Of a stretch of 64,000 bases of DNA, positions 1 through 64,000 are shown in pieces. Position 1 is the first letter of the stretch; each line of letters opens with the position of its first letter. The notes below the pieces were generated by a model, which worked only from the letters and a program-made list of their open reading frames with translations, made no database searches and was not told the origin of the DNA. The stretch covers positions 203,630,978 to 203,694,977 of the forward strand of contig CP136066.1 of the NCBI GenBank assembly GCA_032622095.1, read 5' to 3'. Both the position numbers and the translations under genes were made by a program. This stretch comes from Siphonodentalium dalli (Eukaryota > Mollusca > Scaphopoda > Gadilida > Siphonodentaliidae).

Positions 1-153
1 ACGTGCATATAATAGTGTAGCGTTATCACAAGAATTGTCAGTTGTTCGCTCAGCCTCAGTGGTCACCACAGTTGACCGTCCGATATATACAGGGGCATAT
101 CTAATCCCGGACACCTCTCTTTGTGTGGGATGTTATTCTGCACTCAATGGCAA

Positions 154-329
154 TTAAACCTTTCAGTGCCAAGTACGATTTTTGTATCAACCCATATTTC
201 CTTGATCATTTTTCAAATTTATTGATTATAATAATGAGATACATTGATGGAAATAAATCAATAAATTTGAAAAATGATCACGGAAATATGGGTCGATACA
301 AAAATCGGACTTGGCACTGAAAGGGTTAA
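154..329. mobile_element. TTAA MITE, family C (foldback)
   Basis: A 176-bp palindrome between two TTAA sites. The outer arms read CCTTTCAGTGCCAAG and their reverse complement, and CAACCCATATTTCC pairs with GGAAATATGGGT further in. TTAA targets and CCC/GGG ends are what piggyBac-type elements use; the superfamily is inferred because no transposase is present. This copy lacks the ATGCATTCTC hairpin module found in other C copies. Confidence 0.8.
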
Positions 330-549
330 ACCACCTCTGTTATCGCTGGATGGCTTATGATGGTGCAATGTGTTATGCACCTCACTGACTAAAGCACTCT
401 TCACACATGCTACACTATGGCCAGGAACCTAAGTCACTGATCAAGTCACTAACCCACAGCGCTTTTGATTTCAAATTTAAAACATATCTAAATGTTTGTT
501 TGATGTGATACACCAGTGCATGAGCTGAGGAAATTCACAATGTACATTC

Positions 550-3233
550 AATGAAAGTGTCAATGACACTGTAGCTCAACTTGGAAAGGGAATAATTTCA
601 TGTGTTACAGTCAATGGAGCGATTAGGAATGTGGTAAGTTGAAAGCAGGGTTCATACAGGTTCCCAAAAACTAAATTTAAGCACTTTTAAGCACCTTTTT
701 AATGACCTTTAAACGACTTTTTTTCTTATGCGCCGCAGGCGCCCGTATAGAGACTACTGTCCACATAAATAATAAGGATAAGTTCCCACCCCCACCCCAT
801 CCCGCCACCCATAGTATCTTATGCGCCGCAGGTGCCCGTATAGAGGCTACTGCCCACATAAATAATAAGGATAAGCTGAAATATTTGAAATTCTGACTAA
901 GTCTGATACAAGTACACATGAGCGTAAACTGAAATAGAAATATTCTAAGTCCGACTACGGAGTAATTGCAATTTATTTAAACATCACCAAATAGCATGTC
1001 CAGAGTCGGCAATAAATATTGACGATATATGCTGAAAATAGTCGAAACTAGTCACCTAATTTCAATAATAAATGCAGACGACACAAAAAATTTTCAAAGT
1101 CCAACAAATATATACATATTATTTATGTGGGCAGTAGCATTAGTCTCCAGCGCCTGCGGCGCATAAGATACTATGGGAGGTGGGTTCAGTCTGCTTCCTC
1201 GGTGGACAAATCTAGGGGCGACTGCGGCGCATAAGATACTATGGGTGGCGGGATGGGGTGGTGGGCGGGCCACCTTATACATATTATTTATGTGGGCAGT
1301 AGCATTAGTCTCCAGCGCCTGCGGCGCATAAGATACTATGGGTGGCGGGATGGGGTGGTGGGCGGGCCACCTTATACATATTATTATTATTTAAGCGCAT
1401 TGTTCATAAACACCGAAATGTCATTCGACTTTTGACTCCGGTCGATGTGTCTTTTCTACAAAATGTGGCTTTTCAGGGCCACCTCGCCCATACCGGCTAT
1501 TGTGAATGTTTTCGCGCATATTACGCATTTTGCCGAAAGAATGTCTTGATCGGGCGACAACCACTGCTTATACTTTGTTTGTTTACACCATTCGACATTG
1601 AACTTGCACTTTCCCGGCATATTTATTTGTTCAGCCAGTTAAATTTTCTATTAACTTATATGATTGGCTGGTGTAAATTTTCCCTCCAATCAGAGCGAAG
1701 CTTACATATGCTTTGCGGAGAGCACACAATTTCGTACTATTTAAAAATCGTACGTATCGGAAACGATGCTATTTTTAGCGATTACGCGATGTCTCCCTCA
1801 CTTCCGCCGCAATGTTCCGTTCGATTTTTACGATCATATCGGCGATGTTAACAGTTTTCTAGTTATAAGACCGCCCATGCCTTGTTGTTTATTCCCCAGG
1901 CCCGGTCTTATACCAGAATTTAAGCACTTTTAATGACCTGAGTGGTATTAGGGTGAGAATTTAAGCAGTTTTAAGGGCCTTGAAAATAGAAAATCAAATT
2001 CAAGCACTTTTAATGACTTTAAGCACCTGTGCGAACCCTGTGAAAGGTCTAAGTAATACTAGATTATCAACATGAAGAGATATTTAAAGTAAAATCCAAG
2101 ATGGTTGCTGATGGCTATGTTTTCCAATGAAATTCAAAAACATTTGATAGCTTAAATCTAGTATCAAGATTAATATGAAGTTTGGTGATGATCGGATGAG
2201 GGAAGTGGATTGTAGGGTGTGCCAAAGGATTTAGTCAAGAGTAAAATCCAAGATGGCTGCTGGCGGCCATGTTTTATGGCCGAATGACTCCAAAATGACT
2301 CGTGTCCATCTGTATGTCAATATTAACATAAATGACAAATTTCATGATGATCAGACAAACAGTACGGCCTGTAGCCCATGCTAATGGATTGAAATCCAAG
2401 ATGGTCACTGCCGAATGAGCCCAAAATGACTCATTCCCATTTACATGTCAATGTTAACATCCATGACAAATTTAATGATGATCCGATTAAAGGTACGACC
2501 TGTAGCCCATGCCAAAGGATTTAGTCATGCAAAGAGTAAAATCCAAGATGGCTGCTGGCGGCCATGTTCTTCGGCCAAATGACCTCAAAATTACTCTTTC
2601 CCATCTCCATGTCAATATTAATTTCCATGACAAATTTCATGATGATCAGACGAACACTCCGGCCTGTAGTCTGTGCTAATGGATTGAATTTTGAACTCCA
2701 AGATGGCCGCTGGCGGCCATGATTTTTTGCCGAATGACCCCAAAATGACTCGTTCCCTTCTATATGTCAATGTCAACAGCCATGACACATTTCATAATGA
2801 TCCGACCAAAAGTACGACCTGTAACCTGTGCCAAAAGATTTAGTCATGCAAAGAGTAAAATCCAAGATGGCTGCTGGCGGCCATGTTTTTCGGCCGAACG
2901 ACACCAAAATTACTCGTTCCCATCTGCATGTCAATATTAACTTCCACGACAAATTTCATGATGATCAGACGAACACTCCGGTCTGTAGCTAAAGAATTGA
3001 ATTTTTAAATCCAAGATGGCCACTGGCGGCCATGTTTTTTTGCCGATTGACCCCAAAATGACTCGTTCCCATCTACATGTCAATGTCAACGCCCATGACA
3101 TATTTCATAATGATCCGACTAAAGGTACGACCTGTAGCCCGTGCTAAAGGAAATTGTTGACGAATCACGCACACACACACGACGGATACCAAGCCATGGC
3201 AATAGCTCATACTTTACAAAGTTGAGCTAAAAA
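550..3233. mobile_element. G element, copy 1, with tandem CCAAGATGGC units and a nested hAT
   Basis: It starts at GTCAATGACACTGTAGCTCA and ends near CAAAGTTGAGCTAA, so the ends carry a short inverted TAGCTCAACTT. From about 2095 to 3150 it is built of seven diverged 150-170 bp units, each with CCAAGATGGC, then GCGGCCATGTTTT, GACTCGTTCCCATCT, TTTCATGATGATC and ATTTAGTCATGCAAAGAG. A CACACACA tract and GACGGATACCAAGCC precede the 3' end. A hAT insertion splits it at 646-2040. Copy 2 at 50791-51836 lacks that insertion. The class is not certain; no coding sequence was seen. Confidence 0.8.
646..2040. mobile_element. hAT-like nonautonomous element inside G
   Basis: The ends are CAGGGTTCATACAGG and CCTGTGCGAACCCTG, a typical hAT terminal repeat. 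The flanks share TGAAAG, a decayed 8-bp target duplication. The other G copy shows the empty site near 50879 (GTTGAAATGTCTAAG), which fixes both borders. Inside, a GC-rich unit with GCGCCGCAGGCGCC and TTATGTGGGCAGTAG occurs inverted at 721-870 and twice in tandem at about 1123-1382 (about 112-bp period). The open frame at 1342-1851 resembles no protein I know and overlaps these repeats. Confidence 0.85.
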
Positions 3234-3303
3234 TTGGTAATAGTTAAAAACTCATTTTTATAACTGACATTTACAAGGAAAATATGTATCAATTGTGTCC
3301 TGA

Positions 3304-3481
3304 CAAGCCTTGAAATAGTGTGTCTGTCATTTGCAGAATGACGTCCCCAGAGGGTGAATTTAGTGATGCTACCCCACATAGTGGGCTAGCATCACCAAAT
3401 TCACCCTCTGGGGACCTCATTCTGCTTACAACTCAGCAGAATGATGTTCTGCAAATGACAGGCACACTATTTCAAGGCCTG
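3304..3481. mobile_element. E-family foldback MITE (hAT-like)
   Basis: Ends CAAGCCTTGAAATAG and CTATTTCAAGGCCTG, flanked by an exact 8-bp target duplication TGTCCTGA (3296-3303 and 3482-3489). The core is a palindrome of GAGGGTGAATTTAGTGATGC. The 8-bp duplication points to the hAT superfamily. The right arm has a short extra piece (CTTACAACTCAGCAGAATGA) before the terminus. Confidence 0.9.
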
Positions 3482-3489
3482 TGTCCTGA

Positions 3490-3880
3490 TTTTGAACATA
3501 AAACACACCTCGACCATTTAATGGAAAATTGTAAAATTCACATACCTTACTCGTATTTAAATTTGCGCAGTACTATTTTTCGCTCAGTTTTGAATTCGTG
3601 CACTTTGAATTCGCGGACTGTGCAGCACGAATTCAAAACAGACAAAATATTTTCGTAAAAGACTTGTTATCTGGTGATAGTTTCACTTCTTAATCGTCCC
3701 TGAAGGTACTTGTGCATATTAAAGACCACCACGAGGAAAATTAACATCGAGTAAATTGTAACTGCATCACCAATTTATCGAGAATATGGGTGGTTATGTG
3801 CTCAAAATAATCCTTCTGACACTCACGTAGTTATGGACATCAATGAAATGAACATTAAAGTACATGTAAAGTACACGGCT
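3490..3880. other. Intergenic/intronic stretch, nothing recognised
   Basis: No coding, RNA or clear repeat signal seen. It lies downstream of the last visible CPSF2 exon, so it is probably intron. Confidence 0.5.
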
Positions 3881-4332
3881 ATATATGACCCGCCATATCA
3901 AATCCAGTCGTACGTCGGGATTTTTTTTTACCCTGTGCCAATGCATTCTCTTATATATGCGAGTCGACCATAGGTCGCCTCGCATATATAAGAGAATGCA
4001 TTGGTCTAACAATTTTTTACAATTTTAATAATTTTTTCTTGTATTCTTTAACAATTTTATAATTTCACCCATACAGAGCGCCCAGACAAACATGAGCAGA
4101 TGACACTCTTCTATATGCTTCTATATATGTGTGGGGCTCCCTGCAGGGTAATGGATGTTTTTTATTTTATGTCCTAAAAATTGTAAGAAAAAATGATAAA
4201 AAATTGTTAGGCCAATGCATTCTCTTATATATGCGAGGCAACCTATGGTCGACTCGCATATATAAGAGAATGCATTGGCACAGGGAAAAAAAATCCCGAC
4301 TTACGACTGGATTTGATATGGCGGGTCACATA
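3881..4332. mobile_element. H element: foldback with outer arm TATATGACCCGCC
   Basis: Outer arms of about 40 bp (TATATGACCCGCCATATC, AAATCCAGTCGTA) are inverted at the two ends. Inside are two copies of the GCCAATGCATTCTC hairpin module with the TCGACCATAGGTCGCC loop, separated by an AT-rich spacer and edged by CCCTGTGCC/GGCACAGGG. The core is the same as in the TTAA families A and C, but the outer ends differ. No clear target duplication. Confidence 0.75.
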
Positions 4333-4536
4333 TTTCAAATAGCTGGGTTGACATATTTAACCCAGACTGCATGTCTATACTATACATATACATCAGTTAC
4401 TGGTATTTAGGTCATATGGGCAATTTGTTTTGATTGTCACACAGCCAGCGTGATAACTCGTGCCCACTCCCCCCCCCATATATTCACCTTGGATATGACG
4501 TCATATATATATATGATGTACTCACCTGTCAAAGGT

Positions 4537-4794
4537 TTAATCCTTCCATGACTGGAGCTTCCTGAAAATTTGCAAAAACCCTGTGCCAATGCATTCTCTT
4601 ATATATGCGAGTCTTCCACTGGGAGCCTCGCATATATAAGAGAATATATTGGCCTAACAATATTTACGTTCACCTTGTAAGCCAGTGCATTCTCTTACAT
4701 ATTCGAGGCTACCTATATATGCATATATAAGAGAATGCACTGGCACATGATTTTTAATGCTGCACCAGCGCAGTTCCTGTCATGAATCGATTAA
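4537..4794. mobile_element. TTAA MITE, family B
   Basis: TTAA-bounded, with left end TCCTTCCATGACTGGAGC and a decayed right end GTCATGAATCGA. It contains two ATGCATTCTCTTATATATGC hairpins (the B loop is of TCTCCCATAGGGAGCC type), an ACCCTGTGCC edge and GCTGCACCAGCGCAG near the right end. It begins at position +30 of the intron after the 4824-4927 exon. Confidence 0.8.
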
Positions 4795-4823
4795 TAATCA
4801 CAGGATTAATGGGAACAACTTAC

Positions 4824-4927
4824 CTGATAATCTCTCCATATTCATCCCACTTTATTCTCTCTTCATGGAATGGATACATTGGATATGATTTCTTAGCTTG
4901 CTTGAAGAATCCAACTCTATTTTTACC
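4824..4927 (-). CDS. CPSF2: CPSF2 exon, [10 protein letters not shown] conserved block
   Basis: The frame reads [20 protein letters not shown] and then [14 protein letters not shown] plus AG. This is one of the best conserved parts of CPSF100 and corresponds to the segment described as binding the CPSF160-WDR33 module (PIM). The acceptor is ACTTCCAG and the donor GTAAGT from 4823. It starts in phase 0 and ends with two codon bases. The following exon (expected to begin Arg or Lys, then Pro-Glu-Asp-Phe) was not found between 1 and 4823 and probably lies to the left of the window. A B-family MITE begins at donor +30. Confidence 0.96.
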
Positions 4928-5008
4928 CTGGAAGTTAGAATGGCGTTCTGAATCAATTATGAATTAAGCAAGCGCTGGAGATATAACCAAAACAAGTGTT
5001 TACATGTA

Positions 5009-5231
5009 CAGTAATGCCCTAAATAATCAACTCCTTAACCACAGCAGAATTATGGGTAATTTTTCAGGATTTAGTTGGAAATATGGCTTGTTGTCATTCA
5101 TCGGAAAGCTCTCAGTGAGAGCTTTCCGATGGATGGCAACAAGCCATATTTCCAGATATTTCCAACTAAATCCTGAAAAATTACCCATAATTCTGCTGTG
5201 GTTAAGGAATCAATTATTTAGGGCATTACTG
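5009..5231. mobile_element. D-family foldback MITE (Tc1/mariner-like)
   Basis: A nearly perfect palindrome from CAGTAATGCCCTAAATAATC to its reverse complement, flanked by TA on both sides. Arms hold CCACAGCAGAATTATGGGTA, TCAGGATTTAGT and GCTTGTTGCCATTCATCGG, meeting at AGCTCTCAGTGAGAGCT. The TA target and CAGT ends are Tc1/mariner-like (inference; no transposase). Reference copy for the other D entries. Confidence 0.9.
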
Positions 5232-5385
5232 TATAACAATGGATGAAAATCCAACATGAAGGCACAAATAGAAATTTCAGTACATTATGATTTGACAAGC
5301 AAAAATATGTTAGAATATAGGCAATTTAACTCTGACAGTATGTACAGTGACCAACTCAGTTGCTGATTGGTAGAAAATATCTGCT

Positions 5386-5415
5386 ATCATCGAATCGGAT
5401 TGAGTACCTTTAATG
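5386..5415. mobile_element. R element terminal fragment
   Basis: ATCGGATTGAGTACCTTTAA is the same terminus as that of the R element at 10210-10630. A hAT element is inserted directly after it. Confidence 0.55.
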
Positions 5416-6061
5416 CAGGGTTTCCGCTATAGTGGCAGGGGATCCCTTTTTGGGCCCCATTCCCCCAGCCAATTTCCCCCCTTCTGTCATACCACAGGAC
5501 ATATTCCATATGCATACAGGTATAAAGATGTCTACTTCTCAAATTCGTTGGGACAGTACTACGAAATTTATATAGTTGACAACTTTATTTGATTTCTAGC
5601 GAGAATGACGTCCCCAGAGGGTGAATACACACTCGGACCGATCTAACACGAACTGAGGAAGTGATCAAACCGGAGTTCACTAAAACACATGCTTTGGAGT
5701 CTGCTGGTTACGTTGCTGCGGTTAGACCACCGATAATTTAATCATGTTATATTCCGGTATGTTATGCATCCGAACTTTCTGCCGAGTCTTGAATAGTGGT
5801 CGTTTAACTTCAACGGGCGTGTTTCCATATACAGCAATTAATTTTTATCTAATGAATTTTCTATGTTTTAAAGTTATTGTGGTTGATAGCATAGAAACTT
5901 AGGTAGAAAATGGATGCAAAACGATCAGCAAATCTACTCTCTGTTTCTTCTATTGGCCGATATAACAAAAGTAGGTCCACTAGTGTTTCCACGAAAACAT
6001 TGACTGCATTTTCCCCTCGGCAGATACAGGACCCGTTCCCAAAAACCTAGCGGAAAGCCTG
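5416..6061. mobile_element. hAT-like nonautonomous element
   Basis: Ends CAGGGTTTCCGCTA and TAGCGGAAAGCCTG are inverted, with flanks CTTTAATG and TTTAATGA sharing seven bases, consistent with an 8-bp hAT duplication. 646 bp, no coding sequence recognised. A short E-like piece (GACGTCCCCAGAGGGTGAAT) sits at about 5605-5624. Confidence 0.8.
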
Positions 6062-6317
6062 TTTAATGACAAGTTTGTGTGCTCTTCAGAGATAACTTAG
6101 GTCCTCTTCACAAGCAGCACTCTGTCATCGGTGGTAGCTCACTAAATATCTTTTGTTAACTTTGATTTGACGCTTTGCGCAGCGAAACAATATGTTACGC
6201 ATCAATGCTTTGTCATAATTCTCTTGTTGTGACAAACTTTCCCGTCGGTTCAACTTGAATAGACCTTTACTTGATTAACTTATTGGTGTATCAACGACTT
6301 TCATTGAATTATAATTG

Positions 6318-6360
6318 TTGGGACCTCATTCTGCAAATGACAGACACACTATTTGCAGGC
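6318..6360. mobile_element. E-family right-end fragment
   Basis: GGGACCTCATTCTGCAAATG, then ACAGACACACTATTTGCAGGCTT: the right arm of E. The rest of 6062-6430 shows nothing else recognisable. Confidence 0.7.
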
Positions 6361-6430
6361 TTATCTAGAATAGCCATGAGATTTACAAATGACCACAGCT
6401 GTCAATCACATCATTATTAGCAGATATTTG

Positions 6431-6554
6431 TTAAATCTTTCAGTGCCACGGGCCGATCTCATCGGCCCTAATTTACGGTCTGTAGAGTGCCAGGGCTGAT
6501 AAAATCGGCCCTAAAAAAAACAAAAAAATTTGTTTTTTTTGTTTTTGGGTATGC
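6431..6554. mobile_element. TTAA MITE, family C, left part
   Basis: TTAAATCTTTCAGTGCCACG followed by the small hairpin GGGCCGATCTCATCGGCCC and a second GGGC...GCCC pair, then A/T runs. The matching right end is missing; the N element begins directly after it. Confidence 0.65.
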
Positions 6555-7665
6555 TTAACTCTTTCAACCCGGAGGCCCGCTGTAGCGGGCACGACGTCAT
6601 TTACGTTCACCCCGGTGGCCCGCTACAGCGGGCTGGCTTAACCATTCTCACTTCCCTACTTTATAACTAAATATTATAAACTTTATATTCAAGAAGGATC
6701 AATGTATATACCACGATGATTGTTATTGGAATCAATATTGTACTCCCACTGGAGGTGCTGCGAAAAATTACGTCAGGAAAATCCATAAACAGACCAGAAC
6801 TGTCATTTTTTTAGATTTAAAAAAAAATTGGGGTCATATCCGTTATATGGGGACACCGTTTAACGACGTTAATTTGAGGTATTTTAAAGGCCTGGGGGCC
6901 GACCTGCCCAGGAACAGTTATAAATTGACACAGATGGGAAGCGCCTGGATCGGCTTATAATTTATATGTAAGTGTCTCAATGTTGTTGGAGAGAGAAATT
7001 TATTTGCATGTGTTATATGGCTTAATGACCATAAAATCAATAGTATAGCTACATTTCAAGACATCCAATATTTGCCTAGCAACGGTTGTTAGGGTTGAAC
7101 CAAGCTGAGATTATTGTAGAACTAGAATAATTCCCACAGACAATGGACACATATGTATATATACATGTATATCAAGTTCCATGCTTGTTATTTCGATGAA
7201 AAAATAACGAATTTACGCATGTCTCATTCTGATAACAGAGGGTTAATTGGTACCTTTTATAGCTAAGAATCTTACACATAGCAACCGTTGCTAACCAAAC
7301 ATGATACGAAAAATGCTCTTAGCTCATACCAGATATTTAAAATGTACTATTCGGTATGAAATGTGATTGCTATCCCATATTTCTGTTACATTATATACCA
7401 ATTTACATGGTATGGGTGATTTTTTTTAACAACCCTGTGGTTGCCTAGCAACCGTTGCCAAGGATGGTCATGCCATGCGTGTGATCATACCCGAAAACGA
7501 TGAGTATGGTCCAATGTATATATGGGCCAAGTTTCCTGTTTGTACAACATCTATCTCAATTTTATCGCATGGTACTAGCACTGAGACGCATTTCAGAGAA
7601 TTATCAGTAATAAATCCAGGGTTTGGTGGAATTTCCCCATGGAAATCCAGTGGTGAAAGAGTTAA
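6555..7665. mobile_element. N element: 1.1-kb TTAA-bounded transposon
   Basis: Left TTAACTCTTTCAACCCGG and right GTGGTGAAAGAGTTAA give a CTCTTTCA inverted end with TTAA on both sides. The left end carries a strong hairpin, GGCCCGCTGTAGCGGGC, and a second GCCCGCTACAGCGGGC. Inside are three CCTAGCAAC/GTTGCTA motifs (7076, 7278, 7440). The frame at 7475-7696 is not recognised. Piggybac-like by ends only. Confidence 0.7.
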
Positions 7666-7724
7666 GCATGCTATAGCGAATTTAAAAACAAACTGAATAA
7701 AACCTTAGGGGCATGTTATAACTC

Positions 7725-7867
7725 AACAAATGATGAAAAATTGTTAGGCCAATGCATTCTCTTATATATGCGAGGCGACCTATGGTCGACACGCATATAT
7801 AAGAGAATGCCTTGGCACAGGGTATATGGGTTGATACAAAAATCGGACTTGGCATTGAAAGGGTTAA
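7725..7867. mobile_element. TTAA MITE, family C, left-truncated, next to CPSF2 donor
   Basis: One hairpin module (ATGCATTCTC...TATATAAGAG), then CACAGGGTATATGGG, AAAATCGGACTTGGCATTG and AAAGGGTTAA. Its TTAA (7864-7867) occupies intron positions +7 to +10 after the CPSF2 donor at 7873. The left terminus is missing. Confidence 0.85.
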
Positions 7868-7873
7868 ACCTAC

Positions 7874-7979
7874 CTGTCCCTTCATCATGAGATCGTGCTT
7901 CCCTCCTTTAACCGACACGACTCCGTCGACCTCCATTTCAGTTTCGCTTTCATCACTCGATTCCATTTCTTCTCTCTCT
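7874..7979 (-). CDS. CPSF2: CPSF2 exon, acidic linker and KHDLMMKG block
   Basis: After the completing base, the exon reads EREEMESSDESETEMEVD and then GGKHDLMMKGQ. Family members carry SSDESD, an acidic stretch and KHDLMMKGE in the same order. The acceptor is CTTACAG with a TACTAAC branch-point match at 7991-7997. The donor is GTAGGT from 7873. The exon is 106 bp, the phase joins the preceding exon exactly and it ends in phase 0. A TTAA element (C family) begins at donor position +7, and a U element begins about 20 bp upstream of the acceptor AG, so very little original intron is left on either side. Confidence 0.96.
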
Positions 7980-8146
7980 CTGTAAGAATCGTTAGTAAAT
8001 TAACCCTTTCCATACTGAATGAATTCTCCCGTTTAGTTATATAAGTATACATTGGAACAGTATATTATTCATCTGGAGGGGTGTTCAGATAATAAAAACA
8101 GACGACAGACAGAAAAACAGATACATGTAACACAAGAGCCGCATGA

Positions 8147-8537
8147 TTAACCCTTTACCCAACAAACCGGCCAAAACTGGCCAAATAAAGCTTCAACAGC
8201 CTAAAATATCTTCGGTCTGTCTCAATAGAACCATACAAATATGGATATCATTGGAACCGGCTCCTTGACCACATTGTGATAGTTACAGTTATGCCCTGTG
8301 TCAATGCATTCTCTTATATATGCGAGTCGACCATAGGTCGCCTCGCATATATAAGAGAATGCATTGGCCTAAAAAAAAATCTTTTTTTACCATTTTTTCT
8401 TACATTCTTTAACAATTTTATAATTTTTAATGTGTTAAGCCAATGCATTCTCTTATATATGCGAGGCGACCTATGGTCGACTCGCATAAATAAGAGAATG
8501 CATTGGCACAGGGCCCTTCTGTTGGGTAAAGGGTTAA
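8147..8537 (-). mobile_element. TTAA MITE, family A
   Basis: Ends TTAACCCTTTACCCAACA and TGTTGGGTAAAGGGTTAA. The long side arm (CCGGCCAAAACTGGCC, AGCTTCAACAGCCTAAAA, ATATGGATATCATTGGA) is on the left, so I call this orientation minus. Two hairpin modules flank an AT-rich spacer. It is inserted at the left TTAA of an L copy; the empty equivalent is at 49590 (ATGATTAAAGACATATTATG). Confidence 0.9.
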
Positions 8538-8912
8538 AGGCATATTATGAACTTGTTCGGGTGCGTAAAACGTGTAAAGTTAGTACTCAGGCGCTAAGCC
8601 AACTTGGGCAATGTAGCATTCAACTAACATCGCTGAAAATTGCAAAGAAATCGACCGTACCACTCCATAGAAAACATCATCTGAACTATGCTCAACTGTA
8701 AATATTTACATCTGAATTTGGGACGCAACTATCATCGATAAACTAACACAAAAATTTAGTTTGCCATCAAGAGTCACTGAATTTAATTAATATATAACAA
8801 TGATGGTGTGTGTTGTCAATTTGGATTAATATTCGTGAAAATAACTACTTTGAGCAAGATTGTTTTCCATTTCTGTTTGATCACCCTACCAGAGTGTTTC
8901 ACATCACTTTAA
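8534..8912 (+). repeat. L repeat, copy 1 (TTAAAG...CTTTAA)
   Basis: Shares about 370 bp with copies at 37103-37458 and 49590-49965: CTTGTTCGGGTGCGT, AGTTAGTACTCAGGCGCT, GACCGTACCACTCCATAGA and TTTCACATCACTTTAA. TTAA at both ends and a short AAAG/CTTT inversion suggest another TTAA element. The frame at 8276-8701 runs across L and A and is spurious. Confidence 0.7.
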
Positions 8913-9220
8913 TATTCAGTGGTGGGAAATATATAGATAATAAGTTCAGCTTAATGAGTATTTAGTGTATCATAGAAAGGTTGACTTATTATCTGAATAT
9001 TTCCTAAGGGAACTATTCGTCAATGAGTATTTAGTACAGAAAGAATTAAACTTATTATCTGAACATTCCATAAGATAACTATTCATCAATGACTATTTAG
9101 TATGGAAAGAATTAAACTTATTATCTGAACATTTCATAAGATAACTATTCGTCAATGAGTATTTAGTATAGAAAGGGATAACCATCTCTAACAAGTTAGA
9201 ATTCCTCTATCTAGTAGACA

Positions 9221-9535
9221 GTGGCGCGGTGGTCGAGTGGATAGCTAGCGTGCTCGACTTGTAACTTCATGGTGTGAAAACCTCATGTCATGTCTCTGCC
9301 ATTTAACATCAAAAGCTAGGTTGTCTGCCTTCGACACGCAATCTCATAATAAAGTCGTGGCAGGGGGACTTGCCCATTCACTAAGTAACCAGTCGGGAGT
9401 CGATGGCTAATGTCAGCATGCTAATCATAATGTGCTCATTAGTTGCTCGGATTTCTTCCTCCTAAGTGAGCATGGGTAATCAGTGCCCTATGACCGGGCT
9501 AATAATCACACAAGGAGCAATATTTACATCATAAG
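9221..9535 (+). mobile_element. tRNA-derived SINE (probable)
   Basis: GTGGCGCGGTGGTCGAGTGG begins a tRNA-like head. TGGTCGAGTGG fits the A box of RNA polymerase III promoters exactly, and GGTGTGAAAACCTC about 45 bases on is a degenerate B box. A tRNA-unrelated body follows (GTCGTGGCAGGGGGACTTGC, GACCGGGCTAATAA). The cloverleaf is too decayed for a functional tRNA. The 3' border is approximate. Confidence 0.65.
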
Positions 9536-9649
9536 CCAGTTCTGTGATTGGTCAACAACCAATTGGGTCATCCCTTTCATACCCGAATAACACAGACCGT
9601 AACATGAACACAACATCACAAATTGTTGACCTAATCTGACATAATCACT

Positions 9650-10206
9650 CAAGAGATCAGCAGAGTGCTTTTCAAAGTTGGTGAAGTTTTAGGAAGTTTG
9701 GTGATGATCGGACGAGAGATGTACCTGTAGGGTGTGCCAAAGGATTTAGTCATGCAAAGAGTCAAATTCAAGATGGCTGCCATCGCTAAAATTCGATAGA
9801 TCCCATTTATAAATGATCCTGAACATGTCTGTAAACAAGCCTTGAAATAGGGTGTCTGTCATTTGCAGAATGAGGTTCCCAGAGGGTGAATTTGGTGATG
9901 CTAGCCCGCTATGCGGGGTAGCATCATTAAATTCACCCTCTGGGGACCTCATTCTGCAAATGACAGACACCCTATTTCAAGGCTTGTCTGTAAATTATGA
10001 AAACATTTCACTAATAAATATCGTCTGCAGAATGTTCAGATGGATCCAAATGTGAAATCCAAGAAGACCACAAGTGGCCATGTTTTTTTAAATTTGAAAA
10101 AATTTATGGCTCCCATCTAGTGGTCGCCCCGAAGATCCATATGAAGTTTGGTGATTATCGGATGAGGGATGCAGCCTGCATGGTGAGCCAAAGGAAATTG
10201 TTGACG
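9650..10206. mobile_element. G element, copy 3, truncated, with nested E
   Basis: GGAAGTTTGGTGATGATCGG, GCCAAAGGATTTAGTCATGC and CAAGATGGCTGCC match G1; after the E insertion it continues with TCCAAGAAGACCACAAGTGG and AAGGAAATTGTTGACGG. An R element replaces its 3' terminus. The left border is approximate. Confidence 0.7.
9836..9986. mobile_element. E-family MITE with exact 8-bp TSD
   Basis: CAAGCCTTGAAATAGGG to CCCTATTTCAAGGCTTG, flanked by TCTGTAAA at 9828-9835 and 9987-9994. A single hairpin with centre GCCCGCTATGCGGGG. Arms nearly identical, so a fairly recent copy. Confidence 0.95.
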
Positions 10207-10209
10207 GAA

Positions 10210-10630
10210 AGGTGCACTCAATCCGATTAAACACCCCTAAATTACTATTTCTTTGGCTTCGGAGGTAACAAATATTTGATTCGAGTCGAGGAACCCACAC
10301 ATCAAAGCTCAGAGTGATCAGATATTGATTTTTGAAGTTTGTTATTTCAATTGTTTGTGGCACAGAAACACGCACTCAAAAGGATGGTCTCGGTCAAATT
10401 TTCGGATGAAGATGGATAACTCTAAAAACAAGTGGTAATACGATCATATTTTGTTGAAAAAAATGTTGATAAATAACACTTGATGGGAAATTTGATACCA
10501 TAGTTGACAGTGGTTAGCATTATTTTGTTTCAATAAATCGATTCTGATAACTAAAGCGTATTTTGAAGAAATGTTGTTGTTGTTGTATCTTGATGATATG
10601 GGGACCCTCTGATCGGATTGAGTACCTTTA
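10210..10630. mobile_element. R element (inverted ends GGTGCACTCAATCCGAT)
   Basis: Left GGTGCACTCAATCCGATTAA and right ATCGGATTGAGTACC are inverted. Just over 420 bp, no coding sequence recognised. It caps the truncated G copy. The frame at 10088-10375 crosses the G/R junction and is not a gene. Confidence 0.55.
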
Positions 10631-10736
10631 ATTATGGAGATACTCTTTAGTATTTTATCATTTGTGTCAGTCTATAATGGCAAAATGTTTGCCGTTTCCC
10701 CAGTGCCACTTGAAAGGGGTGCGTACATATTTATAT

Positions 10737-10877
10737 GGCTTGTTGCCATTCATCGGAAAGCTCTCACTGAGAGCTTTCCGATGAATAGCAACAAGCCATA
10801 TTTCCAACTAAATCCTAAAAAATTACCCATAATTCTGCTGTGGTTAAGGAGTCGATTAATTATTTAGGGCATTACTG
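10737..10877. mobile_element. D-family MITE, left-truncated
   Basis: The right half and loop of D, ending GGGCATTACTG|TA; the left arm begins at TATGGCTTGTTGCC only. Confidence 0.85.
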
Positions 10878-11297
10878 TATATCTGAAAGTGCCGTAGAGA
10901 TCTAAATGCTCTTTATTTGCTTCCATATCGGGACACTTTGGAAGTAAACGCTCTTGATTGCAACCATATTCGGCTTTTCGTGGTAGTGACTGCACTCACA
11001 ATCCATGTATTTCACATCTATGACAGTATCTGCCATCCATTGTGTATTTGTGTTCTATTGTTCTAATGTTCATACCATATCATTTCCACTAAAAATACAT
11101 ATCAACTATTGACCTACATTCATTAGTTTCGGAGGAGATAGGGCGACAAGCCACTCTAGCCCAATGTTTAAATGTTTGAAGGTCCATAACTCTGGCATTT
11201 ATCAAGTCATCTTTAGCCTCGCAAAACCAGTGCAAGACATTTCAGATGAATGATCAGTTTGTTCGCGTACGGGTTACGCAAAAATAAAAGTCACACA
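10878..11297. other. Intron stretch, nothing recognised
   Basis: No repeat end, coding or RNA signal seen. Confidence 0.5.
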
Positions 11298-12054
11298 AAA
11301 GGCCGCTCGGCCACAGTGTCCCCCGAACCGGTGGCTTCATTTGGAGCGAAGGCTTTATAGAAGTATACTATATGGATGAGACACTTGTGCATTGTCTCAT
11401 TACTGACATGCATACAAATAACCAAATCTTTAAAAAACTCTTAAAGTCAAAATATAACCTCAAATTGGCACAAAATGAATAAAATTACAAGAAAAATTGA
11501 ATTTTCTAAGTCGAAAAGCCCATAACTCTGAGAAAAATCATCGGATCAAACTCAAATTCTAACTTGACCTGTATCTTGATATGACTGATTCACATAAAAA
11601 CGGTATTTGGATTAAAGTATCCAAACTTGAGATATCATCCGTAAACCGAAAAAGTGAGAAATTTTCTAAGTAAAACAATTTGAAAAAGGGCCACAACTCT
11701 CGCAAAAATGGGCGGAGCATACCCATATTCGAACTTGACCTGTACATAGGGCTGATAAACTCACGTACCAAAGTTATCATCCAGAAACCAGAAAATTACA
11801 AGATTCTAAGTAAAAATAGGGCCATAACTCTCGCAAAAATGGGTGGAGCAAACCCATATTCGAACTTGACCCGTATATTGGTCTGATAAACTCACCTATG
11901 AAATTTACTTTTGATCATAATAACCGAAACTAAAGTTATCATCAGGAAACCATTTCCGGACGCACGGACGGTACGACAGACGGACACACGGTGCGACGGA
12001 CCGGCTATTTTAATAGTCCCCAGAAATATTTTGTTTTTGTTTTTGGGGAACAAT
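11298..12054. mobile_element. I element, copy 1 (TGTCCCCCGAA ends)
   Basis: The start has CGGCCACAGTGTCCCCCGAA, and the 3' end has GACGGACACACGG followed by TTTTAATAGTCCCC and a decayed TTGGGGAACAATAA. A unit of about 130 bp (CATAACTCTCGCAAAAATGG, CCATATTCGAACTTGACC, AAGTTATCATC) is repeated about three times at 11520-11940. Same structure as 45840-46317. Probably a nonautonomous DNA transposon; class not certain. Confidence 0.7.
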
Positions 12055-12069
12055 AAACTATGGATGGGT

Positions 12070-13235
12070 TAGTCCAAGTCTTCTTGTACTAAAACCAGCT
12101 AAGATATTGGGATGGCGATGCTGGCGTTTAGTCCAAGCCCGCTTGCATACCAATCCTACCACATGAGTTACGCCCACGATCTGTGGCGGGAATTTGTGGT
12201 GTATTTTACTCGATTTACCTAGCAAATCAATACATGATGCTATATACATCGGAAAGGCTTACATCTAATGGTCATAATGGTGTATAATAATCTAACTTTA
12301 ATGTTAAATTACACATAGAATATTCCGGTTGATTGCCACAAACATCGATTTGTTTCTCTGTTTGTTTACGTTTTAACCGAAAGCCGAAGTGGTCCGAATA
12401 AGTTCGGCATAATCCGCTGTTTGTTCTGTGAATTCTACTTTCCGTTTCTATATATAGCGCGGGTTTTCCGAACAAAAATGTCGAAAACCGATCGCCCGAA
12501 AGTCCAGTTTTCTATGTGCTTTCAGAACAATTCCCGCACTAAAAACTTAATGACATAATGGAGGATCAGAACGGTAGTTTTGTTGACAATTATCGCAAGC
12601 AACTTGTCAAAATTGGAGCAAATTAGATCTCTTGTGTCTGACTTGCCATGCGTGTGGTGTGCATTTTGACATCTGTGTTGATAAAATAATCGGAGAACCG
12701 AATCACACAGTTTCGAAATATAGTTCTTCCGTTTAAGTGGGACTTTTCAAACTTAAGGTTCATTTATTTAGTGTATTACATTTATATCTCCAATGTTTAA
12801 TTAATCTATTTATTATTTTATTTATTGACACACATAATTACGATTACAATGGAGAATTCATCGTAATTTGCGTTGTTGTCCAAAATCTACGGAATATTTT
12901 CAACGGAAAATGCCGAACACAGTTCGCGAGGTCAACCGAGTTCGCATACTTTTAAAAAATTGTAAACATTGAGGTAAATGTCTCTTTTCGCATTAAATTA
13001 CCGTTTTAAATTCACAACTGATGTGGGTTTCAGATAAAATAGCATGTCTTCTGCGGAAAATATCCGTTTATTGTCGCAATTGTGATATTTTATTTCATAT
13101 AATTGTGGTTTTATTTGAGCGGGTCACTAACGCTTAAGCCGTGTCATAAGCGAGCATATAGGGCGGTCTTGGACTAAACGCCAGCATCGCCATCCCAATA
13201 TCTTAGCTGGTTTTAGTACAAGAAGACTTGGACTA
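12070..13235. mobile_element. M element: Mutator-like, 68-bp perfect TIR, 9-bp TSD
   Basis: The first 68 bases, starting TAGTCCAAGTCTTCTTGTAC, are perfectly inverted at the other end. The flanks repeat TGGATGGGT (12061-12069 and 13236-13244); the shared string can be stretched to 15 bases because the element ends are themselves TAG/CTA. Long TIRs and a 9-bp duplication fit the Mutator superfamily. The 1.0-kb interior has a TATA-like TCTATATATAGCGCGGG at about 12446 but no recognisable transposase, so it is nonautonomous. Confidence 0.8.
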
Positions 13236-13253
13236 TGGATGGGTTAGATCAAG

Positions 13254-13364
13254 GTGAAATATTTTTAGGCCAATGCATTCTCTTATATATGCGAGGCTTG
13301 AGTTTATAAGAGAATGCAGTGGCACAGGGTTTTCGCAATTTCGCTCAAATCATGGAAGGGTTAA
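13254..13364. mobile_element. TTAA MITE, family B, right part
   Basis: One shortened hairpin module, then CACAGGGTTTTCGCAATTTC and CATGGAAGGGTTAA. The left half is missing. Confidence 0.7.
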
Positions 13365-13440
13365 CGTGACTAAGCTGGACAAACATTAATGTATGCCCTA
13401 CTCATGATGCATGGACATCTTCATTAATAATTGGATTTAT

Positions 13441-13551
13441 TTAACCCTTTCAGTGCCAGGGGCCGATCTCAACGGCCCTAATTTACCTATGGTCGACTCG
13501 CATATATAAGAGAATGCATACAAAAATAGGACCTGGCACTGAAAGGGTTAA
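13441..13551. mobile_element. TTAA MITE, family C, short
   Basis: TTAACCCTTTCAGTGCCAGG to CCTGGCACTGAAAGGGTTAA with GGGCCGATCTCAACGGCCC at the left and half a hairpin module inside. 111 bp. Confidence 0.9.
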
Positions 13552-13727
13552 ATATTGAATGCAAATTTGGGCCTAAAAGGAGCTAATTATTGGTTGAGTA
13601 ATGCTATTGTAGAATACACTATGAATGAATTACTAACCAGGAGACATTGCTGACCACAAATATCCCCCCCAAGAGCAAGTTTATTTATATACTTATTCAA
13701 AGGTGTTGCTCAAGTTCTCTATGGGGA

Positions 13728-14212
13728 CTAGGGCTGCAATTATTCACCGCGATTTCGGTCAATTGCAATGTTTACTGGTGGTGCGATACGCAGTTCCTTC
13801 TGTAAATACTCTGGTACATTTTTGATCTGCATCTTTGTATTCTAAACGCATGCCCAAGCATCTGTTTCATTGGCTTACTTCCATAGTTTCACGTTCCGTT
13901 AACCAATCAAAATTCATGTTCTTCCGCTATCGCGAGGGTCGAAGACATTTGAAGTTTAAAACCAATAACTTGTTGGATCTACAAGACCATGATAAAATTA
14001 CAAAAATTATCATGCTGCCGACGAAATTTAAATCGCTAGTATGGAAGCACTTCGGTTTTCATGCAATTAGCTTTGAGAAAGACGGTGTGTGGAAAACTGA
14101 CAACACCAAAACCAATCCAGTTTTCAGTCTGCATAGCGATACGTATCGTAATGTTGCAAAAAAATCGTCAAGCATATCGAATCATGAGGTGGGCGTATCG
14201 TTGCAGCCCTAT
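13728..14212 (+). mobile_element. hAT-derived element with BED-type finger remnant
   Basis: Ends CTAGGGCTGCAA and TTGCAGCCCTAT, flanked by TATGGGGA (13720-13727) and AATGGGGA (14213-14220), a 7/8 match. The frame inside reads KFKSLVWKHFGFHAISFEKD then GVWKTDNTKTN, the start of a ZBED-type BED finger. The positions where the zinc-binding C-x2-C is expected read FSLH, so the cysteines are lost. The frame spans 13835-14263 and reads past the element. No transposase domain remains. Confidence 0.8.
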
Positions 14213-14312
14213 AATGGGGATTTGGCCCAAAAAATTGGGTTCATCTCTTTGTTTCCTAATTGACTGAACAATGGGTTAACCAAAAATAAAATACATAACA
14301 CCCGAGTGTAGG

Positions 14313-14573
14313 TTAACCCTTTCATGATGGGAGCAGCTGGTGCAGCATCAAAGATCCTGTGCCAGTGCATTCTCTTATATAAGCGAGTCGACCATAGGGA
14401 GCCTAGCATATATAAGAGAATGCACTGGCTAACAAGGTCAAGGAAAATATTGTTAGGCCAATGTATTCTCTTATATATGTGAGGCTCACCATGGGAGACT
14501 CGCATATAAAAAAAAACGAATTGGCACAGAGTTTTCGTAAACTTTCAGGAAGCTCCAGTCATGGAAGGATTAA
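14313..14573. mobile_element. TTAA MITE, family B
   Basis: TTAACCCTTTCATGATGGGA, GCTGGTGCAGCATCAAAGAT, two hairpins (GTCGACCATAGGGAGCC and CTCACCATGGGAGACTC loops), TTCAGGAAGCTCCAGTCATG and GGATTAA. Its right TTAA (14570-14573) is also the left TTAA of the next A element. Confidence 0.85.
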
Positions 14574-14993
14574 CCCTTTACCCAACAGAACGGCCCTGTG
14601 CCAATGCATTCTCTTATATATGCGAGTCGACCATAGGTCGCCTCGCATATATAAGAGAATGCATTGGCTTAACACATATTAAAAATGATAAAATTGTCAA
14701 AGAATGTAGAAAAATATTATAAAAATTGTTAAAAAATGTAAGAAAAAATTATAAAATTGTTAAAGAATGTAAGAAAAAAATGGTAAAAAGTGTTAAATTT
14801 TTTTTTTTTTAGGCCAATGGTCGACTCGCATATATAAGAGAATGCATTGGCACAGGGCATAACTGTAACCATCACAATGAACCGGTTCCAATGATATCCA
14901 TATTTGTATGGTATTATTGAGACAGACCGAAGATATTTTAGGCTGTTGAAGCTTTATTTGGGCGTTTTTGGCCGCTTTGTTGGGTAAAATGAT
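14570..14993 (+). mobile_element. TTAA MITE, family A, right end damaged
   Basis: The short arm is on the left (TTAACCCTTTACCCAACAGA). The second hairpin has lost part of its left arm at about 14815 and the right end stops at TGTTGGGTAAAATGAT instead of GGTAAAGGGTTAA. The damaged second hairpin is the left border of the segmental triplication that follows. Confidence 0.8.
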
Positions 14994-15489
14994 ATGAACT
15001 ACAAACCAGATATTTTATGCCATATTGAATCTCAAAAAGATTTCATGCCATGGTTTCATGTCCAACCAAATCTCAAATCCTAAAACCATATATCTATAGA
15101 TATAAATGAGTAGGATCACAGATGCCTGGACCGATTTCAAACCAAATTTGGTGTGGTAAGTCGGAGTATACCCGATGGATGTTATAACGGTGTTAGATTT
15201 TTGGATTTTTGGATATATTATCAAGTTTTTTGGAATGTTTTTAAAAATCAATGTTTAAATGATCAAAATGTGCACTTCCCACTCAAAGGGGCAATTGTCT
15301 AAGATGTAACTGTGTGTGGCCCCTCCGATGCTGAATAAAGGCCTGTGAATGATATTTTAAATCATATTTCATGTTGAATGTTTATCACTATAAACCCTTG
15401 CTATAGTAAATACTTATTGATGAGTATAGTTCCCATATGAAATAGTCAGATAATAAGTTCCAACAAATAACAGTCATTAGTTGAACTTA

Positions 15490-15766
15490 TTAACCCTTTA
15501 ATGATGGGAACTGTGCTGGTGCAGCATTAAAGATCCTGGGTAAGTGCATTCTCTTATACATGTAAATGTATATGCGAGTCTCACATAGGGAGCCTTGCAT
15601 ATATAGGAGAATGCACTGGCTTACAAAGTCAAGGTAAATATTGTTAGGCCAATGTATTCTCTTATATATGTGAGGCTCCCTATGGGAGACTCATATATAT
15701 ATGAGAGAATGCATTGGCACAGGGTTTTCGTAAAATTTCAGAAAGTTCCAATCATGAAAGGGTTAA
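15490..15766. mobile_element. TTAA MITE, family B (in duplication copy 1)
   Basis: TTAACCCTTTAATGATGGGA at the left and AATCATGAAAGGGTTAA at the right, with two hairpin modules. Copies at 17324-17600 and 18816-19092 come from the segmental duplication, not separate insertions. Confidence 0.85.
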
Positions 15767-15771
15767 CTGAA

Positions 15772-15870
15772 CAAGAATGAGGTCCCCAGAGGGTGAATTT
15801 AGTGATGCTACTAAATTCACCCTCTGGGGACCTCATTCTGCAAATGACAGATACGCTATTTCAAGGCTTG
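15772..15870. mobile_element. E-family MITE, left end deleted, exact TSD
   Basis: CAAG at the left joins directly to AATGAGGTCCCC, so most of the left terminus is lost; the right end is complete (CTATTTCAAGGCTTG). Flanked by TAACTGAA on both sides (15764-15771, 15871-15878). Duplicated at 17606-17704 and 19098-19196. Confidence 0.85.
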
Positions 15871-16014
15871 TAACTGAACATTTCCCACCAATGAATAGGA
15901 ATCCTTCTGTACTTGTATTATCAGTCGTCTGATTATTTTTCCTGAAAGCCCCTCCAGTTAAATAATAGACCATTCCAAAGACTATGTTTATATCTCACTG
16001 GGAGAATCCATATA

Positions 16015-16620
16015 GTAACAAGTCGAAACGTTATGTGACATGCGCTTAGCATGGCATATAGTCAGCAATCTGTAACAAGTCGAAACGTTATGTGACATGC
16101 GCTTAGCATGGCATATAGTCAGCAATCTGTAACAAGTCGAAACGTTATGTGACATGCGCTTAGCATGGCATATAGTCAGCAATCTGTAACAAGTCGAAAC
16201 GTTATGTGACATGCGCTTAGCATGGCATAAAGTCAGCAATCTGTAACAAGTCGAAACGTTATGTGACATGCGCTTAGCATGGCATATAGTCAGCAATCTG
16301 TAACGAGTCGAAACGTTATGTGACATGCGCTTAGCATGGCATAAAGTCAGCAATCTGTAACAAGTCGAAACGTTATGTGACATGCGCTTAGCATGGCATA
16401 TAGTCAGCAATCTGTAACAAGTCGAAACGTTATGTGACATGCGCTTAGCATGGCATAAAGTCAGCAATCTGTAACGAGTCGAAACGTTATGTGACATGCG
16501 CTTAGCATGGCATATAGTCAGCAATCTGTAACAAGTCGAAACGTTATGTGACATGCGCTTAGCATGGCATAAAGTCAGCAATCTGTAACGAGTCGAAACG
16601 TTATGTGACATGCGCTTAGC
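16015..16620. repeat. 57-bp satellite block 1 (about 10.6 units)
   Basis: The unit starts GTAACAAGTCGAAACGTTAT and contains GACATGCGCTTAGCATGGCA. Two variable sites (AACAAG/AACGAG and CATATAG/CATAAAG) partly alternate. 57 is a multiple of 3, so the minus strand stays open (AKRMSHNVSTRYRLLT...); this is not a gene. The block follows the U-like sequence ATCCATATAGTAACAAG. Confidence 0.95.
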
Positions 16621-18111
16621 CAATGCATTCTCTTATATATGTGAGGCGACCTATGGTCGACTCGCATATATAAGAGAATGCATTGGCACAGGGCATAACT
16701 GTAACCATCACAATGAACCGGTTCCAATGATATCCATATTTGTATGGTATTATTGAGACAGACCGAAGATATTTTAGGCTGTTGAAGCTTTATTTGGGCG
16801 TTTTTGGCCGCTTTGTTGGGTAAAATGATATGAACTACAAACCAGATATTTTATGCCATATTGAATCTCAAAAAGATTTCATGCCATGGTTTCATGTCCA
16901 ACCAAATCTCAAATCCTAAAACCATATATCTATAGATATAAATGAGTAGGATCACAGATGCCTGGACCAATTTCAAACCAAATTTGGTGTGGTAAGTCGG
17001 AGTATACCCGATGGATGTTATAACGGTGTTAGATTTTTGGATTTATGGATATATTATCAAGTTTTTTTGAATGTTTTTAAAAATCAATGTTTAAATGATC
17101 AAAATGTGCACTTCCCACTCAAAGGGGCAATTGTCTAAGATGTAACTGTGTGTGGCCCCTCCGATGCTGAATAAAGGCCTGTGAATGGTATTTTAAATCA
17201 TATTTCATGTTGAATGTTTATCACTATAAACCCTTGCTATAGTAAATACTTATTGATGAGTAGTTCCCATATGAAATAGTCAGATAATAAGTTCCAACAA
17301 ATAACAGTCATTAGTTGAACTTATTAACCCTTTAATGATGGGAACTGTGCTGGTGCAGCATTAAAGATCCTGGGTAAGTGCATTCTCTTATACATGTAAA
17401 TGTATATGCGAGTCTCACATAGGGAGCCTTGCATATATAGGAGAATGCACTGGCTTACAAAGTCAAGGTAAATATTGTTAGGCCAATGTATCCTCTTATA
17501 TATGTGAGGCTCCCTATGGGAGACTCATATATATATGAGAGAATGCATTGGCATAGGGTTTTCGTAAAATTTCAGAAAGTTCCAATCATGAAAGGGTTAA
17601 CTGAACAAGAATGAGGTCCCCAGAGGGTGAATTTAGTGATGCTACTAAATTCACCCTCTGGGGACCTCATTCTGCAAATGACAGATACGCTATTTCAAGG
17701 CTTGTAACTGAACATTTCCCACCAATGAATAGGAATCCTTCTGTACTTGTATTATCAGTCGTCTGATTATTTTTCCTGAAAGCCCCTCCAGTTAAATAAT
17801 AGACCATTCCAAAGACTATGTTTATATCTCACTGGGAGAATCCATATAGTAACAAGTCGAAACGTTATGTGACATGCGCTTAGCATGGCATATAGTCAGC
17901 AATCTGTAACAAGTCGAAACGTTATGTGACATGCGCTTAGCATGGCATAAAGTCAGCAATCTGTAACGAGTCGAAACGTTATGTGACATGCGCTTAGCAT
18001 GGCATATAGTCAGCAATCTGTAACAAGTCGAAACGTTATGTGACATGCGCTTAGCATGGCATAAAGTCAGCAATCTGTAACGAGTCGAAACGTTATGTGA
18101 CATGCGCTTAG
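16619..18111. repeat. Segmental duplication, copy 2
   Basis: It starts at a complete hairpin module (CCAATGCATTCTCTTATATA) joined to a broken satellite unit at CTTAG, then repeats copy 1 in order. Between copies 2 and 3 I noticed essentially one difference outside the satellite (GGCATAGGG against GGCACAGGG). Confidence 0.9.
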
Positions 18112-18112
18112 C
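17849..18112. repeat. 57-bp satellite block 2 (about 4.6 units)
   Basis: Same unit as block 1, ending at the same broken point (GCGCTTAG then CCAATGCATTC). Confidence 0.95.
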
Positions 18113-20424
18113 CAATGCATTCTCTTATATATGTGAGGCGACCTATGGTCGACTCGCATATATAAGAGAATGCATTGGCACAGGGCATAACTGTAACCAT
18201 CACAATGAACCGGTTCCAATGATATCCATATTTGTATGGTATTATTGAGACAGACCGAAGATATTTTAGGCTGTTGAAGCTTTATTTGGGCGTTTTTGGC
18301 CGCTTTGTTGGGTAAAATGATATGAACTACAAACCAGATATTTTATGCCATATTGAATCTCAAAAAGATTTCATGCCATGGTTTCATGTCCAACCAAATC
18401 TCAAATCCTAAAACCATATATCTATAGATATAAATGAGTAGGATCACAGATGCCTGGACCAATTTCAAACCAAATTTGGTGTGGTAAGTCGGAGTATACC
18501 CGATGGATGTTATAACGGTGTTAGATTTTTGGATTTATGGATATATTATCAAGTTTTTTTGAATGTTTTTAAAAATCAATGTTTAAATGATCAAAATGTG
18601 CACTTCCCACTCAAAGGGGCAATTGTCTAAGATGTAACTGTGTGTGGCCCCTCCGATGCTGAATAAAGGCCTGTGAATGGTATTTTAAATCATATTTCAT
18701 GTTGAATGTTTATCACTATAAACCCTTGCTATAGTAAATACTTATTGATGAGTAGTTCCCATATGAAATAGTCAGATAATAAGTTCCAACAAATAACAGT
18801 CATTAGTTGAACTTATTAACCCTTTAATGATGGGAACTGTGCTGGTGCAGCATTAAAGATCCTGGGTAAGTGCATTCTCTTATACATGTAAATGTATATG
18901 CGAGTCTCACATAGGGAGCCTTGCATATATAGGAGAATGCACTGGCTTACAAAGTCAAGGTAAATATTGTTAGGCCAATGTATCCTCTTATATATGTGAG
19001 GCTCCCTATGGGAGACTCATATATATATGAGAGAATGCATTGGCACAGGGTTTTCGTAAAATTTCAGAAAGTTCCAATCATGAAAGGGTTAACTGAACAA
19101 GAATGAGGTCCCCAGAGGGTGAATTTAGTGATGCTACTAAATTCACCCTCTGGGGACCTCATTCTGCAAATGACAGATACGCTATTTCAAGGCTTGTAAC
19201 TGAACATTTCCCACCAATGAATAGGAATCCTTCTGTACTTGTATTATCAGTCGTCTGATTATTTTTCCTGAAAGCCCCTCCAGTTAAATAATAGACCATT
19301 CCAAAGACTATGTTTATATCTCACTGGGAGAATCCATATAGTAACAAGTCGAAACGTTATGTGACATGCGCTTAGCATGGCATATAGTCAGCAATCTGTA
19401 ACAAGTCGAAACGTTATGTGACATGCGCTTAGCATGGCATATAGTCAGCAATCTGTAACAAGTCGAAACGTTATGTGACATGCGCTTAGCATGGCATATA
19501 GTCAGCAATCTGTAACAAGTCGAAACGTTATGTGACATGCGCTTAGCATGGCATATAGTCAGCAATCTGTAACAAGTCGAAACGTTATGTGACATGCGCT
19601 TAGCATGGCATAAAGTCAGCAATCTGTAACGAGTCGAAACGTTATGTGACATGCGCTTAGCATGGCATATAGTCAGCAATCTGTAACAAGTCGAAACGTT
19701 ATGTGACATGCGCTTAGCATGGCATAAAGTCAGCAATCTGTAACGAGTCGAAACGTTATGTGACATGCGCTTAGCATGGCATATAGTCAGCAATCTGTAA
19801 CGAGTCGAAACGTTATGTGACATGCGCTTAGCATGGCATATAGTCAGCAATCTGTAACGAGTCGAAACATTATGTGACATGCGCTTAGCATGGCATATAG
19901 TCAGCAATCTGTAACGAGTCGAAACATTATGTGACATGTGCTTAGCATGGCATAAAGTCAGCAATCTGTAACGAGTCGAAACGTTATGTGACATGTGCTT
20001 AGCATGGCATATAGTCAGCAATCTGTAACGAGTCGAAACGTTATGTGACATGCGCTTAGCATGGCATAAAGTCAGCAATCTGTAACGAGTCGAAACGTTA
20101 TGTGACATGTGCTTAGCATGGCATATAGTCAGCAATCTGTAACGAGTCGAAACGTTATGTGACATGTGCTTAGCATGGCATATAGTCAGCAATCTGTAAC
20201 GAGTCGAAACATTATGTGACATGCGCTTAGCATGGCATAAAGTCAGCAATCTGTAACGAGTCGAAACGTTATGTGACATGTGCTTAGCATGGCATATAGT
20301 CAGCAATCTGTAACGAGTCGAAACGTTATGTGACACGCGCTTGGCATGGCATATAGTCAGCAATCTGTAACGAGTCGAAACATTATGTGACATGCGCTTA
20401 GCATGGCATATAGTCAGCAATCTG
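18112..20424. repeat. Segmental duplication, copy 3
   Basis: Same order of parts as copies 1 and 2, with the longest satellite block. It ends in unique sequence after GCAATCTGCAACTGATG, so this is the outer border of the array. Confidence 0.9.
19341..20424. repeat. 57-bp satellite block 3 (about 19 units)
   Basis: The early units match blocks 1 and 2. Units after about 19750 carry further variants (AACATTATG, GACATGTGC, GACACGCGCTTGGC), so the distal part is older or less homogenised. The minus-strand open frame of 381 codons is a product of the 57-bp period. Confidence 0.95.
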
Positions 20425-20562
20425 CAACTGATGATGATCTTATCAAAACATTTTGGCATCTTTTTAACTCATTGGGAGTATTTTTCAAAAATGTATAAAT
20501 TCTACTTTTGGCATTAAATGAATCTTGTTTTTGTGGGGTACGTTCTAAAACTATTTTTATGA

Positions 20563-20988
20563 GTTTAGTCTGCCTGTCATTTGCAGAATGAGGTCCCCAG
20601 AAGGTGAATTTAGTAGCGCTATCCCACATATCGGGCTAGCATCACCAAATTCATCCTCTGGTGCCATCATTCTGCATGGCCTCATCCGCCTTGGGATACA
20701 TAGACTCAGATTGAAGTTCCCAAATAGTGAAGATTGTGATGTACACCCATTGGGAACCTCGATTATGCATAGTGTTGTCTGCCGATTTGGGGATACAGAG
20801 AAATTAAACCAAAAAAGAAACATAATCTAAGTGAAGAAGTTTCTAATAAAGAAACTTTTCAAAGATGAGGCATGAGGTTCCCCCGAGGGTGAATTTAGTG
20901 ATGCTAGCCCATTAAACAGGATAGCATCACTAAATTCACCCTCTGGGGACCTCATTCTGCAAATGACAGGCACACTAAACTCAGGCTT
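20563..20988. mobile_element. E-family, long form with two hairpins
   Basis: Two hairpins of the GAGGGTGAATTTAGTGATGC type flank a spacer with TCAGATTGAAGTTCCCAAAT, CCATTGGGAACCTCGATTAT and AGAAACTTTTCAAAGATGAGG. The right terminus is CACTAAACTCAGGCTTG, the second E subfamily end. The left terminus is weak (GAGTTTAGTCTGCCTGTC). Confidence 0.8.
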
Positions 20989-21030
20989 GTGCTTAACCTA
21001 TTTTTCATTGGATTGGTTTGTGCTTAGGTA

Positions 21031-21229
21031 CAGTAATGCCCTAATTAATCAACTCCATAACCACAGCATAATTATGGGTAACTTTTCAGGATTTAGTCGG
21101 AAATATGGCTTGTTGCCATTCATCGGGAGCTTTCCGATGAATGGCAACAAGCCATATTTCCGACTAAATCCTGAAAAGTTACCCATAATTCTGCTGTGGT
21201 TATGGAGTCGATTAATTAGAGCATTACTG
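21031..21229. mobile_element. D-family MITE
   Basis: CAGTAATGCCCTAATTAATC to GCATTACTG with TA at both sides. The loop is shortened to ATTCATCGGGAGCTTTCC. Confidence 0.92.
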
Positions 21230-21536
21230 TAACCCATAGGTTAGCAGCACAGTTTGCTGTTATGATCACTATAACTGGTATTATTAACTGGTTCAGTGCT
21301 GAAAGCAGATATGGGCTTTGGCAATGACACTGTCTTGTTTAGTCAACTCTTGTTTAGTTTAATCATTTAAATAGCGTTTTGTCAGGTAATATTTCAGAAA
21401 TATTGTTACATATATAATTAAATTGGGACATTGTGAAGTTTGAATGGATGCCGACCAATAAAATTGTCAGAAAAGGTACTTATATCGCAAAAAGTTTGAG
21501 AAAAATTACAAATGTTTTGCCCTAAGGGCGGCCGAC
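21230..21536. other. Intron stretch, nothing recognised
   Basis: No coding or repeat structure seen. Confidence 0.5.
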
Positions 21537-21855
21537 AACCAAGTTCATAACCATAACCTAATCAGACATCCAGGCTCATATCGATAACCTACTTTGACAA
21601 ACAGACAACCAGGCTCATAACATAGCCTAATGAGACATCCAGGCTCATAACCATTGCATAATGAGACATCCAGACTCATAATCAGTGCCTAATGAGACAT
21701 CCAGACCAATAACCATAGTCTAATGATACATCAAGGCTCATAACCATAGCCTAATGGCTAATGAGACATCCAGGCCCATAGGCATTGCCATAGCCTAATG
21801 AGACATCCAGACTCATAACCATAGCCTAGTGAGACATCCAGGCTCATAACATAAT
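21537..21855. repeat. Minisatellite, about 30-bp unit
   Basis: About ten diverged copies of AATGAGACATCCAGGCTCAT with ACCATAGCCT between. It ends in a short AT dinucleotide run at about 21860. Confidence 0.85.
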
Positions 21856-22229
21856 GACAAATATATATATATATGGGGGTCAAATTTGAGAAAAGAGTGC
21901 AAATTATCAACTGCGAGCATAAACTTCAATAATTTTCTGTTTGTTGAAATATATATGCGCATTGTATTACGTGTATGTAGGATATTTAGCAGCGAACCAG
22001 TTAACTACAGATGGGCAACTCATTAACTATTAATTTTGAATGTCACATTTTAGAACTTGTTTGAGCAATAACTAAGGTAAGAATCAGTTATCGCGAGACC
22101 TACATAAAACTTTGGTGTGACGTGTTTTTCATTCGCAGCATTTTCATTTTAGTAACCTCCATGTGAACTGAACGGCCTGGTATCATCACTGAGAGGTGAA
22201 TGTTGAATGGCACATATTGCGATTGAGGT

Positions 22230-22770
22230 TGCACGTCAATTACGTCACCAAGTAGCCAGGATCGAGTCACGAAATCCACCGCAAATACAAATTGTTTAAA
22301 ATATATACAGTCGTCATTGATTAAATCTTTATATACTAAGTTATTAAAATTAAATATCTGTGTTCTCAGGCAATTAGATCTGAATTTTTAGATGAGGGCG
22401 GGAGTTATTTATTTTACCACGCAGCCAGGATCAAGTCACGTAATCCACCCCAATCACAAATTATTTACAATAGATAAAGTCATTATTGATAAACCCTCTC
22501 TATACTAAGCTATTAAAATAAAATATCTGTGTTCTCAGGCAATTAAATCTCAATTTTGAGATGACGGAGGGAGGTTATTTATCTTAATTTTGAGATGAGG
22601 GAGGGAGGCTGTTTAATATTTTTGTCTTCTCAAAACCGGGAAAAATACTCCAGAAACAAAACCAAAATTAATTTTCGTTGTTCAAATCCAATATTTCTAA
22701 CAGATAATTAAAAAAATAAATTTGAGGAAATTTCAAAGAACATATCAGCAGCGAGGGAGGTGCCTGAGAC
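22230..22770. repeat. J repeat, copies 1-2, tandem
   Basis: CGCAGCCAGGATCAAGTCACG, CCACCCCAATCACAAATT, TTCTCAGGCAATTA and TTTTGAGATGAGGGAGGGAG occur twice here (about 22250-22400 and 22420-22620) and again at 24150-24740. Function not known. An E copy is inserted at 22779. Confidence 0.7.
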
Positions 22771-22778
22771 AACAGAAT

Positions 22779-23032
22779 CAAGCCTTGAAATAGTGTGTCT
22801 GTCATTTGCAGAATGAGGTCCCCAGAGGGTGAATTTAGTGATGCTACCCTGCATAGCGGGCTAGCATCACCAAATTCAACATCTGGGAACCTCATTCTGC
22901 TGAGGTGTAAGCAGAATGAGGTCAACAGAGGGTGAATTTGGTGATGCTAGCCTGCTATGCGGGGTAGCATCACCAAATTCACCCTCTGGGGACCTCATTC
23001 TGCAAATGACAGACACACTATTTCAAGGCTTG
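22779..23032. mobile_element. E-family MITE, two hairpins, with empty site known
   Basis: CAAGCCTTGAAATAGTGTG to CACACTATTTCAAGGCTTG, 254 bp, flanks AACAGAAT and CACAGAAT (7/8). The other J copy has the site without insertion at about 24697 (GAGAACACAGAATTTTTATT), which proves the borders. Confidence 0.92.
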
Positions 23033-23089
23033 CACAGAATTTTGTATTTATTTGGCCCTAAATGGATTGCCCAGTCAGTTATTAAAGTA

Positions 23090-23269
23090 TATGCTGGAAC
23101 GGTCTATTATTCATGAAAAAATAAGCATACAGCAGTGCAGAATGGGGCCTATTTATTGGAGGGAAATGTTCAAATAATTAGTTAAAAAAGATAATTGTTA
23201 AACTTATTATATGAACAATTCCTACGGGATAACTACTCATCAATGAGTATTTAGTATAGAAAGGGTTAA
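23090..23269. mobile_element. U-element fragment (TTAA type)
   Basis: TCTATTATTCATG, TATTGGAGGGAAATGTTCAA and the right end AATGAGTATTTAGTATAG, AAAGGGTTAA. Its terminal TTAA is directly followed by a B element. Confidence 0.6.
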
Positions 23270-23640
23270 ACTTTCATGACCGGGAGCCATGCTGGTGCAG
23301 CATTAAAGATCCCGTGCCAGTGCATTCTCTTATATATGCGAGTCTCGCATATATAAGAGAATGCACTGACTTACAAGGTCAAGGCCAATGTATTCTCTTA
23401 TATACAGTAATGCCCTAAGTAATTGACTCCTTAAACACAGCAGAATTATGGGTAACTTTTCAGGATTTAGTTGGAAATATGGCTTGTTGCCATTCATCGG
23501 AAAGCTCTCGGGGGGGGGGGAAGCTTTCCGATGAATGGCAACAAGCCATATTTCCAACTAAATCCTGAAAAGTTACCCATAATTCTGCTGTGTTTAAGGA
23601 GTCGATTACTTAGGGCATTACTGTATAAGAGGCTCCTGTT
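23266..23640. mobile_element. TTAA MITE, family B, split by a D insertion
   Basis: TTAAACTTTCATGACCGGGA, GCTGGTGCAGCATTAAAGAT, one hairpin, then a second hairpin whose stem is interrupted at TTATA|TA by D (23405-23623) and resumes as TAAGAGGCTCCTGTTG. The right end is missing. Confidence 0.75.
23405..23623. mobile_element. D-family MITE with G-run loop, nested in B
   Basis: CAGTAATGCCCTAAGTAATT to GGGCATTACTG; TA flanks come from the B hairpin stem. The loop contains a run of about 11 G. Confidence 0.92.
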
Positions 23641-23682
23641 GCCAGGCATACTAATCTCAGACTTGATACTATAACTAGCATC

Positions 23683-24125
23683 TTGCTATCCCAATAATTC
23701 TTAGCTGGTTTAACCCTTTACCCAACAGAACGGCCCTGTGCCAATGCATTCTCTTATATATGCGAGTCGACCATAGGTCGCCTCGCATATATAAGAGAAT
23801 GCATTGGCTTAACACATTAAAAATTATAAAATTGTTAAAGAATGTAAGAAAACATGGTAAAAAGATTTTTTTAGGCCAATGCATTCTCTTATATATGCGA
23901 GGCGACCTATGGTCGACTCGGATATATATAAGAGAATGCATTGGCACAGGGCATAACTGTAACTATCACAATGTGGTCAAGGAGCCGGTTCCAATGATAT
24001 CCATATTTGTATGGTTCTATTGAGACAGACCGAAGATATTTTAGGCTGTTGAAGCTTTATTTGGTCGGTTTTGGCCGGTTTGTTGGGTAAAGGGTTAAGT
24101 AGGAGCAGACTTGGACTAATCAATG
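23683..24125. mobile_element. M-element terminal fragment split by A
   Basis: CTATCCCAATAATTCTTAGC and TGGTTT left of the insertion, then GAGCAGACTTGGACTAATC on the right, correspond to the M terminus at 13186-13235, where the same sequence is uninterrupted. Confidence 0.75.
23710..24098 (+). mobile_element. TTAA MITE, family A
   Basis: TTAACCCTTTACCCAACAGA to GTTGGGTAAAGGGTTAA; short arm left. Two complete hairpin modules with reciprocal loops. The M copy at 13186-13235 shows the site before insertion. Confidence 0.92.
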
Positions 24126-24149
24126 TACAGCAGTAAACTGATTAAGCCA

Positions 24150-24740
24150 TTAAAATAAATTATATGTCTTCTCAGGCAATTAGTTCTCAATTTTGAGATG
24201 AGGGATGGAGTTATTTATTTTACCACGCAGCCAGGATCAAGTCACGTGATCCACCCCAATCACAATTTGTTTACAATAGACAGTCTTTATTGATTTACAG
24301 TAATGCCCTTACTAATAGACTCCTTAACCACAGCAAAATTATGGGTAATTTTTCAGGATTTAGTTGGAAATATGGCTTGTTGCCATTCATCGGAAAGCTC
24401 TCATATTTCCGACTAAATCCTGAAAAATTACCCATAATTCTGCTGTGGTTAAGGAGTTGATTATTTAGAGCATTACTGCAAGCCATTAAAATAAATTTTA
24501 ACTGTGATATCAATTTTGAGATGAGTGAGGGATGTTATTTATTTAAATTTTTTCTCAACATCCGGAAAAGAGACTTCGGAAACAATAAAAAATTAATTTT
24601 CGTTCTTCAAATCCAATATTTATAACAGAAAATATTGAAAAAAAAATTTGACGAGGCATTTTAAAAGAACATATCACCAACGAGGAAGGTGCCTGAGAAC
24701 ACAGAATTTTTATTTACTTCACCATAAATGGATTGTCCCA
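24150..24740. repeat. J repeat, copy 3, with D inserted
   Basis: Same markers as at 22230-22770, interrupted by D at 24298-24478 and carrying the empty site for the E insertion. Confidence 0.7.
24298..24478. mobile_element. D-family MITE, asymmetric
   Basis: CAGTAATGCCCTTACTAATA to GAGCATTACTG. The right arm lacks the inner AGCTTTCCGATG part. Inserted at a TA in the J repeat. Confidence 0.88.
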
Positions 24741-24742
24741 CT

Positions 24743-24842
24743 CAGAGGGTGAATTTAGTGATGTTAGCCTGATGTGCAGGGTATATAGCATCACTAAATT
24801 CACCCTCTAGGAACCTCATTCTGCACATGTCCGGCACCATAT
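24743..24842. mobile_element. E-family fragment, decayed
   Basis: AGAGGGTGAATTTAGTGATG and its inverted partner remain; terminal arms are mostly lost. Confidence 0.7.
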
Positions 24843-24865
24843 TTTGATGATTGGCACTCAGCATA

Positions 24866-25078
24866 CAGTAATGCCCTAATTAATCGACTTCTTAACCACA
24901 GCAGAATTATGGGTAACTTTTCAGGATTTAGTCGGAAATATGGCTTGTTGCCATTCATCGGAAAGCTCTCCCCGAGAGCTTTCCGTTGAATGGCAACAAG
25001 CCATATTTCCGACTAAATCCTGAAAAGTTACCCATAATTTTGCTGTGGTCATGGAGTCGATTACTTAGGGCATTAATG
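24866..25078. mobile_element. D-family MITE
   Basis: Complete palindrome from CAGTAATGCCC to GGGCATTAATG, TA flanks. Confidence 0.92.
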
Positions 25079-25254
25079 TATGTCAGTAGGATTTCACTTC
25101 ATTGTGTGGGTGTCTGTTGAGCCATTAACCTTTTCATATTTTGTTAGCATAGTTCGCTTTGCGTGGGTCATACATTCATAAAATCTTCCCCAGATGATCA
25201 ATTCATGTTTATCACATCTACCCCGAAGTCACTTTTCTCCAATAAATCCTTATT

Positions 25255-25412
25255 TAAGAAATGACTGGCAGATCCATTGGGGTCATTGGGTTATGACCAG
25301 CAGAGTAATTAAACTAAGTTTGTGAAGCCCTTCGGAATTCACACGAACTTTGTTTAATTACTCTGCTGGTCAAAACCCAATGACCCCAATGGATCTGCCA
25401 GTCATTTCTTAT
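25255..25412. mobile_element. Foldback element P1
   Basis: An approximately 70-bp arm (TAAGAAATGACTGGCAGATC, CATTGGGGTCATTGGGTT) is inverted almost perfectly around AGCCCTTCGG. One copy in the window; family not assigned. Confidence 0.8.
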
Positions 25413-25852
25413 AATCATATACATGTACCAGCACATTTGAATAGAACATTAAAAATGTGAACAAATTTTCAAAAATATCACAACCATTGTAAGTAACATA
25501 TTGTTAAAATTCCAACACAGTCTCCCAATAACAACATGCAGCTTGAAGTGACGTCGATGGTTCATCTCTTACGTACACATGGTCAGCTTGGAGTGACATA
25601 GTGTTCATCCCTTTTTATGAAGTGGCCCACTTCAATTATTGCCTGATGCGATTTAAACTGATTTATAAGGAAGCTAATTGTGTGAATGCAGATGATGTGT
25701 TATGGAATATCAGTCTGGATTTTTTTTAATGAAATATTTATATCAATAGATCTATTATCTTTGTAATCAAATTATCTTGAGAAGCAATAAATCAAGTTAG
25801 CAAGTCTGGATATTGGGTGTCTAACCAGGGTCTCTCTAAAATGTGCCACTTA
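25413..25852. other. Intron stretch, nothing recognised
   Basis: No coding or repeat structure seen. Confidence 0.5.
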
Positions 25853-26108
25853 CAGTAATGCTCTAAATAATCGACTCCTTAACCACAGCAGAATTATGGG
25901 TAACTTTTCAGGATTTAGTCGGAAATATTGCTTGTTGCCATTCATCGGAAAGCTGAGAGCTTTCCGATGAATGGCAACAAGCAGTAGCAGAATGAGGTTC
26001 CCAGAGGGTGAATTTAGTGATGCTAGCCCGCTATGCGGGGTAGCATCACTAAATTCACCCTCTGGGGACCTCATTCTGCAAATGACAGGCACACTATTTC
26101 AAGGCTTG
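25853..26108. mobile_element. D/E chimeric MITE
   Basis: It starts as D (CAGTAATGCTCTAAATAATC through AGCTGAGAGCTTTCCG and GGCAACAAGC) and switches at about 25983 to the E hairpin (GCAGAATGAGGTTCCCAG), ending with the E terminus CTATTTCAAGGCTTG. The D right arm and the E left terminus are both missing. It lies 71 bp from the CPSF2 donor at 26179. Confidence 0.85.
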
Positions 26109-26179
26109 ACACTATCCCACAGAATGGATTTTAGTTCTTTTACACATTGTTGCCAAGGAATTGACCAATAGAAACTTAC

Positions 26180-26286
26180 TTCTTGGCCAATTCAGATTTG
26201 ATTTTAGCTTCCTCTGCTTCATCTTCTTGTTTTTTCTTTTGATATTCATCCAAGTCGGTTCCATCAAGTCGTATCCTTCTCCGCAC
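26180..26286 (-). CDS. CPSF2: CPSF2 exon, charged helical segment (35 codons + 2 nt)
   Basis: The frame reads VRRRIRLDGTDLDEYQKKK and then EDEAEEAKIKSELAK, matching the family segment RKRVKLEGKELEEY plus a Lys/Glu-rich helix. A longer open reading in a shifted frame covers the same bases and is spurious. The acceptor is ACTGTTAG and the donor GTAAGT from 26179. Start phase is 0 and the exon ends with two bases of a codon (AA), completed to Lys by the first base of the next exon. An E fragment starts 71 nt past the donor and a B element lies about 55 nt upstream of the acceptor. Confidence 0.95.
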
Positions 26287-26340
26287 CTAACAGTAAAACA
26301 GTACAACAAATTTAAATGCTGCACAAAACAGTACACCAGA

Positions 26341-26599
26341 CTTTCTTGGCGGGAGATGCACTGGTGCTGCATTAAAAGATCATGCGCCATCGCATTCTCT
26401 TATATATGTGAGAAGGCACATATAAGAGAAGGCATATATAAGAGAAGGCACTGGCTTAATACAAGGTCAATATTGTTAGGCCAATGTATTATCTTGTATA
26501 TGCGAGGTCCATATGGGAGACTCGAATATATGTACAAGAGAATGCATTGGCACAGGATTTTCGTAAAATTTCAGTAAGCTCCAGTCATGGAAGATTTAA
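26341..26599. mobile_element. TTAA MITE, family B, close to CPSF2 acceptor
   Basis: GCGGGAGATGCACTGGTGCT, a hairpin with triplicated TATATAAGAGAAGGCA, a second hairpin, CACAGGATTTTCGTAAAATT and CATGGAAGATTTAA. The flanks repeat about 35 bp (TTTAAATGCTG, AAACAGTGCAACAGACTT), much more than TTAA, so the site lies in a local duplication. About 55 nt from the exon acceptor. Confidence 0.75.
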
Positions 26600-26743
26600 A
26601 TGCTGTAGGAAAACAGTGCAACAGACTTAAAATATATGGAAGGCGTTTGTGGTGGGTAAAGCCGAAATAGCACAACGCTTATAACATCATTATCACAAAG
26701 TAGAATGCGAAAAAAAATAGAAAGACTACTTCTTATTTCAATT

Positions 26744-27067
26744 ATCAATGATTCCCTAGTGAGGAGATATGGTGTGTATAACTCCTTTTATCAATGATTC
26801 CCTAGTGAGGAGATATGGTGTGTAGAACTCCTTTTATCAATGATTCCCTAGTGAAGAGATATGGTGTGTAGAACTCCTTTTATCAATGATTCCCTATAGT
26901 GAGGAGATATGGTGTGTAGAACTCCTTTTATCAATGATTCCCTAGTGAGGAGATATGGTGTGTAGAACTCCTTTTATCAATGATTCCCTAGTGAGGAGAT
27001 ATGGTGTGTAGAACTCCTTTTATCAATGATTCCCTAGTGAGGAGATATGGTGTGTAGAACTCCTTTT
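26744..27067. repeat. Minisatellite, 46-bp unit, 7 copies
   Basis: ATCAATGATTCCCTAGTGAG plus GAGATATGGTGTGTAGAACT and CCTTTT. Units are almost identical (one carries TATAGTGAG, one GTGAAGAG), so it is a young array. Confidence 0.95.
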
Positions 27068-27189
27068 GTTTACAGAAAAGCTGTTGCAGGCATCTTTGTT
27101 GTCATTTCCAGCAAAAAGAACGATAACTCTAAAATACAGATAACGATCAATGTGAAAGGGTTACTGTGTGCTGCATATTTCTTCAATAA

Positions 27190-27268
27190 AATATGCGGGG
27201 TAGCATAACTAAATTCACCCTCTGGGGACCTCATTCTGCAAATGACAGACACCCTATTTCAAGGCTTG
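27190..27268. mobile_element. E-family right half
   Basis: GCGGGGTAGCATAACTAAAT to CCCTATTTCAAGGCTTG; the left arm is absent. Confidence 0.8.
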
Positions 27269-27474
27269 GGTGTGAGGCAGCTTTAACCCTTCCATGACTG
27301 GAGCTTCTTGAAATTTTACTAAAACCCTGTGCCTGAATGCATTCTCTCATATATGGGAGTCCCCATAGGGGCCTCGCATATATAAGAGAATACACTGAAT
27401 AAAAATATTTACCTTGACCGTAAGCCAGTGCACTCTCTTATATATGTGCGAGGCTCCCTATGGGAGACTCGCAT

Positions 27475-28579
27475 TAGGGTCCTGCGAATATTCGATATTC
27501 TATTCGAGATTCCAACTCGAAATTTCGAATATACACTGACAAAAAGTAAGCTGTTTACGGACAAGTACACACGTCGATCTTAGCTGTTTCGGTTCCATTT
27601 AATTCCCGAAAATTATGAATATATGCACCTTATAATTCTTATTATACATCGCGAATATTCGCATGCTATTAAATATAAGTTTAGCTAGTAATTAACCACT
27701 ATAGGATGACTAAATTTGTCTGAAATCGAGCTTTGAACATGGTAGCCAAAAGCTTGGAGATCGCCGATGGACCGACGATGCGCATAAATTATAATAGCTA
27801 CATGTATGAGACTAAGCAACCGCTAGCGTTATCTGCCGACTATCCGTCTCAGATTCAGCGTTATATGTAATATAGCTGAGAATGTAAACAACACGTGTTC
27901 CCGGCGTCAAAAAGTGCACATGGGCGGTGTTTTCTTTTGAAGTTGACTTTCAGTTTCGGAGCGTACGTTCTTCGACACTTGACAATAATTATGTTGTCCG
28001 TTATTCATGTTTAATTTAAACATGACAAAGCTGCAGGCAGTGCAGGAACTTACACTTGTGATGAATGCAACATGGTGTATAAATCGCAAGTGTCTGGGAC
28101 AATGACCCATCTATGGAATCATCTGTCAAAGAAGCATCCAGCACTGCATAAACAGCCTACCCTGCGACTGTTGTTGTATCTTCAAGTTTATAACAACGGG
28201 TGTTTCCAAATGCCAATTTGAAATTTTGCATGTACATGCAAACTTTACAAATTTAGCATGATTTTATTTCCGATAATCCGTTCAGTGGTAATATATTAAT
28301 CGTCGTGACGGCCGCATGGACGTTTTAATCTGTTTTTGTTTTCTCGACAATTATCAATTGAAGTTAATAGTATCGCGAACGACAGTTGATCGCCACATAA
28401 GTTATGATGGAACTTCATGGAAGTTCATAGAACTTTTCACAAATAATCTAATTGTTGAAAAAACATGCCTAATTGAGAATGCAACACACATGTATGATTC
28501 GATTCAATATTCGATTCGATATTCGGTCGATTTCGTCGATTCGATTCGATATTTGATTCGATCAATTTCCAGGACCCTA
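27475..28579 (+). mobile_element. hAT element with BED zinc finger, exact TSD
   Basis: Ends TAGGGTCCTG and CAGGACCCTA, flanked by exact ACTCGCAT (27467-27474 and 28580-28587). Both ends carry AT-rich ATTCGATATTC repeats. The only recognisable coding part is a BED finger. 1105 bp, much shorter than an autonomous hAT; no transposase catalytic region seen. Confidence 0.9.
28015..28221 (+). pseudogene. BED zinc-finger fragment of a hAT protein
   Basis: The frame reads AGTYTCDECNMVYKSQVSG then TMTHLWNHLSKKHPALH. This is C-x2-C-x17-H-x4-H with the usual aromatic and Leu positions of a BED finger, DNA-binding in hAT transposases and ZBED proteins. Zinc ligands are intact. There is a stop just upstream (28012) and no nearby Met, so it is a leftover internal exon rather than a gene. 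Confidence 0.8.
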
Positions 28580-28926
28580 ACTCGCATATATACGGTAAGA
28601 GAATGCACTGGCACAGGATCTTTAATGCTGCACCAGCACAATAATTGTTGAAATTCAAATTATGTCCCAACATCACTCTTCTATGATCCAGTAAGTTTTA
28701 GCGAGTTCCCTGAGTGTCAACCATATTGGATTCATCCAGAACAGTTCCGTTGTTTCAGAAATTCATCTAGTCCCGGTTCTGTGGTTTTAGTGCAACAGGT
28801 CAAAGATCTGGAGTAGCATTTCCATATATGGAAATGCTATTACAGAACGTTGACCTATAGCACTTGGACGGAGCCTGATGGATCCAATATGGCTGTGAAT
28901 TAGTAACAGAGTGTAATGAATCACAA

Positions 28927-29316
28927 TTAACCCTTTACCCAACAAACCGGCCAAATAAAGCTTCAACAGCCTAAAATATCTTCGGTCTGTCTCAATAGAA
29001 CCATACACATATGGATATCATTGGAACCGGCTCCTTGACCACATTGTGATAGTTACAGTTATGCCCTGTGCCAATGCATTCTCTTATATATGCGAGTCGA
29101 CCATAGGTCGCCTCGCATATATAAGAGAATGCATTGGCCTAAAAAAAACGTTTTTTTAACACTTTTTACCATTTTTTCTTACATTCTTTAACAATTTTAT
29201 AATTTTTAATGTATTAAGCCAATGCATTCTCTTATATATGCGAGGCGACCTATGGTCGACTCGCATATATAAGAGAATGCATTGGCACAGGGCCCTTCTG
29301 TTGGGTAAAGGGTTAA
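28927..29316 (-). mobile_element. TTAA MITE, family A
   Basis: TTAACCCTTTACCCAACAAA to GTTGGGTAAAGGGTTAA, long arm left, two hairpin modules, T-run spacer. Nearly the same as 59619-60018. Confidence 0.92.
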
Positions 29317-29407
29317 GAGCCCATTTATAAAACCATTATATTGTCAGCGTAAGTACACCATATATATAATCATTACATATACTTTAAACATGCTTTTGGG
29401 ACATATA

Positions 29408-29620
29408 CAGTATTGCCCTTAATAATCGACTCCTTAACCACAGCAGAATTAAGGGTAACTTTTCAGGATTTAGTCGGAAATATGGCTTGTTGCCATTCAT
29501 CGGAAAGCTCTCAGTGAGAGTTTTCCGATGAATGGCAACAAGCCATATTTCCGACTAAATCCTAAAAAGTTACCCATAATTGTGCTGTGGTAAAGGAGTC
29601 AATTATATAGGACGTTACTG
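29408..29620. mobile_element. D-family MITE
   Basis: Complete palindrome with TA flanks; start CAGTATTGCCCTTAATAATC, end GGACGTTACTG. Confidence 0.9.
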
Positions 29621-30500
29621 TATAATGATTAATTATACTTTAAACATGTAGCTTTTGGGACATATGTATACGCGTATATGAGAGAGAAGTCTCTTCTTCC
29701 TGGGACAGACATAGGGAGACATGGCGAATTTTAGTGAATGTTCAGACGACCATGATTCAATCTTAAGTGGAGGAATAGGGGCAGGACAAAATCATGGAAG
29801 GTTTGTTCACACGATTGCGAGGTCGTTGTAGATGATGATATTGTAGGTTGTTCATAAGCATGTGATTGACTACCCTACTATCTTTCCAGCTACGAGTTTT
29901 ACGTAAACACTACTGTGATTGCATTGCAAGTTGACATATCCAAGGGATACGCCATGATTTCGAATCTAACATCAAACAGTGCTTGATATTATTTTTTGAC
30001 TTGTGATATTGATGTGAGCATGTGCAGTCGAACTACCGGTTACTTCCTTTGACGGAAATCCTTCCACTTATGATTGAATAGTGGTCGTCTGAACGTTCAC
30101 TTAGGGAGAAGATATCCCCATTGAGTTGCCCTATAGGCTGGTACCAGGGTTAAACCTGGTCTGGCAATATCCTCTTATAGATATATGTATTATATGTACA
30201 CAAGCAACCGAAACTTAATTACCAAATATAGACATGCTCCCAAGACATTTGGAAGGCAATTCGACCCTAAATGACCCACCGATAATAGTATGGCCAGACA
30301 GCCCTTGGGTAGGAATACTATAATATAATTATCTGCAAATCAATCAAGTCCAGTAAGGAAAGATAAGAATTAAGGGGACAGGAGCGTCCTGAGGAAATCA
30401 TTAGTGCAAATCAAGGACGATTCATGGTGATTTGATCTCCAAATTCACACAATTAATTCACAGTACCGTTCTCTCTATTATTCTAGGATCCTTTAATGTA
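29621..30500. other. Intron stretch, nothing recognised
   Basis: Single-copy in this window as far as I can see; no convincing coding or repeat signal. Confidence 0.5.
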
Positions 30501-30769
30501 CTGTAATGCTCTAAGTAATCGACTCCTTAACCACAGCAGAATTATGGGTAACTTTTCAGGATTTAGTCGGAAACATGGCTTGTTGCCATTCATCGGAAAG
30601 CTCTCACTGAGAGCTTTCCGATGAATGGCAACATGCCATATTTGAGTAATCTTCCAGGATTTGGTCGGAAATATGGCTTGTTGGCAACAAGCCATATTTC
30701 CAACTAAATCTTGAAAAGGTACCCATAATTCTGATGTGGTTAAGGAGTCGATAATTTAGGGCATTACTG
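30501..30769. mobile_element. D-family MITE with internal re-duplication
   Basis: CTGTAATGCTCTAAGTAATC to GGGCATTACTG; around 30640-30700 a second TTCCAGGATTTGGTCGGAAA piece and its inverse are inserted, giving a hairpin beside the main loop. Confidence 0.85.
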
Positions 30770-31089
30770 TATATGAGTATGCATATGTCAAAAGAGCATA
30801 ATTAAAGTGTATTTCGCCAATTTTGATGGGATTTCGACGAAATTTGATACGTGGGGTTACTTTTCCAAAATATATAATAGATATAACTCCTGAAACCAAT
30901 ATCTAGCTCACCGACTGCATGAGTTCCTGATAGCATCTATCCGAAAGTCTGATGTGACACCACGAGCTTAAGGGTGTGATCTCAATAGTAACTGACGGTG
31001 TGGACAAAGGATAGTTATATAAGGACATACACAATGTTTATGCATGGGTGGATTGGTTTCCGAAATAGTGTGGCACTTTACAAATCGCA

Positions 31090-31248
31090 GTGACAGTTTA
31101 GTAGGAAATATGGCTTGTTGCCATTCATCGGAAAGCTCTCACTGAGGGCTTTCCGGTGAATGGCAACAAGCCATATTTCCGACTAAACCCCGAAAAGCTA
31201 CCCATAATTCTGCTGTGTTTAAGGAGTCGATTATTTAGGGCATTACTG
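31090..31248. mobile_element. D-family MITE, left-truncated
   Basis: Starts within the left arm (AGTTTAGTAGGAAATATGGC) and ends GGGCATTACTG|TA. The 30770-31089 stretch before it holds nothing recognised. Confidence 0.85.
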
Positions 31249-31439
31249 TAGTTCATATAGTTCAAAACCACCGCAAGGCTGTAAACAGAAAATCAATTTT
31301 CTGGGAAATTCATTGATCTAGATACATGATGAAGGGCCCGTATTTTTTCCCTACTACAGACATCTTCATACTTCAACAGTGTCCAAGGTCAAGACTTCCA
31401 CTAATTGCACTATGAAGACCATAGTCTAGAAGTTTCAAA

Positions 31440-32411
31440 TTGGGAGAAATCAGTTATCCCTATTTGATCGTCAGGGAGAAATGGACTGTTGTCAGGGAGA
31501 AGTCATAATGTGTGAAGTTTAACTTGCACCCCGACATCAGCCTTCTATAATTTAATAACTATGTATATCATTTCAATCAGTAAATACACTTTAAATATTC
31601 TGTTGGGAGATATGCACACTGGTAATATATCAGAGAGAACTTAGAGAAGTCACTTCTCCCTATTTGATCATCAGGGAGAAGTGGACTGTTGTCAGGGAGA
31701 AGTGGACTGTTGTCAGGGAGAAGTGGACTGTTAATTGTCAGGGAGAAGTCATTATGTGTTAAGTTCAACTTGCACCCCGACATCAGCCTTCTATGATTTA
31801 ATTTAATAAGTATTATGCCATACACGATCCTATTTATAAAAATATTAGAATGACTATGTACACCATTATGATCAGTAAATATTAGAATGACTATGTACAC
31901 CATTATGATCAGTAAATATTAGAATGACTATGTACACCATTATGATCAGTAAATATTAGAATGACTATGTACACCATTATGATCAGTAAATATTAGAATG
32001 ACTATGTACACCATTATGATCAGTAAATATTAGGTTGACTATGTACACCATTATGACCAGTAAATATTAGAATGACTATGTACACCATTATGATCAGTAA
32101 ATATTAGAATGACTATGTACACCATTATGATCAGTAAATATTAGAATGACTATGTACACCATTATGATCAGTAATACACTTTAAGTATTCTGTTTGGACA
32201 TATGCATACTGGTATATGAATGAGAAATCACTTCTCCCAATTTGATCATCAGGGAGAAGTGGACTGTTGTCAGGGAGAAGTGGACTGTTGTCAGGAAGAA
32301 GTGGACTGTTGTCAGGGAGAAGTGGACTGTTGTCAGGGAGAATTAAGTCATAATGTGTGAAGTTCAACTTGCACCCCTACATCAGCCTTCTATGATTTAA
32401 TAAGAATTATG
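31440..32411. repeat. Compound repeat: S cassette (3 copies) and 37-bp minisatellite
   Basis: The S cassette (TTTGATCATCAGGGAGAAG, repeated 21-bp GGACTGTTGTCAGGGAGAAG, then TTGCACCCCGACATCAGCCT) occurs at about 31450-31560, 31620-31815 and 32220-32400. Between the last two lie about nine units of 37 bp (ATTAGAATGACTATGTACAC, CATTATGATCAGTAAAT). S-like pieces also occur at 28655, 59575 and 60020. The open frames here come from the 21-bp period. Confidence 0.88.
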
Positions 32412-32423
32412 CCATATACGACA

Positions 32424-33627
32424 CATTGTATAATCGAGGTTCCCAATTGGTGTACATCACAATATTCACCATTTGGAAACTTCAATCTGAGTCTATATCT
32501 CCCATAGCAGATGAGGTCTAAGGAGAATGAGGTTGGGCGGTATTGACGTTTTTAAAAACTGAGATTTTTCCAAAATAACACCGCGATATACGGTTTTATT
32601 GAATATTATTTTAATATTGAAAATTACCACGTAAAATCAAATTTTAAATGAGAGATATAACACTCCGGGTTTTCGTTATAAGGGATGTAAAGTTGTACAC
32701 ACTATTGCCAGGCAGTAAATTATACCCTATTCTCACAATAGCATGTGCCCATTCTATAAAGTTCCTACATTCTGGAATACGAAACAACATTGAGTGAATT
32801 ACAGGCGCAAGTTATCCTAATTACTCCATTGTTTACATATCAGCATGCGATGCACATTCCCGTTACGTCATAGCTAAGCACGTACTCATAGGTTGACAGA
32901 GGACCTAGTAGAATTGGGCCAAGATGGTTCATTCTGCGCTGTGTGCAGTTTATCATACACAATGAATTACGGAACATTTTTAATTATCTTTTGAACACGG
33001 GAAAGATAATCATAATTAATCATTGAACAGTATTGCAGTTCGTGAGTTTATGTGTCCAAATTCTTGGCAAGGAACACCAACACGTCAACTCTAGAAGGAT
33101 TGAGACATGTTCGTTCCCTGAGTCAAGTTTTAAGATATAATTGAACGACAAATACCGCCGAGTCGTGAGTCGGAAATTTGGACGAAGTATCGCTTGTGAC
33201 GTTACACCGCTACCAGGTTGGATTCGGAAGAAGATACTCCATCGCTCCACTTCAGCCCAAAATACAACCATTGCGTCATTGATTACAATAAAAGACAATG
33301 GACACTTAAATTGTGAGCGACCGATAAAGGCTGCTTTCAATCAGCGGTCCTCTAAAGTATTCAACTCAGTATTGGATTGTAATTTTAAACCGTCTTTTGA
33401 GGTGATAAAATTGCGGTTGCGATATATTGAATGTTATTTTACACACGGTTTCAAAACGGTTTTTCTTTTCCAAACCGACTATAGTCAATATATTGAAATA
33501 TCGCCCAGCCCTACCCCAGAGGGTGAATTTGGTGATGCTAGCCCTCTATGTGGGATAGCATCACTAAATTCACCCTCTGGGAACCTCATTCTGTAAATGA
33601 CAGGCTCACTAAAATCAGGCTTGGAGA
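32424..33627. mobile_element. E-family long form split by a hAT
   Basis: The E spacer (CGAGGTTCCCAATTGGTGTA, CTCCCATAGCAGATGAGG) and GGAGAATGAGG lie left of the insertion, and CCCCAGAGGGTGAATTTGG up to AAAATCAGGCTTG lie right of it. Together they are one E copy with a foreign piece at 32533-33515. The left hairpin is missing. Confidence 0.8.
32533..33515. mobile_element. hAT-like element (TGGGCGGTAT / ATATCGCCCAGCCCT ends)
   Basis: The right end AAATATCGCCCAGCCCTA is a common hAT terminus; the left end has TTGGGCGGTATTGACG without the outer AGGGC. No target duplication remains, so the left border has probably been lost. The frames at 33020-33340 and 33141-33596 overlap on opposite strands and resemble nothing I know. 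Confidence 0.6.
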
Positions 33628-33674
33628 ACATGTCTCCCAAGTCGCCCTTTAGGCTGGTCCCTCATGATGTCCTA

Positions 33675-33852
33675 TATATAATGATTAACTGTCATGTGGA
33701 CTGTTTTTATGGTGATGTAACCGTGAGGTAAGTGGACATAACTTGTGTAAAACCCGAAGTAAAACCCGAAGGGTTTTACATACAAGTTATGACAACTTAC
33801 CTCACGGTTACATCTCCATAAAAATATTCAACATGACAGTTAATCATTATAT
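33675..33852. mobile_element. Foldback element P2
   Basis: An approximately 75-bp arm (AATGATTAACTGTCATGTGG, GATGTAACCGTGAGGTAAG) is inverted around two ACCCGAAG blocks. Single copy here, family not assigned. Confidence 0.8.
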
Positions 33853-34523
33853 TTATATACATTTAGTGAAAAAGCCACTTTTGTAAATGTATTTAAATCG
33901 AAAAGTGTATCGTGACAAAACCAGCCCAAAATACCCAATAGCACCCTTGGCAAAAGTTAATAGGAACAATTTCTCTTCATATTGAAACCCGATGATGTAT
34001 TAAGTCAATCCTAGCTGCGCGAGTCCAAATGCGCCCAAAACATTATTACGCGTTCGTCTTTCCAAACCCAATGGCGTATCGATGTTGTTATGAGCTTGGT
34101 GTTATGAGCCATTGCGCATTCACTGAGAAATAATTGCAACTACCCTGTGGGCGTCGACCAATCGGAATGCTGGATTTAGTGATGATCACACTTAGTATGT
34201 AAATATAAGAACTATATTAAGAGCTTGACAAAAATATCCAAGGTCGTCATGACATTTTGGGTAAATATCAGTAATAACATTCTAAAACTGTAGTTCTAAA
34301 TGAACAGACATCATAAATGATCATATTGGTTTAGGAAGCCTTTTTGACATTTGGAAATAATCTCATTGTACAACAAGTCATCAGACTCCGAATCTGTATT
34401 ACTGCCACACGGCAGAATTAATCTTCAGGTTAAGAATGTCGCAAATATATTCAAAGGTCAGTGACAATCGAAGACATCATAGAAGCCACAAGAGACAGAC
34501 GATATTCATGTATGTCCTCACTG
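33853..34523. other. Intron stretch, nothing recognised
   Basis: No repeat ends, coding or RNA signal seen. Confidence 0.5.
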
Positions 34524-34635
34524 TCTCACTGAGAGCTTTCCGATGAATGGCAACAAGCCATATTTCCGACTAAATTCTTAAAAGTTACCAATAATTCTGC
34601 TGTGGTTAAGGAGTCGATTATTTAGGGAATTACTG
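34524..34635. mobile_element. D-family MITE, right half only
   Basis: TCTCACTGAGAGCTTTCCGA to GGGAATTACTG|TA; the left arm is gone. Confidence 0.85.
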
Positions 34636-34687
34636 TACACTCAAGTATAGTCGTGCCTGATGGGGACATCTAAGGTGTAGTAGTAAA

Positions 34688-35265
34688 CAAGTGTTCGTGC
34701 TGCCTCTTGCAAAATTTGCCAATGACAAAAATAATTCACATTTTGCAAAAAATATTTTCATTTGGCAAAATATTCGTCGTCAGTTGTTAATTCCTCAAGA
34801 AAGTTGAAATGAAAAATATTGGTCAATGAATAACATTCATTTAAGGAAACTCTTACTATATAATTGTATTATTGTGGTGTTTTATAAGGGTTAGGAAAAG
34901 TTACACCCCTATCAAGATGCAGTTAATATGATAGGATTACTATCGACATGTGGAGGGATTACTAGTAATTATTGTGGTGGTGTTTACATAGCTAATCCTT
35001 TATTGATGTTCCCTTAATTCTGATGAAGCAACACTTCTAAAATTGTATTGTTCAGCTATTGTATAATAAATCACAATAGAGATGCCAGTATAATTAATTA
35101 TTAACTAACTGCTTTATTATCGATATCAAAAGTCGTTCAAACAGCGATTGTTGAAATATAAGACTCCCGTGTTGCAGAAACTGATTATATCAGTGATAGC
35201 ATTTGACAATTTCTAAAACAATTTGGCAAAAAACACAAGTCATTTCGCAAATTATTTGGCCCTTG
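34688..35265. mobile_element. hAT-like nonautonomous element
   Basis: CAAGTGTTCGTGCTGCC at the left, TTTGGCCCTTG at the right, flanks TAGTAAA on both sides (34681-34687, 35266-35272). TTTGGCAAAA/TTTGCAAAA words near both ends recall the TTTGGCTAAA words of the element at 41636-42800, which starts CAGTGTTCGCGCTG. Confidence 0.6.
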
Positions 35266-35513
35266 TAGTAAACATAGGGACAATGACACTGTAGTTCAAC
35301 ATATGTACCAATACATGTCAATTGTGAAGTGGCTTATTTACAAAATGTACAAGTACTGTCCATATGATTCGACTCTGGCTTTCCGTTTGATCAAATGTGT
35401 TACATCCCTAGTCGTTTGTGGTGCAGTTTATGAAACTCTGTGCTTGCAAATGGACTCTGCTTGCAAATGGACTCATGTGTAATGTTGCACGTATTTATGC
35501 ATTTGGAGGCATA

Positions 35514-35726
35514 CAGTAACGCCCTAACTAATCAACTCCTTAACCACAGCAGAATTATGGGTAATTTTTCAGGATTTAGTCGGAAATATGGCTTGTTGCC
35601 ATTCATCGGAAAGCTTTCACTGAGAGCTTTCCGATGAATGGCAACAAGCCATATTTCCGACTAAATTCTGAAAAGTTACCCATAATTCTGCTGTGGTTAA
35701 GGAGTCGATTACTTAGGGCATTACTG
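35514..35726. mobile_element. D-family MITE
   Basis: Complete palindrome, CAGTAACGCCCTAACTAATC to GGGCATTACTG, TA flanks. Confidence 0.92.
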
Positions 35727-36142
35727 TAAGTTCAACCTAAGGTCATTTGTTGAACTTATTATCTGAACATATCAGATGGGAACTACTCGTCAATGAGTAT
35801 TTTATTTAGTAAACAAAGGGGTTAATAAAAAAAATTGGAAGGTGACCGTGAACATACAAGAGAATATAGAGAGGGCACTGCACGGAAACCATCTCTTTGA
35901 TGCTAAAAGTATAACATGATTAAAATGGTAACAAAATATAATCATCCATAAACGGTTTTCTGTAAACAAACGAAACCAATATCGTTGTAAATGATCTGCC
36001 TGGGGTTATTTCATTATACCGAGAAGAACAACATTTTCGTAGAAGAAAAACATTCTAATAGACCATATTGCAGGTACAAAACAACTGATTTCTTTTGAAA
36101 GGCTGCTGATTATCTTATAGACAACAGAATATTTCACTTGGC
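35727..36142. other. U-like fragment, then nothing recognised
   Basis: 35735-35825 resembles U (TTGAACTTATTATCTGAACA, GTCAATGAGTATT, AAAGGGGTTAA). The remainder shows nothing clear. Confidence 0.5.
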
Positions 36143-36188
36143 ATGAATCAAGTTAAAAATAGTATTATTATGTAATCTGAGATAGCTT

Positions 36189-36635
36189 CAAGTCTGCAAA
36201 TAGTGTGTCTGTCTTTTGCAAAATAAGGTCCCCAGAGGGTGAATTAATGATGCTACCCCGTACAGTCGGCAAGCATCACCAAATTCACCCTCTGGGGACC
36301 TCATTCTGCTTAGGCCTCATCTTCTGGGAAGTATCTATGGTCTGAATTTAACATTGTTTTCAGTTAATTTTTCCCTTCTCTTCAGTTTCTATATCACTTT
36401 AAAGTCGCAGAAGATAAAATGCACAATCAAGGTGACTAATGGGTGAACATCACCAACTTCAACTGGGGAACTTCAATCTGATCCAAGGTCTCCGATTGCA
36501 GTTGAAGCCTAAGCAGAATGAAGCCCCCAGATGGTGAAATTGGCGATGCTAGCCCACCATACGGGATAACGTCACTAAATTCATACTCTGGGGGACCTCA
36601 TTCTGCAAATGACAGACACACTATTTCCGGCCTTG
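36189..36635. mobile_element. E-family long form
   Basis: CAAGTCTGCAAATAGTGTG to CACACTATTTCCGGCCTTG with two hairpins and the spacer. It is flanked by a 45-bp direct repeat (CAAGTTTAAAAATAGTA, TTATGTAATATGAGA at 36143-36188 and 36636-36682), much longer than an E target duplication. Confidence 0.85.
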
Positions 36636-36926
36636 GATTCAAGTTTAAAAATAGTAATATTATGTAATATGAGAAGCTCAGGCGATACAGTGCATCAATC
36701 ATATTATGCAGCAAAAGAAAATGTTTACAAAGTATGGAATACGGGACTAAATGATGAGTGATTTGCCCTTGTTAGTGGCGGTGCATATACAGAGACGCAA
36801 TAAAATAAGATTAAGTGATACATGGAGTCTGCTATTATTGACGAGTCTGGGCCAGTCTGGACGGGATTCTAACGGAGGTAAAGAAGACTAGGACAGGAGC
36901 GTGCACCTGTCAATTCAGTATATCTA

Positions 36927-37042
36927 CTGTAATGCTCTAAATAATCGACTTCTTAACCACAGCAGAATTATGGTTCATTTTTCAGGATTTAGTCGGAAAT
37001 ATGGCCATAAGGAGTATGTAGTTAAGAAATAGGGCATTACAG
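36927..37042. mobile_element. D-family MITE, internally deleted
   Basis: CTGTAATGCTCTAAATAATC to GGGCATTACAG; most of the right arm and loop are deleted. Confidence 0.8.
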
Positions 37043-37102
37043 TATGATAAACGGGTGAAAATCCTGAAGCTATGATTCCCATGAATATTCATGTATTATG
37101 TA

Positions 37103-37458
37103 TTAAAGACAGTTTGTTTGGGTGCGTGAAACTACTAAGTTAGTACTCAGGCATTATGGCCTCTGGAGGAATGTAGCATTCTACTAACATCGCCAAAAAT
37201 CTGAAGCAAATCGACCATACCACTCTACAGAAATCATCATCTGAACTGCGCTCAATTGTAAATATTTACGTCTCGATTCAGGATGCAACTATTGCCAATA
37301 AATTAACAAAAACGATTTCGCCATCGAGAGTCACTGCATTTAATTAATATATAAGAATGACTGTGTGTGTTGTCAGTTTGGGTATAATATATCTGACAAT
37401 AACTACTTTGAGCAAGATCTATTTGATCACCCTACCAGAGTGTTTCACATCACTTTAA
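37103..37458 (+). repeat. L repeat, copy 2
   Basis: TTAAAGACAGTTTGTTTGGG to TTTCACATCACTTTAA, collinear with copies 1 and 3. Confidence 0.75.
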
Positions 37459-37465
37459 TATAATG

Positions 37466-37793
37466 TTAACCCTTTACCCAACAAACCGGCCAAATAAAGC
37501 TTCAACAGCCTAAAATATCTTCGGTCTGTCTCAATAGAACCATACAAATATGGATATCATTGGAACCGGCTCCTTGACCACATTGTGATAGTTACAGTTA
37601 TACCCTGTGCCAATGCATTCTCTTATATATGCGAGTCGACCATAGGTCGCCTCGCATATATAAGAGAATGCATTGGCCTAAGAAAATGTGTTAAGCCAAT
37701 GCATTCTCTTATATATGTGAGGCGACCTATGGTCGACTCGCATATATAAGAGAATGCATTGGCACAGGGCCCTTCTGTTGGGTAAAGGGTTAA
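37466..37793 (-). mobile_element. TTAA MITE, family A, short spacer
   Basis: Long arm left; the spacer between the hairpins is cut to GAAAATGTGTTAA. Inserted eight bases past the end of L copy 2. Confidence 0.9.
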
Positions 37794-38113
37794 TATAATG
37801 TTAATATAAACAGGAGAACTGGCGACAATTTAGAACATTGCTGGATGATTGCCCTAAACAAGATTTTAAGTGGACTACTCAATTGATTTGTGTAGAACGT
37901 ACATGACTGAGGTGTATTTTCACTTGATCTAACAATGGATCTATTAAATTAGATTTAGCTGCCACATGAAGGAATAACAGGTTGATGATATAAATATTTT
38001 AGCTTTTAAACAACTTCGCCATCGTGTTTTACATCAAAGATTTATTATTTTTAATTGTAAAAATACAATGATATCCCCAATGGAGATGGGCAGAAATTTC
38101 AGCAAAGAGCATA
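37794..38113. other. Intron stretch, nothing recognised
   Basis: No signal seen. Confidence 0.5.
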
Positions 38114-38302
38114 CAGTAATGCCCTAAATAATCGATTCCTTAACCACAGCAGAATTATGGGTAACTTTTCAGGATTTAGTCGGAAATATGGCTTGTTGAG
38201 AGCTTTCCGATGAATGGCAACAAGCCATATTTCCGACTAAATAATGAAAAATTACCCATAATTCTGCTGTGGTTAAGGACTCAATTATTTAGGGCATTAC
38301 TG
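38114..38302. mobile_element. D-family MITE, shortened loop
   Basis: CAGTAATGCCCTAAATAATC to GGGCATTACTG; the loop reads GGCTTGTTGAGAGCTTTCC, so part of the left arm is lost. Confidence 0.9.
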
Positions 38303-38349
38303 TACCTTTTAGACAGAGGCAGGGGAGTCATAATCATCCAAAAGCAACA

Positions 38350-38460
38350 TCAATACATACCTGTACCTCCCTCATTTATGAGACACCCATCACTACATAC
38401 CTGTACCTTGACCTCCCTCCTTTATGAGACACCCATCAATACATACCTGGACCTCAGTGT
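38350..38460. repeat. Short tandem repeat, about 48-bp unit
   Basis: CATACCTGTACC, CTCCCTCCTTTATGAGACAC and CCATCAATA repeated about two and a half times. Confidence 0.75.
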
Positions 38461-39149
38461 TTGTTAATATGACAGCCTTTGAACAGTAATCAACAGAAGT
38501 GGTCATAAATGGGAACCTGATTTAAATCAATCGAACTAATGTGAAATAATGTTTTAGGTTTATAATCAAAGCGTCTGCCAATTTACAGATTGATTAATCA
38601 GCATCCATTGTTTCTATTCTGATGTCCACGATTTATGAGTAGAGATAATGAACACCCACCTTATATATAACTCTGAAAATGTCTGGGTAGGGTGGGTCAT
38701 AAATACGTAACAACATACCATTACTTGTCGGGCTCTCTCTTTCATATGCGGGTGTCGCGCCCGCCCTCCCCTTGTTTTCCTGACAACAATAAACTGCTTG
38801 CTTTTGTACACATGAGTTTATACATATATATATATATATATATATACATACTAACATCGGGGGCCCCGTTCTCCATTTCAGCGCACCACTCCAGGCTCGC
38901 TCAGCAGCATCATCAACGATATCAACCTCGTCAGGGACTCCCTGGGCACCCTCCACCCCTTATTAAAGCTTGAGGGCCCAACCCAATCAATAATTTGCCA
39001 CGGTCAGACATGGTGAGACTTTTGGTGGGCTTTTGTCATGCAAAACAACACCAAAACATCAAATTGAGGGTGAAGGAGAAGATCTCTCGATCTTTTCGAC
39101 CATCCTGGGCGCTTCGCGCCCTCCTACTACCACATGGGTCAACCCAATT
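38461..39149. other. GC-richer block with unrecognised frames
   Basis: It holds an AT dinucleotide run at about 38824-38846 and, on the minus strand at about 38857-38955, a frame reading EGAQGVPDEVDIVDDAAERA followed by a GTATGT donor-like site. I do not recognise the peptide. The phases of the surrounding CPSF2 exons leave no need for an exon here. GC content is higher than its neighbours. Confidence 0.3.
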
Positions 39150-39600
39150 CAAGCCTGAGTTTAAACCAGAGTGCCTGTCATTTGCAGAGTGAGGTCCCCA
39201 GAGGGTGAATTTAGTAACGCTATCTGGAATAGCATCACTAAATTCACCCTCTGGGGACCTCATTCTGCTTAGGCTTTATCTTCTCTGGAAAGTTTCTTTA
39301 TCATCAAATTTCTATATAAACTTCTTCAAATAGATCCTATTTCTGTTTCAGCTTAGTTTCTCTATATCCCCAAATTGGCAGACAACACATTGCATAATCG
39401 AGGTTCCAAATGGGTGTACATCACAATATTCACCATTGGAAACTTCAGTCTGAGTCTATGTCTCCCATAGCAGATGAGGCCTAAGCAGAAAGATATCCCA
39501 GAGGGTGAATTTGGTGATGCTAGCCCACTGTGCGGGATAGCCTCACAAAATTCACCCTCTGGGGACCTCATCCTGTAAATGACAGACACACTTATTCGGA
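39150..39600. mobile_element. E-family long form
   Basis: CAAGCCTGAGTTTAAACC at the left, two hairpins, spacer with CGAGGTTCCAAATGGGTGTA; the right end decays at CACACTTATTCGGAACT. Confidence 0.8.
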
Positions 39601-39664
39601 ACTCGGAAAATTAAATGTCGAAGTATTAAATACATTGAGTATAAATATAGATTAGGGTTGTGTT

Positions 39665-39872
39665 TTAATCCTTTCATGATGGGAGCTGCACTGGCGCAGA
39701 ATAAAAGACCATGTGCCAGTGCATTCTCTAAAATATGCAGCAAGTTAAATATTGTTTGGCCAATGTATTCTCTTATATATGCGAGGCTCCCTACGGGAGA
39801 CTTGCATATATTAGAGAATGCATAAAAATGGCACAGGGTTTTCGCAAAATTTCTGGAAGGTCCATTTTAGAC
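39665..39872. mobile_element. TTAA MITE, family B, right end decayed
   Basis: TTAATCCTTTCATGATGGGA, GCTGCACTGGCGCAG, one half hairpin, one full hairpin (CTCCCTACGGGAGAC loop) and CACAGGGTTTTCGCAAAATT. Confidence 0.75.
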
Positions 39873-40161
39873 TCTTTTAGCTAATGTCTGGTATCCCGAT
39901 ATTAATTCAGAATTAATGCCCGGGTCTTCTCACCGCGATTAAATGCAGTAAAGAAATCCTGGTTATTACTGCCGATAAACTGTATTCTGACTGTTTCATT
40001 TCTATGACGGTGGGCTAGCACCACCAAATTCACCCTCTGGCGACCTCATTCTGCTTAGGCCTCACTGCTATGGGAGACCTAGGATCAGATTGAAGTTCCC
40101 TAAAGAAGTTGGCGATGTTCACCCATCAGTCACTTCAATTATGCATTTTATCTTCTGCAAA

Positions 40162-40561
40162 TTAACCCTTTACCCAACAGAACGGCCCTGTGCCAATGCA
40201 TTCTCTTATATATGCGAGTCGACCATAGGTCGCCTCGCATATATAAGAGAATGCATTGGCTTAACACATTAAAAATTATAAAATTGTTAAAGAATGTAAG
40301 AAAAAATGGTAAAAAGTGTTAAAAAAAGATTTTTTTTAGGCCAATGCATTCTCTTATATATGCGAGGCGACCTATGGTCGACTCGCATATATATGAGAAT
40401 GCATTGGCACAGGGCATAACTGTAACTATCACAATGTGGTCAAGGAGCCGGTTCCAATGATATCCATATTTGTATGGTGTTATTGAGACAGACCGAAGAT
40501 ATTTTAGGCTGTTGAAGCTTTATTTGGCCGGTTTTGGCCGGTTTGTTGGGTAAAGGGTTAA
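40162..40561 (+). mobile_element. TTAA MITE, family A, inside E
   Basis: TTAACCCTTTACCCAACAGA to GTTGGGTAAAGGGTTAA, short arm left. The E copy at 43184 reads CTGCAAATTAGGGGATATA at this place, giving the empty site. Confidence 0.95.
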
Positions 40562-40623
40562 GGGATATATAAACTGAACAGAAGGGAAATATTAACTAAA
40601 ACAATGTTAATTTGAGACTATAT

Positions 40624-41485
40624 TATATATATAATAAAAGGTCAGCAGACCACAGTGTCCCCCGAAAAAGTGGCAAGTCGATGCCGCTTTGTTGAAGAAA
40701 TTAAAAAAAATGTTGAAATTTACTAAGTTGAAAAGGGTTAATAACATTTTTCCATCATCTATATAGAGGATCTCACATGAGTTTCTATTTTATACGGAAT
40801 TTATCAACCGAGTTCACTAAATTCGATTTGAGCCGAGGTTTACCGAGGCTCAAATAGAATTTCGAGGACGAGGTTGATAAATTACGTATACAATAGGACG
40901 AGTGTGAGATACCTTTTATCACATGATCAAATAAACCCGAAGCAACGCGAAATATTCATCGAAAACAACAATCATAAACTACAGCGATCGCAAGTTATTT
41001 GAAGAACGCCGTGACGTCATCGCACGCGCTGATATTAAACGTGTCTATTACCGATAATTATGAAACTGCTTTTATGGCCAAATTATGTGATAAATACATG
41101 TTGCACATCTCCAATATGTGGGTAACAATACCATGAAGTATCAAATATCTACGATCAAAACTGAAGGAGGAGTTGATTACACCACGAAGGTACCCTCATA
41201 CAGAAAATTATAAAAAATGTTGAAATTTTCTAAGTCGAAAAGGGTTAATAACTCCGTCAAAAAATAATTTTTCAATCATCTATATACATGTTGCACATCT
41301 TCAATATATGGGCAAAAATATTCTGAAGTTTCAAATCTCTGGGATGAAATCTGTAGGAGGAGATGATTACACCATGAAGGTACTCAAAAGTGTGACGGAC
41401 GGACGGACGGCTCGACAGACGAACGGCTCGACAGAGCCCGTTTCTATAGTCCCCCAAAAATAATTTTTTCGGGGGACAATAAGAT
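40624..41485. mobile_element. I element, copy 2, with nested palindrome
   Basis: CCACAGTGTCCCCCGAAAAA at the left, GACGGACGGACGGCTCG and TTTTTTCGGGGGACAATAA at the right. The unit AAAAGGGTTAATAAC...TGTTGCACATCT occurs twice; in the first, a separate palindromic piece (about 40760-41093) interrupts ATCATCTATA|TACATGTTGC. Confidence 0.75.
40760..41093. mobile_element. Foldback element inside I
   Basis: GGATCTCACATGAG, TTTATCAACCGAGTTC and GATTTGAGCC are matched in inverted order by GGCTCAAATAGAATTTCGAG, GTTGATAAATTACG and GAGTGTGAGATACC. The second I unit (about 41278) shows the uninterrupted target ATCATCTATATACATG. Confidence 0.6.
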
Positions 41486-41635
41486 ACTTCCCAGAAGACA
41501 TGGCCTAAGCAGAATGAGGGCCACAGAGGGTGAATTTAGTGATGCTAGCCCACTGTGCTTTGTTTAGGTCGTTAAATGTCCATGAATATTTCCTCTATTG
41601 ACCTGAGCACTGAGTTTACTAAACTGCCATATAGA

Positions 41636-42482
41636 CAGTGTTCGCGCTGTCGGTAGCCAAATTAGCCAATGGCTAATATTTTTCGAATTTGGCTAATAAA
41701 AATTTCATTTGGCTAAACTTTTGGCTAAACTTTTTTTGAACCCAAATGGAGACTAAAAGCATGGAGCCAGAAAGCTAATTAATAAAAGCGCTCAATAGAT
41801 CGACATTCAAGACGAAGTTAGGTGACGAAAGTATTTTATTATTTTCGTACTTATGAAATATCGTACAAAGGGAAACCCGATCGACAACTCTATCAACCAA
41901 GCGATCACAAAGTGATATGCAATCAACTTTAGTTTTCACAAGACGGACATTCAAAGACGCATGGACATTAAACCGACCGTGGTTGAATTATGACAATGTG
42001 AAGAAAGCAATGTTTATAAGCAATTTGTTCGTAACAGGCTGTTTTAATCTGGAGAAAGATTACGTCACTCTGCACGAAGCAGCAAAAGGTCATTATTAAT
42101 TTTTACGTTTAATCCCCTAATCCCCCATCCAGCCCATTGTCTGTCTGGTCACTCGCGGCGCGCCTGCACAATGCATGTTTGTGATGACATTGTATTTATG
42201 ACGGTCGAGGTTTATGAGCACCAAGTGTAAGACAATAGCTTAATCAGCCAAATGTGAATCACGACAGATATTTTGTGGCTATTTGTCGTCAATACCGATA
42301 CAGTCAAAATAATATGCATGCTTTTATGACAGATTGTAATTTGATAATGGTGTAACAATATTAAGTTATTAGTTTCCAGATGTCACTAAGATATGTTCGC
42401 AAGGATAAATATTTAATGATTTTAAAAAAGATATTGATATAAAAAAAAAAAATAATGACATTAAGAAGGACAATCCCGGGTT

Positions 42483-42516
<34 letters not shown>

Positions 42517-42800
42517 CACTCTTTCACATAAAGATTAATAATTTTTTAATAAATGATATATATAAAATACTTCTAGTTCATCAAAATTATTTTAATTATT
42601 GTGTATTTTACCTGTGTCTGTTAGATTTTACGTTTTAGTCATTAATTGTGAACCGACCAGAAAACCATGATTTAATTTGGCCAAAGTTTTTTTTAATTTG
42701 GCCAAAAAACATTTGGCTAAAGTTTTTTTCATTTGGCTAATAAAATTTTCATTTGGCTAAACTTTTGGCTAAATTTTGTTTCGGTCCAGCGCGAACACTG
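41636..42800 (+). mobile_element. hAT element with ZNF862/KIAA1586-type finger remnant, exact TSD
   Basis: Ends CAGTGTTCGCGCTG and CAGCGCGAACACTG, flanked by exact CATATAGA (41628-41635, 42801-42808). TTTGGCTAAA words lie near both ends. Inside is one short coding remnant and a run of about 29 C at 42484-42512. 1165 bp, no transposase seen. Confidence 0.93.
41917..42099 (+). pseudogene. Zinc-finger remnant of a hAT protein
   Basis: The frame reads RRTFKDAWTLNRPWLNYDN then FVTGCFNLEKDYVTLHEAAK and GH. The W-x2-x-PWL-x-YD start, the F-V-x-G-x-x-N-F/L-x-x-x-x-L-x-x-H-E block and the final H match the N-terminal TTF/BED-like finger of ZNF862 and KIAA1586-type proteins. The expected C-x2-C after MF reads MFISNLF, so the finger is broken. 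Confidence 0.7.
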
Positions 42801-42904
42801 CATATAGACCAGCTGTATAGACCACCTCTTTATTTTGAGAAATGTCAAGGTCGTCTGGCGGTTGTCTATATTCATTAAGAGTTTATTCTTTTATCAACTA
42901 GCTA

Positions 42905-43084
42905 CAGTAATGCCCTAAGTACATGACTCCTTAACCACAGCAGAATTATGGGTAACTTTTCAGGATTTAGTCGGAAATATGGCGCTTTCCGATGAATGGC
43001 AACAAGCCATATTTCCGACTAAATCCTGAAAAGTTAACCATAATTCTGCTGTGGTTGAAGAGTCGATTACTTAGGGTATTACTG
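42905..43084. mobile_element. D-family MITE, loop deleted
   Basis: CAGTAATGCCCTAAGTACAT to GGGTATTACTG; the left arm ends at AATATGGCGCTTTCCG. Confidence 0.9.
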
Positions 43085-43183
43085 TATCTAAGATGTTACT
43101 CTGATGTCCATAAAGGCCAAAGTTCGGAATAATCTCCAGTCATCTATATTTATGAATGTCATTCACGATTCATCATAAATTCA

Positions 43184-43520
43184 CAAGCCTTGAAATAGTA
43201 TGTATGTCATTTGCAGAATGAGGTCACCAAAATGTGAATTTATTGACGCTATCATGCACAGCGGGGTAGTATCATCAAATTCACCCTCTAGGGACCTCAT
43301 TCTGCTTAGGCCTCATTGCTATGAGAGACCTAAGATCAGATTGAAGTTCGTCAGTTGAAGTTGGTGATGTTCACTCATTAGTCACCTCGATTATGCATTT
43401 TTATCTTCTGCAAATTAGGGGATATAAAAACTGAACAGAAGGGAAAAATTAACTAAAAACAATGTTAATTCGAGACTATAGATACTTCCCAGCAGAATGA
43501 GGTCCCCAGAGGATGATTTT
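43184..43520. mobile_element. E-family long form, uninterrupted spacer
   Basis: CAAGCCTTGAAATAGTATG, decayed left hairpin, full spacer (GATCAGATTGAAGTTCG, TTATCTTCTGCAAATTAGGG, GAGACTATAGATACTTCCC) and the start of the right hairpin. It is the reference for the A and I insertions at 40162 and 40624. Confidence 0.8.
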
Positions 43521-43633
43521 AGTGATGCTAGTCCTCTCGAGGGTAATTCGTCACCGTGGGGCTCATCCCATCTGCACAGAATTGACCACAGCAACACTAT
43601 ATATATAGCCATGACACTCCCCGCCAACATGCA

Positions 43634-43977
43634 CTAACCTTTTGGCGAGTAGAACGACATATATGTTGTCTATCGGTTGAGGAGTAGAATGACATATATG
43701 TCGTTTCAGGAAGTGTTATTTTATGTAGACATAACTTCAATAAATCATCTGATTTATAAATGATTTGTATAGGAGTTATTTTGATTAATATAATGTCCCA
43801 AATGTATAAGTGCAATCGATTATGCATGATAAAACACGTTAACAAAAAATGCATATAAATTAAAACAAATTATTGGACCCTTTTGACCCGAACTTGTTAA
43901 TAATTATTATGACGTTGACGTTAAATTTACTCATGACGTCATGTATATGATGTTACAAATACTCTCCAAAGGGTTAA
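43634..43977. mobile_element. K element, TTAA type, with empty site known
   Basis: CTAACCTTTTGGCGAG at the left, CTCTCCAAAGGGTTAA at the right, CCTTTTGG/CCAAAGGG inverted ends. The duplicate copy reads ACATGCATTAAACAACC without it (about 44445). Inside, ACGACATATATG occurs twice and TCATGACGTCATG once. Confidence 0.85.
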
Positions 43978-44176
43978 ACAACCTATGGGATGTCAGAGTG
44001 TAAAATCATTCCTAGGATAGCTTCACTAAATTCACACTCTGGTCCAGTAAACCTAATTTACTCGTTTTGAAATTCCGCTATAAAATAGGGACTCATTGTA
44101 GATCCTCTATGTATGAATAGTTATTAAGTTGCTCCAAAAATGATCAGTGTTGATCCACCAGTAAATGTGTTGATAA

Positions 44177-44330
44177 CAAGCCTTGAAATAGTGTGTCTGT
44201 CATTTGCAGAATGAGGTCCCCAGAGGGTGAATTTAGTGATGCTATCCCGCATAGCGGGCTAGCATCACCAAATTCACCCTCTGGGAACCTCATTCTGCTG
44301 AGGTGTCTGTCATTTGCAGAATGAGGTCCC
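44177..44330. mobile_element. E-family MITE, left end complete
   Basis: CAAGCCTTGAAATAGTGTG, one full hairpin, then GCTGAGGTGTCTGTCATTTG leading into the duplication at 44325. Confidence 0.85.
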
Positions 44331-44652
44331 CAGAGGATGATTTTAGTGATGCTAGTCCTCTGGAGGGTCATTCGTCATCGTGGGACTGGAGCCATCCACA
44401 CAGAACTGGCCACAGCAACACTAGCCATGACACTCACCGACAACATGCATTAAACAACCTATGGGATGTGAGAGCGTAAAATAATTCCTAGGATAGCTTC
44501 ACTAAATTCACACTCTGGTCCAGTAAACCTAATTTACTCGTTTTGAAATTCCGCTATAAAATAGGGACTCGTCGTAGATCCTCTATGTATGAATACTTAT
44601 TAAGTTGATCCAAAAATGATCAGTGTTGATCCACCAGTAAATGAGTTGATAC

Positions 44653-44805
44653 CAAGCCTTGAAATAGTGTGTCTGTCATTTGCAGAATGCTGAGGTGTAA
44701 GCAGAATGAGGTCCCCAGAGGGTGAATTTGGTGAAGTTAGCATCACTAAATTCACACTCTGGGGACCTCATTCTGCAAATGACAGACACATTATTTCACA
44801 GGTTG
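44653..44805. mobile_element. E-family MITE, deleted left hairpin
   Basis: CAAGCCTTGAAATAGTGTG, then GCAGAATGCTGAGGTGTAAG joining directly to the second hairpin; the right end is CATTATTTCACAGGTTG. Confidence 0.8.
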
Positions 44806-44832
44806 ATCACTCAACCAAGACTAACAACTGAA

Positions 44833-45233
44833 TTAACCCTTTACCCAACAGAAGGGCCCTGTGCCAATGCATTCTCTTATATATGCGAGTCGACCATAGG
44901 TCGCCTCGCATATATAAGAGAATGCATTGGCTTAACACATTAAAAATTATAAAATTGTTAAAGAATGTAAGAAAAAAATGGTAAAAAGTGTTAAAAAAAG
45001 ATTTGTTTTAGGCCAATGCATTCTCTTATATATGCGAGGCGACCTATGGTCGACTCGCATATATAAGAGAATGCATTGGCACAGGGCATAACTGTAACCA
45101 TCACAATGTGGTCAAGGAGCCGGTTCCAATGATATCCATATTTGTATGGTTCTATTGAGACAGACCAAAGATATTTTAGGCTGTTGAAGCTTTATTTGGG
45201 CGGTTTTGGCCGGTTTGTTGGGTAAAGGGTTAA
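44833..45233 (+). mobile_element. TTAA MITE, family A
   Basis: Full length, short arm left, TTAA at both ends. Confidence 0.93.
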
Positions 45234-45550
45234 ACTCTAATCACCGAGTAGATGAGGACAGTGGTAGATAATTGGGAGATAACGGCTTTCCAGAAATAAG
45301 CGGATGACAACACAATATATATCAGCTAATGTTACCACTTGATTAAACAAAACCAATAAGTATAATGCCTCTAAGTACGCATCGACAATTATATTCTTTT
45401 GGAGGGAATGATCACACTTGGGGTAATAAACTTCATTAGTGGTAAATTCTACCACCCACAGGTTATTTATTATCACTGAGTGATGCTTATACCTCATGAA
45501 AGCAATTCTGTCCAATCAAAATCATGCTAGACTCTCTATACTAAGGGACA
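45234..45550. other. Intron stretch, nothing recognised
   Basis: No convincing coding, RNA or repeat signal. Confidence 0.5.
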
Positions 45551-45716
45551 AGACTAGCAGGTGACTTGGGAGAGAACCAGCCTAAAGGGAGACTTGGTAG
45601 AGAACTAGCCCAGAGGGTGAATTGGGAGACAGGGACCAGCCTAGAAGATGACATGGGAGACAGGGACCAGCCTAGAGGGTGATATGGGAGACAGGGACCA
45701 GCCTAGAGGGCAACTT
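45551..45716. repeat. Minisatellite, about 31-bp unit, 5 copies
   Basis: GGGAGACAGGGACCAGCCTA plus GAGGGTGATAT; the first units are more diverged (GAGAGAACCAGCCTAAAGG). Single similar units are seen near 30120 and 33635. Confidence 0.85.
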
Positions 45717-45837
45717 AATTATAATATAATGATTTTATAAATGAGCATTTGTATTACATAATACTTATTAGATCATAAAAGGGCGATGTTGAGGAGTCAA
45801 TTGAACCATTGTCACTTCTCCCTGATAATAAGTAAAA

Positions 45838-46317
45838 GGCTGTCCGGCCACAGTGTCCCCCGAAAAAGTTGCTTCATTGGGGGCATCAGCTTTTCTGGAA
45901 AAAATAACAAGGACCCTAAATCCGATACTAAATTTCAGAACAAAATGGGTGGATCATACCCATATTCGAACTTGATCTGTATTTCGAGCTGATAAACTCA
46001 TATACCAAATTTTATTCAGATATGATCACACAAACTAAAATTATCATCCGGAAACCAGAAATTGACAGGATTCTAAGTCGAAAAAGGGCATTAAACTCTC
46101 GCAAAAATGGGCGGAGCAAACCCATATTTGAACTTGACCTGTATTTTGGTCTGATAAACTCACCTATGAAATTTGCTTTTGATCTAATAACCGAAACTAA
46201 AGTTATCATCTGGAAACCATTTCCGGACTGACGGACGGCTAGATGCACGGATGGTACGATGGACGGACGGACACCGGCTATTTTAATAGTACCCCCGAAA
46301 AAAAAATTTCGGGGGAA
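45838..46317. mobile_element. I element, copy 3
   Basis: CGGCCACAGTGTCCCCCGAA and AAAAGTTGCTTCATTGGG at the left, GACGGACGGACACCGG, TTTTAATAGTACCCCCG and TTTCGGGGGAAAATA at the right. Two internal units with GAACTTGA and TTATCATC, like copy 1. Confidence 0.75.
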
Positions 46318-46437
46318 AATAGGGAGAAGAGACTTCTCCCAATTTGAAACCCAAAGGCTGGTCCTGTGTCGACTGTGCTTTCAGCTCACCTCGGGCTAGT
46401 TTGGTTTGTCGTTGTTTCAGTTGCATCGTGCAAAGGA

Positions 46438-46569
46438 TTAACTCTATCTATACTAAATACTCATTGGTGATGAGTGTATTATGAACATCCCTCCAAATTA
46501 ATAATAGACCATTCCAATTTATGCTTTTATAACTGGGTGGGAGAATCCATTTAGTAACAAAAGGGTTAG
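46438..46569. mobile_element. U element, short form
   Basis: TTAACTCTATCTATACTAAA to TAACAAAAGGGTTAGG. Contains AATAATAGACCATTCC and GGGAGAATCCATTTAGTAAC, the sequence that precedes the 57-bp satellite at 16015. Confidence 0.65.
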
Positions 46570-46664
46570 GTTAATTTAACCAGGAATATTACTCTACTGC
46601 TCATAGAAACCACTGTTCCTCAGAAAGCAACTGATACACTTACCCAGATACATGATTCAGATTA

Positions 46665-46772
46665 CAGTAATGCCCTATTAATTGACTCCTTAACCACAGA
46701 AGAATTATGGGTAACTTTTCAGGATTTAGTCGGAAATATGTGTTGTTGCCATTCATCAGAAAGCTCTCACTG
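46665..46772. mobile_element. D-family MITE, left arm only
   Basis: CAGTAATGCCCTATTAATTG to AGCTCTCACTG|TA. The loop itself now ends in CACTG followed by TA. Confidence 0.8.
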
Positions 46773-47172
46773 TATAACAAACAGTGCAGACGAGAATGTT
46801 GACCAGCTATTAATAGTCATGTTAACCCATCCATAGGACGCGTACGTCTTTTCTCAATCCGACATATTTTTGACAATAAAGAACGAAATGTTTTTCATCT
46901 TCAATGGATCTTGAGTCACAATATTTGCATACTCGTTCATTATCGGGGCATTGGGGGGCGGCTTATGTCTGCCTTTTTCAATTGCCAATGAGTGAGAACT
47001 AATTTGCAATCTACAAAATTGTTCTGGTTCTTTTATTGACTTTATACAGTAGTACTCTAATTAATCGACCTCTTAACCAAATCAGGGAAACAATTGCAGT
47101 GTTGGTAAATTGGTATATTATTTCTGTTTGTGTACACCATCAGTGTATGCACCATGTCAAGACTATACACTA
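46773..47172. other. Mostly unrecognised; D fragment at 47046-47085
   Basis: CAGTAGTACTCTAATTAATC and GACCTCTTAACC resemble the D left end. The rest shows nothing clear. Confidence 0.4.
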
Positions 47173-47385
47173 CAGTAATGCTCTAAGTAATCGACTTCTT
47201 AACCACAGCAGAATTATGGGTAACTTTTCAGGATTTAGTCGGAAATATGGCTTGTTGCCATTCATCAGAAAGCTCTCGGGGAGAGCTTTCCGATGAATGG
47301 CAACAAGCCATATTTCCGACTAAATCCTGAAAAGTTACCCATAATTCTGCTTTGGTTAAGAGGTCGATTAATTAGAGCATTACTG
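47173..47385. mobile_element. D-family MITE
   Basis: CAGTAATGCTCTAAGTAATC to GAGCATTACTG, TA flanks, loop CTCTCGGGGAGAGC. Confidence 0.92.
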
Positions 47386-47569
47386 TATTTAGTAGATACT
47401 GTTAAATTCTGAATACGGTTTTGAAATGTTGGTATGTTCTCAATTTGCTGTGTGGATTGTCCGCATACGGGTTATGCATATGATACCAACACGTGGCCTC
47501 TCAGAGGACATCTCAGAACATGTAACCTGTCTGCACTTCAATGCATAACTTTTTTATATTGCTAATGGC

Positions 47570-48080
47570 AGTTTAATGTTGCAACGCAGACGGCAATGGT
47601 CATCAATGATTTAATGGGAATTAATTCCATGGTGTCTTCATTCCATTCACAGCCACAACAAAAGATTTCATGAAAATTAAAGAAGTCAGCTGAGTCAGTG
47701 AGAAAAATAAATTTAAGTGCATTAACTATATTAGTGCCATAGCCAAACCTTAAAATAGCATGTCTGACATTTGCAGAATGATGTCCCCAGGGTGAATTTA
47801 TTGATGCTATCCAGCACAGAAGGCTAGCATCACCAAATTCACCATCTGTGAACCTCATTCTGCTTAGGCCTCAACTGCTATGGGAGACCTAGGATCAGAT
47901 TAAAGCTACCCAGTTAAAGTCACCTCAATTATGCATTTTATCTTCTGCAAATTAGGGGATATAATGGCATTGGTCACCAATGATTCAATGGGAATTAATT
48001 CCATGGTCTTTTCATTCCATTCACCATCACAACACAATATTTAATGAAAATTCATTAAAAAGTCATAAAAAAAGTTGAGT
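47570..48080. repeat. Direct repeat flanking an E copy
   Basis: GATTTAATGGGAATTAATTC, CATGGTGTCTTCATTCCATT and TTAAGTGCATTAACTATA before the E copy reappear as GATTCAATGGGAATTAATTC, CATGGTCTTTTCATTCCATT and TTGAGTGCATTGACATTA after it. About 120 bp each. Confidence 0.8.
47746..47962. mobile_element. E-family, left two thirds
   Basis: CAAACCTTAAAATAGCATG, hairpin, spacer to TTATCTTCTGCAAATTAGGG; the right hairpin is missing. Confidence 0.75.
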
Positions 48081-48298
48081 GCATTGACATTATAGCACAA
48101 GAGCTGACCATACATTAGAAATGAAATGTATGGTCTCCGTGGCAACATAATTTTGATAATAAACAGTATAAAGGTCCATCCCATGTCATGGGATAATAAT
48201 GCAGGGACGTGGTATAAATAGATAATCAGCAGAAAGCTCAATTTAGAAGCTTTTGGCATCTTGGCCTTCTTCAGCAGTTAATATAAGAGAGACAGATA

Positions 48299-48676
48299 CA
48301 GTAATGCCCTAAATAATCCACTTCTTAACCACAGCAGAATTATGGGTAACTTTTCAGGATTTAGTCGGAAATATGGCTTGTTGCCGTTCATCGGAAAGCT
48401 CTCACTTTTCAGGATTTAGTCGGAAATATGGCTTGTTGCTATTCATCGGAAAGCTCTCACTTTTCAGGATTTAGTCGGAAATGTGGCTTGTTGCTATTCA
48501 TCGGAAAGCTCTCACTTTTCAGGATTAAGTCGGAAATATGGGTTGTTGCCATTCATCGGAAAGCTCTCACTGAGAGCTTTCCGATGGATGGCAACAAGCC
48601 ATATTTCCGACTAAATCCTGAAAAGTTACCCATAATTCTGCTGTGGTTAAGAAGTGGATTATTTAGGGCATTACTG
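48299..48676. mobile_element. D-family MITE with fourfold left arm
   Basis: CAGTAATGCCCTAAATAATC to GGGCATTACTG. The piece TTTTCAGGATTTAGTCGGAA to CATTCATCGGAAAGCTCTCA is present four times in tandem on the left and once, inverted, on the right. Confidence 0.92.
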
Positions 48677-49589
48677 TACATCTTCGAAGTAAAAAATATT
48701 ACATAATAACATTACATCAGTTCAGTTGGACCAATAATGTTTGGGGACATGGAGACGTGCGACGTTGCTGTGATTTCCAATGCTTTTCTGGCATTATGCA
48801 AAGGTATGGTAATTATTATGTAATTTTTATAAATCGTGAAGACTACAAATAGCTATTGTGAGAATAAAAATAAAACTGAAGACTGGCCTGGACTGGCTAT
48901 ATTATTTTGTTTAGTTGTAGCGCAGTTATAGTCAATTTATCTTCAAACTTTTCAACTATAACTCATAACCTTAATCGAAACAAGAGTTATTTCAAATAAT
49001 TTAAGTCGTCATTTCAGAAAAGAACCACCAAAAGTAGAAGTTAGAAGTATAAAGAGCATACAACATTGAGACTATTTCCAATGAAAAAGACACGTGAAGT
49101 TGAAAAAGACGCCTGTCACTCAAAACTTGTGCTTATCGATTATCACATCGTGTCAAAAATTCAGCGATTTTGATTGACTTGTCACAACTGATCATGTATC
49201 GCCAGGCACCGAGCAGCTGTAGCTGCACGTGCGATTGATATTCGACCACGGTGGCACAAATCCTTGTTAGATTTAATTTCCGTATTTCATTTCTTGTAAT
49301 TACAAATGTTCAATCTTGTTGATTTGTCTGGTTACTTGTGCACCGAATATTAGCATCTAGTTCGGTTATTGTCAATAGAGTCACACCCGAAGTAATTATG
49401 ATGCAACACCAAAATTTCATGATAAATGGTAGGAAGCATCGAACAGTTTCCATGTACATTTTTAGGCATGCGGTATAGGCGGGTCACTCGGCACTGCGGT
49501 CATTTCTGTAGCGGGAAAGTAATCAAGAAACTCGCAAAGTGTCTGATAGCCAATTGTTTTACAGTATTCCATGGATTGACAGCTTATGA
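48677..49589. other. Intron stretch, nothing recognised
   Basis: A short plus-strand frame MFGDMETCDVAVISNAF (from 48738) ends at an AAAGGTATGG donor-like site, but I recognise no homologue and treat it as chance. Confidence 0.35.
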
Positions 49590-49965
49590 TTAAAGACATA
49601 TTATGTACTTGTTCGGGTGCGTGAAACTGATAAGTTAGTATTCAGGTGCTATGCCAACTGGAGGAATGTAACATTCTACTAACATCACCGAAAATCTCAA
49701 GCAAATCGACCGTACCACTCCATAGAAAACATTGTCTGAACTACGCTAAATTGTAAATATTTACTACTCGAATCGGGATGCCTTTATCGGCGATAAACTA
49801 ACGAAAATGATTTCGCCATCGGCAGTCACTGCATTTAATTAATATATAAGAATGATGGTGTGTGTTGTCAATTTAGATATAATATCTGTAAAAATAACTT
49901 CTTTGAACAGGATTATTCTTCATTTCTATTTTATCACCCTACCGGAGTGTTTCACATCACTTTAA
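49590..49965 (+). repeat. L repeat, copy 3 (uninterrupted)
   Basis: TTAAAGACATATTATGTACT to TTTCACATCACTTTAA, reference copy without an insertion. Confidence 0.75.
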
Positions 49966-49985
49966 ATTATAAAAGTATAATAAAT

Positions 49986-50160
49986 AGAGGATACCTACGG
50001 CTTTTGACTAAATATGAGAATTATCATGAGTGCATGGGTACAAGCAAATACTGATTTTCCAAAAGTGGCTTGCCACGAGTAAAAAATCAATATTTTCTTG
50101 TAACCACGAATGATAATTCTTGTGTTCAGTCAAAAGCCATAGGTTTGAGTAACTTTCTTT
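49986..50160. mobile_element. Foldback element P4, decayed
   Basis: TACGGCTTTTGACTAAATAT and GAGAATTATCATGAG are matched in inverted order by GAATGATAATTCTTGTG and TTCAGTCAAAAGCCATAGG. Confidence 0.65.
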
Positions 50161-50571
50161 TTTATGATATGGGGTTTTGTTATTTCAATTTACTATTATT
50201 TCTCTCAGGCGATTGTATTGTCGAAATAAATGTAGGCGTAAACTAATCAGCTGATCGTCAACTGATTGACTTGTCTCTGGCTCATTAATAAAACACTACA
50301 CGAAGCTATATATCGCTCTGTAACGTGAATTCCCATAATAGATCAGTACAGACACTCGCCATCTTATAAGTAGATGACGTCATTTAAGTCATCGATAGCA
50401 ACGTAATGACGGCTAATACGAAAAGTACAACTTTTTTAGAAAAACATAAATGGCCATGGACAGTTCCAGATATTGAAGCAGTATCCTATCTTATATATTA
50501 CAAGGTGATTCAGATTGTCCAATTTGATCAAAATAGACTGGGCAATGGATCACTGAAATTCACTTTGATGA
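50161..50571. other. Intron stretch, nothing recognised
   Basis: The frame starting at 50406 (MTANTKSTTFLEKHKWPW) is followed by a GTGATT site; no homologue known to me. Confidence 0.3.
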
Positions 50572-50764
50572 TTAACCCTTTCATGACGGGAGCTTCCTGA
50601 TTTTTTTTGCGAAAACACTGTGCCAATGCATTCTCGTATATATGCGAGTCGCCCAACAATATTTACCTTAATCTTGTAAGCCAGTGCATTCTCTTATATA
50701 TATATGAGGCTCCCAATGGGAGACTCGCATATATAAGAGAATGCACTAGCACAGGGTCTTTAAT
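50572..50764. mobile_element. TTAA MITE, family B, right end lost
   Basis: TTAACCCTTTCATGACGGGA, GCTTCCTGATTTTTTTTGCG, half a hairpin, then a full hairpin (CTCCCAATGGGAGAC loop) and GCACAGGGTCTTTAAT. Confidence 0.75.
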
Positions 50765-50790
50765 TTTATTTGCATAACAGATATAAATAA

Positions 50791-51836
50791 AAATGAAAGT
50801 GTCAATGACACTGTAGCTCAACTTGGAAAGGGAATAATTTCATGTGTTACAGTCAATGGAGCGATTAGGAATGCAGAAAGTTGAAATGTCTAAGTAATAC
50901 TAGATTATCACCATGAATATATATATATATAAAGTCAATTCCAAGATGGCCACTGGCAGCTATGTTTTCCAAAAATATTTGGTGTCGATCGGATGAGAGA
51001 AGTGGACTGTAGGGGGTGCCAAAGGATTTAGTCATGCAAAGAGCAAAATCCAAGATGGCTGCCAGCAGCCATGTTTTATGGCTAAAAAATGACTCATTTC
51101 CATCTACATGTGAATATTAACATCCATGACAAATTTTAATGATGATCAGGCGAACACTCCGGTCTGTCTAAGCCACCAGTGCTAATGGATTTAATTTTGA
51201 AATCCAAGATGGCCACTGGTGGCCATGTTTTTTTGCCAAATGACCTCAAAACGATTTGTTCCCATCTACATTTGAAAGTCAACAGCCATGACAAATTTCA
51301 TGATGATCCGACCAACGGTATGACCTGTAGCCTGTGCCAAAGGATTTAGTCATGCAAAGAGTAAAATCCAAGATGGCTGCCAGCGGCCACGTTTTATGAC
51401 CGAATGACCCTAAAATGACTCGTTCCCATCTACATGTCAATGTTAACAGCCATGAAAAATTTCATGATGATCCAACTAAAGTACGACCTGTAGCCCGTGC
51501 CAAATGATTTAGTCATGCAAAGAGTAAAATCCAAGATGGTTGCTGGCAGCCATGTTTTATGGCCGAATGACACCAAAATGACTCGTGCTAATGAATTGAA
51601 TTTTTAAATCCAAGATGGCCGCTGGTGGCCATGTTTTTTGCCGAATGACCCCAAAATGACTCGTTCCCATCTACATGTCAATGTCAACAGCCATGAAAAA
51701 TTTCATGATGATCCGACCAAAGGTACAACCTGTAGCCGGTGCTAAAGGAATTTGATGACAAATCAAACGCACACACATGGACGACAGATACCAAGCCATG
51801 GCAATAGCTCAAACTTTACAAAAGTTGAGATAAAAA
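50791..51836. mobile_element. G element, copy 2
   Basis: GTCAATGACACTGTAGCTCA at the left, CACACACATGGACGACAGAT and AAAGTTGAGATAAAAAT at the right. Six tandem units with CCAAGATGGC and GGCCATGTTTT. It shows the empty site for the hAT in copy 1. Confidence 0.82.
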
Positions 51837-51974
51837 TTGAGGAGGGAATTAGAAATACCCTTAAATAGGGTCGGGACGGGATGTAAATCAAGCAATTTTT
51901 TTATATTGACTTCAGGCTCAAGCTCAAACAAATTTATTCCAGTCTGTATAAGATATACTGAGTCATGGTTTAGT

Positions 51975-52486
51975 CTTTAGTCTGAGCTTGTGCAGCATGA
52001 AAGATCCTGTGCCAGTGCATTCTCTTATATATGCGAGTCTCCCATAGGGAGTCTCGCATATATAAGAGAATGCACTGGCTTATAAGGTCAAGGTAAATAT
52101 TGTTAGGCCAATGTGTTCTCGTATATCTATGACGGGAGCTGCGCTGGTGCAGCATTAAAGACTACATGCCAGTACAATCTCTTATATAAGTGTCTTAATC
52201 GAGTCTCCAATAGGGAGCCTCGCATAAACAAGAGTATGCACTGGCTTACAAGGTCAAGGTAAATATTGTTAGGCCAATGTATTCTCTTATATATGCAAGG
52301 CTCCCTATGGGAGCCTCGCATATATAAGAGAATGCACTGGCTTACAAGGTCAAGGTAAATATTGCTAGGCCAATGTATTATCTTATATATGCAAGGCTCC
52401 CTATGGGAGACTCCCATATATAAGAGAATACATTGGCACAGGGTTTTTTGCAAAATTTCAAGATGCTCCACTCATGGAAGTGTTAA
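51975..52486. mobile_element. TTAA MITE family B, concatenated form
   Basis: At least four or five hairpin modules in a row, with the linker CTTACAAGGTCAAGGTAAAT, ATTGTTAGGCC between them. A second outer piece, GACGGGAGCTGCGCTGGTGC, appears in the middle (about 52133), so two or more B copies have fused. It ends CTCATGGAAGTGTTAA. Confidence 0.8.
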
Positions 52487-52517
52487 GGGGGCAAGATAGA
52501 AGGAGAAATATAACAAC

Positions 52518-52771
52518 CAAGCCTTGAAATAGTGTGTCTGTCATTTGCAGAATGAGGTCCCCAGAGGGTGAATTTAGTGATGCTACCCCACATAGCGGGC
52601 TAGCATCACCAAATTCACCCTCTGGGAACCTCATTCTGCTGAGTTGTTAGCAGAATGAGGTCCCCAGAGGGTGAATTTGGTGATGCTAGCCCGCATAGCG
52701 GGGTAGCATCACTAAATTCACCCTCTGGGGACCTCATTCTGCAAATGACAGACACACTATTTCAAGTCTTG
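52518..52771. mobile_element. E-family MITE, two hairpins, next to CPSF2 donor
   Basis: CAAGCCTTGAAATAGTGTG to CACACTATTTCAAGTCTTG, 254 bp, same form as 22779-23032. Nearby flanks share TAACAAC, slightly offset, so the target duplication is not clean. It ends 14 bases from the exon at 52786. Confidence 0.9.
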
Positions 52772-52785
52772 AATTAACAACCCAC

Positions 52786-52953
52786 CTCCATAGTGACTGT
52801 TTTTTTGTCGATATTGTCAATTAGCCATCGTGACAGCGTGCCCGGTGATGTGCGGTTTGTCAGGATGATGCTGTTCTTGGCATGACCACACCATGCAACG
52901 AATAAATCCCTCGAAAAGCCGCATTGCATGTCAGGTGAGCTCGCCAATACGAC
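52786..52953 (-). CDS. CPSF2: CPSF2 exon, end of beta-CASP / MBL region (56 codons)
   Basis: The translation begins [18 protein letters not shown] and continues to [20 protein letters not shown], ending in TVTME. Vertebrate CPSF100 has the near-identical [16 protein letters not shown] and NSIILT-RT-PGTL-R-LIDN blocks at about residues 320-375. In this fold the block returns from the beta-CASP domain to the metallo-beta-lactamase core. The acceptor reads GTTGCAG just above 52953 and the donor is GTGGGT from 52785, a weaker donor than the others. Phase is 0 at both ends. An E-family MITE ends at 52771, leaving only 14 intronic bases before it. Confidence 0.95.
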
Positions 52954-53619
52954 CTGCAACGACCATTGAAGAATGATGGGATTTATCAAGATTCTCTTGT
53001 CAAGAAATTACGTGATAAGATTTGGTTTGTCAATAGGATGGGTCCAATGTCGCTTCAATCATAGCTAAGCTGTGCAATCGCGCAAATCATCTCTTCATCA
53101 CGGCACTGCAGTCAGCTACTTCTGCTATAAAGCTAATATGATTAAGTTAAGATTCCAGTTTGCCTCCAATCTTTATTGTTTTTTTTTACCGTATGTTTTT
53201 ATTGATCAAAATTACATGGAAATTATTATGAACATTAGTAATAATATATTGCACTCTCTCTCTCTCTTTCGTACACCGATTCAAACAAACTCTCAGACCA
53301 CCATCCACTCATCGTCTCTTTCACTAGTACGACCGGTGACGTTATAATATATTGTCAACTTTCTTCGAACATTACTCATAATGAAACACGTGGTCCCTGA
53401 CTGGTATGGCATCATGATTGGCCGTATTGCACTCATGCTATGATTGACTTAGCCGGACAGATAGCAATAATTAATTCTCTGTCCTACAGCAGGGGGGACA
53501 ACCTTTAACTAAAAGCTATATATGATAGAGGGCATTACAGGAAAATGTTTTTTTGATATCAGCGCTATTATACCACGCTATTATACCACTGAGAACCCAT
53601 CATGAGTTCATAAAAATCA
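52954..53619. other. CPSF2 intron upstream of the 52786 exon, nothing recognised
   Basis: It has a short TC run at about 53255. I searched the minus strand for the preceding CPSF100 segment (ending near VPSPK) and did not see it. Confidence 0.5.
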
Positions 53620-53629
53620 TCAATGATAG

Positions 53630-54077
53630 CAAGCCTGAGTTTAGTGTGCCTGTCATTTGCAGAATGATGTCCCCAGAGGGTGAATTTAGTGATGCTATCC
53701 TGCATAGCGGGCTAGCATCACCAAATTCACCATCTGGGGACCTCATTCTGCATGGTCTCATATGCTATGGGAGATATAGACTCAGTTTGAACTTCCCAAA
53801 TGGTGAATATTGTAATGTATCTTGATTATGCAATGAGTCGTCTGCCAATTTGGGGATATAGAGAAACTAAACTAAAAAAGAAATAGAATCTATGTGAAGA
53901 AGTTTCTATAGAATATTGATAATAAAGAAACTTTCAAGAGAAGATGAGGCCTAAGCAGAATGAGGTCCCGATAGGGTGAATTTAGTGATTGCTAGCCCAG
54001 TATGCAGGATAGCATCACTAAATTCACCCTCTGGGGACCTCATTCGGCAAATGACAGGCACACTAAACTCAGGCTTG
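53630..54077. mobile_element. E-family long form, 10-bp flanking repeat
   Basis: CAAGCCTGAGTTTAGTGTG to CACACTAAACTCAGGCTTG, second E subfamily. Flanked by exact TCAATGATAG on both sides (53620-53629, 54078-54087). Two hairpins and the full spacer. 448 bp, the best complete long copy in the window. Confidence 0.93.
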
Positions 54078-54087
54078 TCAATGATAG

Positions 54088-54838
54088 CCCACGCAATTTG
54101 GACAGAGTCTGCCTACAAGCTAACAAAGGAAACCACAGACTACATATTAGTGGCTATAGAAGAAAAGTACAATGCATTGGTCACGTTTATATTCTGCCTA
54201 GAAATATGAAATACATTAGCTGAAATATAATACTTAGAATGCCACATAATAATGCCAATATATATCCAATCAACGTCTTTTATTGTTACATTTGTGGCCA
54301 TATAAAATTTTATGTGTCAACCAGAGGCGAAAATAAATTTGTCAGATGGGAAGAATGGACTTTGTTTCACTTACTCCCCATGCATGCTATAATGGCTGAA
54401 CTGGGAGAGTACAGCCATATCCATGCATTACATAAATACACATAATCTGCCACAGGGAGCCAGGATAATACACTATTTGGTGGTTTGCTTGTTTTTTGGG
54501 TAATTATTAATTATTCTAGCAGTTCTTAGAACATAAAGAGTCAAAAATTTAATCTCACAAATGGTCTATCTCTTCCTAAATATGTTTTATATAGATTCCA
54601 GGGTATAAAATAATATATATATGAGTCGAAGACACCTGTCGAAAATGCTTCTATCAATTAATATTGATTTTATATCGATATTTTATTATATAATGCAATA
54701 ATCAAGTGGGACATATTTTCATTACTATTTTTAGAATTTTTAGATTGAGTTATCCCACGTGCTATGCTCTAAACGAACGCAAGCCATTAAATGTCCCAAA
54801 TTGATCAAAATAAAACTTATTTTAATTGATCGAAGCGT
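54088..54838. other. Intron stretch, nothing recognised
   Basis: No convincing signal; frames at 54239-54445 are short and unfamiliar. Confidence 0.45.
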
Positions 54839-54846
54839 TTCCAGAC

Positions 54847-54976
54847 CAAGCCTTGAAATAGTGTGTCTGTCATTTGCAGAATGAGGTCCCCAGAGGGTGA
54901 ATTTAGTGATGCTACCCCGCATCACTAAATTCACCCTCTGGGAACCTCATTCTGCAAATGACTATTTCAAGGCTTG
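54847..54976. mobile_element. E-family MITE, short
   Basis: CAAGCCTTGAAATAGTGTG to ACTATTTCAAGGCTTG; flanks TTCCAGAC and TTCCAGAT (7/8). The right arm lacks CAGACACA. Confidence 0.92.
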
Positions 54977-55061
54977 TTCCAGATAGGGGTCTTTGATTCA
55001 TATTTGATATTTTCAAAATTGTACATTTTTGAACCAGGCCAGAGAATATATTTGTGGAATG

Positions 55062-55290
55062 AGGACCACAGAGGGTGAATCTAGCCACGCACAGCGGGAT
55101 AGTGTCATCATGAGGACCCCAGAGGGTGAATCTAGCCACGCACAGCGGGATAGTGTCATCATGAGGACCCCAGAGGGTGAATCTAGCCGCGCACAGCGGG
55201 ATAGTGTCATCATGAGGACCCCAGAGGGTGAATCTAGCCGCGCACAGCGGAATAGTGTCATCAAATTCATCCTCTGTGGATCTCGTTCTG
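55062..55290. repeat. 51-bp minisatellite derived from the E arm (4 copies)
   Basis: The unit ATGAGGACCCCAGAGGGTGA, ATCTAGCCACGCACAGCGGG, ATAGTGTCATC is clearly the E left arm and loop. The last unit continues into the inverted E arm (AATTCATCCTCTGTGGATCT). 51 is a multiple of 3, so two frames stay open; not a gene. Confidence 0.92.
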
Positions 55291-55317
55291 CATGGCCTCA
55301 CATCGAGGTTTATATAT

Positions 55318-55479
55318 GTCATCAACGTCGTTTTTTCGGTTGATCTATGAGCGTATAGACCGATCAGTAGACGAATAACATACTGTATAATTCCGCGAAG
55401 CGGATTATACTAAGTATGTTATTCGTCTACTGATCGGTCTATACGCTCATAGATCAACCGAAAAACGACGTTGATGGCT
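55318..55479. mobile_element. Foldback element P3
   Basis: The arm GTCATCAACGTCGTTTTTTC, GGTTGATCTATGAGCGTATA and GACCGATCAGTAGACGAAT is inverted almost perfectly around TTCCGCGAAGCGGA. A very strong hairpin, close to the E-derived minisatellite. Confidence 0.85.
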
Positions 55480-56289
55480 TATAATTACAACTATAACACT
55501 TTATTTTCAGCTATCTACTATCAATCGATCTCAGAAAATTAATTGCCAAAACATGATTTTCCGTTGGTCGATCTCAAAATTTGGTTGATGGGCCGAAAAT
55601 AAATTGGCCGAAATTGTCAACGAGCAACTTCGTCAAGCAAACTTTCAGAAAATAGATATATACGCTTCAACTTCAATTTTCAGCAATGAACAATCCATGA
55701 TAAAAAGAATTAATTGTTTGGCTACGATTTACGTTTAAAATGACTCAACAACAACCCAATAATTATCAACACACAGAGTCGAATCCGCGATCTCCGGTAA
55801 AATTATTATCTCCAGACCAGTCCAGACTCCAGTCCGAGCATGGCCGATGTAATTTGTAAACAAATGCCCTGATCATATCTAATGTGCTCGTGACAAATGT
55901 CATGTCATTAGCATTGTAATAAAGCTGAAAAATGTTAAAAGGGTTGTAATCGGGTAACACATATTTCCAATAAATTTTGCCATGTTGATCTGCCTGATTT
56001 ATGATTTATAAGTTGTGTTCACAGCAGTAACTATACACGTTGTCATAGACGCTTTTTCGAAAATTGGACAAATAAAAAACGCGGCACGAACTTTGAGTGT
56101 TAAATCGATCTTTACAAAAACATGAATACGGCTGAAATGAACAGACATAAGTAAAGTATAGTGTAGATAAGAAGCAGAGACATGGAATATAGACATACTA
56201 CTTGTTCAAATGTTTCTAACATTGAGTTTTCGAGTTGTTTTTTCACTGAAATTCTAATGGAATTCTCGTTCCGCGCTTTCGCGTCATCC
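55480..56289. other. Intron stretch, nothing recognised
   Basis: No coding or repeat structure seen before the LINE fragment. Confidence 0.5.
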
Positions 56290-56338
56290 GGGGACGTCGT
56301 GTGGGGCGACGGTTATAGACTCGCCCAATTTTCTTAAA

Positions 56339-56820
56339 GTGTCACTACGCGATGTGACTCGTCTACTGCAAAGTCTATGCACTGATAGACGCAGGTCACG
56401 CGGTAGCCTCTCGACCATCAAATGCCCGCATTTCGACGAAAACGAAAGTAGTTGTAATTATAAATACCTGAATGGAATGTATAACACGGACCCATGTAAT
56501 TACTTTGTATTCGCCGACTACACAAGGACCAGAGGACATAAACTCAAATTACAAGGGACAAAATACAAAAAGGATATCAGCAAATATTTTTTCACAAATC
56601 GTGTAATTTCTCATTGAAACAGTTTACCTGATTTCGTAGTCGAAAGTGGGTCATTGGAAGATTTCAAGAAAGGCATAGACTCATATTGCAATGCCGGTAA
56701 ATACAGCCATGATTTTGAAGACCAGTGACATTTAATTTCATTTCTGATGTATGATATTTAACTGATCCGGGACAAAGAGCCAGAGGCTCTTCAGATAGAT
56801 ATAGATTCCTGCAGGTGGTG
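56339..56820 (+). mobile_element. LINE 3' end: C-terminus of a CR1/Jockey-like ORF2 plus 3' UTR
   Basis: The frame has YLNGMYNTDPCNYFVFADYT, TRGHKLKL, KKDISKYFFTNRVISH, then TGA at 56615, then NSLPDFVVESGSLEDFKKGI and DSY, ending at 56728. The family pattern is TRGH-x-x-K-L, YFF-x-x-R-V-x-x-x-WNSLP-x-x-VV, FK-x-x-LD, so the in-frame TGA stands where Trp (TGG) is expected. The 3' part has the hairpin GAGCCAGAGGCTC. It is 5'-truncated, in antisense to CPSF2, and dead. Confidence 0.85.
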
Positions 56821-57548
56821 TACTAATTTACACACTTAAGTATTTTTATGTGTAGGTCCATTTAAACTTTCCACATCCTGACATAGCTCAGGCATGGATT
56901 GAACCATCTTAAATCGACCAATTATCTTGTTGATTAGATGCCTAACTAGCTTGCGAACAAAGCAATTATTTGGTACTATAAGATATTGAATGTTGGTGTG
57001 TAATGAATACAAAACCACACATGCAAGTGAAGGAGGTAAATTTTATCACACTCATTTGTTATGCCCCAAATTACAACTAATGATCCGTTGCTTGAGTCTG
57101 ATGGTTCTCAGTGTAATGTGTCACTGCAAAAACTTGTGTGATAATGTACAACATATTCACACAGCCTGTGTTGTTTTCTCTATCCTATTATAATAATAAT
57201 AATATTGTTGGGCTTAATATAGCACTTAACAGATTGCTTGTTCCAAACCACTCTTAAAACAATAAACTATTTTCGCAGTCATTAGTACAAGCCAACCAAT
57301 AAACTGACTTTTCTTCAAGTACACTGTGGCAGTTTGATCAGAACATGTTCTGATAGTGATTGGTATGACAAACTGACTGACATCTGTTTAACACTTACAT
57401 AACATGAGGTCATAGTAGTATGAATTATCTTATCAAATGATTGATAACTGTTTAACAACTACATAATGTGAGGTCATAGAGGTATGAATTATCTTATCAA
57501 ATGATGCAACTGAGTGGGAGGTTCAAGCATCACAGAAAATCATTTTGT
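56821..57548. other. Intron stretch; short local repeat only
   Basis: AATTATCTTATCAAATGATTG and ATGTGAGGTCATAG occur twice near 57400-57510. The minus frame at 56836-57018 is not recognised. Confidence 0.45.
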
Positions 57549-57940
57549 TTAACCCTTTACCCAACAGAACGGCCCTGTGCCAATGCATTCTCTTATATAT
57601 GCGAGTCGACCATAGGTCGCCTCGCATATATAAGAGAATGCATTGCCTTAACACATTAAAAATTATAAAATTGTTAAAGAATGTAAGAAAAAAAATGGTA
57701 AAAAAAGATTTTTTTTAGGCCAATGCATTCTCTTATATATGCGAGGCGACCTATGGTCGACTCGCATATATAAGAGAATGCATTGGAACAGGGCATAACT
57801 GTAACCATCACAATGTGGTCAATGAGCCGGTTCCAATGATATCCATATTTGTATGGTTCTATTGAGACAGACCGAAGATATTTTAGACTGTTGCAGCTTT
57901 ATTTGGCCGTTTTTGGCCGGTTTGTTGGGTAAAGGGTTAA
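57549..57940 (+). mobile_element. TTAA MITE, family A
   Basis: Full length, short arm left; GCATTGCCTTAACAC and GGAACAGGG are private variants. Confidence 0.92.
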
Positions 57941-58130
57941 TGCTCTCAGACAATATGGCACAGGGCATAACTGTAACCATCACAATGTGGTCAATGAGCC
58001 GGTTCCAATGATATCCATATTTGTATGGTTCTATTGAGACAGACCGAAGATATTTTAGACTGTTGCAGCTTTATTTGGCCGTTTTTGGCCGGTTTGTTGG
58101 GTAAAGGGTTAATGCTCTCAGACAATATGC
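57941..58130. repeat. Tandem duplication of the A right end
   Basis: TGCTCTCAGACAATATG after the A element is followed by a second GGCACAGGGCATAACTGTAA to GTAAAGGGTTAA and again TGCTCTCAGACAATATG. The two copies look identical over about 155 bp, so the event is recent. Confidence 0.93.
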
Positions 58131-58198
58131 CTTTGAACCCTGGCTCCCCACAACGATCCACACCCTGACCATGGGCTCCCAGTGGTATTTTTTGATAT

Positions 58199-58905
58199 TG
58201 TGGCCAGTGTTTAGGCGTATGGTGTTGTGTATGTTCAAGTGGAGTCACATGTCTGAAACTTTAGAGCTATGATCCCCATGGACCACTGATTATTTTACGA
58301 TCTGGTTACATTGCCACATGGTCACTCCTTGGTAACGGTTGCTAGGCAACTACCCGATATTGAAAGTAAAATACAATTATTGCTTTTATCGTCGTAATTC
58401 AGCCCAGGGAAATGGCGTTTTTGATGCAGTCGACACCCTATTGTGAAATTTGAGATATATCTGGCCAGAAGTGTGATCCTAACTTTTATTTAAGGGTAGC
58501 AACGGTTGCTAAGCAAATATCCCAAATGATCGAATGAGACCATTGCCCTGTGTATTCAATTGTAGTATGCCCCAATTTAGACATTCCTTGGAATGGACAT
58601 GTTGATGGTTATGTTCAAATGGTGCTACATGTCTGAAACTTTACAGGTATGTTCCCATGGGTCACTGTGTATTTTTGTGAGATTGGTATACTTTGCCACA
58701 CGATCACTCTCTGGTAACGGTTCCTATGCAACTACCTGAACTGAAAGTATTATGCAATTATAGCTTATAGCGTCGTATAATTCCGCACTAAGAAACTGCG
58801 TTTTCTATGCAGTCAATACTCTATTGTGAAATTTGAGATACATCAGGTCAGAAGAGTGAACCTAACTTGTATTTAACGTATCAATGGTTGCTAAGCATAT
58901 ACCCA
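58199..58905. repeat. V repeat: two 381-bp tandem units with GTTGCTAGGCAAC-like motifs
   Basis: ACATGTCTGAAACTTTA occurs at 58247 and 58628; CACTCCTTGGTAACGGTTG, TGCAGTCGACACCCTATTG and GTAGCAACGGTTGCTAAGC have matching partners. Related motifs occur in the N element. No coding sequence recognised. Confidence 0.75.
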
Positions 58906-58949
58906 TGATCTGCTGTGGTTAAGGAGTCGATTATTTATGGCATAATGTA
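58901..58949. mobile_element. D-family right-end fragment
   Basis: ACCCATGATCTGCTGTGGTT, AAGGAGTCGATTATTTATGG, CATAATG. Confidence 0.75.
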
Positions 58950-59404
58950 TTTACAATCAATATGTTTATTAATGTGAAGTAAAAGAGAATGGTTGTTTTT
59001 ATCGGATTGCAGTTCTGTAAAATGATTTCTGCTTTTACTGAGATTTGTACCTTTCACACGCACACCACGAAAAATCAATGAGAAATTTGTCAACAGCACG
59101 GAAACATTCATAAAATATTCAAGAGAGGTTCCCAGTTTACCAACAAATTAGACTTTTATTCTAATCGAGCACCAGTTAGGCTGACATTCCTAATATCTAC
59201 AAGCTTATAGCAAATGCTCCAGCCATTTATCAATGCAATCAAGTGAGATCGAGTTACATTACCCAAGAGAAGGAACGTCGCCTTATAGGAGTGAACTGTG
59301 AAATAATGTCTCTGGTCATGGAATCAGTAATTTACAGATATGGAAGGCGTTCACTGTGGGTGAAGCTGAAAAATAATACAAAGCTTGTATGAAAACAAGA
59401 AGTT
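58950..59404. other. Intron stretch, nothing recognised
   Basis: ATATGGAAGGCGTTCACTGT at 59339 resembles ATATGGAAGGCGTTTGTGGT at 26635; otherwise no signal. Confidence 0.4.
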
Positions 59405-59530
59405 GCACATCGGGTGCTGGGATATAACCCCATGGTGCACCTCAGGTGCTGGGATACCCACATGGTGTATCTCGGGTGCTGGGATACCCACATGGTGCAT
59501 CTCGGGTGCTGGGATACCCCCATGGTGCAC
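59405..59530. repeat. 30-bp minisatellite, 4 copies
   Basis: GGGTGCTGGGATACCCACAT plus GGTGCATCTC. The 30-bp period keeps frames open on both strands. Confidence 0.9.
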
Positions 59531-59618
59531 CTCGGGCAGCCTAGAGGTTTCACATTGGGAGATGTCACTTTGGTTATTAGGGAGAAGTGGACTGTTATCA
59601 GGGAGAAATAACAATGGC

Positions 59619-60018
59619 TTAACCCTTTACCCAACAAACCGGCCAAAACCGGCCAAATAAAGCTTCAACAGCCTAAAATATCTTCGGTCTGTCTCAATAG
59701 AACCATACAAATATGGATATCATTCGAACCGGCTCCTTGACCACATTGTGATAGTTACAGTTATGCCCTGTGCCAATGCATTCTCTTATATATGCGAGTC
59801 GACCATAGGTCGCCTCGCATATATAAGAGAATGCATTGGCCTAAAAAAAATCTTTTTTTAACACTTTTTACCATTTTTTCTTACATTCTTTAACAATTTT
59901 ATAATTTTTAATGTGTTAAGCCAATGCATTCTCTTATATATGCGAGGCGACCTATGGTCGACTCGCATATATAAGAGAATGCATTGGCACAGGGCCCTTC
60001 TGTTGGGTAAAGGGTTAA
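59619..60018 (-). mobile_element. TTAA MITE, family A
   Basis: Long arm left, full length; S-cassette pieces lie on both sides (59575-59610, 60019-60060), so it is inserted in S. Confidence 0.92.
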
Positions 60019-60275
60019 GTTCAATTTACATCCCAACATCATCCTTCTATGATCCAATAAGTATTATGTAGAACAAGTACATTTTATTGCATAAATTTGC
60101 AGTGCAAAGACACCCAATCATAGTGATTGTTATCTGTATTTTAGAGTTATTGTTCTTTGCTGTTACAGTTTTTATTTACAAACAAGGATTTCAAATATTT
60201 CTTTACTATGAACATGAATAAGCTGGTAGAATAGAATAAACGGGGAATCTAATGGTTGTCACTCAGATTCTTGTA

Positions 60276-60373
60276 TTAACCCTTTGAGTGCCAGGGGCCG
60301 ATCTCATCGGCCCTAAACCTACAAAATAAGTCTGTTAAAGAATATAAGAATAAATTATTAAAATTGTAAAAAA

Positions 60374-60408
<35 letters not shown>

Positions 60409-60531
60409 TTAAGCCAATGCATTCTCTTATATATGCAAGGCGACCTATGGTCGACTCGCATATATAAGAGAATGAATTGGCACAGGGTATATGGGTTGAT
60501 ACCAAAATCGACCTGGCACTCAAAGGGTTAA
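60276..60531. mobile_element. TTAA MITE, family C, with long A run
   Basis: TTAACCCTTTGAGTGCCAGG, GGGCCGATCTCATCGGCCC, an A run of about 29, one hairpin module, CACAGGGTATATGGG and CCTGGCACTCAAAGGGTTAA. Confidence 0.93.
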
Positions 60532-60794
60532 TCAATACAATTCTTTATTTATAGACAATCAAATAAATGTTTGTTCCGCATGCATGCAGGCCTCGATCGT
60601 CTCTCTCTAATTTTTGGCACAAGACACCAGCGTCATTAACTTCACCTTCTTGAGAAATCATTCTGCAAATATCCAGCATTATATTCTCAGACCTGGTATT
60701 AAATGAGTTCTACTCTAAAAGTGCAGGTAATCAGGTTATCATTATATTCCCCCATTTCAAGCCTGTGCCCAAAATATGGAATGTGCCCCAAATA

Positions 60795-61010
60795 CAGTAA
60801 ATAAATTGACTCCTTAACCACAGCCGAATTATGGGTAAATTTTCAGAATTTAGTCAGAAATATGGCTTGTTGCCATTCATCGGAAAGCTCTCTCACAGCA
60901 GAATTATGGGTAACTTTTCAGGATTTAGTTGGAAATATGGCTTGTTGCCATTCATTGGAAAGCTCTCAATTCTGCTGTGGTTGAGGAGCCGATTATTTAG
61001 GCCATTACTG
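60795..61010. mobile_element. D-family MITE, arms rearranged
   Basis: CAGTAAATAAATTGACTCC to GCCATTACTG; the left arm is doubled (two GGATTTAG/GGCTTGTTGCCATTCAT pieces) and the right arm is reduced to its outer 45 bases. Confidence 0.85.
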
Positions 61011-61703
61011 TAAACATGATACTGGAATATATAGCACTGAGAAATATTTGACTATACTGAAATGCTTCCATAGAAGATGATTTTAATGAAAAATTATCCT
61101 CCAATTGATCATTCTCAGAAATCTAAAGCAAGTATTTCAAGTTTTCTGTCTAAATTAAAAAATTTGTCCTCCTGCCTGCTCAATTTTTCATATATAAAAT
61201 CATTGATATGACAATTATTTAATTCTGTTAAATATCACGGAATGAACCATATGGCTCGCCCTGAAGTGCCCAAATTATACTAATATAAAGGCCTTCAGGA
61301 AATAAACTGCGTTATGATTCATTCTATACAGAACTGTCAGCAGACAAAAGTCCAGACTTTGTAAATCTCCGAGGATTCCACACAATTATATCTGCCTTTG
61401 TGATAGATTGGAGAAATATGTGGTCGGCATTTCAGCTTTGGCACCCGAGGTGTGTACAAATTATCAGTGCCCCCAAACCCCAGCTGGGTGAATCTGTAAG
61501 CTGAGATCCAAGCATGGTGCCCATCCTATCCCAGCTGTGACCAATTCATCAAGTATTCATTGGATAAAGATTGTTTTTTCGGTCAGCTCCCATGACAAAG
61601 TCGATTAAGCTCTGTCCATTTCATCTAATACATCATTTAGTGTCCACTACAGATAACCTAAGATTAAATCTACCCTGCTTTCCTGTTATTTCCGTTTCCT
61701 CGA
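61011..61703. other. Intron stretch, nothing recognised
   Basis: No repeat or coding signal I can support. Confidence 0.5.
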
Positions 61704-61948
61704 TTAACCCTTTGAGTGCCAGGAGCCGATCTCATCGGCCCTAAACCTACAAAATAAGTCTGTTAAAGAATATAAGAATAAATTATTAAAATTGTAAAAT
61801 AAAAAAAAAATAAAAAAATAAATTATTAGGCCAATGCATTCTCTTATATATGCGAGGCGACCTATGGTCGACTCGCATATATAAGAGAATGCATTGGCAC
61901 AGGGTATATGGGTTGATACAAAAATCGACCTGGCACTCAAAGGATTAA
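61704..61948. mobile_element. TTAA MITE, family C
   Basis: TTAACCCTTTGAGTGCCAGG to CCTGGCACTCAAAGGATTAA, one hairpin module, A-rich spacer. Its right TTAA runs straight into the T element. Confidence 0.93.
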
Positions 61949-62067
61949 GGCCCCCGCACACTTTAGCCATCGAGCTTAGCACTGTTGCTCGCGAGCCCGA
62001 TTGCTCAAGCCTGCAGGGTGATTTTTCTGAACAATCAGGCTCGCAAGCAATCGGACTCGCATATCAA

Positions 62068-62187
62068 CCAGAGGATGAATTTAGTGATGCTAGCCTGCTG
62101 TGTGGGTAGTACATTGTATCACTAAATTCACCTTCTAGCTAGGGACCTCATTCTGCAATTGTCAGACACACTTTTTCCAGGATTGCC
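62068..62187. mobile_element. E-family MITE, decayed
   Basis: ACCAGAGGATGAATTTAGTG to CAGACACACTTTTTCCAGG; the left terminus is absent and the right arm has an extra CTAG. Confidence 0.75.
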
Positions 62188-62217
62188 CACAACCATCAGT
62201 AAATAATCTCGGCATTT

Positions 62218-63298
62218 TAACTTTTACAGACTTTATACTGTAGATTACGGCCAATTTTACGGACTTTATACCGTAGATTACAGTCAATTTTAAGGACTTT
62301 ATACCGTAGATTAGTCAATTTTACAGACTTTATACCGTAGATTACGGCCAATTTTACGGACTTTATACCGTAGATTACGGCCAATTTTACGGACTTTATA
62401 CTGTAGATTACAATCAATTTTACGGACTTTATACCGTAGATTACAATCAATTTTACGGACTTTATACCGTAGATTATAGTTAATTTTACAGACTTTATAC
62501 TGTAGATTACGGCCAATTTTACGGACTTTATACCGTAGATTACAATCAATTTTACGGACTTTATACCGTAGATTACAATCAATTTTACGGACTTTATACT
62601 GTAGATTACAATCAATTTTACGGACTTTATACTGTAGATTACAATCAATTTTACGGACTTTATACAGTAGATAACAGTCAATGTTACGGACTTTATACTG
62701 TAGATTACGGCCAATTTTACTGACTTTATACCGTAGATTACGGCCAATTTTACGGACTTTATACCGTAGATTACAATCAATTTTACGGACTTTATACTGT
62801 AGATTACAATCAATTTTACGGACTTAATACCGTAGATTACAGTCAATTTTACGGACTTTATACCGTAGATTACAACCAATTTTACTGACTTTATACCGTA
62901 GATTGCGGCCAATTATACAGACTTTATACCGTAGATTACAATCAATTTTACGGACTTTATACCGTAGATTACAATCAATTTTACGGACTTTATACCGTAT
63001 ATTAGTCAATTTTACAGACTTTATACCGTACATTACGGCCAATTTTACTGACTTTATACCATAGATTACGGCCAATTTTACGGACTTTATACCAAGATTA
63101 CAATCAATTTTACGGACTTTATACCGTAGATTACAATAAATTTTACGGACTTGATACCGTAGATTACAGTCAATTTTACAGACTTTGTACCGTAGATTAC
63201 AGCTAATTTCACAGACTTTATACTGTAGATAACAGTCAATTTTACAGACTTATACCGTAGAATACAGTCAATTTTTCAGACTTGATACCGTAGATAGT
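62218..63298. repeat. 33-bp satellite, about 32 units
   Basis: The unit TTTTACGGACTTTATACCGT plus AGATTACAATCAA varies mainly at ACGG/ACAG/ACTG, ACCG/ACTG and ACAATCAA/ACGGCCAA/ACAGTCAA. Nearby, 63845-63910 repeats the entry sequence (ACAACCATCAGTAAATAATC) and half a unit (GATACCGTAGATTACAG). The 33-bp period explains the 231-codon minus frame. Confidence 0.95.
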
Positions 63299-63540
63299 TG
63301 AGGAAGGCATAGAAAGACCCTCCCCCATTATTGAAAATAAATCTGGCACGTCGGTGGGTGGTCCCAATGGGGTGGGGCAGGTGTGACTTTCTCAGTTTAT
63401 GGTGATAGTATTAAAGTCACATGATATTCGTAGAGTGCTGAGTCGCATTGCTCAAGTCTGTGGGGAACACGACCCGCGAGCAATCAGCCTCGTGAGTCCG
63501 ATTGCTAACCTTGATTGCTTAAGTCTGCGGGGGCCTTTAA

Positions 63541-64000
63541 AAGTAAAATACTACAGAAAATTCTAGAATATTCTTGCTTTGTTCACGTTCGATATTCAAA
63601 TCTAAAATGTATACCTCAGGTACAACATGAATAAACAGGAAAAACAATTTAAAATCAGTGAAATTTACAAATTATTTTTCTAGAAAAAACATGAATAAAC
63701 AAGAATGTTGTGACTTTGCAATAAATTAGAAAAGAATAAACCTTGAATAATCTGGAATATTAAATTTTCGCAAAATATGAAACTCGAATAAGCATGTATA
63801 TTTAATTTTGGCCTCACTATGAGTATATAAATCACACAGATCATCCCACAACCATCAGTAAATAATCTTGGTACTTAATATGACAGACATGATACCGTAG
63901 ATTACAGTGCCATAATGTATCATTTACATCAGGTTAACTGATCTGCGCAGCCCAAACTACCAATTTTGGAGAAAGTCACTGGACAACAAGAAATTATTCG
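63541..64000. other. Right edge, nothing recognised except a satellite echo
   Basis: Apart from the partial unit at 63845-63910, no signal was seen. Confidence 0.45.

Follow-up and report, generated by a model that had tools for sequence, protein, structure and literature searches.

How can MITE families with different terminal sequences carry one and the same internal hairpin? This question is raised by a window of 64,000 nucleotides, i.e., the whole stretch analysed, from the scaphopod Siphonodentalium dalli, in which elements of the families A, B, C, and H contain a 69-bp hairpin, in many cases as an inverted pair with CCCTGTGCC and GGCACAGGG at its edges. A preceding sequence-only reading of this DNA offered two answers, namely that the module is itself mobile, or that the families swap their outer ends around a core under some selection.

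The hairpin unit and its carriers

Copies of all four families were read in the window, and GCCAATGCATTCTC (up to 3 mismatches) matched it 96 times compared to a shuffle mean of 7.06, with 0 of 100 shuffles reaching 96, which confirms the proposed common hairpin. Genome-wide, at least 420,400 hairpin arms were counted in 2.23 Gb on nine contigs. All four window units that were folded gave stable folds featuring a 27-bp stem, one unpaired base per side, an inner 5-bp stem and a 3-base loop; Rfam matches were absent (0) and no tRNAs were found. The inner stem reads CGACC/GGTCG in A, C, and H versus CTCCC/GGGAG in B, with pairing preserved in both. Thus, the family-specific loop described earlier holds as a difference between B and the other families, but this difference is mostly one of the stem. 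Likewise, the stem said to be kept to the base is indeed invariant in the consensus of both A sides, C, and H, where no family-specific change was seen, but neither in single copies, which vary, nor in B. One hairpin (14361..14429, +) inside a B element (14317..14569, +) even combines an A-type left with a B-type right inner stem (TCGACCATAGGGAGCC).

In A and H, the module consists of two oppositely oriented hairpins flanking an AT-rich spacer, e.g., at 40186..40414 (+) within the A element 40166..40557 (+), the reference of the mosaic map, and at 3931..4285 (+), from CCCTGT to ACAGGG, within the H element 3885..4329 (+). Further A elements are located at 8151..8533 (−, TTAA flanks), 14574..14991 (+, degraded right end), 23714..24094 (+), 28931..29312 (−), 37470..37789 (−, short spacer), 44837..45229 (+), 57553..57936 (+) and 59623..60014 (−). 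The B element at 14317..14569 has its right TTAA in common with the A element that follows at 14574; others lie at 15494..15762 (+, TTAA flanks) and, as copies within a tandem duplication, at 17328..17596 (+) and 18820..19088 (+), besides a B-type run of several hairpin units (52011..52437, +). Both complete C copies of the window (60280..60527 and 61708..61944, both − and flanked by TTAA) contain one hairpin each, and a module-free C element, C0, is present at 158..325 (+) between two TTAA. Compared with foldback elements, the hairpins do fold, yet they are internal, whereas C0 is palindromic along its whole length.

A function of the hairpin, e.g., recognition by a transposase or by a host factor, might keep the copies alike, and the stable folds as well as the pairing preserved between A-type and B-type inner stems point in this direction. 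The same applies to copies retrieved through exact matches to an arm, in which hairpins vary less than arms, though this choice favours intact hairpins. Nevertheless, in the A copies not picked by hairpin match, i.e., those of the window and of locus L014, divergence from the consensus was similar in hairpins and arms (29/1380 versus 30/1721, p 0.51), so that the suggested selection on the core found no support there; without one degraded copy, hairpins were lower but non-significantly so (9/1242 versus 20/1555, p 0.19). Moreover, 0 of 45 one-sided stem changes were compensated (some H elements being present in both orientations). A functional constraint is accordingly regarded as highly improbable.

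Family ends, target duplications and arms

Around the shared hairpin consensus, the ends of A, C, and H are unrelated. With at most 2 mismatches allowed, the A end CCCTTTACCCAACA has 21 matches in the window versus 0.41 in shuffles. Of 21 aligned copies, 19 have TTAA on either side; of the others, one features TTAG/TTAG and one is devoid of the right end. TTAA also flanks all seven C copies (two of them segmental copies) and, as judged by eye, is duplicated beside the B copies of the window. Ends of piggyBac-type MITEs begin with CCC or CCY. With CCCTTT...AAAGGG ends, which start with CCC, and TTAA duplications, A, B, and C agree with this type of MITE in both respects. The genome holds 128 piggyBac transposase matches; no autonomous partner with A, B, or C ends beside TTAA was found in the 900-bp 3' flanks of 15 of these 128. 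One such flank (L096) includes an 11-base B-like match with 2 mismatches, away from TTAA.

The H end was previously read as including TATAT, which takes in the target duplication; the true end is GTGACCCGCC, present with an altered first base and with ATAT on both sides in the H element of the window. Identical 4-bp flanks (ATAT, AAAT or ATTT), other than TTAA, occur in 8 of 11 H copies, the exceptions being L042, L048 and L051. Since the target duplication of Sola2 comprises 4 bp, these flanks may make H a candidate Sola2-type MITE.

The arms differ in how constantly they lead into the module. Among the matches listed, 96/100 A arms and 100/100 H arms are followed by it. The C arm TTGTATCAACCCATAT occurs 25,646 times genome-wide; in 100 listed matches, which include tandem segmental copies, 70 continue into the edge of the module or a close variant of it and 30 into a module-free interior, with a sharp switch point between both forms. 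One of these 70 is broken just past the module edge.

The context of module edges

If the double hairpin were a mobile element that entered the forerunners of A, B, C, and H in separate insertions, its constant borders would be readily understood, and there are eight loci where an H-type module is not bounded by H ends on both sides (L012, L035 with its duplicate L052, L054, L061, L063, L073, L077 and L079). These eight loci, however, share no duplication and differ in the length of their T/A-run edges, and the bases beside the module in A are unlike each other (ACGG left, CATA right). In two edge searches, 92/100 and about 95/100 of the matches listed lay inside a known end set. A pyrimidine preceded CCCTGTG in only 1,099 of 114,632 counted edges, a count whose patterns omit edges with G fifteen bases before and therefore leave out most C edges, and TTAA directly before CCCTGTG was found in 0 of the 200 edge matches listed. 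Of the loci with unusual edges, 34 (14 + 20) were fetched; a duplication common to modules was detected neither in the 28 loci whose flanks were compared nor beside modules inside family copies. Flank repeats exceeding the shuffle maximum in these 28 loci stood at varying distances (10 bp in L065, 12 bp and AT-rich in L071, 14 bp in L075, 24 bp in L078, 28 bp in L079). Separate insertions thus appear very unlikely, and the idea of a self-mobile module was rejected due to the edge context and the fetched exceptions. As to single loci, the 24-bp repeat of L078 adjoins one intact H end, the 28-bp repeat of L079 sits within a tandem array, and TCTG may, by eye, flank both sides of L077.

Mosaic copies and probable exchange between families

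Genome-wide, the junction of A short end, hairpin and spacer is continued by the native A-type spacer in 37,066 cases versus a C/H-type spacer in 285, mosaics making up less than 1% of A-short-end junctions. Of these 285, 19 are exact and distributed across every one of the nine contigs, while at least 100 have one mismatch or none; conversely, the C end followed by hairpin and A-type spacer was found 68 times (6 exact, 8 with one mismatch), whereby in both sets, seen over the first 80 bases, matches with two mismatches may include degenerate native copies. All five junctions fetched, three from the 285 and two from the 68, proved to be mosaic as read in one genome assembly. L100 joins an A short arm, an H spacer and the final part of the A long arm between TTAA on both sides. 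In L099, TTAA and the A short arm are followed by an H spacer and an edge with an H-type A-run, and the copy runs on into an inverted A spacer, which indicates more than one simple exchange. L098 carries an A short arm at either side, with a start found in C and then H spacer, L101 is a C element flanked by TTAA and holding 37 bp of A spacer, and L102 combines a C arm, an A spacer and the beginning of the A long arm; intact ends are absent from L098 and L102. The H spacers of L099 and L100 share 96.1 and 96.8% identity with H copies, compared to 96.8% for the closest H-H pairs, and as both cores in A-ended copies thus fall within H diversity, the exchange was recent. A donor copy was identified for none of the mosaics.

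The hairpin consensus is therefore shared by families with unrelated ends, C exists with and without the module, and recent mosaics unite A with H, A with C, and A with C and H. Complete agreement between module and ends, named beforehand as the outcome that would speak for simple descent, was not found. The mosaics support the idea that outer ends were swapped around a kept core, but spacers were exchanged as well. They suggest that cores and ends pass between families by DNA exchange and not by jumping of the core. One might instead assume descent from one core-bearing MITE, with a single replacement of the ends in each family; the mosaics would then have arisen afterwards, by gene conversion in dead copies, and have had no further effect. 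The near-constancy of the module with A and H arms and the rarity of mosaics fit such a history, and mosaics in fixed copies could indeed be dead ends. The occurrence of C in both forms and the duplication of H, unlike that of A and C, nevertheless argue against it, as does the lack of family-specific change in A, C, and H hairpins, which would be expected from a slow split. A single origin of this kind is hence considered unlikely.

Under DNA exchange, the core, i.e., the paired palindromic hairpins and the spacer between them, would have no transposition of its own and would owe its mobility to the outer ends (CCCTTT/TTAA in A, B, and C; in H, GTGACCCGCC and a duplication of the form A(A/T)(A/T)T), presumably moved by different transposases. 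The near-identical hairpins probably provide the homology between copies of different families for gene conversion or template switching during repair of a broken copy, possibly started by breaks at palindromes or excision sites, which would carry the spacer or end of one family into another. A mosaic that was mobile could then have multiplied and founded a present family. With hairpins as homology for exchange, the MITE families here would be combinations of parts. It is a more tentative idea that the hairpin pair acts as a hitch-hiking recombination cassette. Through its near-identical palindromes, a non-coding core would change between transposase systems, from ends of the TTAA type to those of the A(A/T)(A/T)T type or vice versa; families would arise from combined hairpins, ends and spacers, and the hairpin would persist beyond any one of its carrier families.

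An arrangement of shared core and different ends was not found in the titles and abstract beginnings of the open-access literature, and the element strings were likewise without match. Related features are known from several systems. piggyBac-type MITEs such as mPok1 and mPok2 of Daphnia are likewise short, non-coding and associated with TTAA duplications, and 50 to 20,000 copies are quoted for metazoan piggyBac MITEs, compared to 37,066 for a single A junction here (PMC4912750). Tetris and DAIBAM of Drosophila are also modular, rearranged, palindromic and non-autonomous with partly shared sequence, but they share the last parts of their terminal repeats, whereas here the core is shared and the ends differ (PMC4079207). 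MER6 with its SINE V domain is comparable as a sequence module carried in the burst of another element, though there a single SINE domain sits in a MITE derived from mariner, as opposed to a core common to families whose target duplications are of at least two kinds (PMC6887750).

These findings bear on an old question, namely where the interior of a MITE comes from when it is unrelated to the parent transposon. For P-element MITEs of Anopheles gambiae, one of which has the ends of two subfamilies, the interior was proposed to stem from an ectopic template in gap repair, without an identified source (PMC1562414). Unlike there, donor-type and recipient-type families coexist in S. dalli with the hairpin in common. 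As these candidate donors and recipients occur in very high number together with mosaics, exchange becomes countable, mappable and datable. If the palindromic hairpins supply the homology for it, a core whose transposase is lost could persist by passing to other ends, and trees of the families drawn from ends alone or from cores alone would mislead.

Hairpin structure, abundance and neighbouring repeats

The hairpin unit is a near-perfect palindrome of 69 bp, comprising a 27-bp stem, one unpaired base per side, a 5-bp inner stem and a 3-base loop. Predicted DNA fold energies of four window units ranged from -35.4 to -37.8 kcal/mol (z-scores -13.8 to -16.0), with none of 200 shuffles being equally good. 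The module consists of two units facing each other across an AT-rich spacer and edged by CCCTGT and ACAGGG; family C copies feature a single unit. The sequence-only reading had described a family-specific loop, and the difference between A, C and H and family B indeed exists, but it resides in the inner stem, where A, C and H have CGACC/GGTCG and typical B has CTCCC/GGGAG. A-type inner stems also occur with B ends, namely in three of five units labelled b2, and a fourth b2 unit (window 14361-14429) combines one A-type and one B-type side. Across the A copies of the window and of genome locus L014, differences from the consensus affected 29 of 1380 hairpin bases and 30 of 1721 arm bases (p 0.51), the hairpin count being driven by one degraded copy; with that copy omitted, the values were 9 of 1242 and 20 of 1555 (p 0.19). 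No compensated change was found among 45 one-sided stem changes in the A and H alignments, which include some H elements in both orientations. Selection on the hairpins may thus be at work, but these counts do not demonstrate it.

The window, which is AT-rich (~38% GC) and yielded no tRNA and no Rfam match at gathering score, lies on contig C6 of a nine-contig assembly totalling 2,226,750,531 bases. Genome-wide, the 27-base hairpin arm was matched with up to two mismatches at least 210,486 times in forward and at least 209,914 times in reverse orientation, both counts being lower bounds, and the reversed arm, used as control, had no match. From these totals, the genome would harbor about 200,000 hairpins. 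Their spread is uneven, as 29 arm matches were confined to 6 of 20 stretches of 10 kb picked by position. On contig C1 (0.7-0.93 Mb), C and A hairpins are regularly spaced in steps of ~11.2 kb and ~14.5 kb, pointing to large tandem segmental arrays.

The window also contains further repeats. A 61-bp tandem repeat (AACAAGTCGAAACGTTATGTGACATGCGCTTAGCATGGCATATAGTCAGCAATCTGT-like; 16000-16620, 17850-18110 and 19350-19600) continues without interruption into a truncated A hairpin at 16619 and 18111 and sits in tandem duplications of ~1.5-1.8 kb which also contain B copies. The long near-perfect palindrome at 5010-5240, centred on CATCGGAAAGCTCTC, is probably a separate, foldback-like repeat, since similar sequence adjoins A or C elements at three other loci (L001, L003, L101). 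Besides, a minisatellite with a ~45 bp unit (ATCAATGATTCCCTAGTGAGGAGATATGGTGTGTAGAACTCCTTTT) occupies 26770-27065.

Family ends and exchange of parts

The ends of A (CCCTTTACCCAACA), B (CCCTTTCATGA) and C (CCCTTT[C/G]AGTGCCA) lie between TTAA copies, for B as judged by eye; TTAA flanked 19 of 21 aligned A copies and all seven C copies. H ends (GTGACCCGCC) are bordered by other identical 4-bp flanks (ATAT, AAAT, ATTT) in 8 of 11 copies. Thus, one core is associated with at least two kinds of target duplication, and the A, B and C ends were presumably moved by different enzymes than those of H. Of the four families, A, B and C resemble piggyBac-type MITEs, whereas H is not assigned to a type. 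The assembly contains 128 matches to piggyBac transposase (PF13843), many with stop-free open frames of 500-720 aa; the A, B and C ends were absent from the 15 transposase 3' flanks read. Yet another end type, TACATTGTACAAATA before CCCTGTG, accompanies the module in two segmental copies on C1 (L049, L050).

Among the matches listed, which come from the beginning of C1 and are in part tandem copies, 100 of 100 for the H arm (15,892 genome matches) led to the edge of the module or a close variant of that edge, as did 96 of 100 for the A long arm (15,382). Of the four A exceptions, three reach the module at a point further inside and one is joined to the opposite arm. The B arm (3,271) led mostly into decayed module edges, as judged by eye. 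For the C arm (25,646), 70 of 100 listed matches continued into the module and 30 into another, module-free palindromic interior, the form seen at window 158-325, with a sharp switch after CCCATAT.

C, H and the two sides of A share one hairpin consensus, so that the spacers can serve as tags of origin. With up to two mismatches, the A short end and hairpin were followed by an A-type spacer 37,066 times and by a C/H-type spacer 285 times genome-wide; at least 100 of the latter had one mismatch or none, and 19 were exact across all nine contigs. The C end preceded an A-type spacer 68 times (6 exact, 8 with one mismatch). All five junctions fetched, three from the 285 and two from the 68, were mosaics. 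L100 reads TTAA, A short arm, H spacer over its full length, final portion of the A long arm, TTAA, and L101 is a TTAA-flanked C element with the first 37 bp of its spacer from A. In L099, an A end with an H spacer is followed first by an H-type A-run and then by an inverted A spacer; L098 joins a C-like start to an H spacer, flanked on both sides by A short arms; L102, incomplete at both ends, runs from a C arm through an A spacer into the beginning of the A long arm. Compared with H copies, the H spacer of L099 is up to 96.1% identical and that of L100 up to 96.8%; the top H pairs among the matches listed likewise reach 96.8%. Being as close to H as H copies are among themselves, these spacers are, by sequence identity, not old ancestors. 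The middle of the H spacer, e.g., window 4060-4160 (CCCATACAGAGCCCC...GGGGCTCCCTGCAGGG), resembles sequence of L049 and sequence lying downstream of the L048 H copy, with different surroundings, and may be a further nested element.

Mobility of the core

Alternatively, the core could be mobile by itself, as the sequence-only reading had considered. Edges matching CCCTGTGCCAATGCATTC, with a base other than G fifteen positions before, numbered 113,533 after a purine versus 1,099 after a pyrimidine. Among the matches listed, 92 of 100 purine-preceded edges belong to the known families A, B, C or H, and the remaining eight reduce to four loci after joining duplicates and paired edges; of 100 pyrimidine-preceded edges, ~95 were recognisable, changed or shortened edges, as judged by eye. 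H-type edges lacking the preceding H arm gave 202 matches, of which 29 of 100 listed were still H-like by eye. Two sets of loci with unusual edges, of 14 and 20, were retrieved. At eight loci H ends were absent on both sides, which is the strongest evidence still in favour of a mobile core; several others retained a single H end, complete or in part, or were cut within the module. Comparison of left and right flanks at 28 loci revealed no common duplication. Flank repeats exceeded shuffles at five loci: 10 bp in L065, 12 AT-rich bp in L071, 14 bp in L075, 24 bp adjoining an intact H end in L078 and 28 bp within a tandem array in L079. These loci are read as damaged or rearranged copies.

Probable route of exchange and scale

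Exchange of parts probably proceeds via the hairpins, either by gene conversion or by template switching during repair. Palindromes in general are break sites, as these hairpins may be, and cut-and-paste excision generates breaks. L100 would be the expected product of a conversion bounded by both hairpins, and L099 and L102 resemble one-sided exchange. For P-MITEs, ectopic template use is proposed in PMC1562414. Modular and composite elements are already known (PMC4079207, PMC6887750); the element strings themselves were not found in open-access texts. The arrangement is striking in its scale: for metazoan piggyBac MITEs, PMC4912750 quotes 50 to 20,000 copies, which a single A junction exceeds in this genome.
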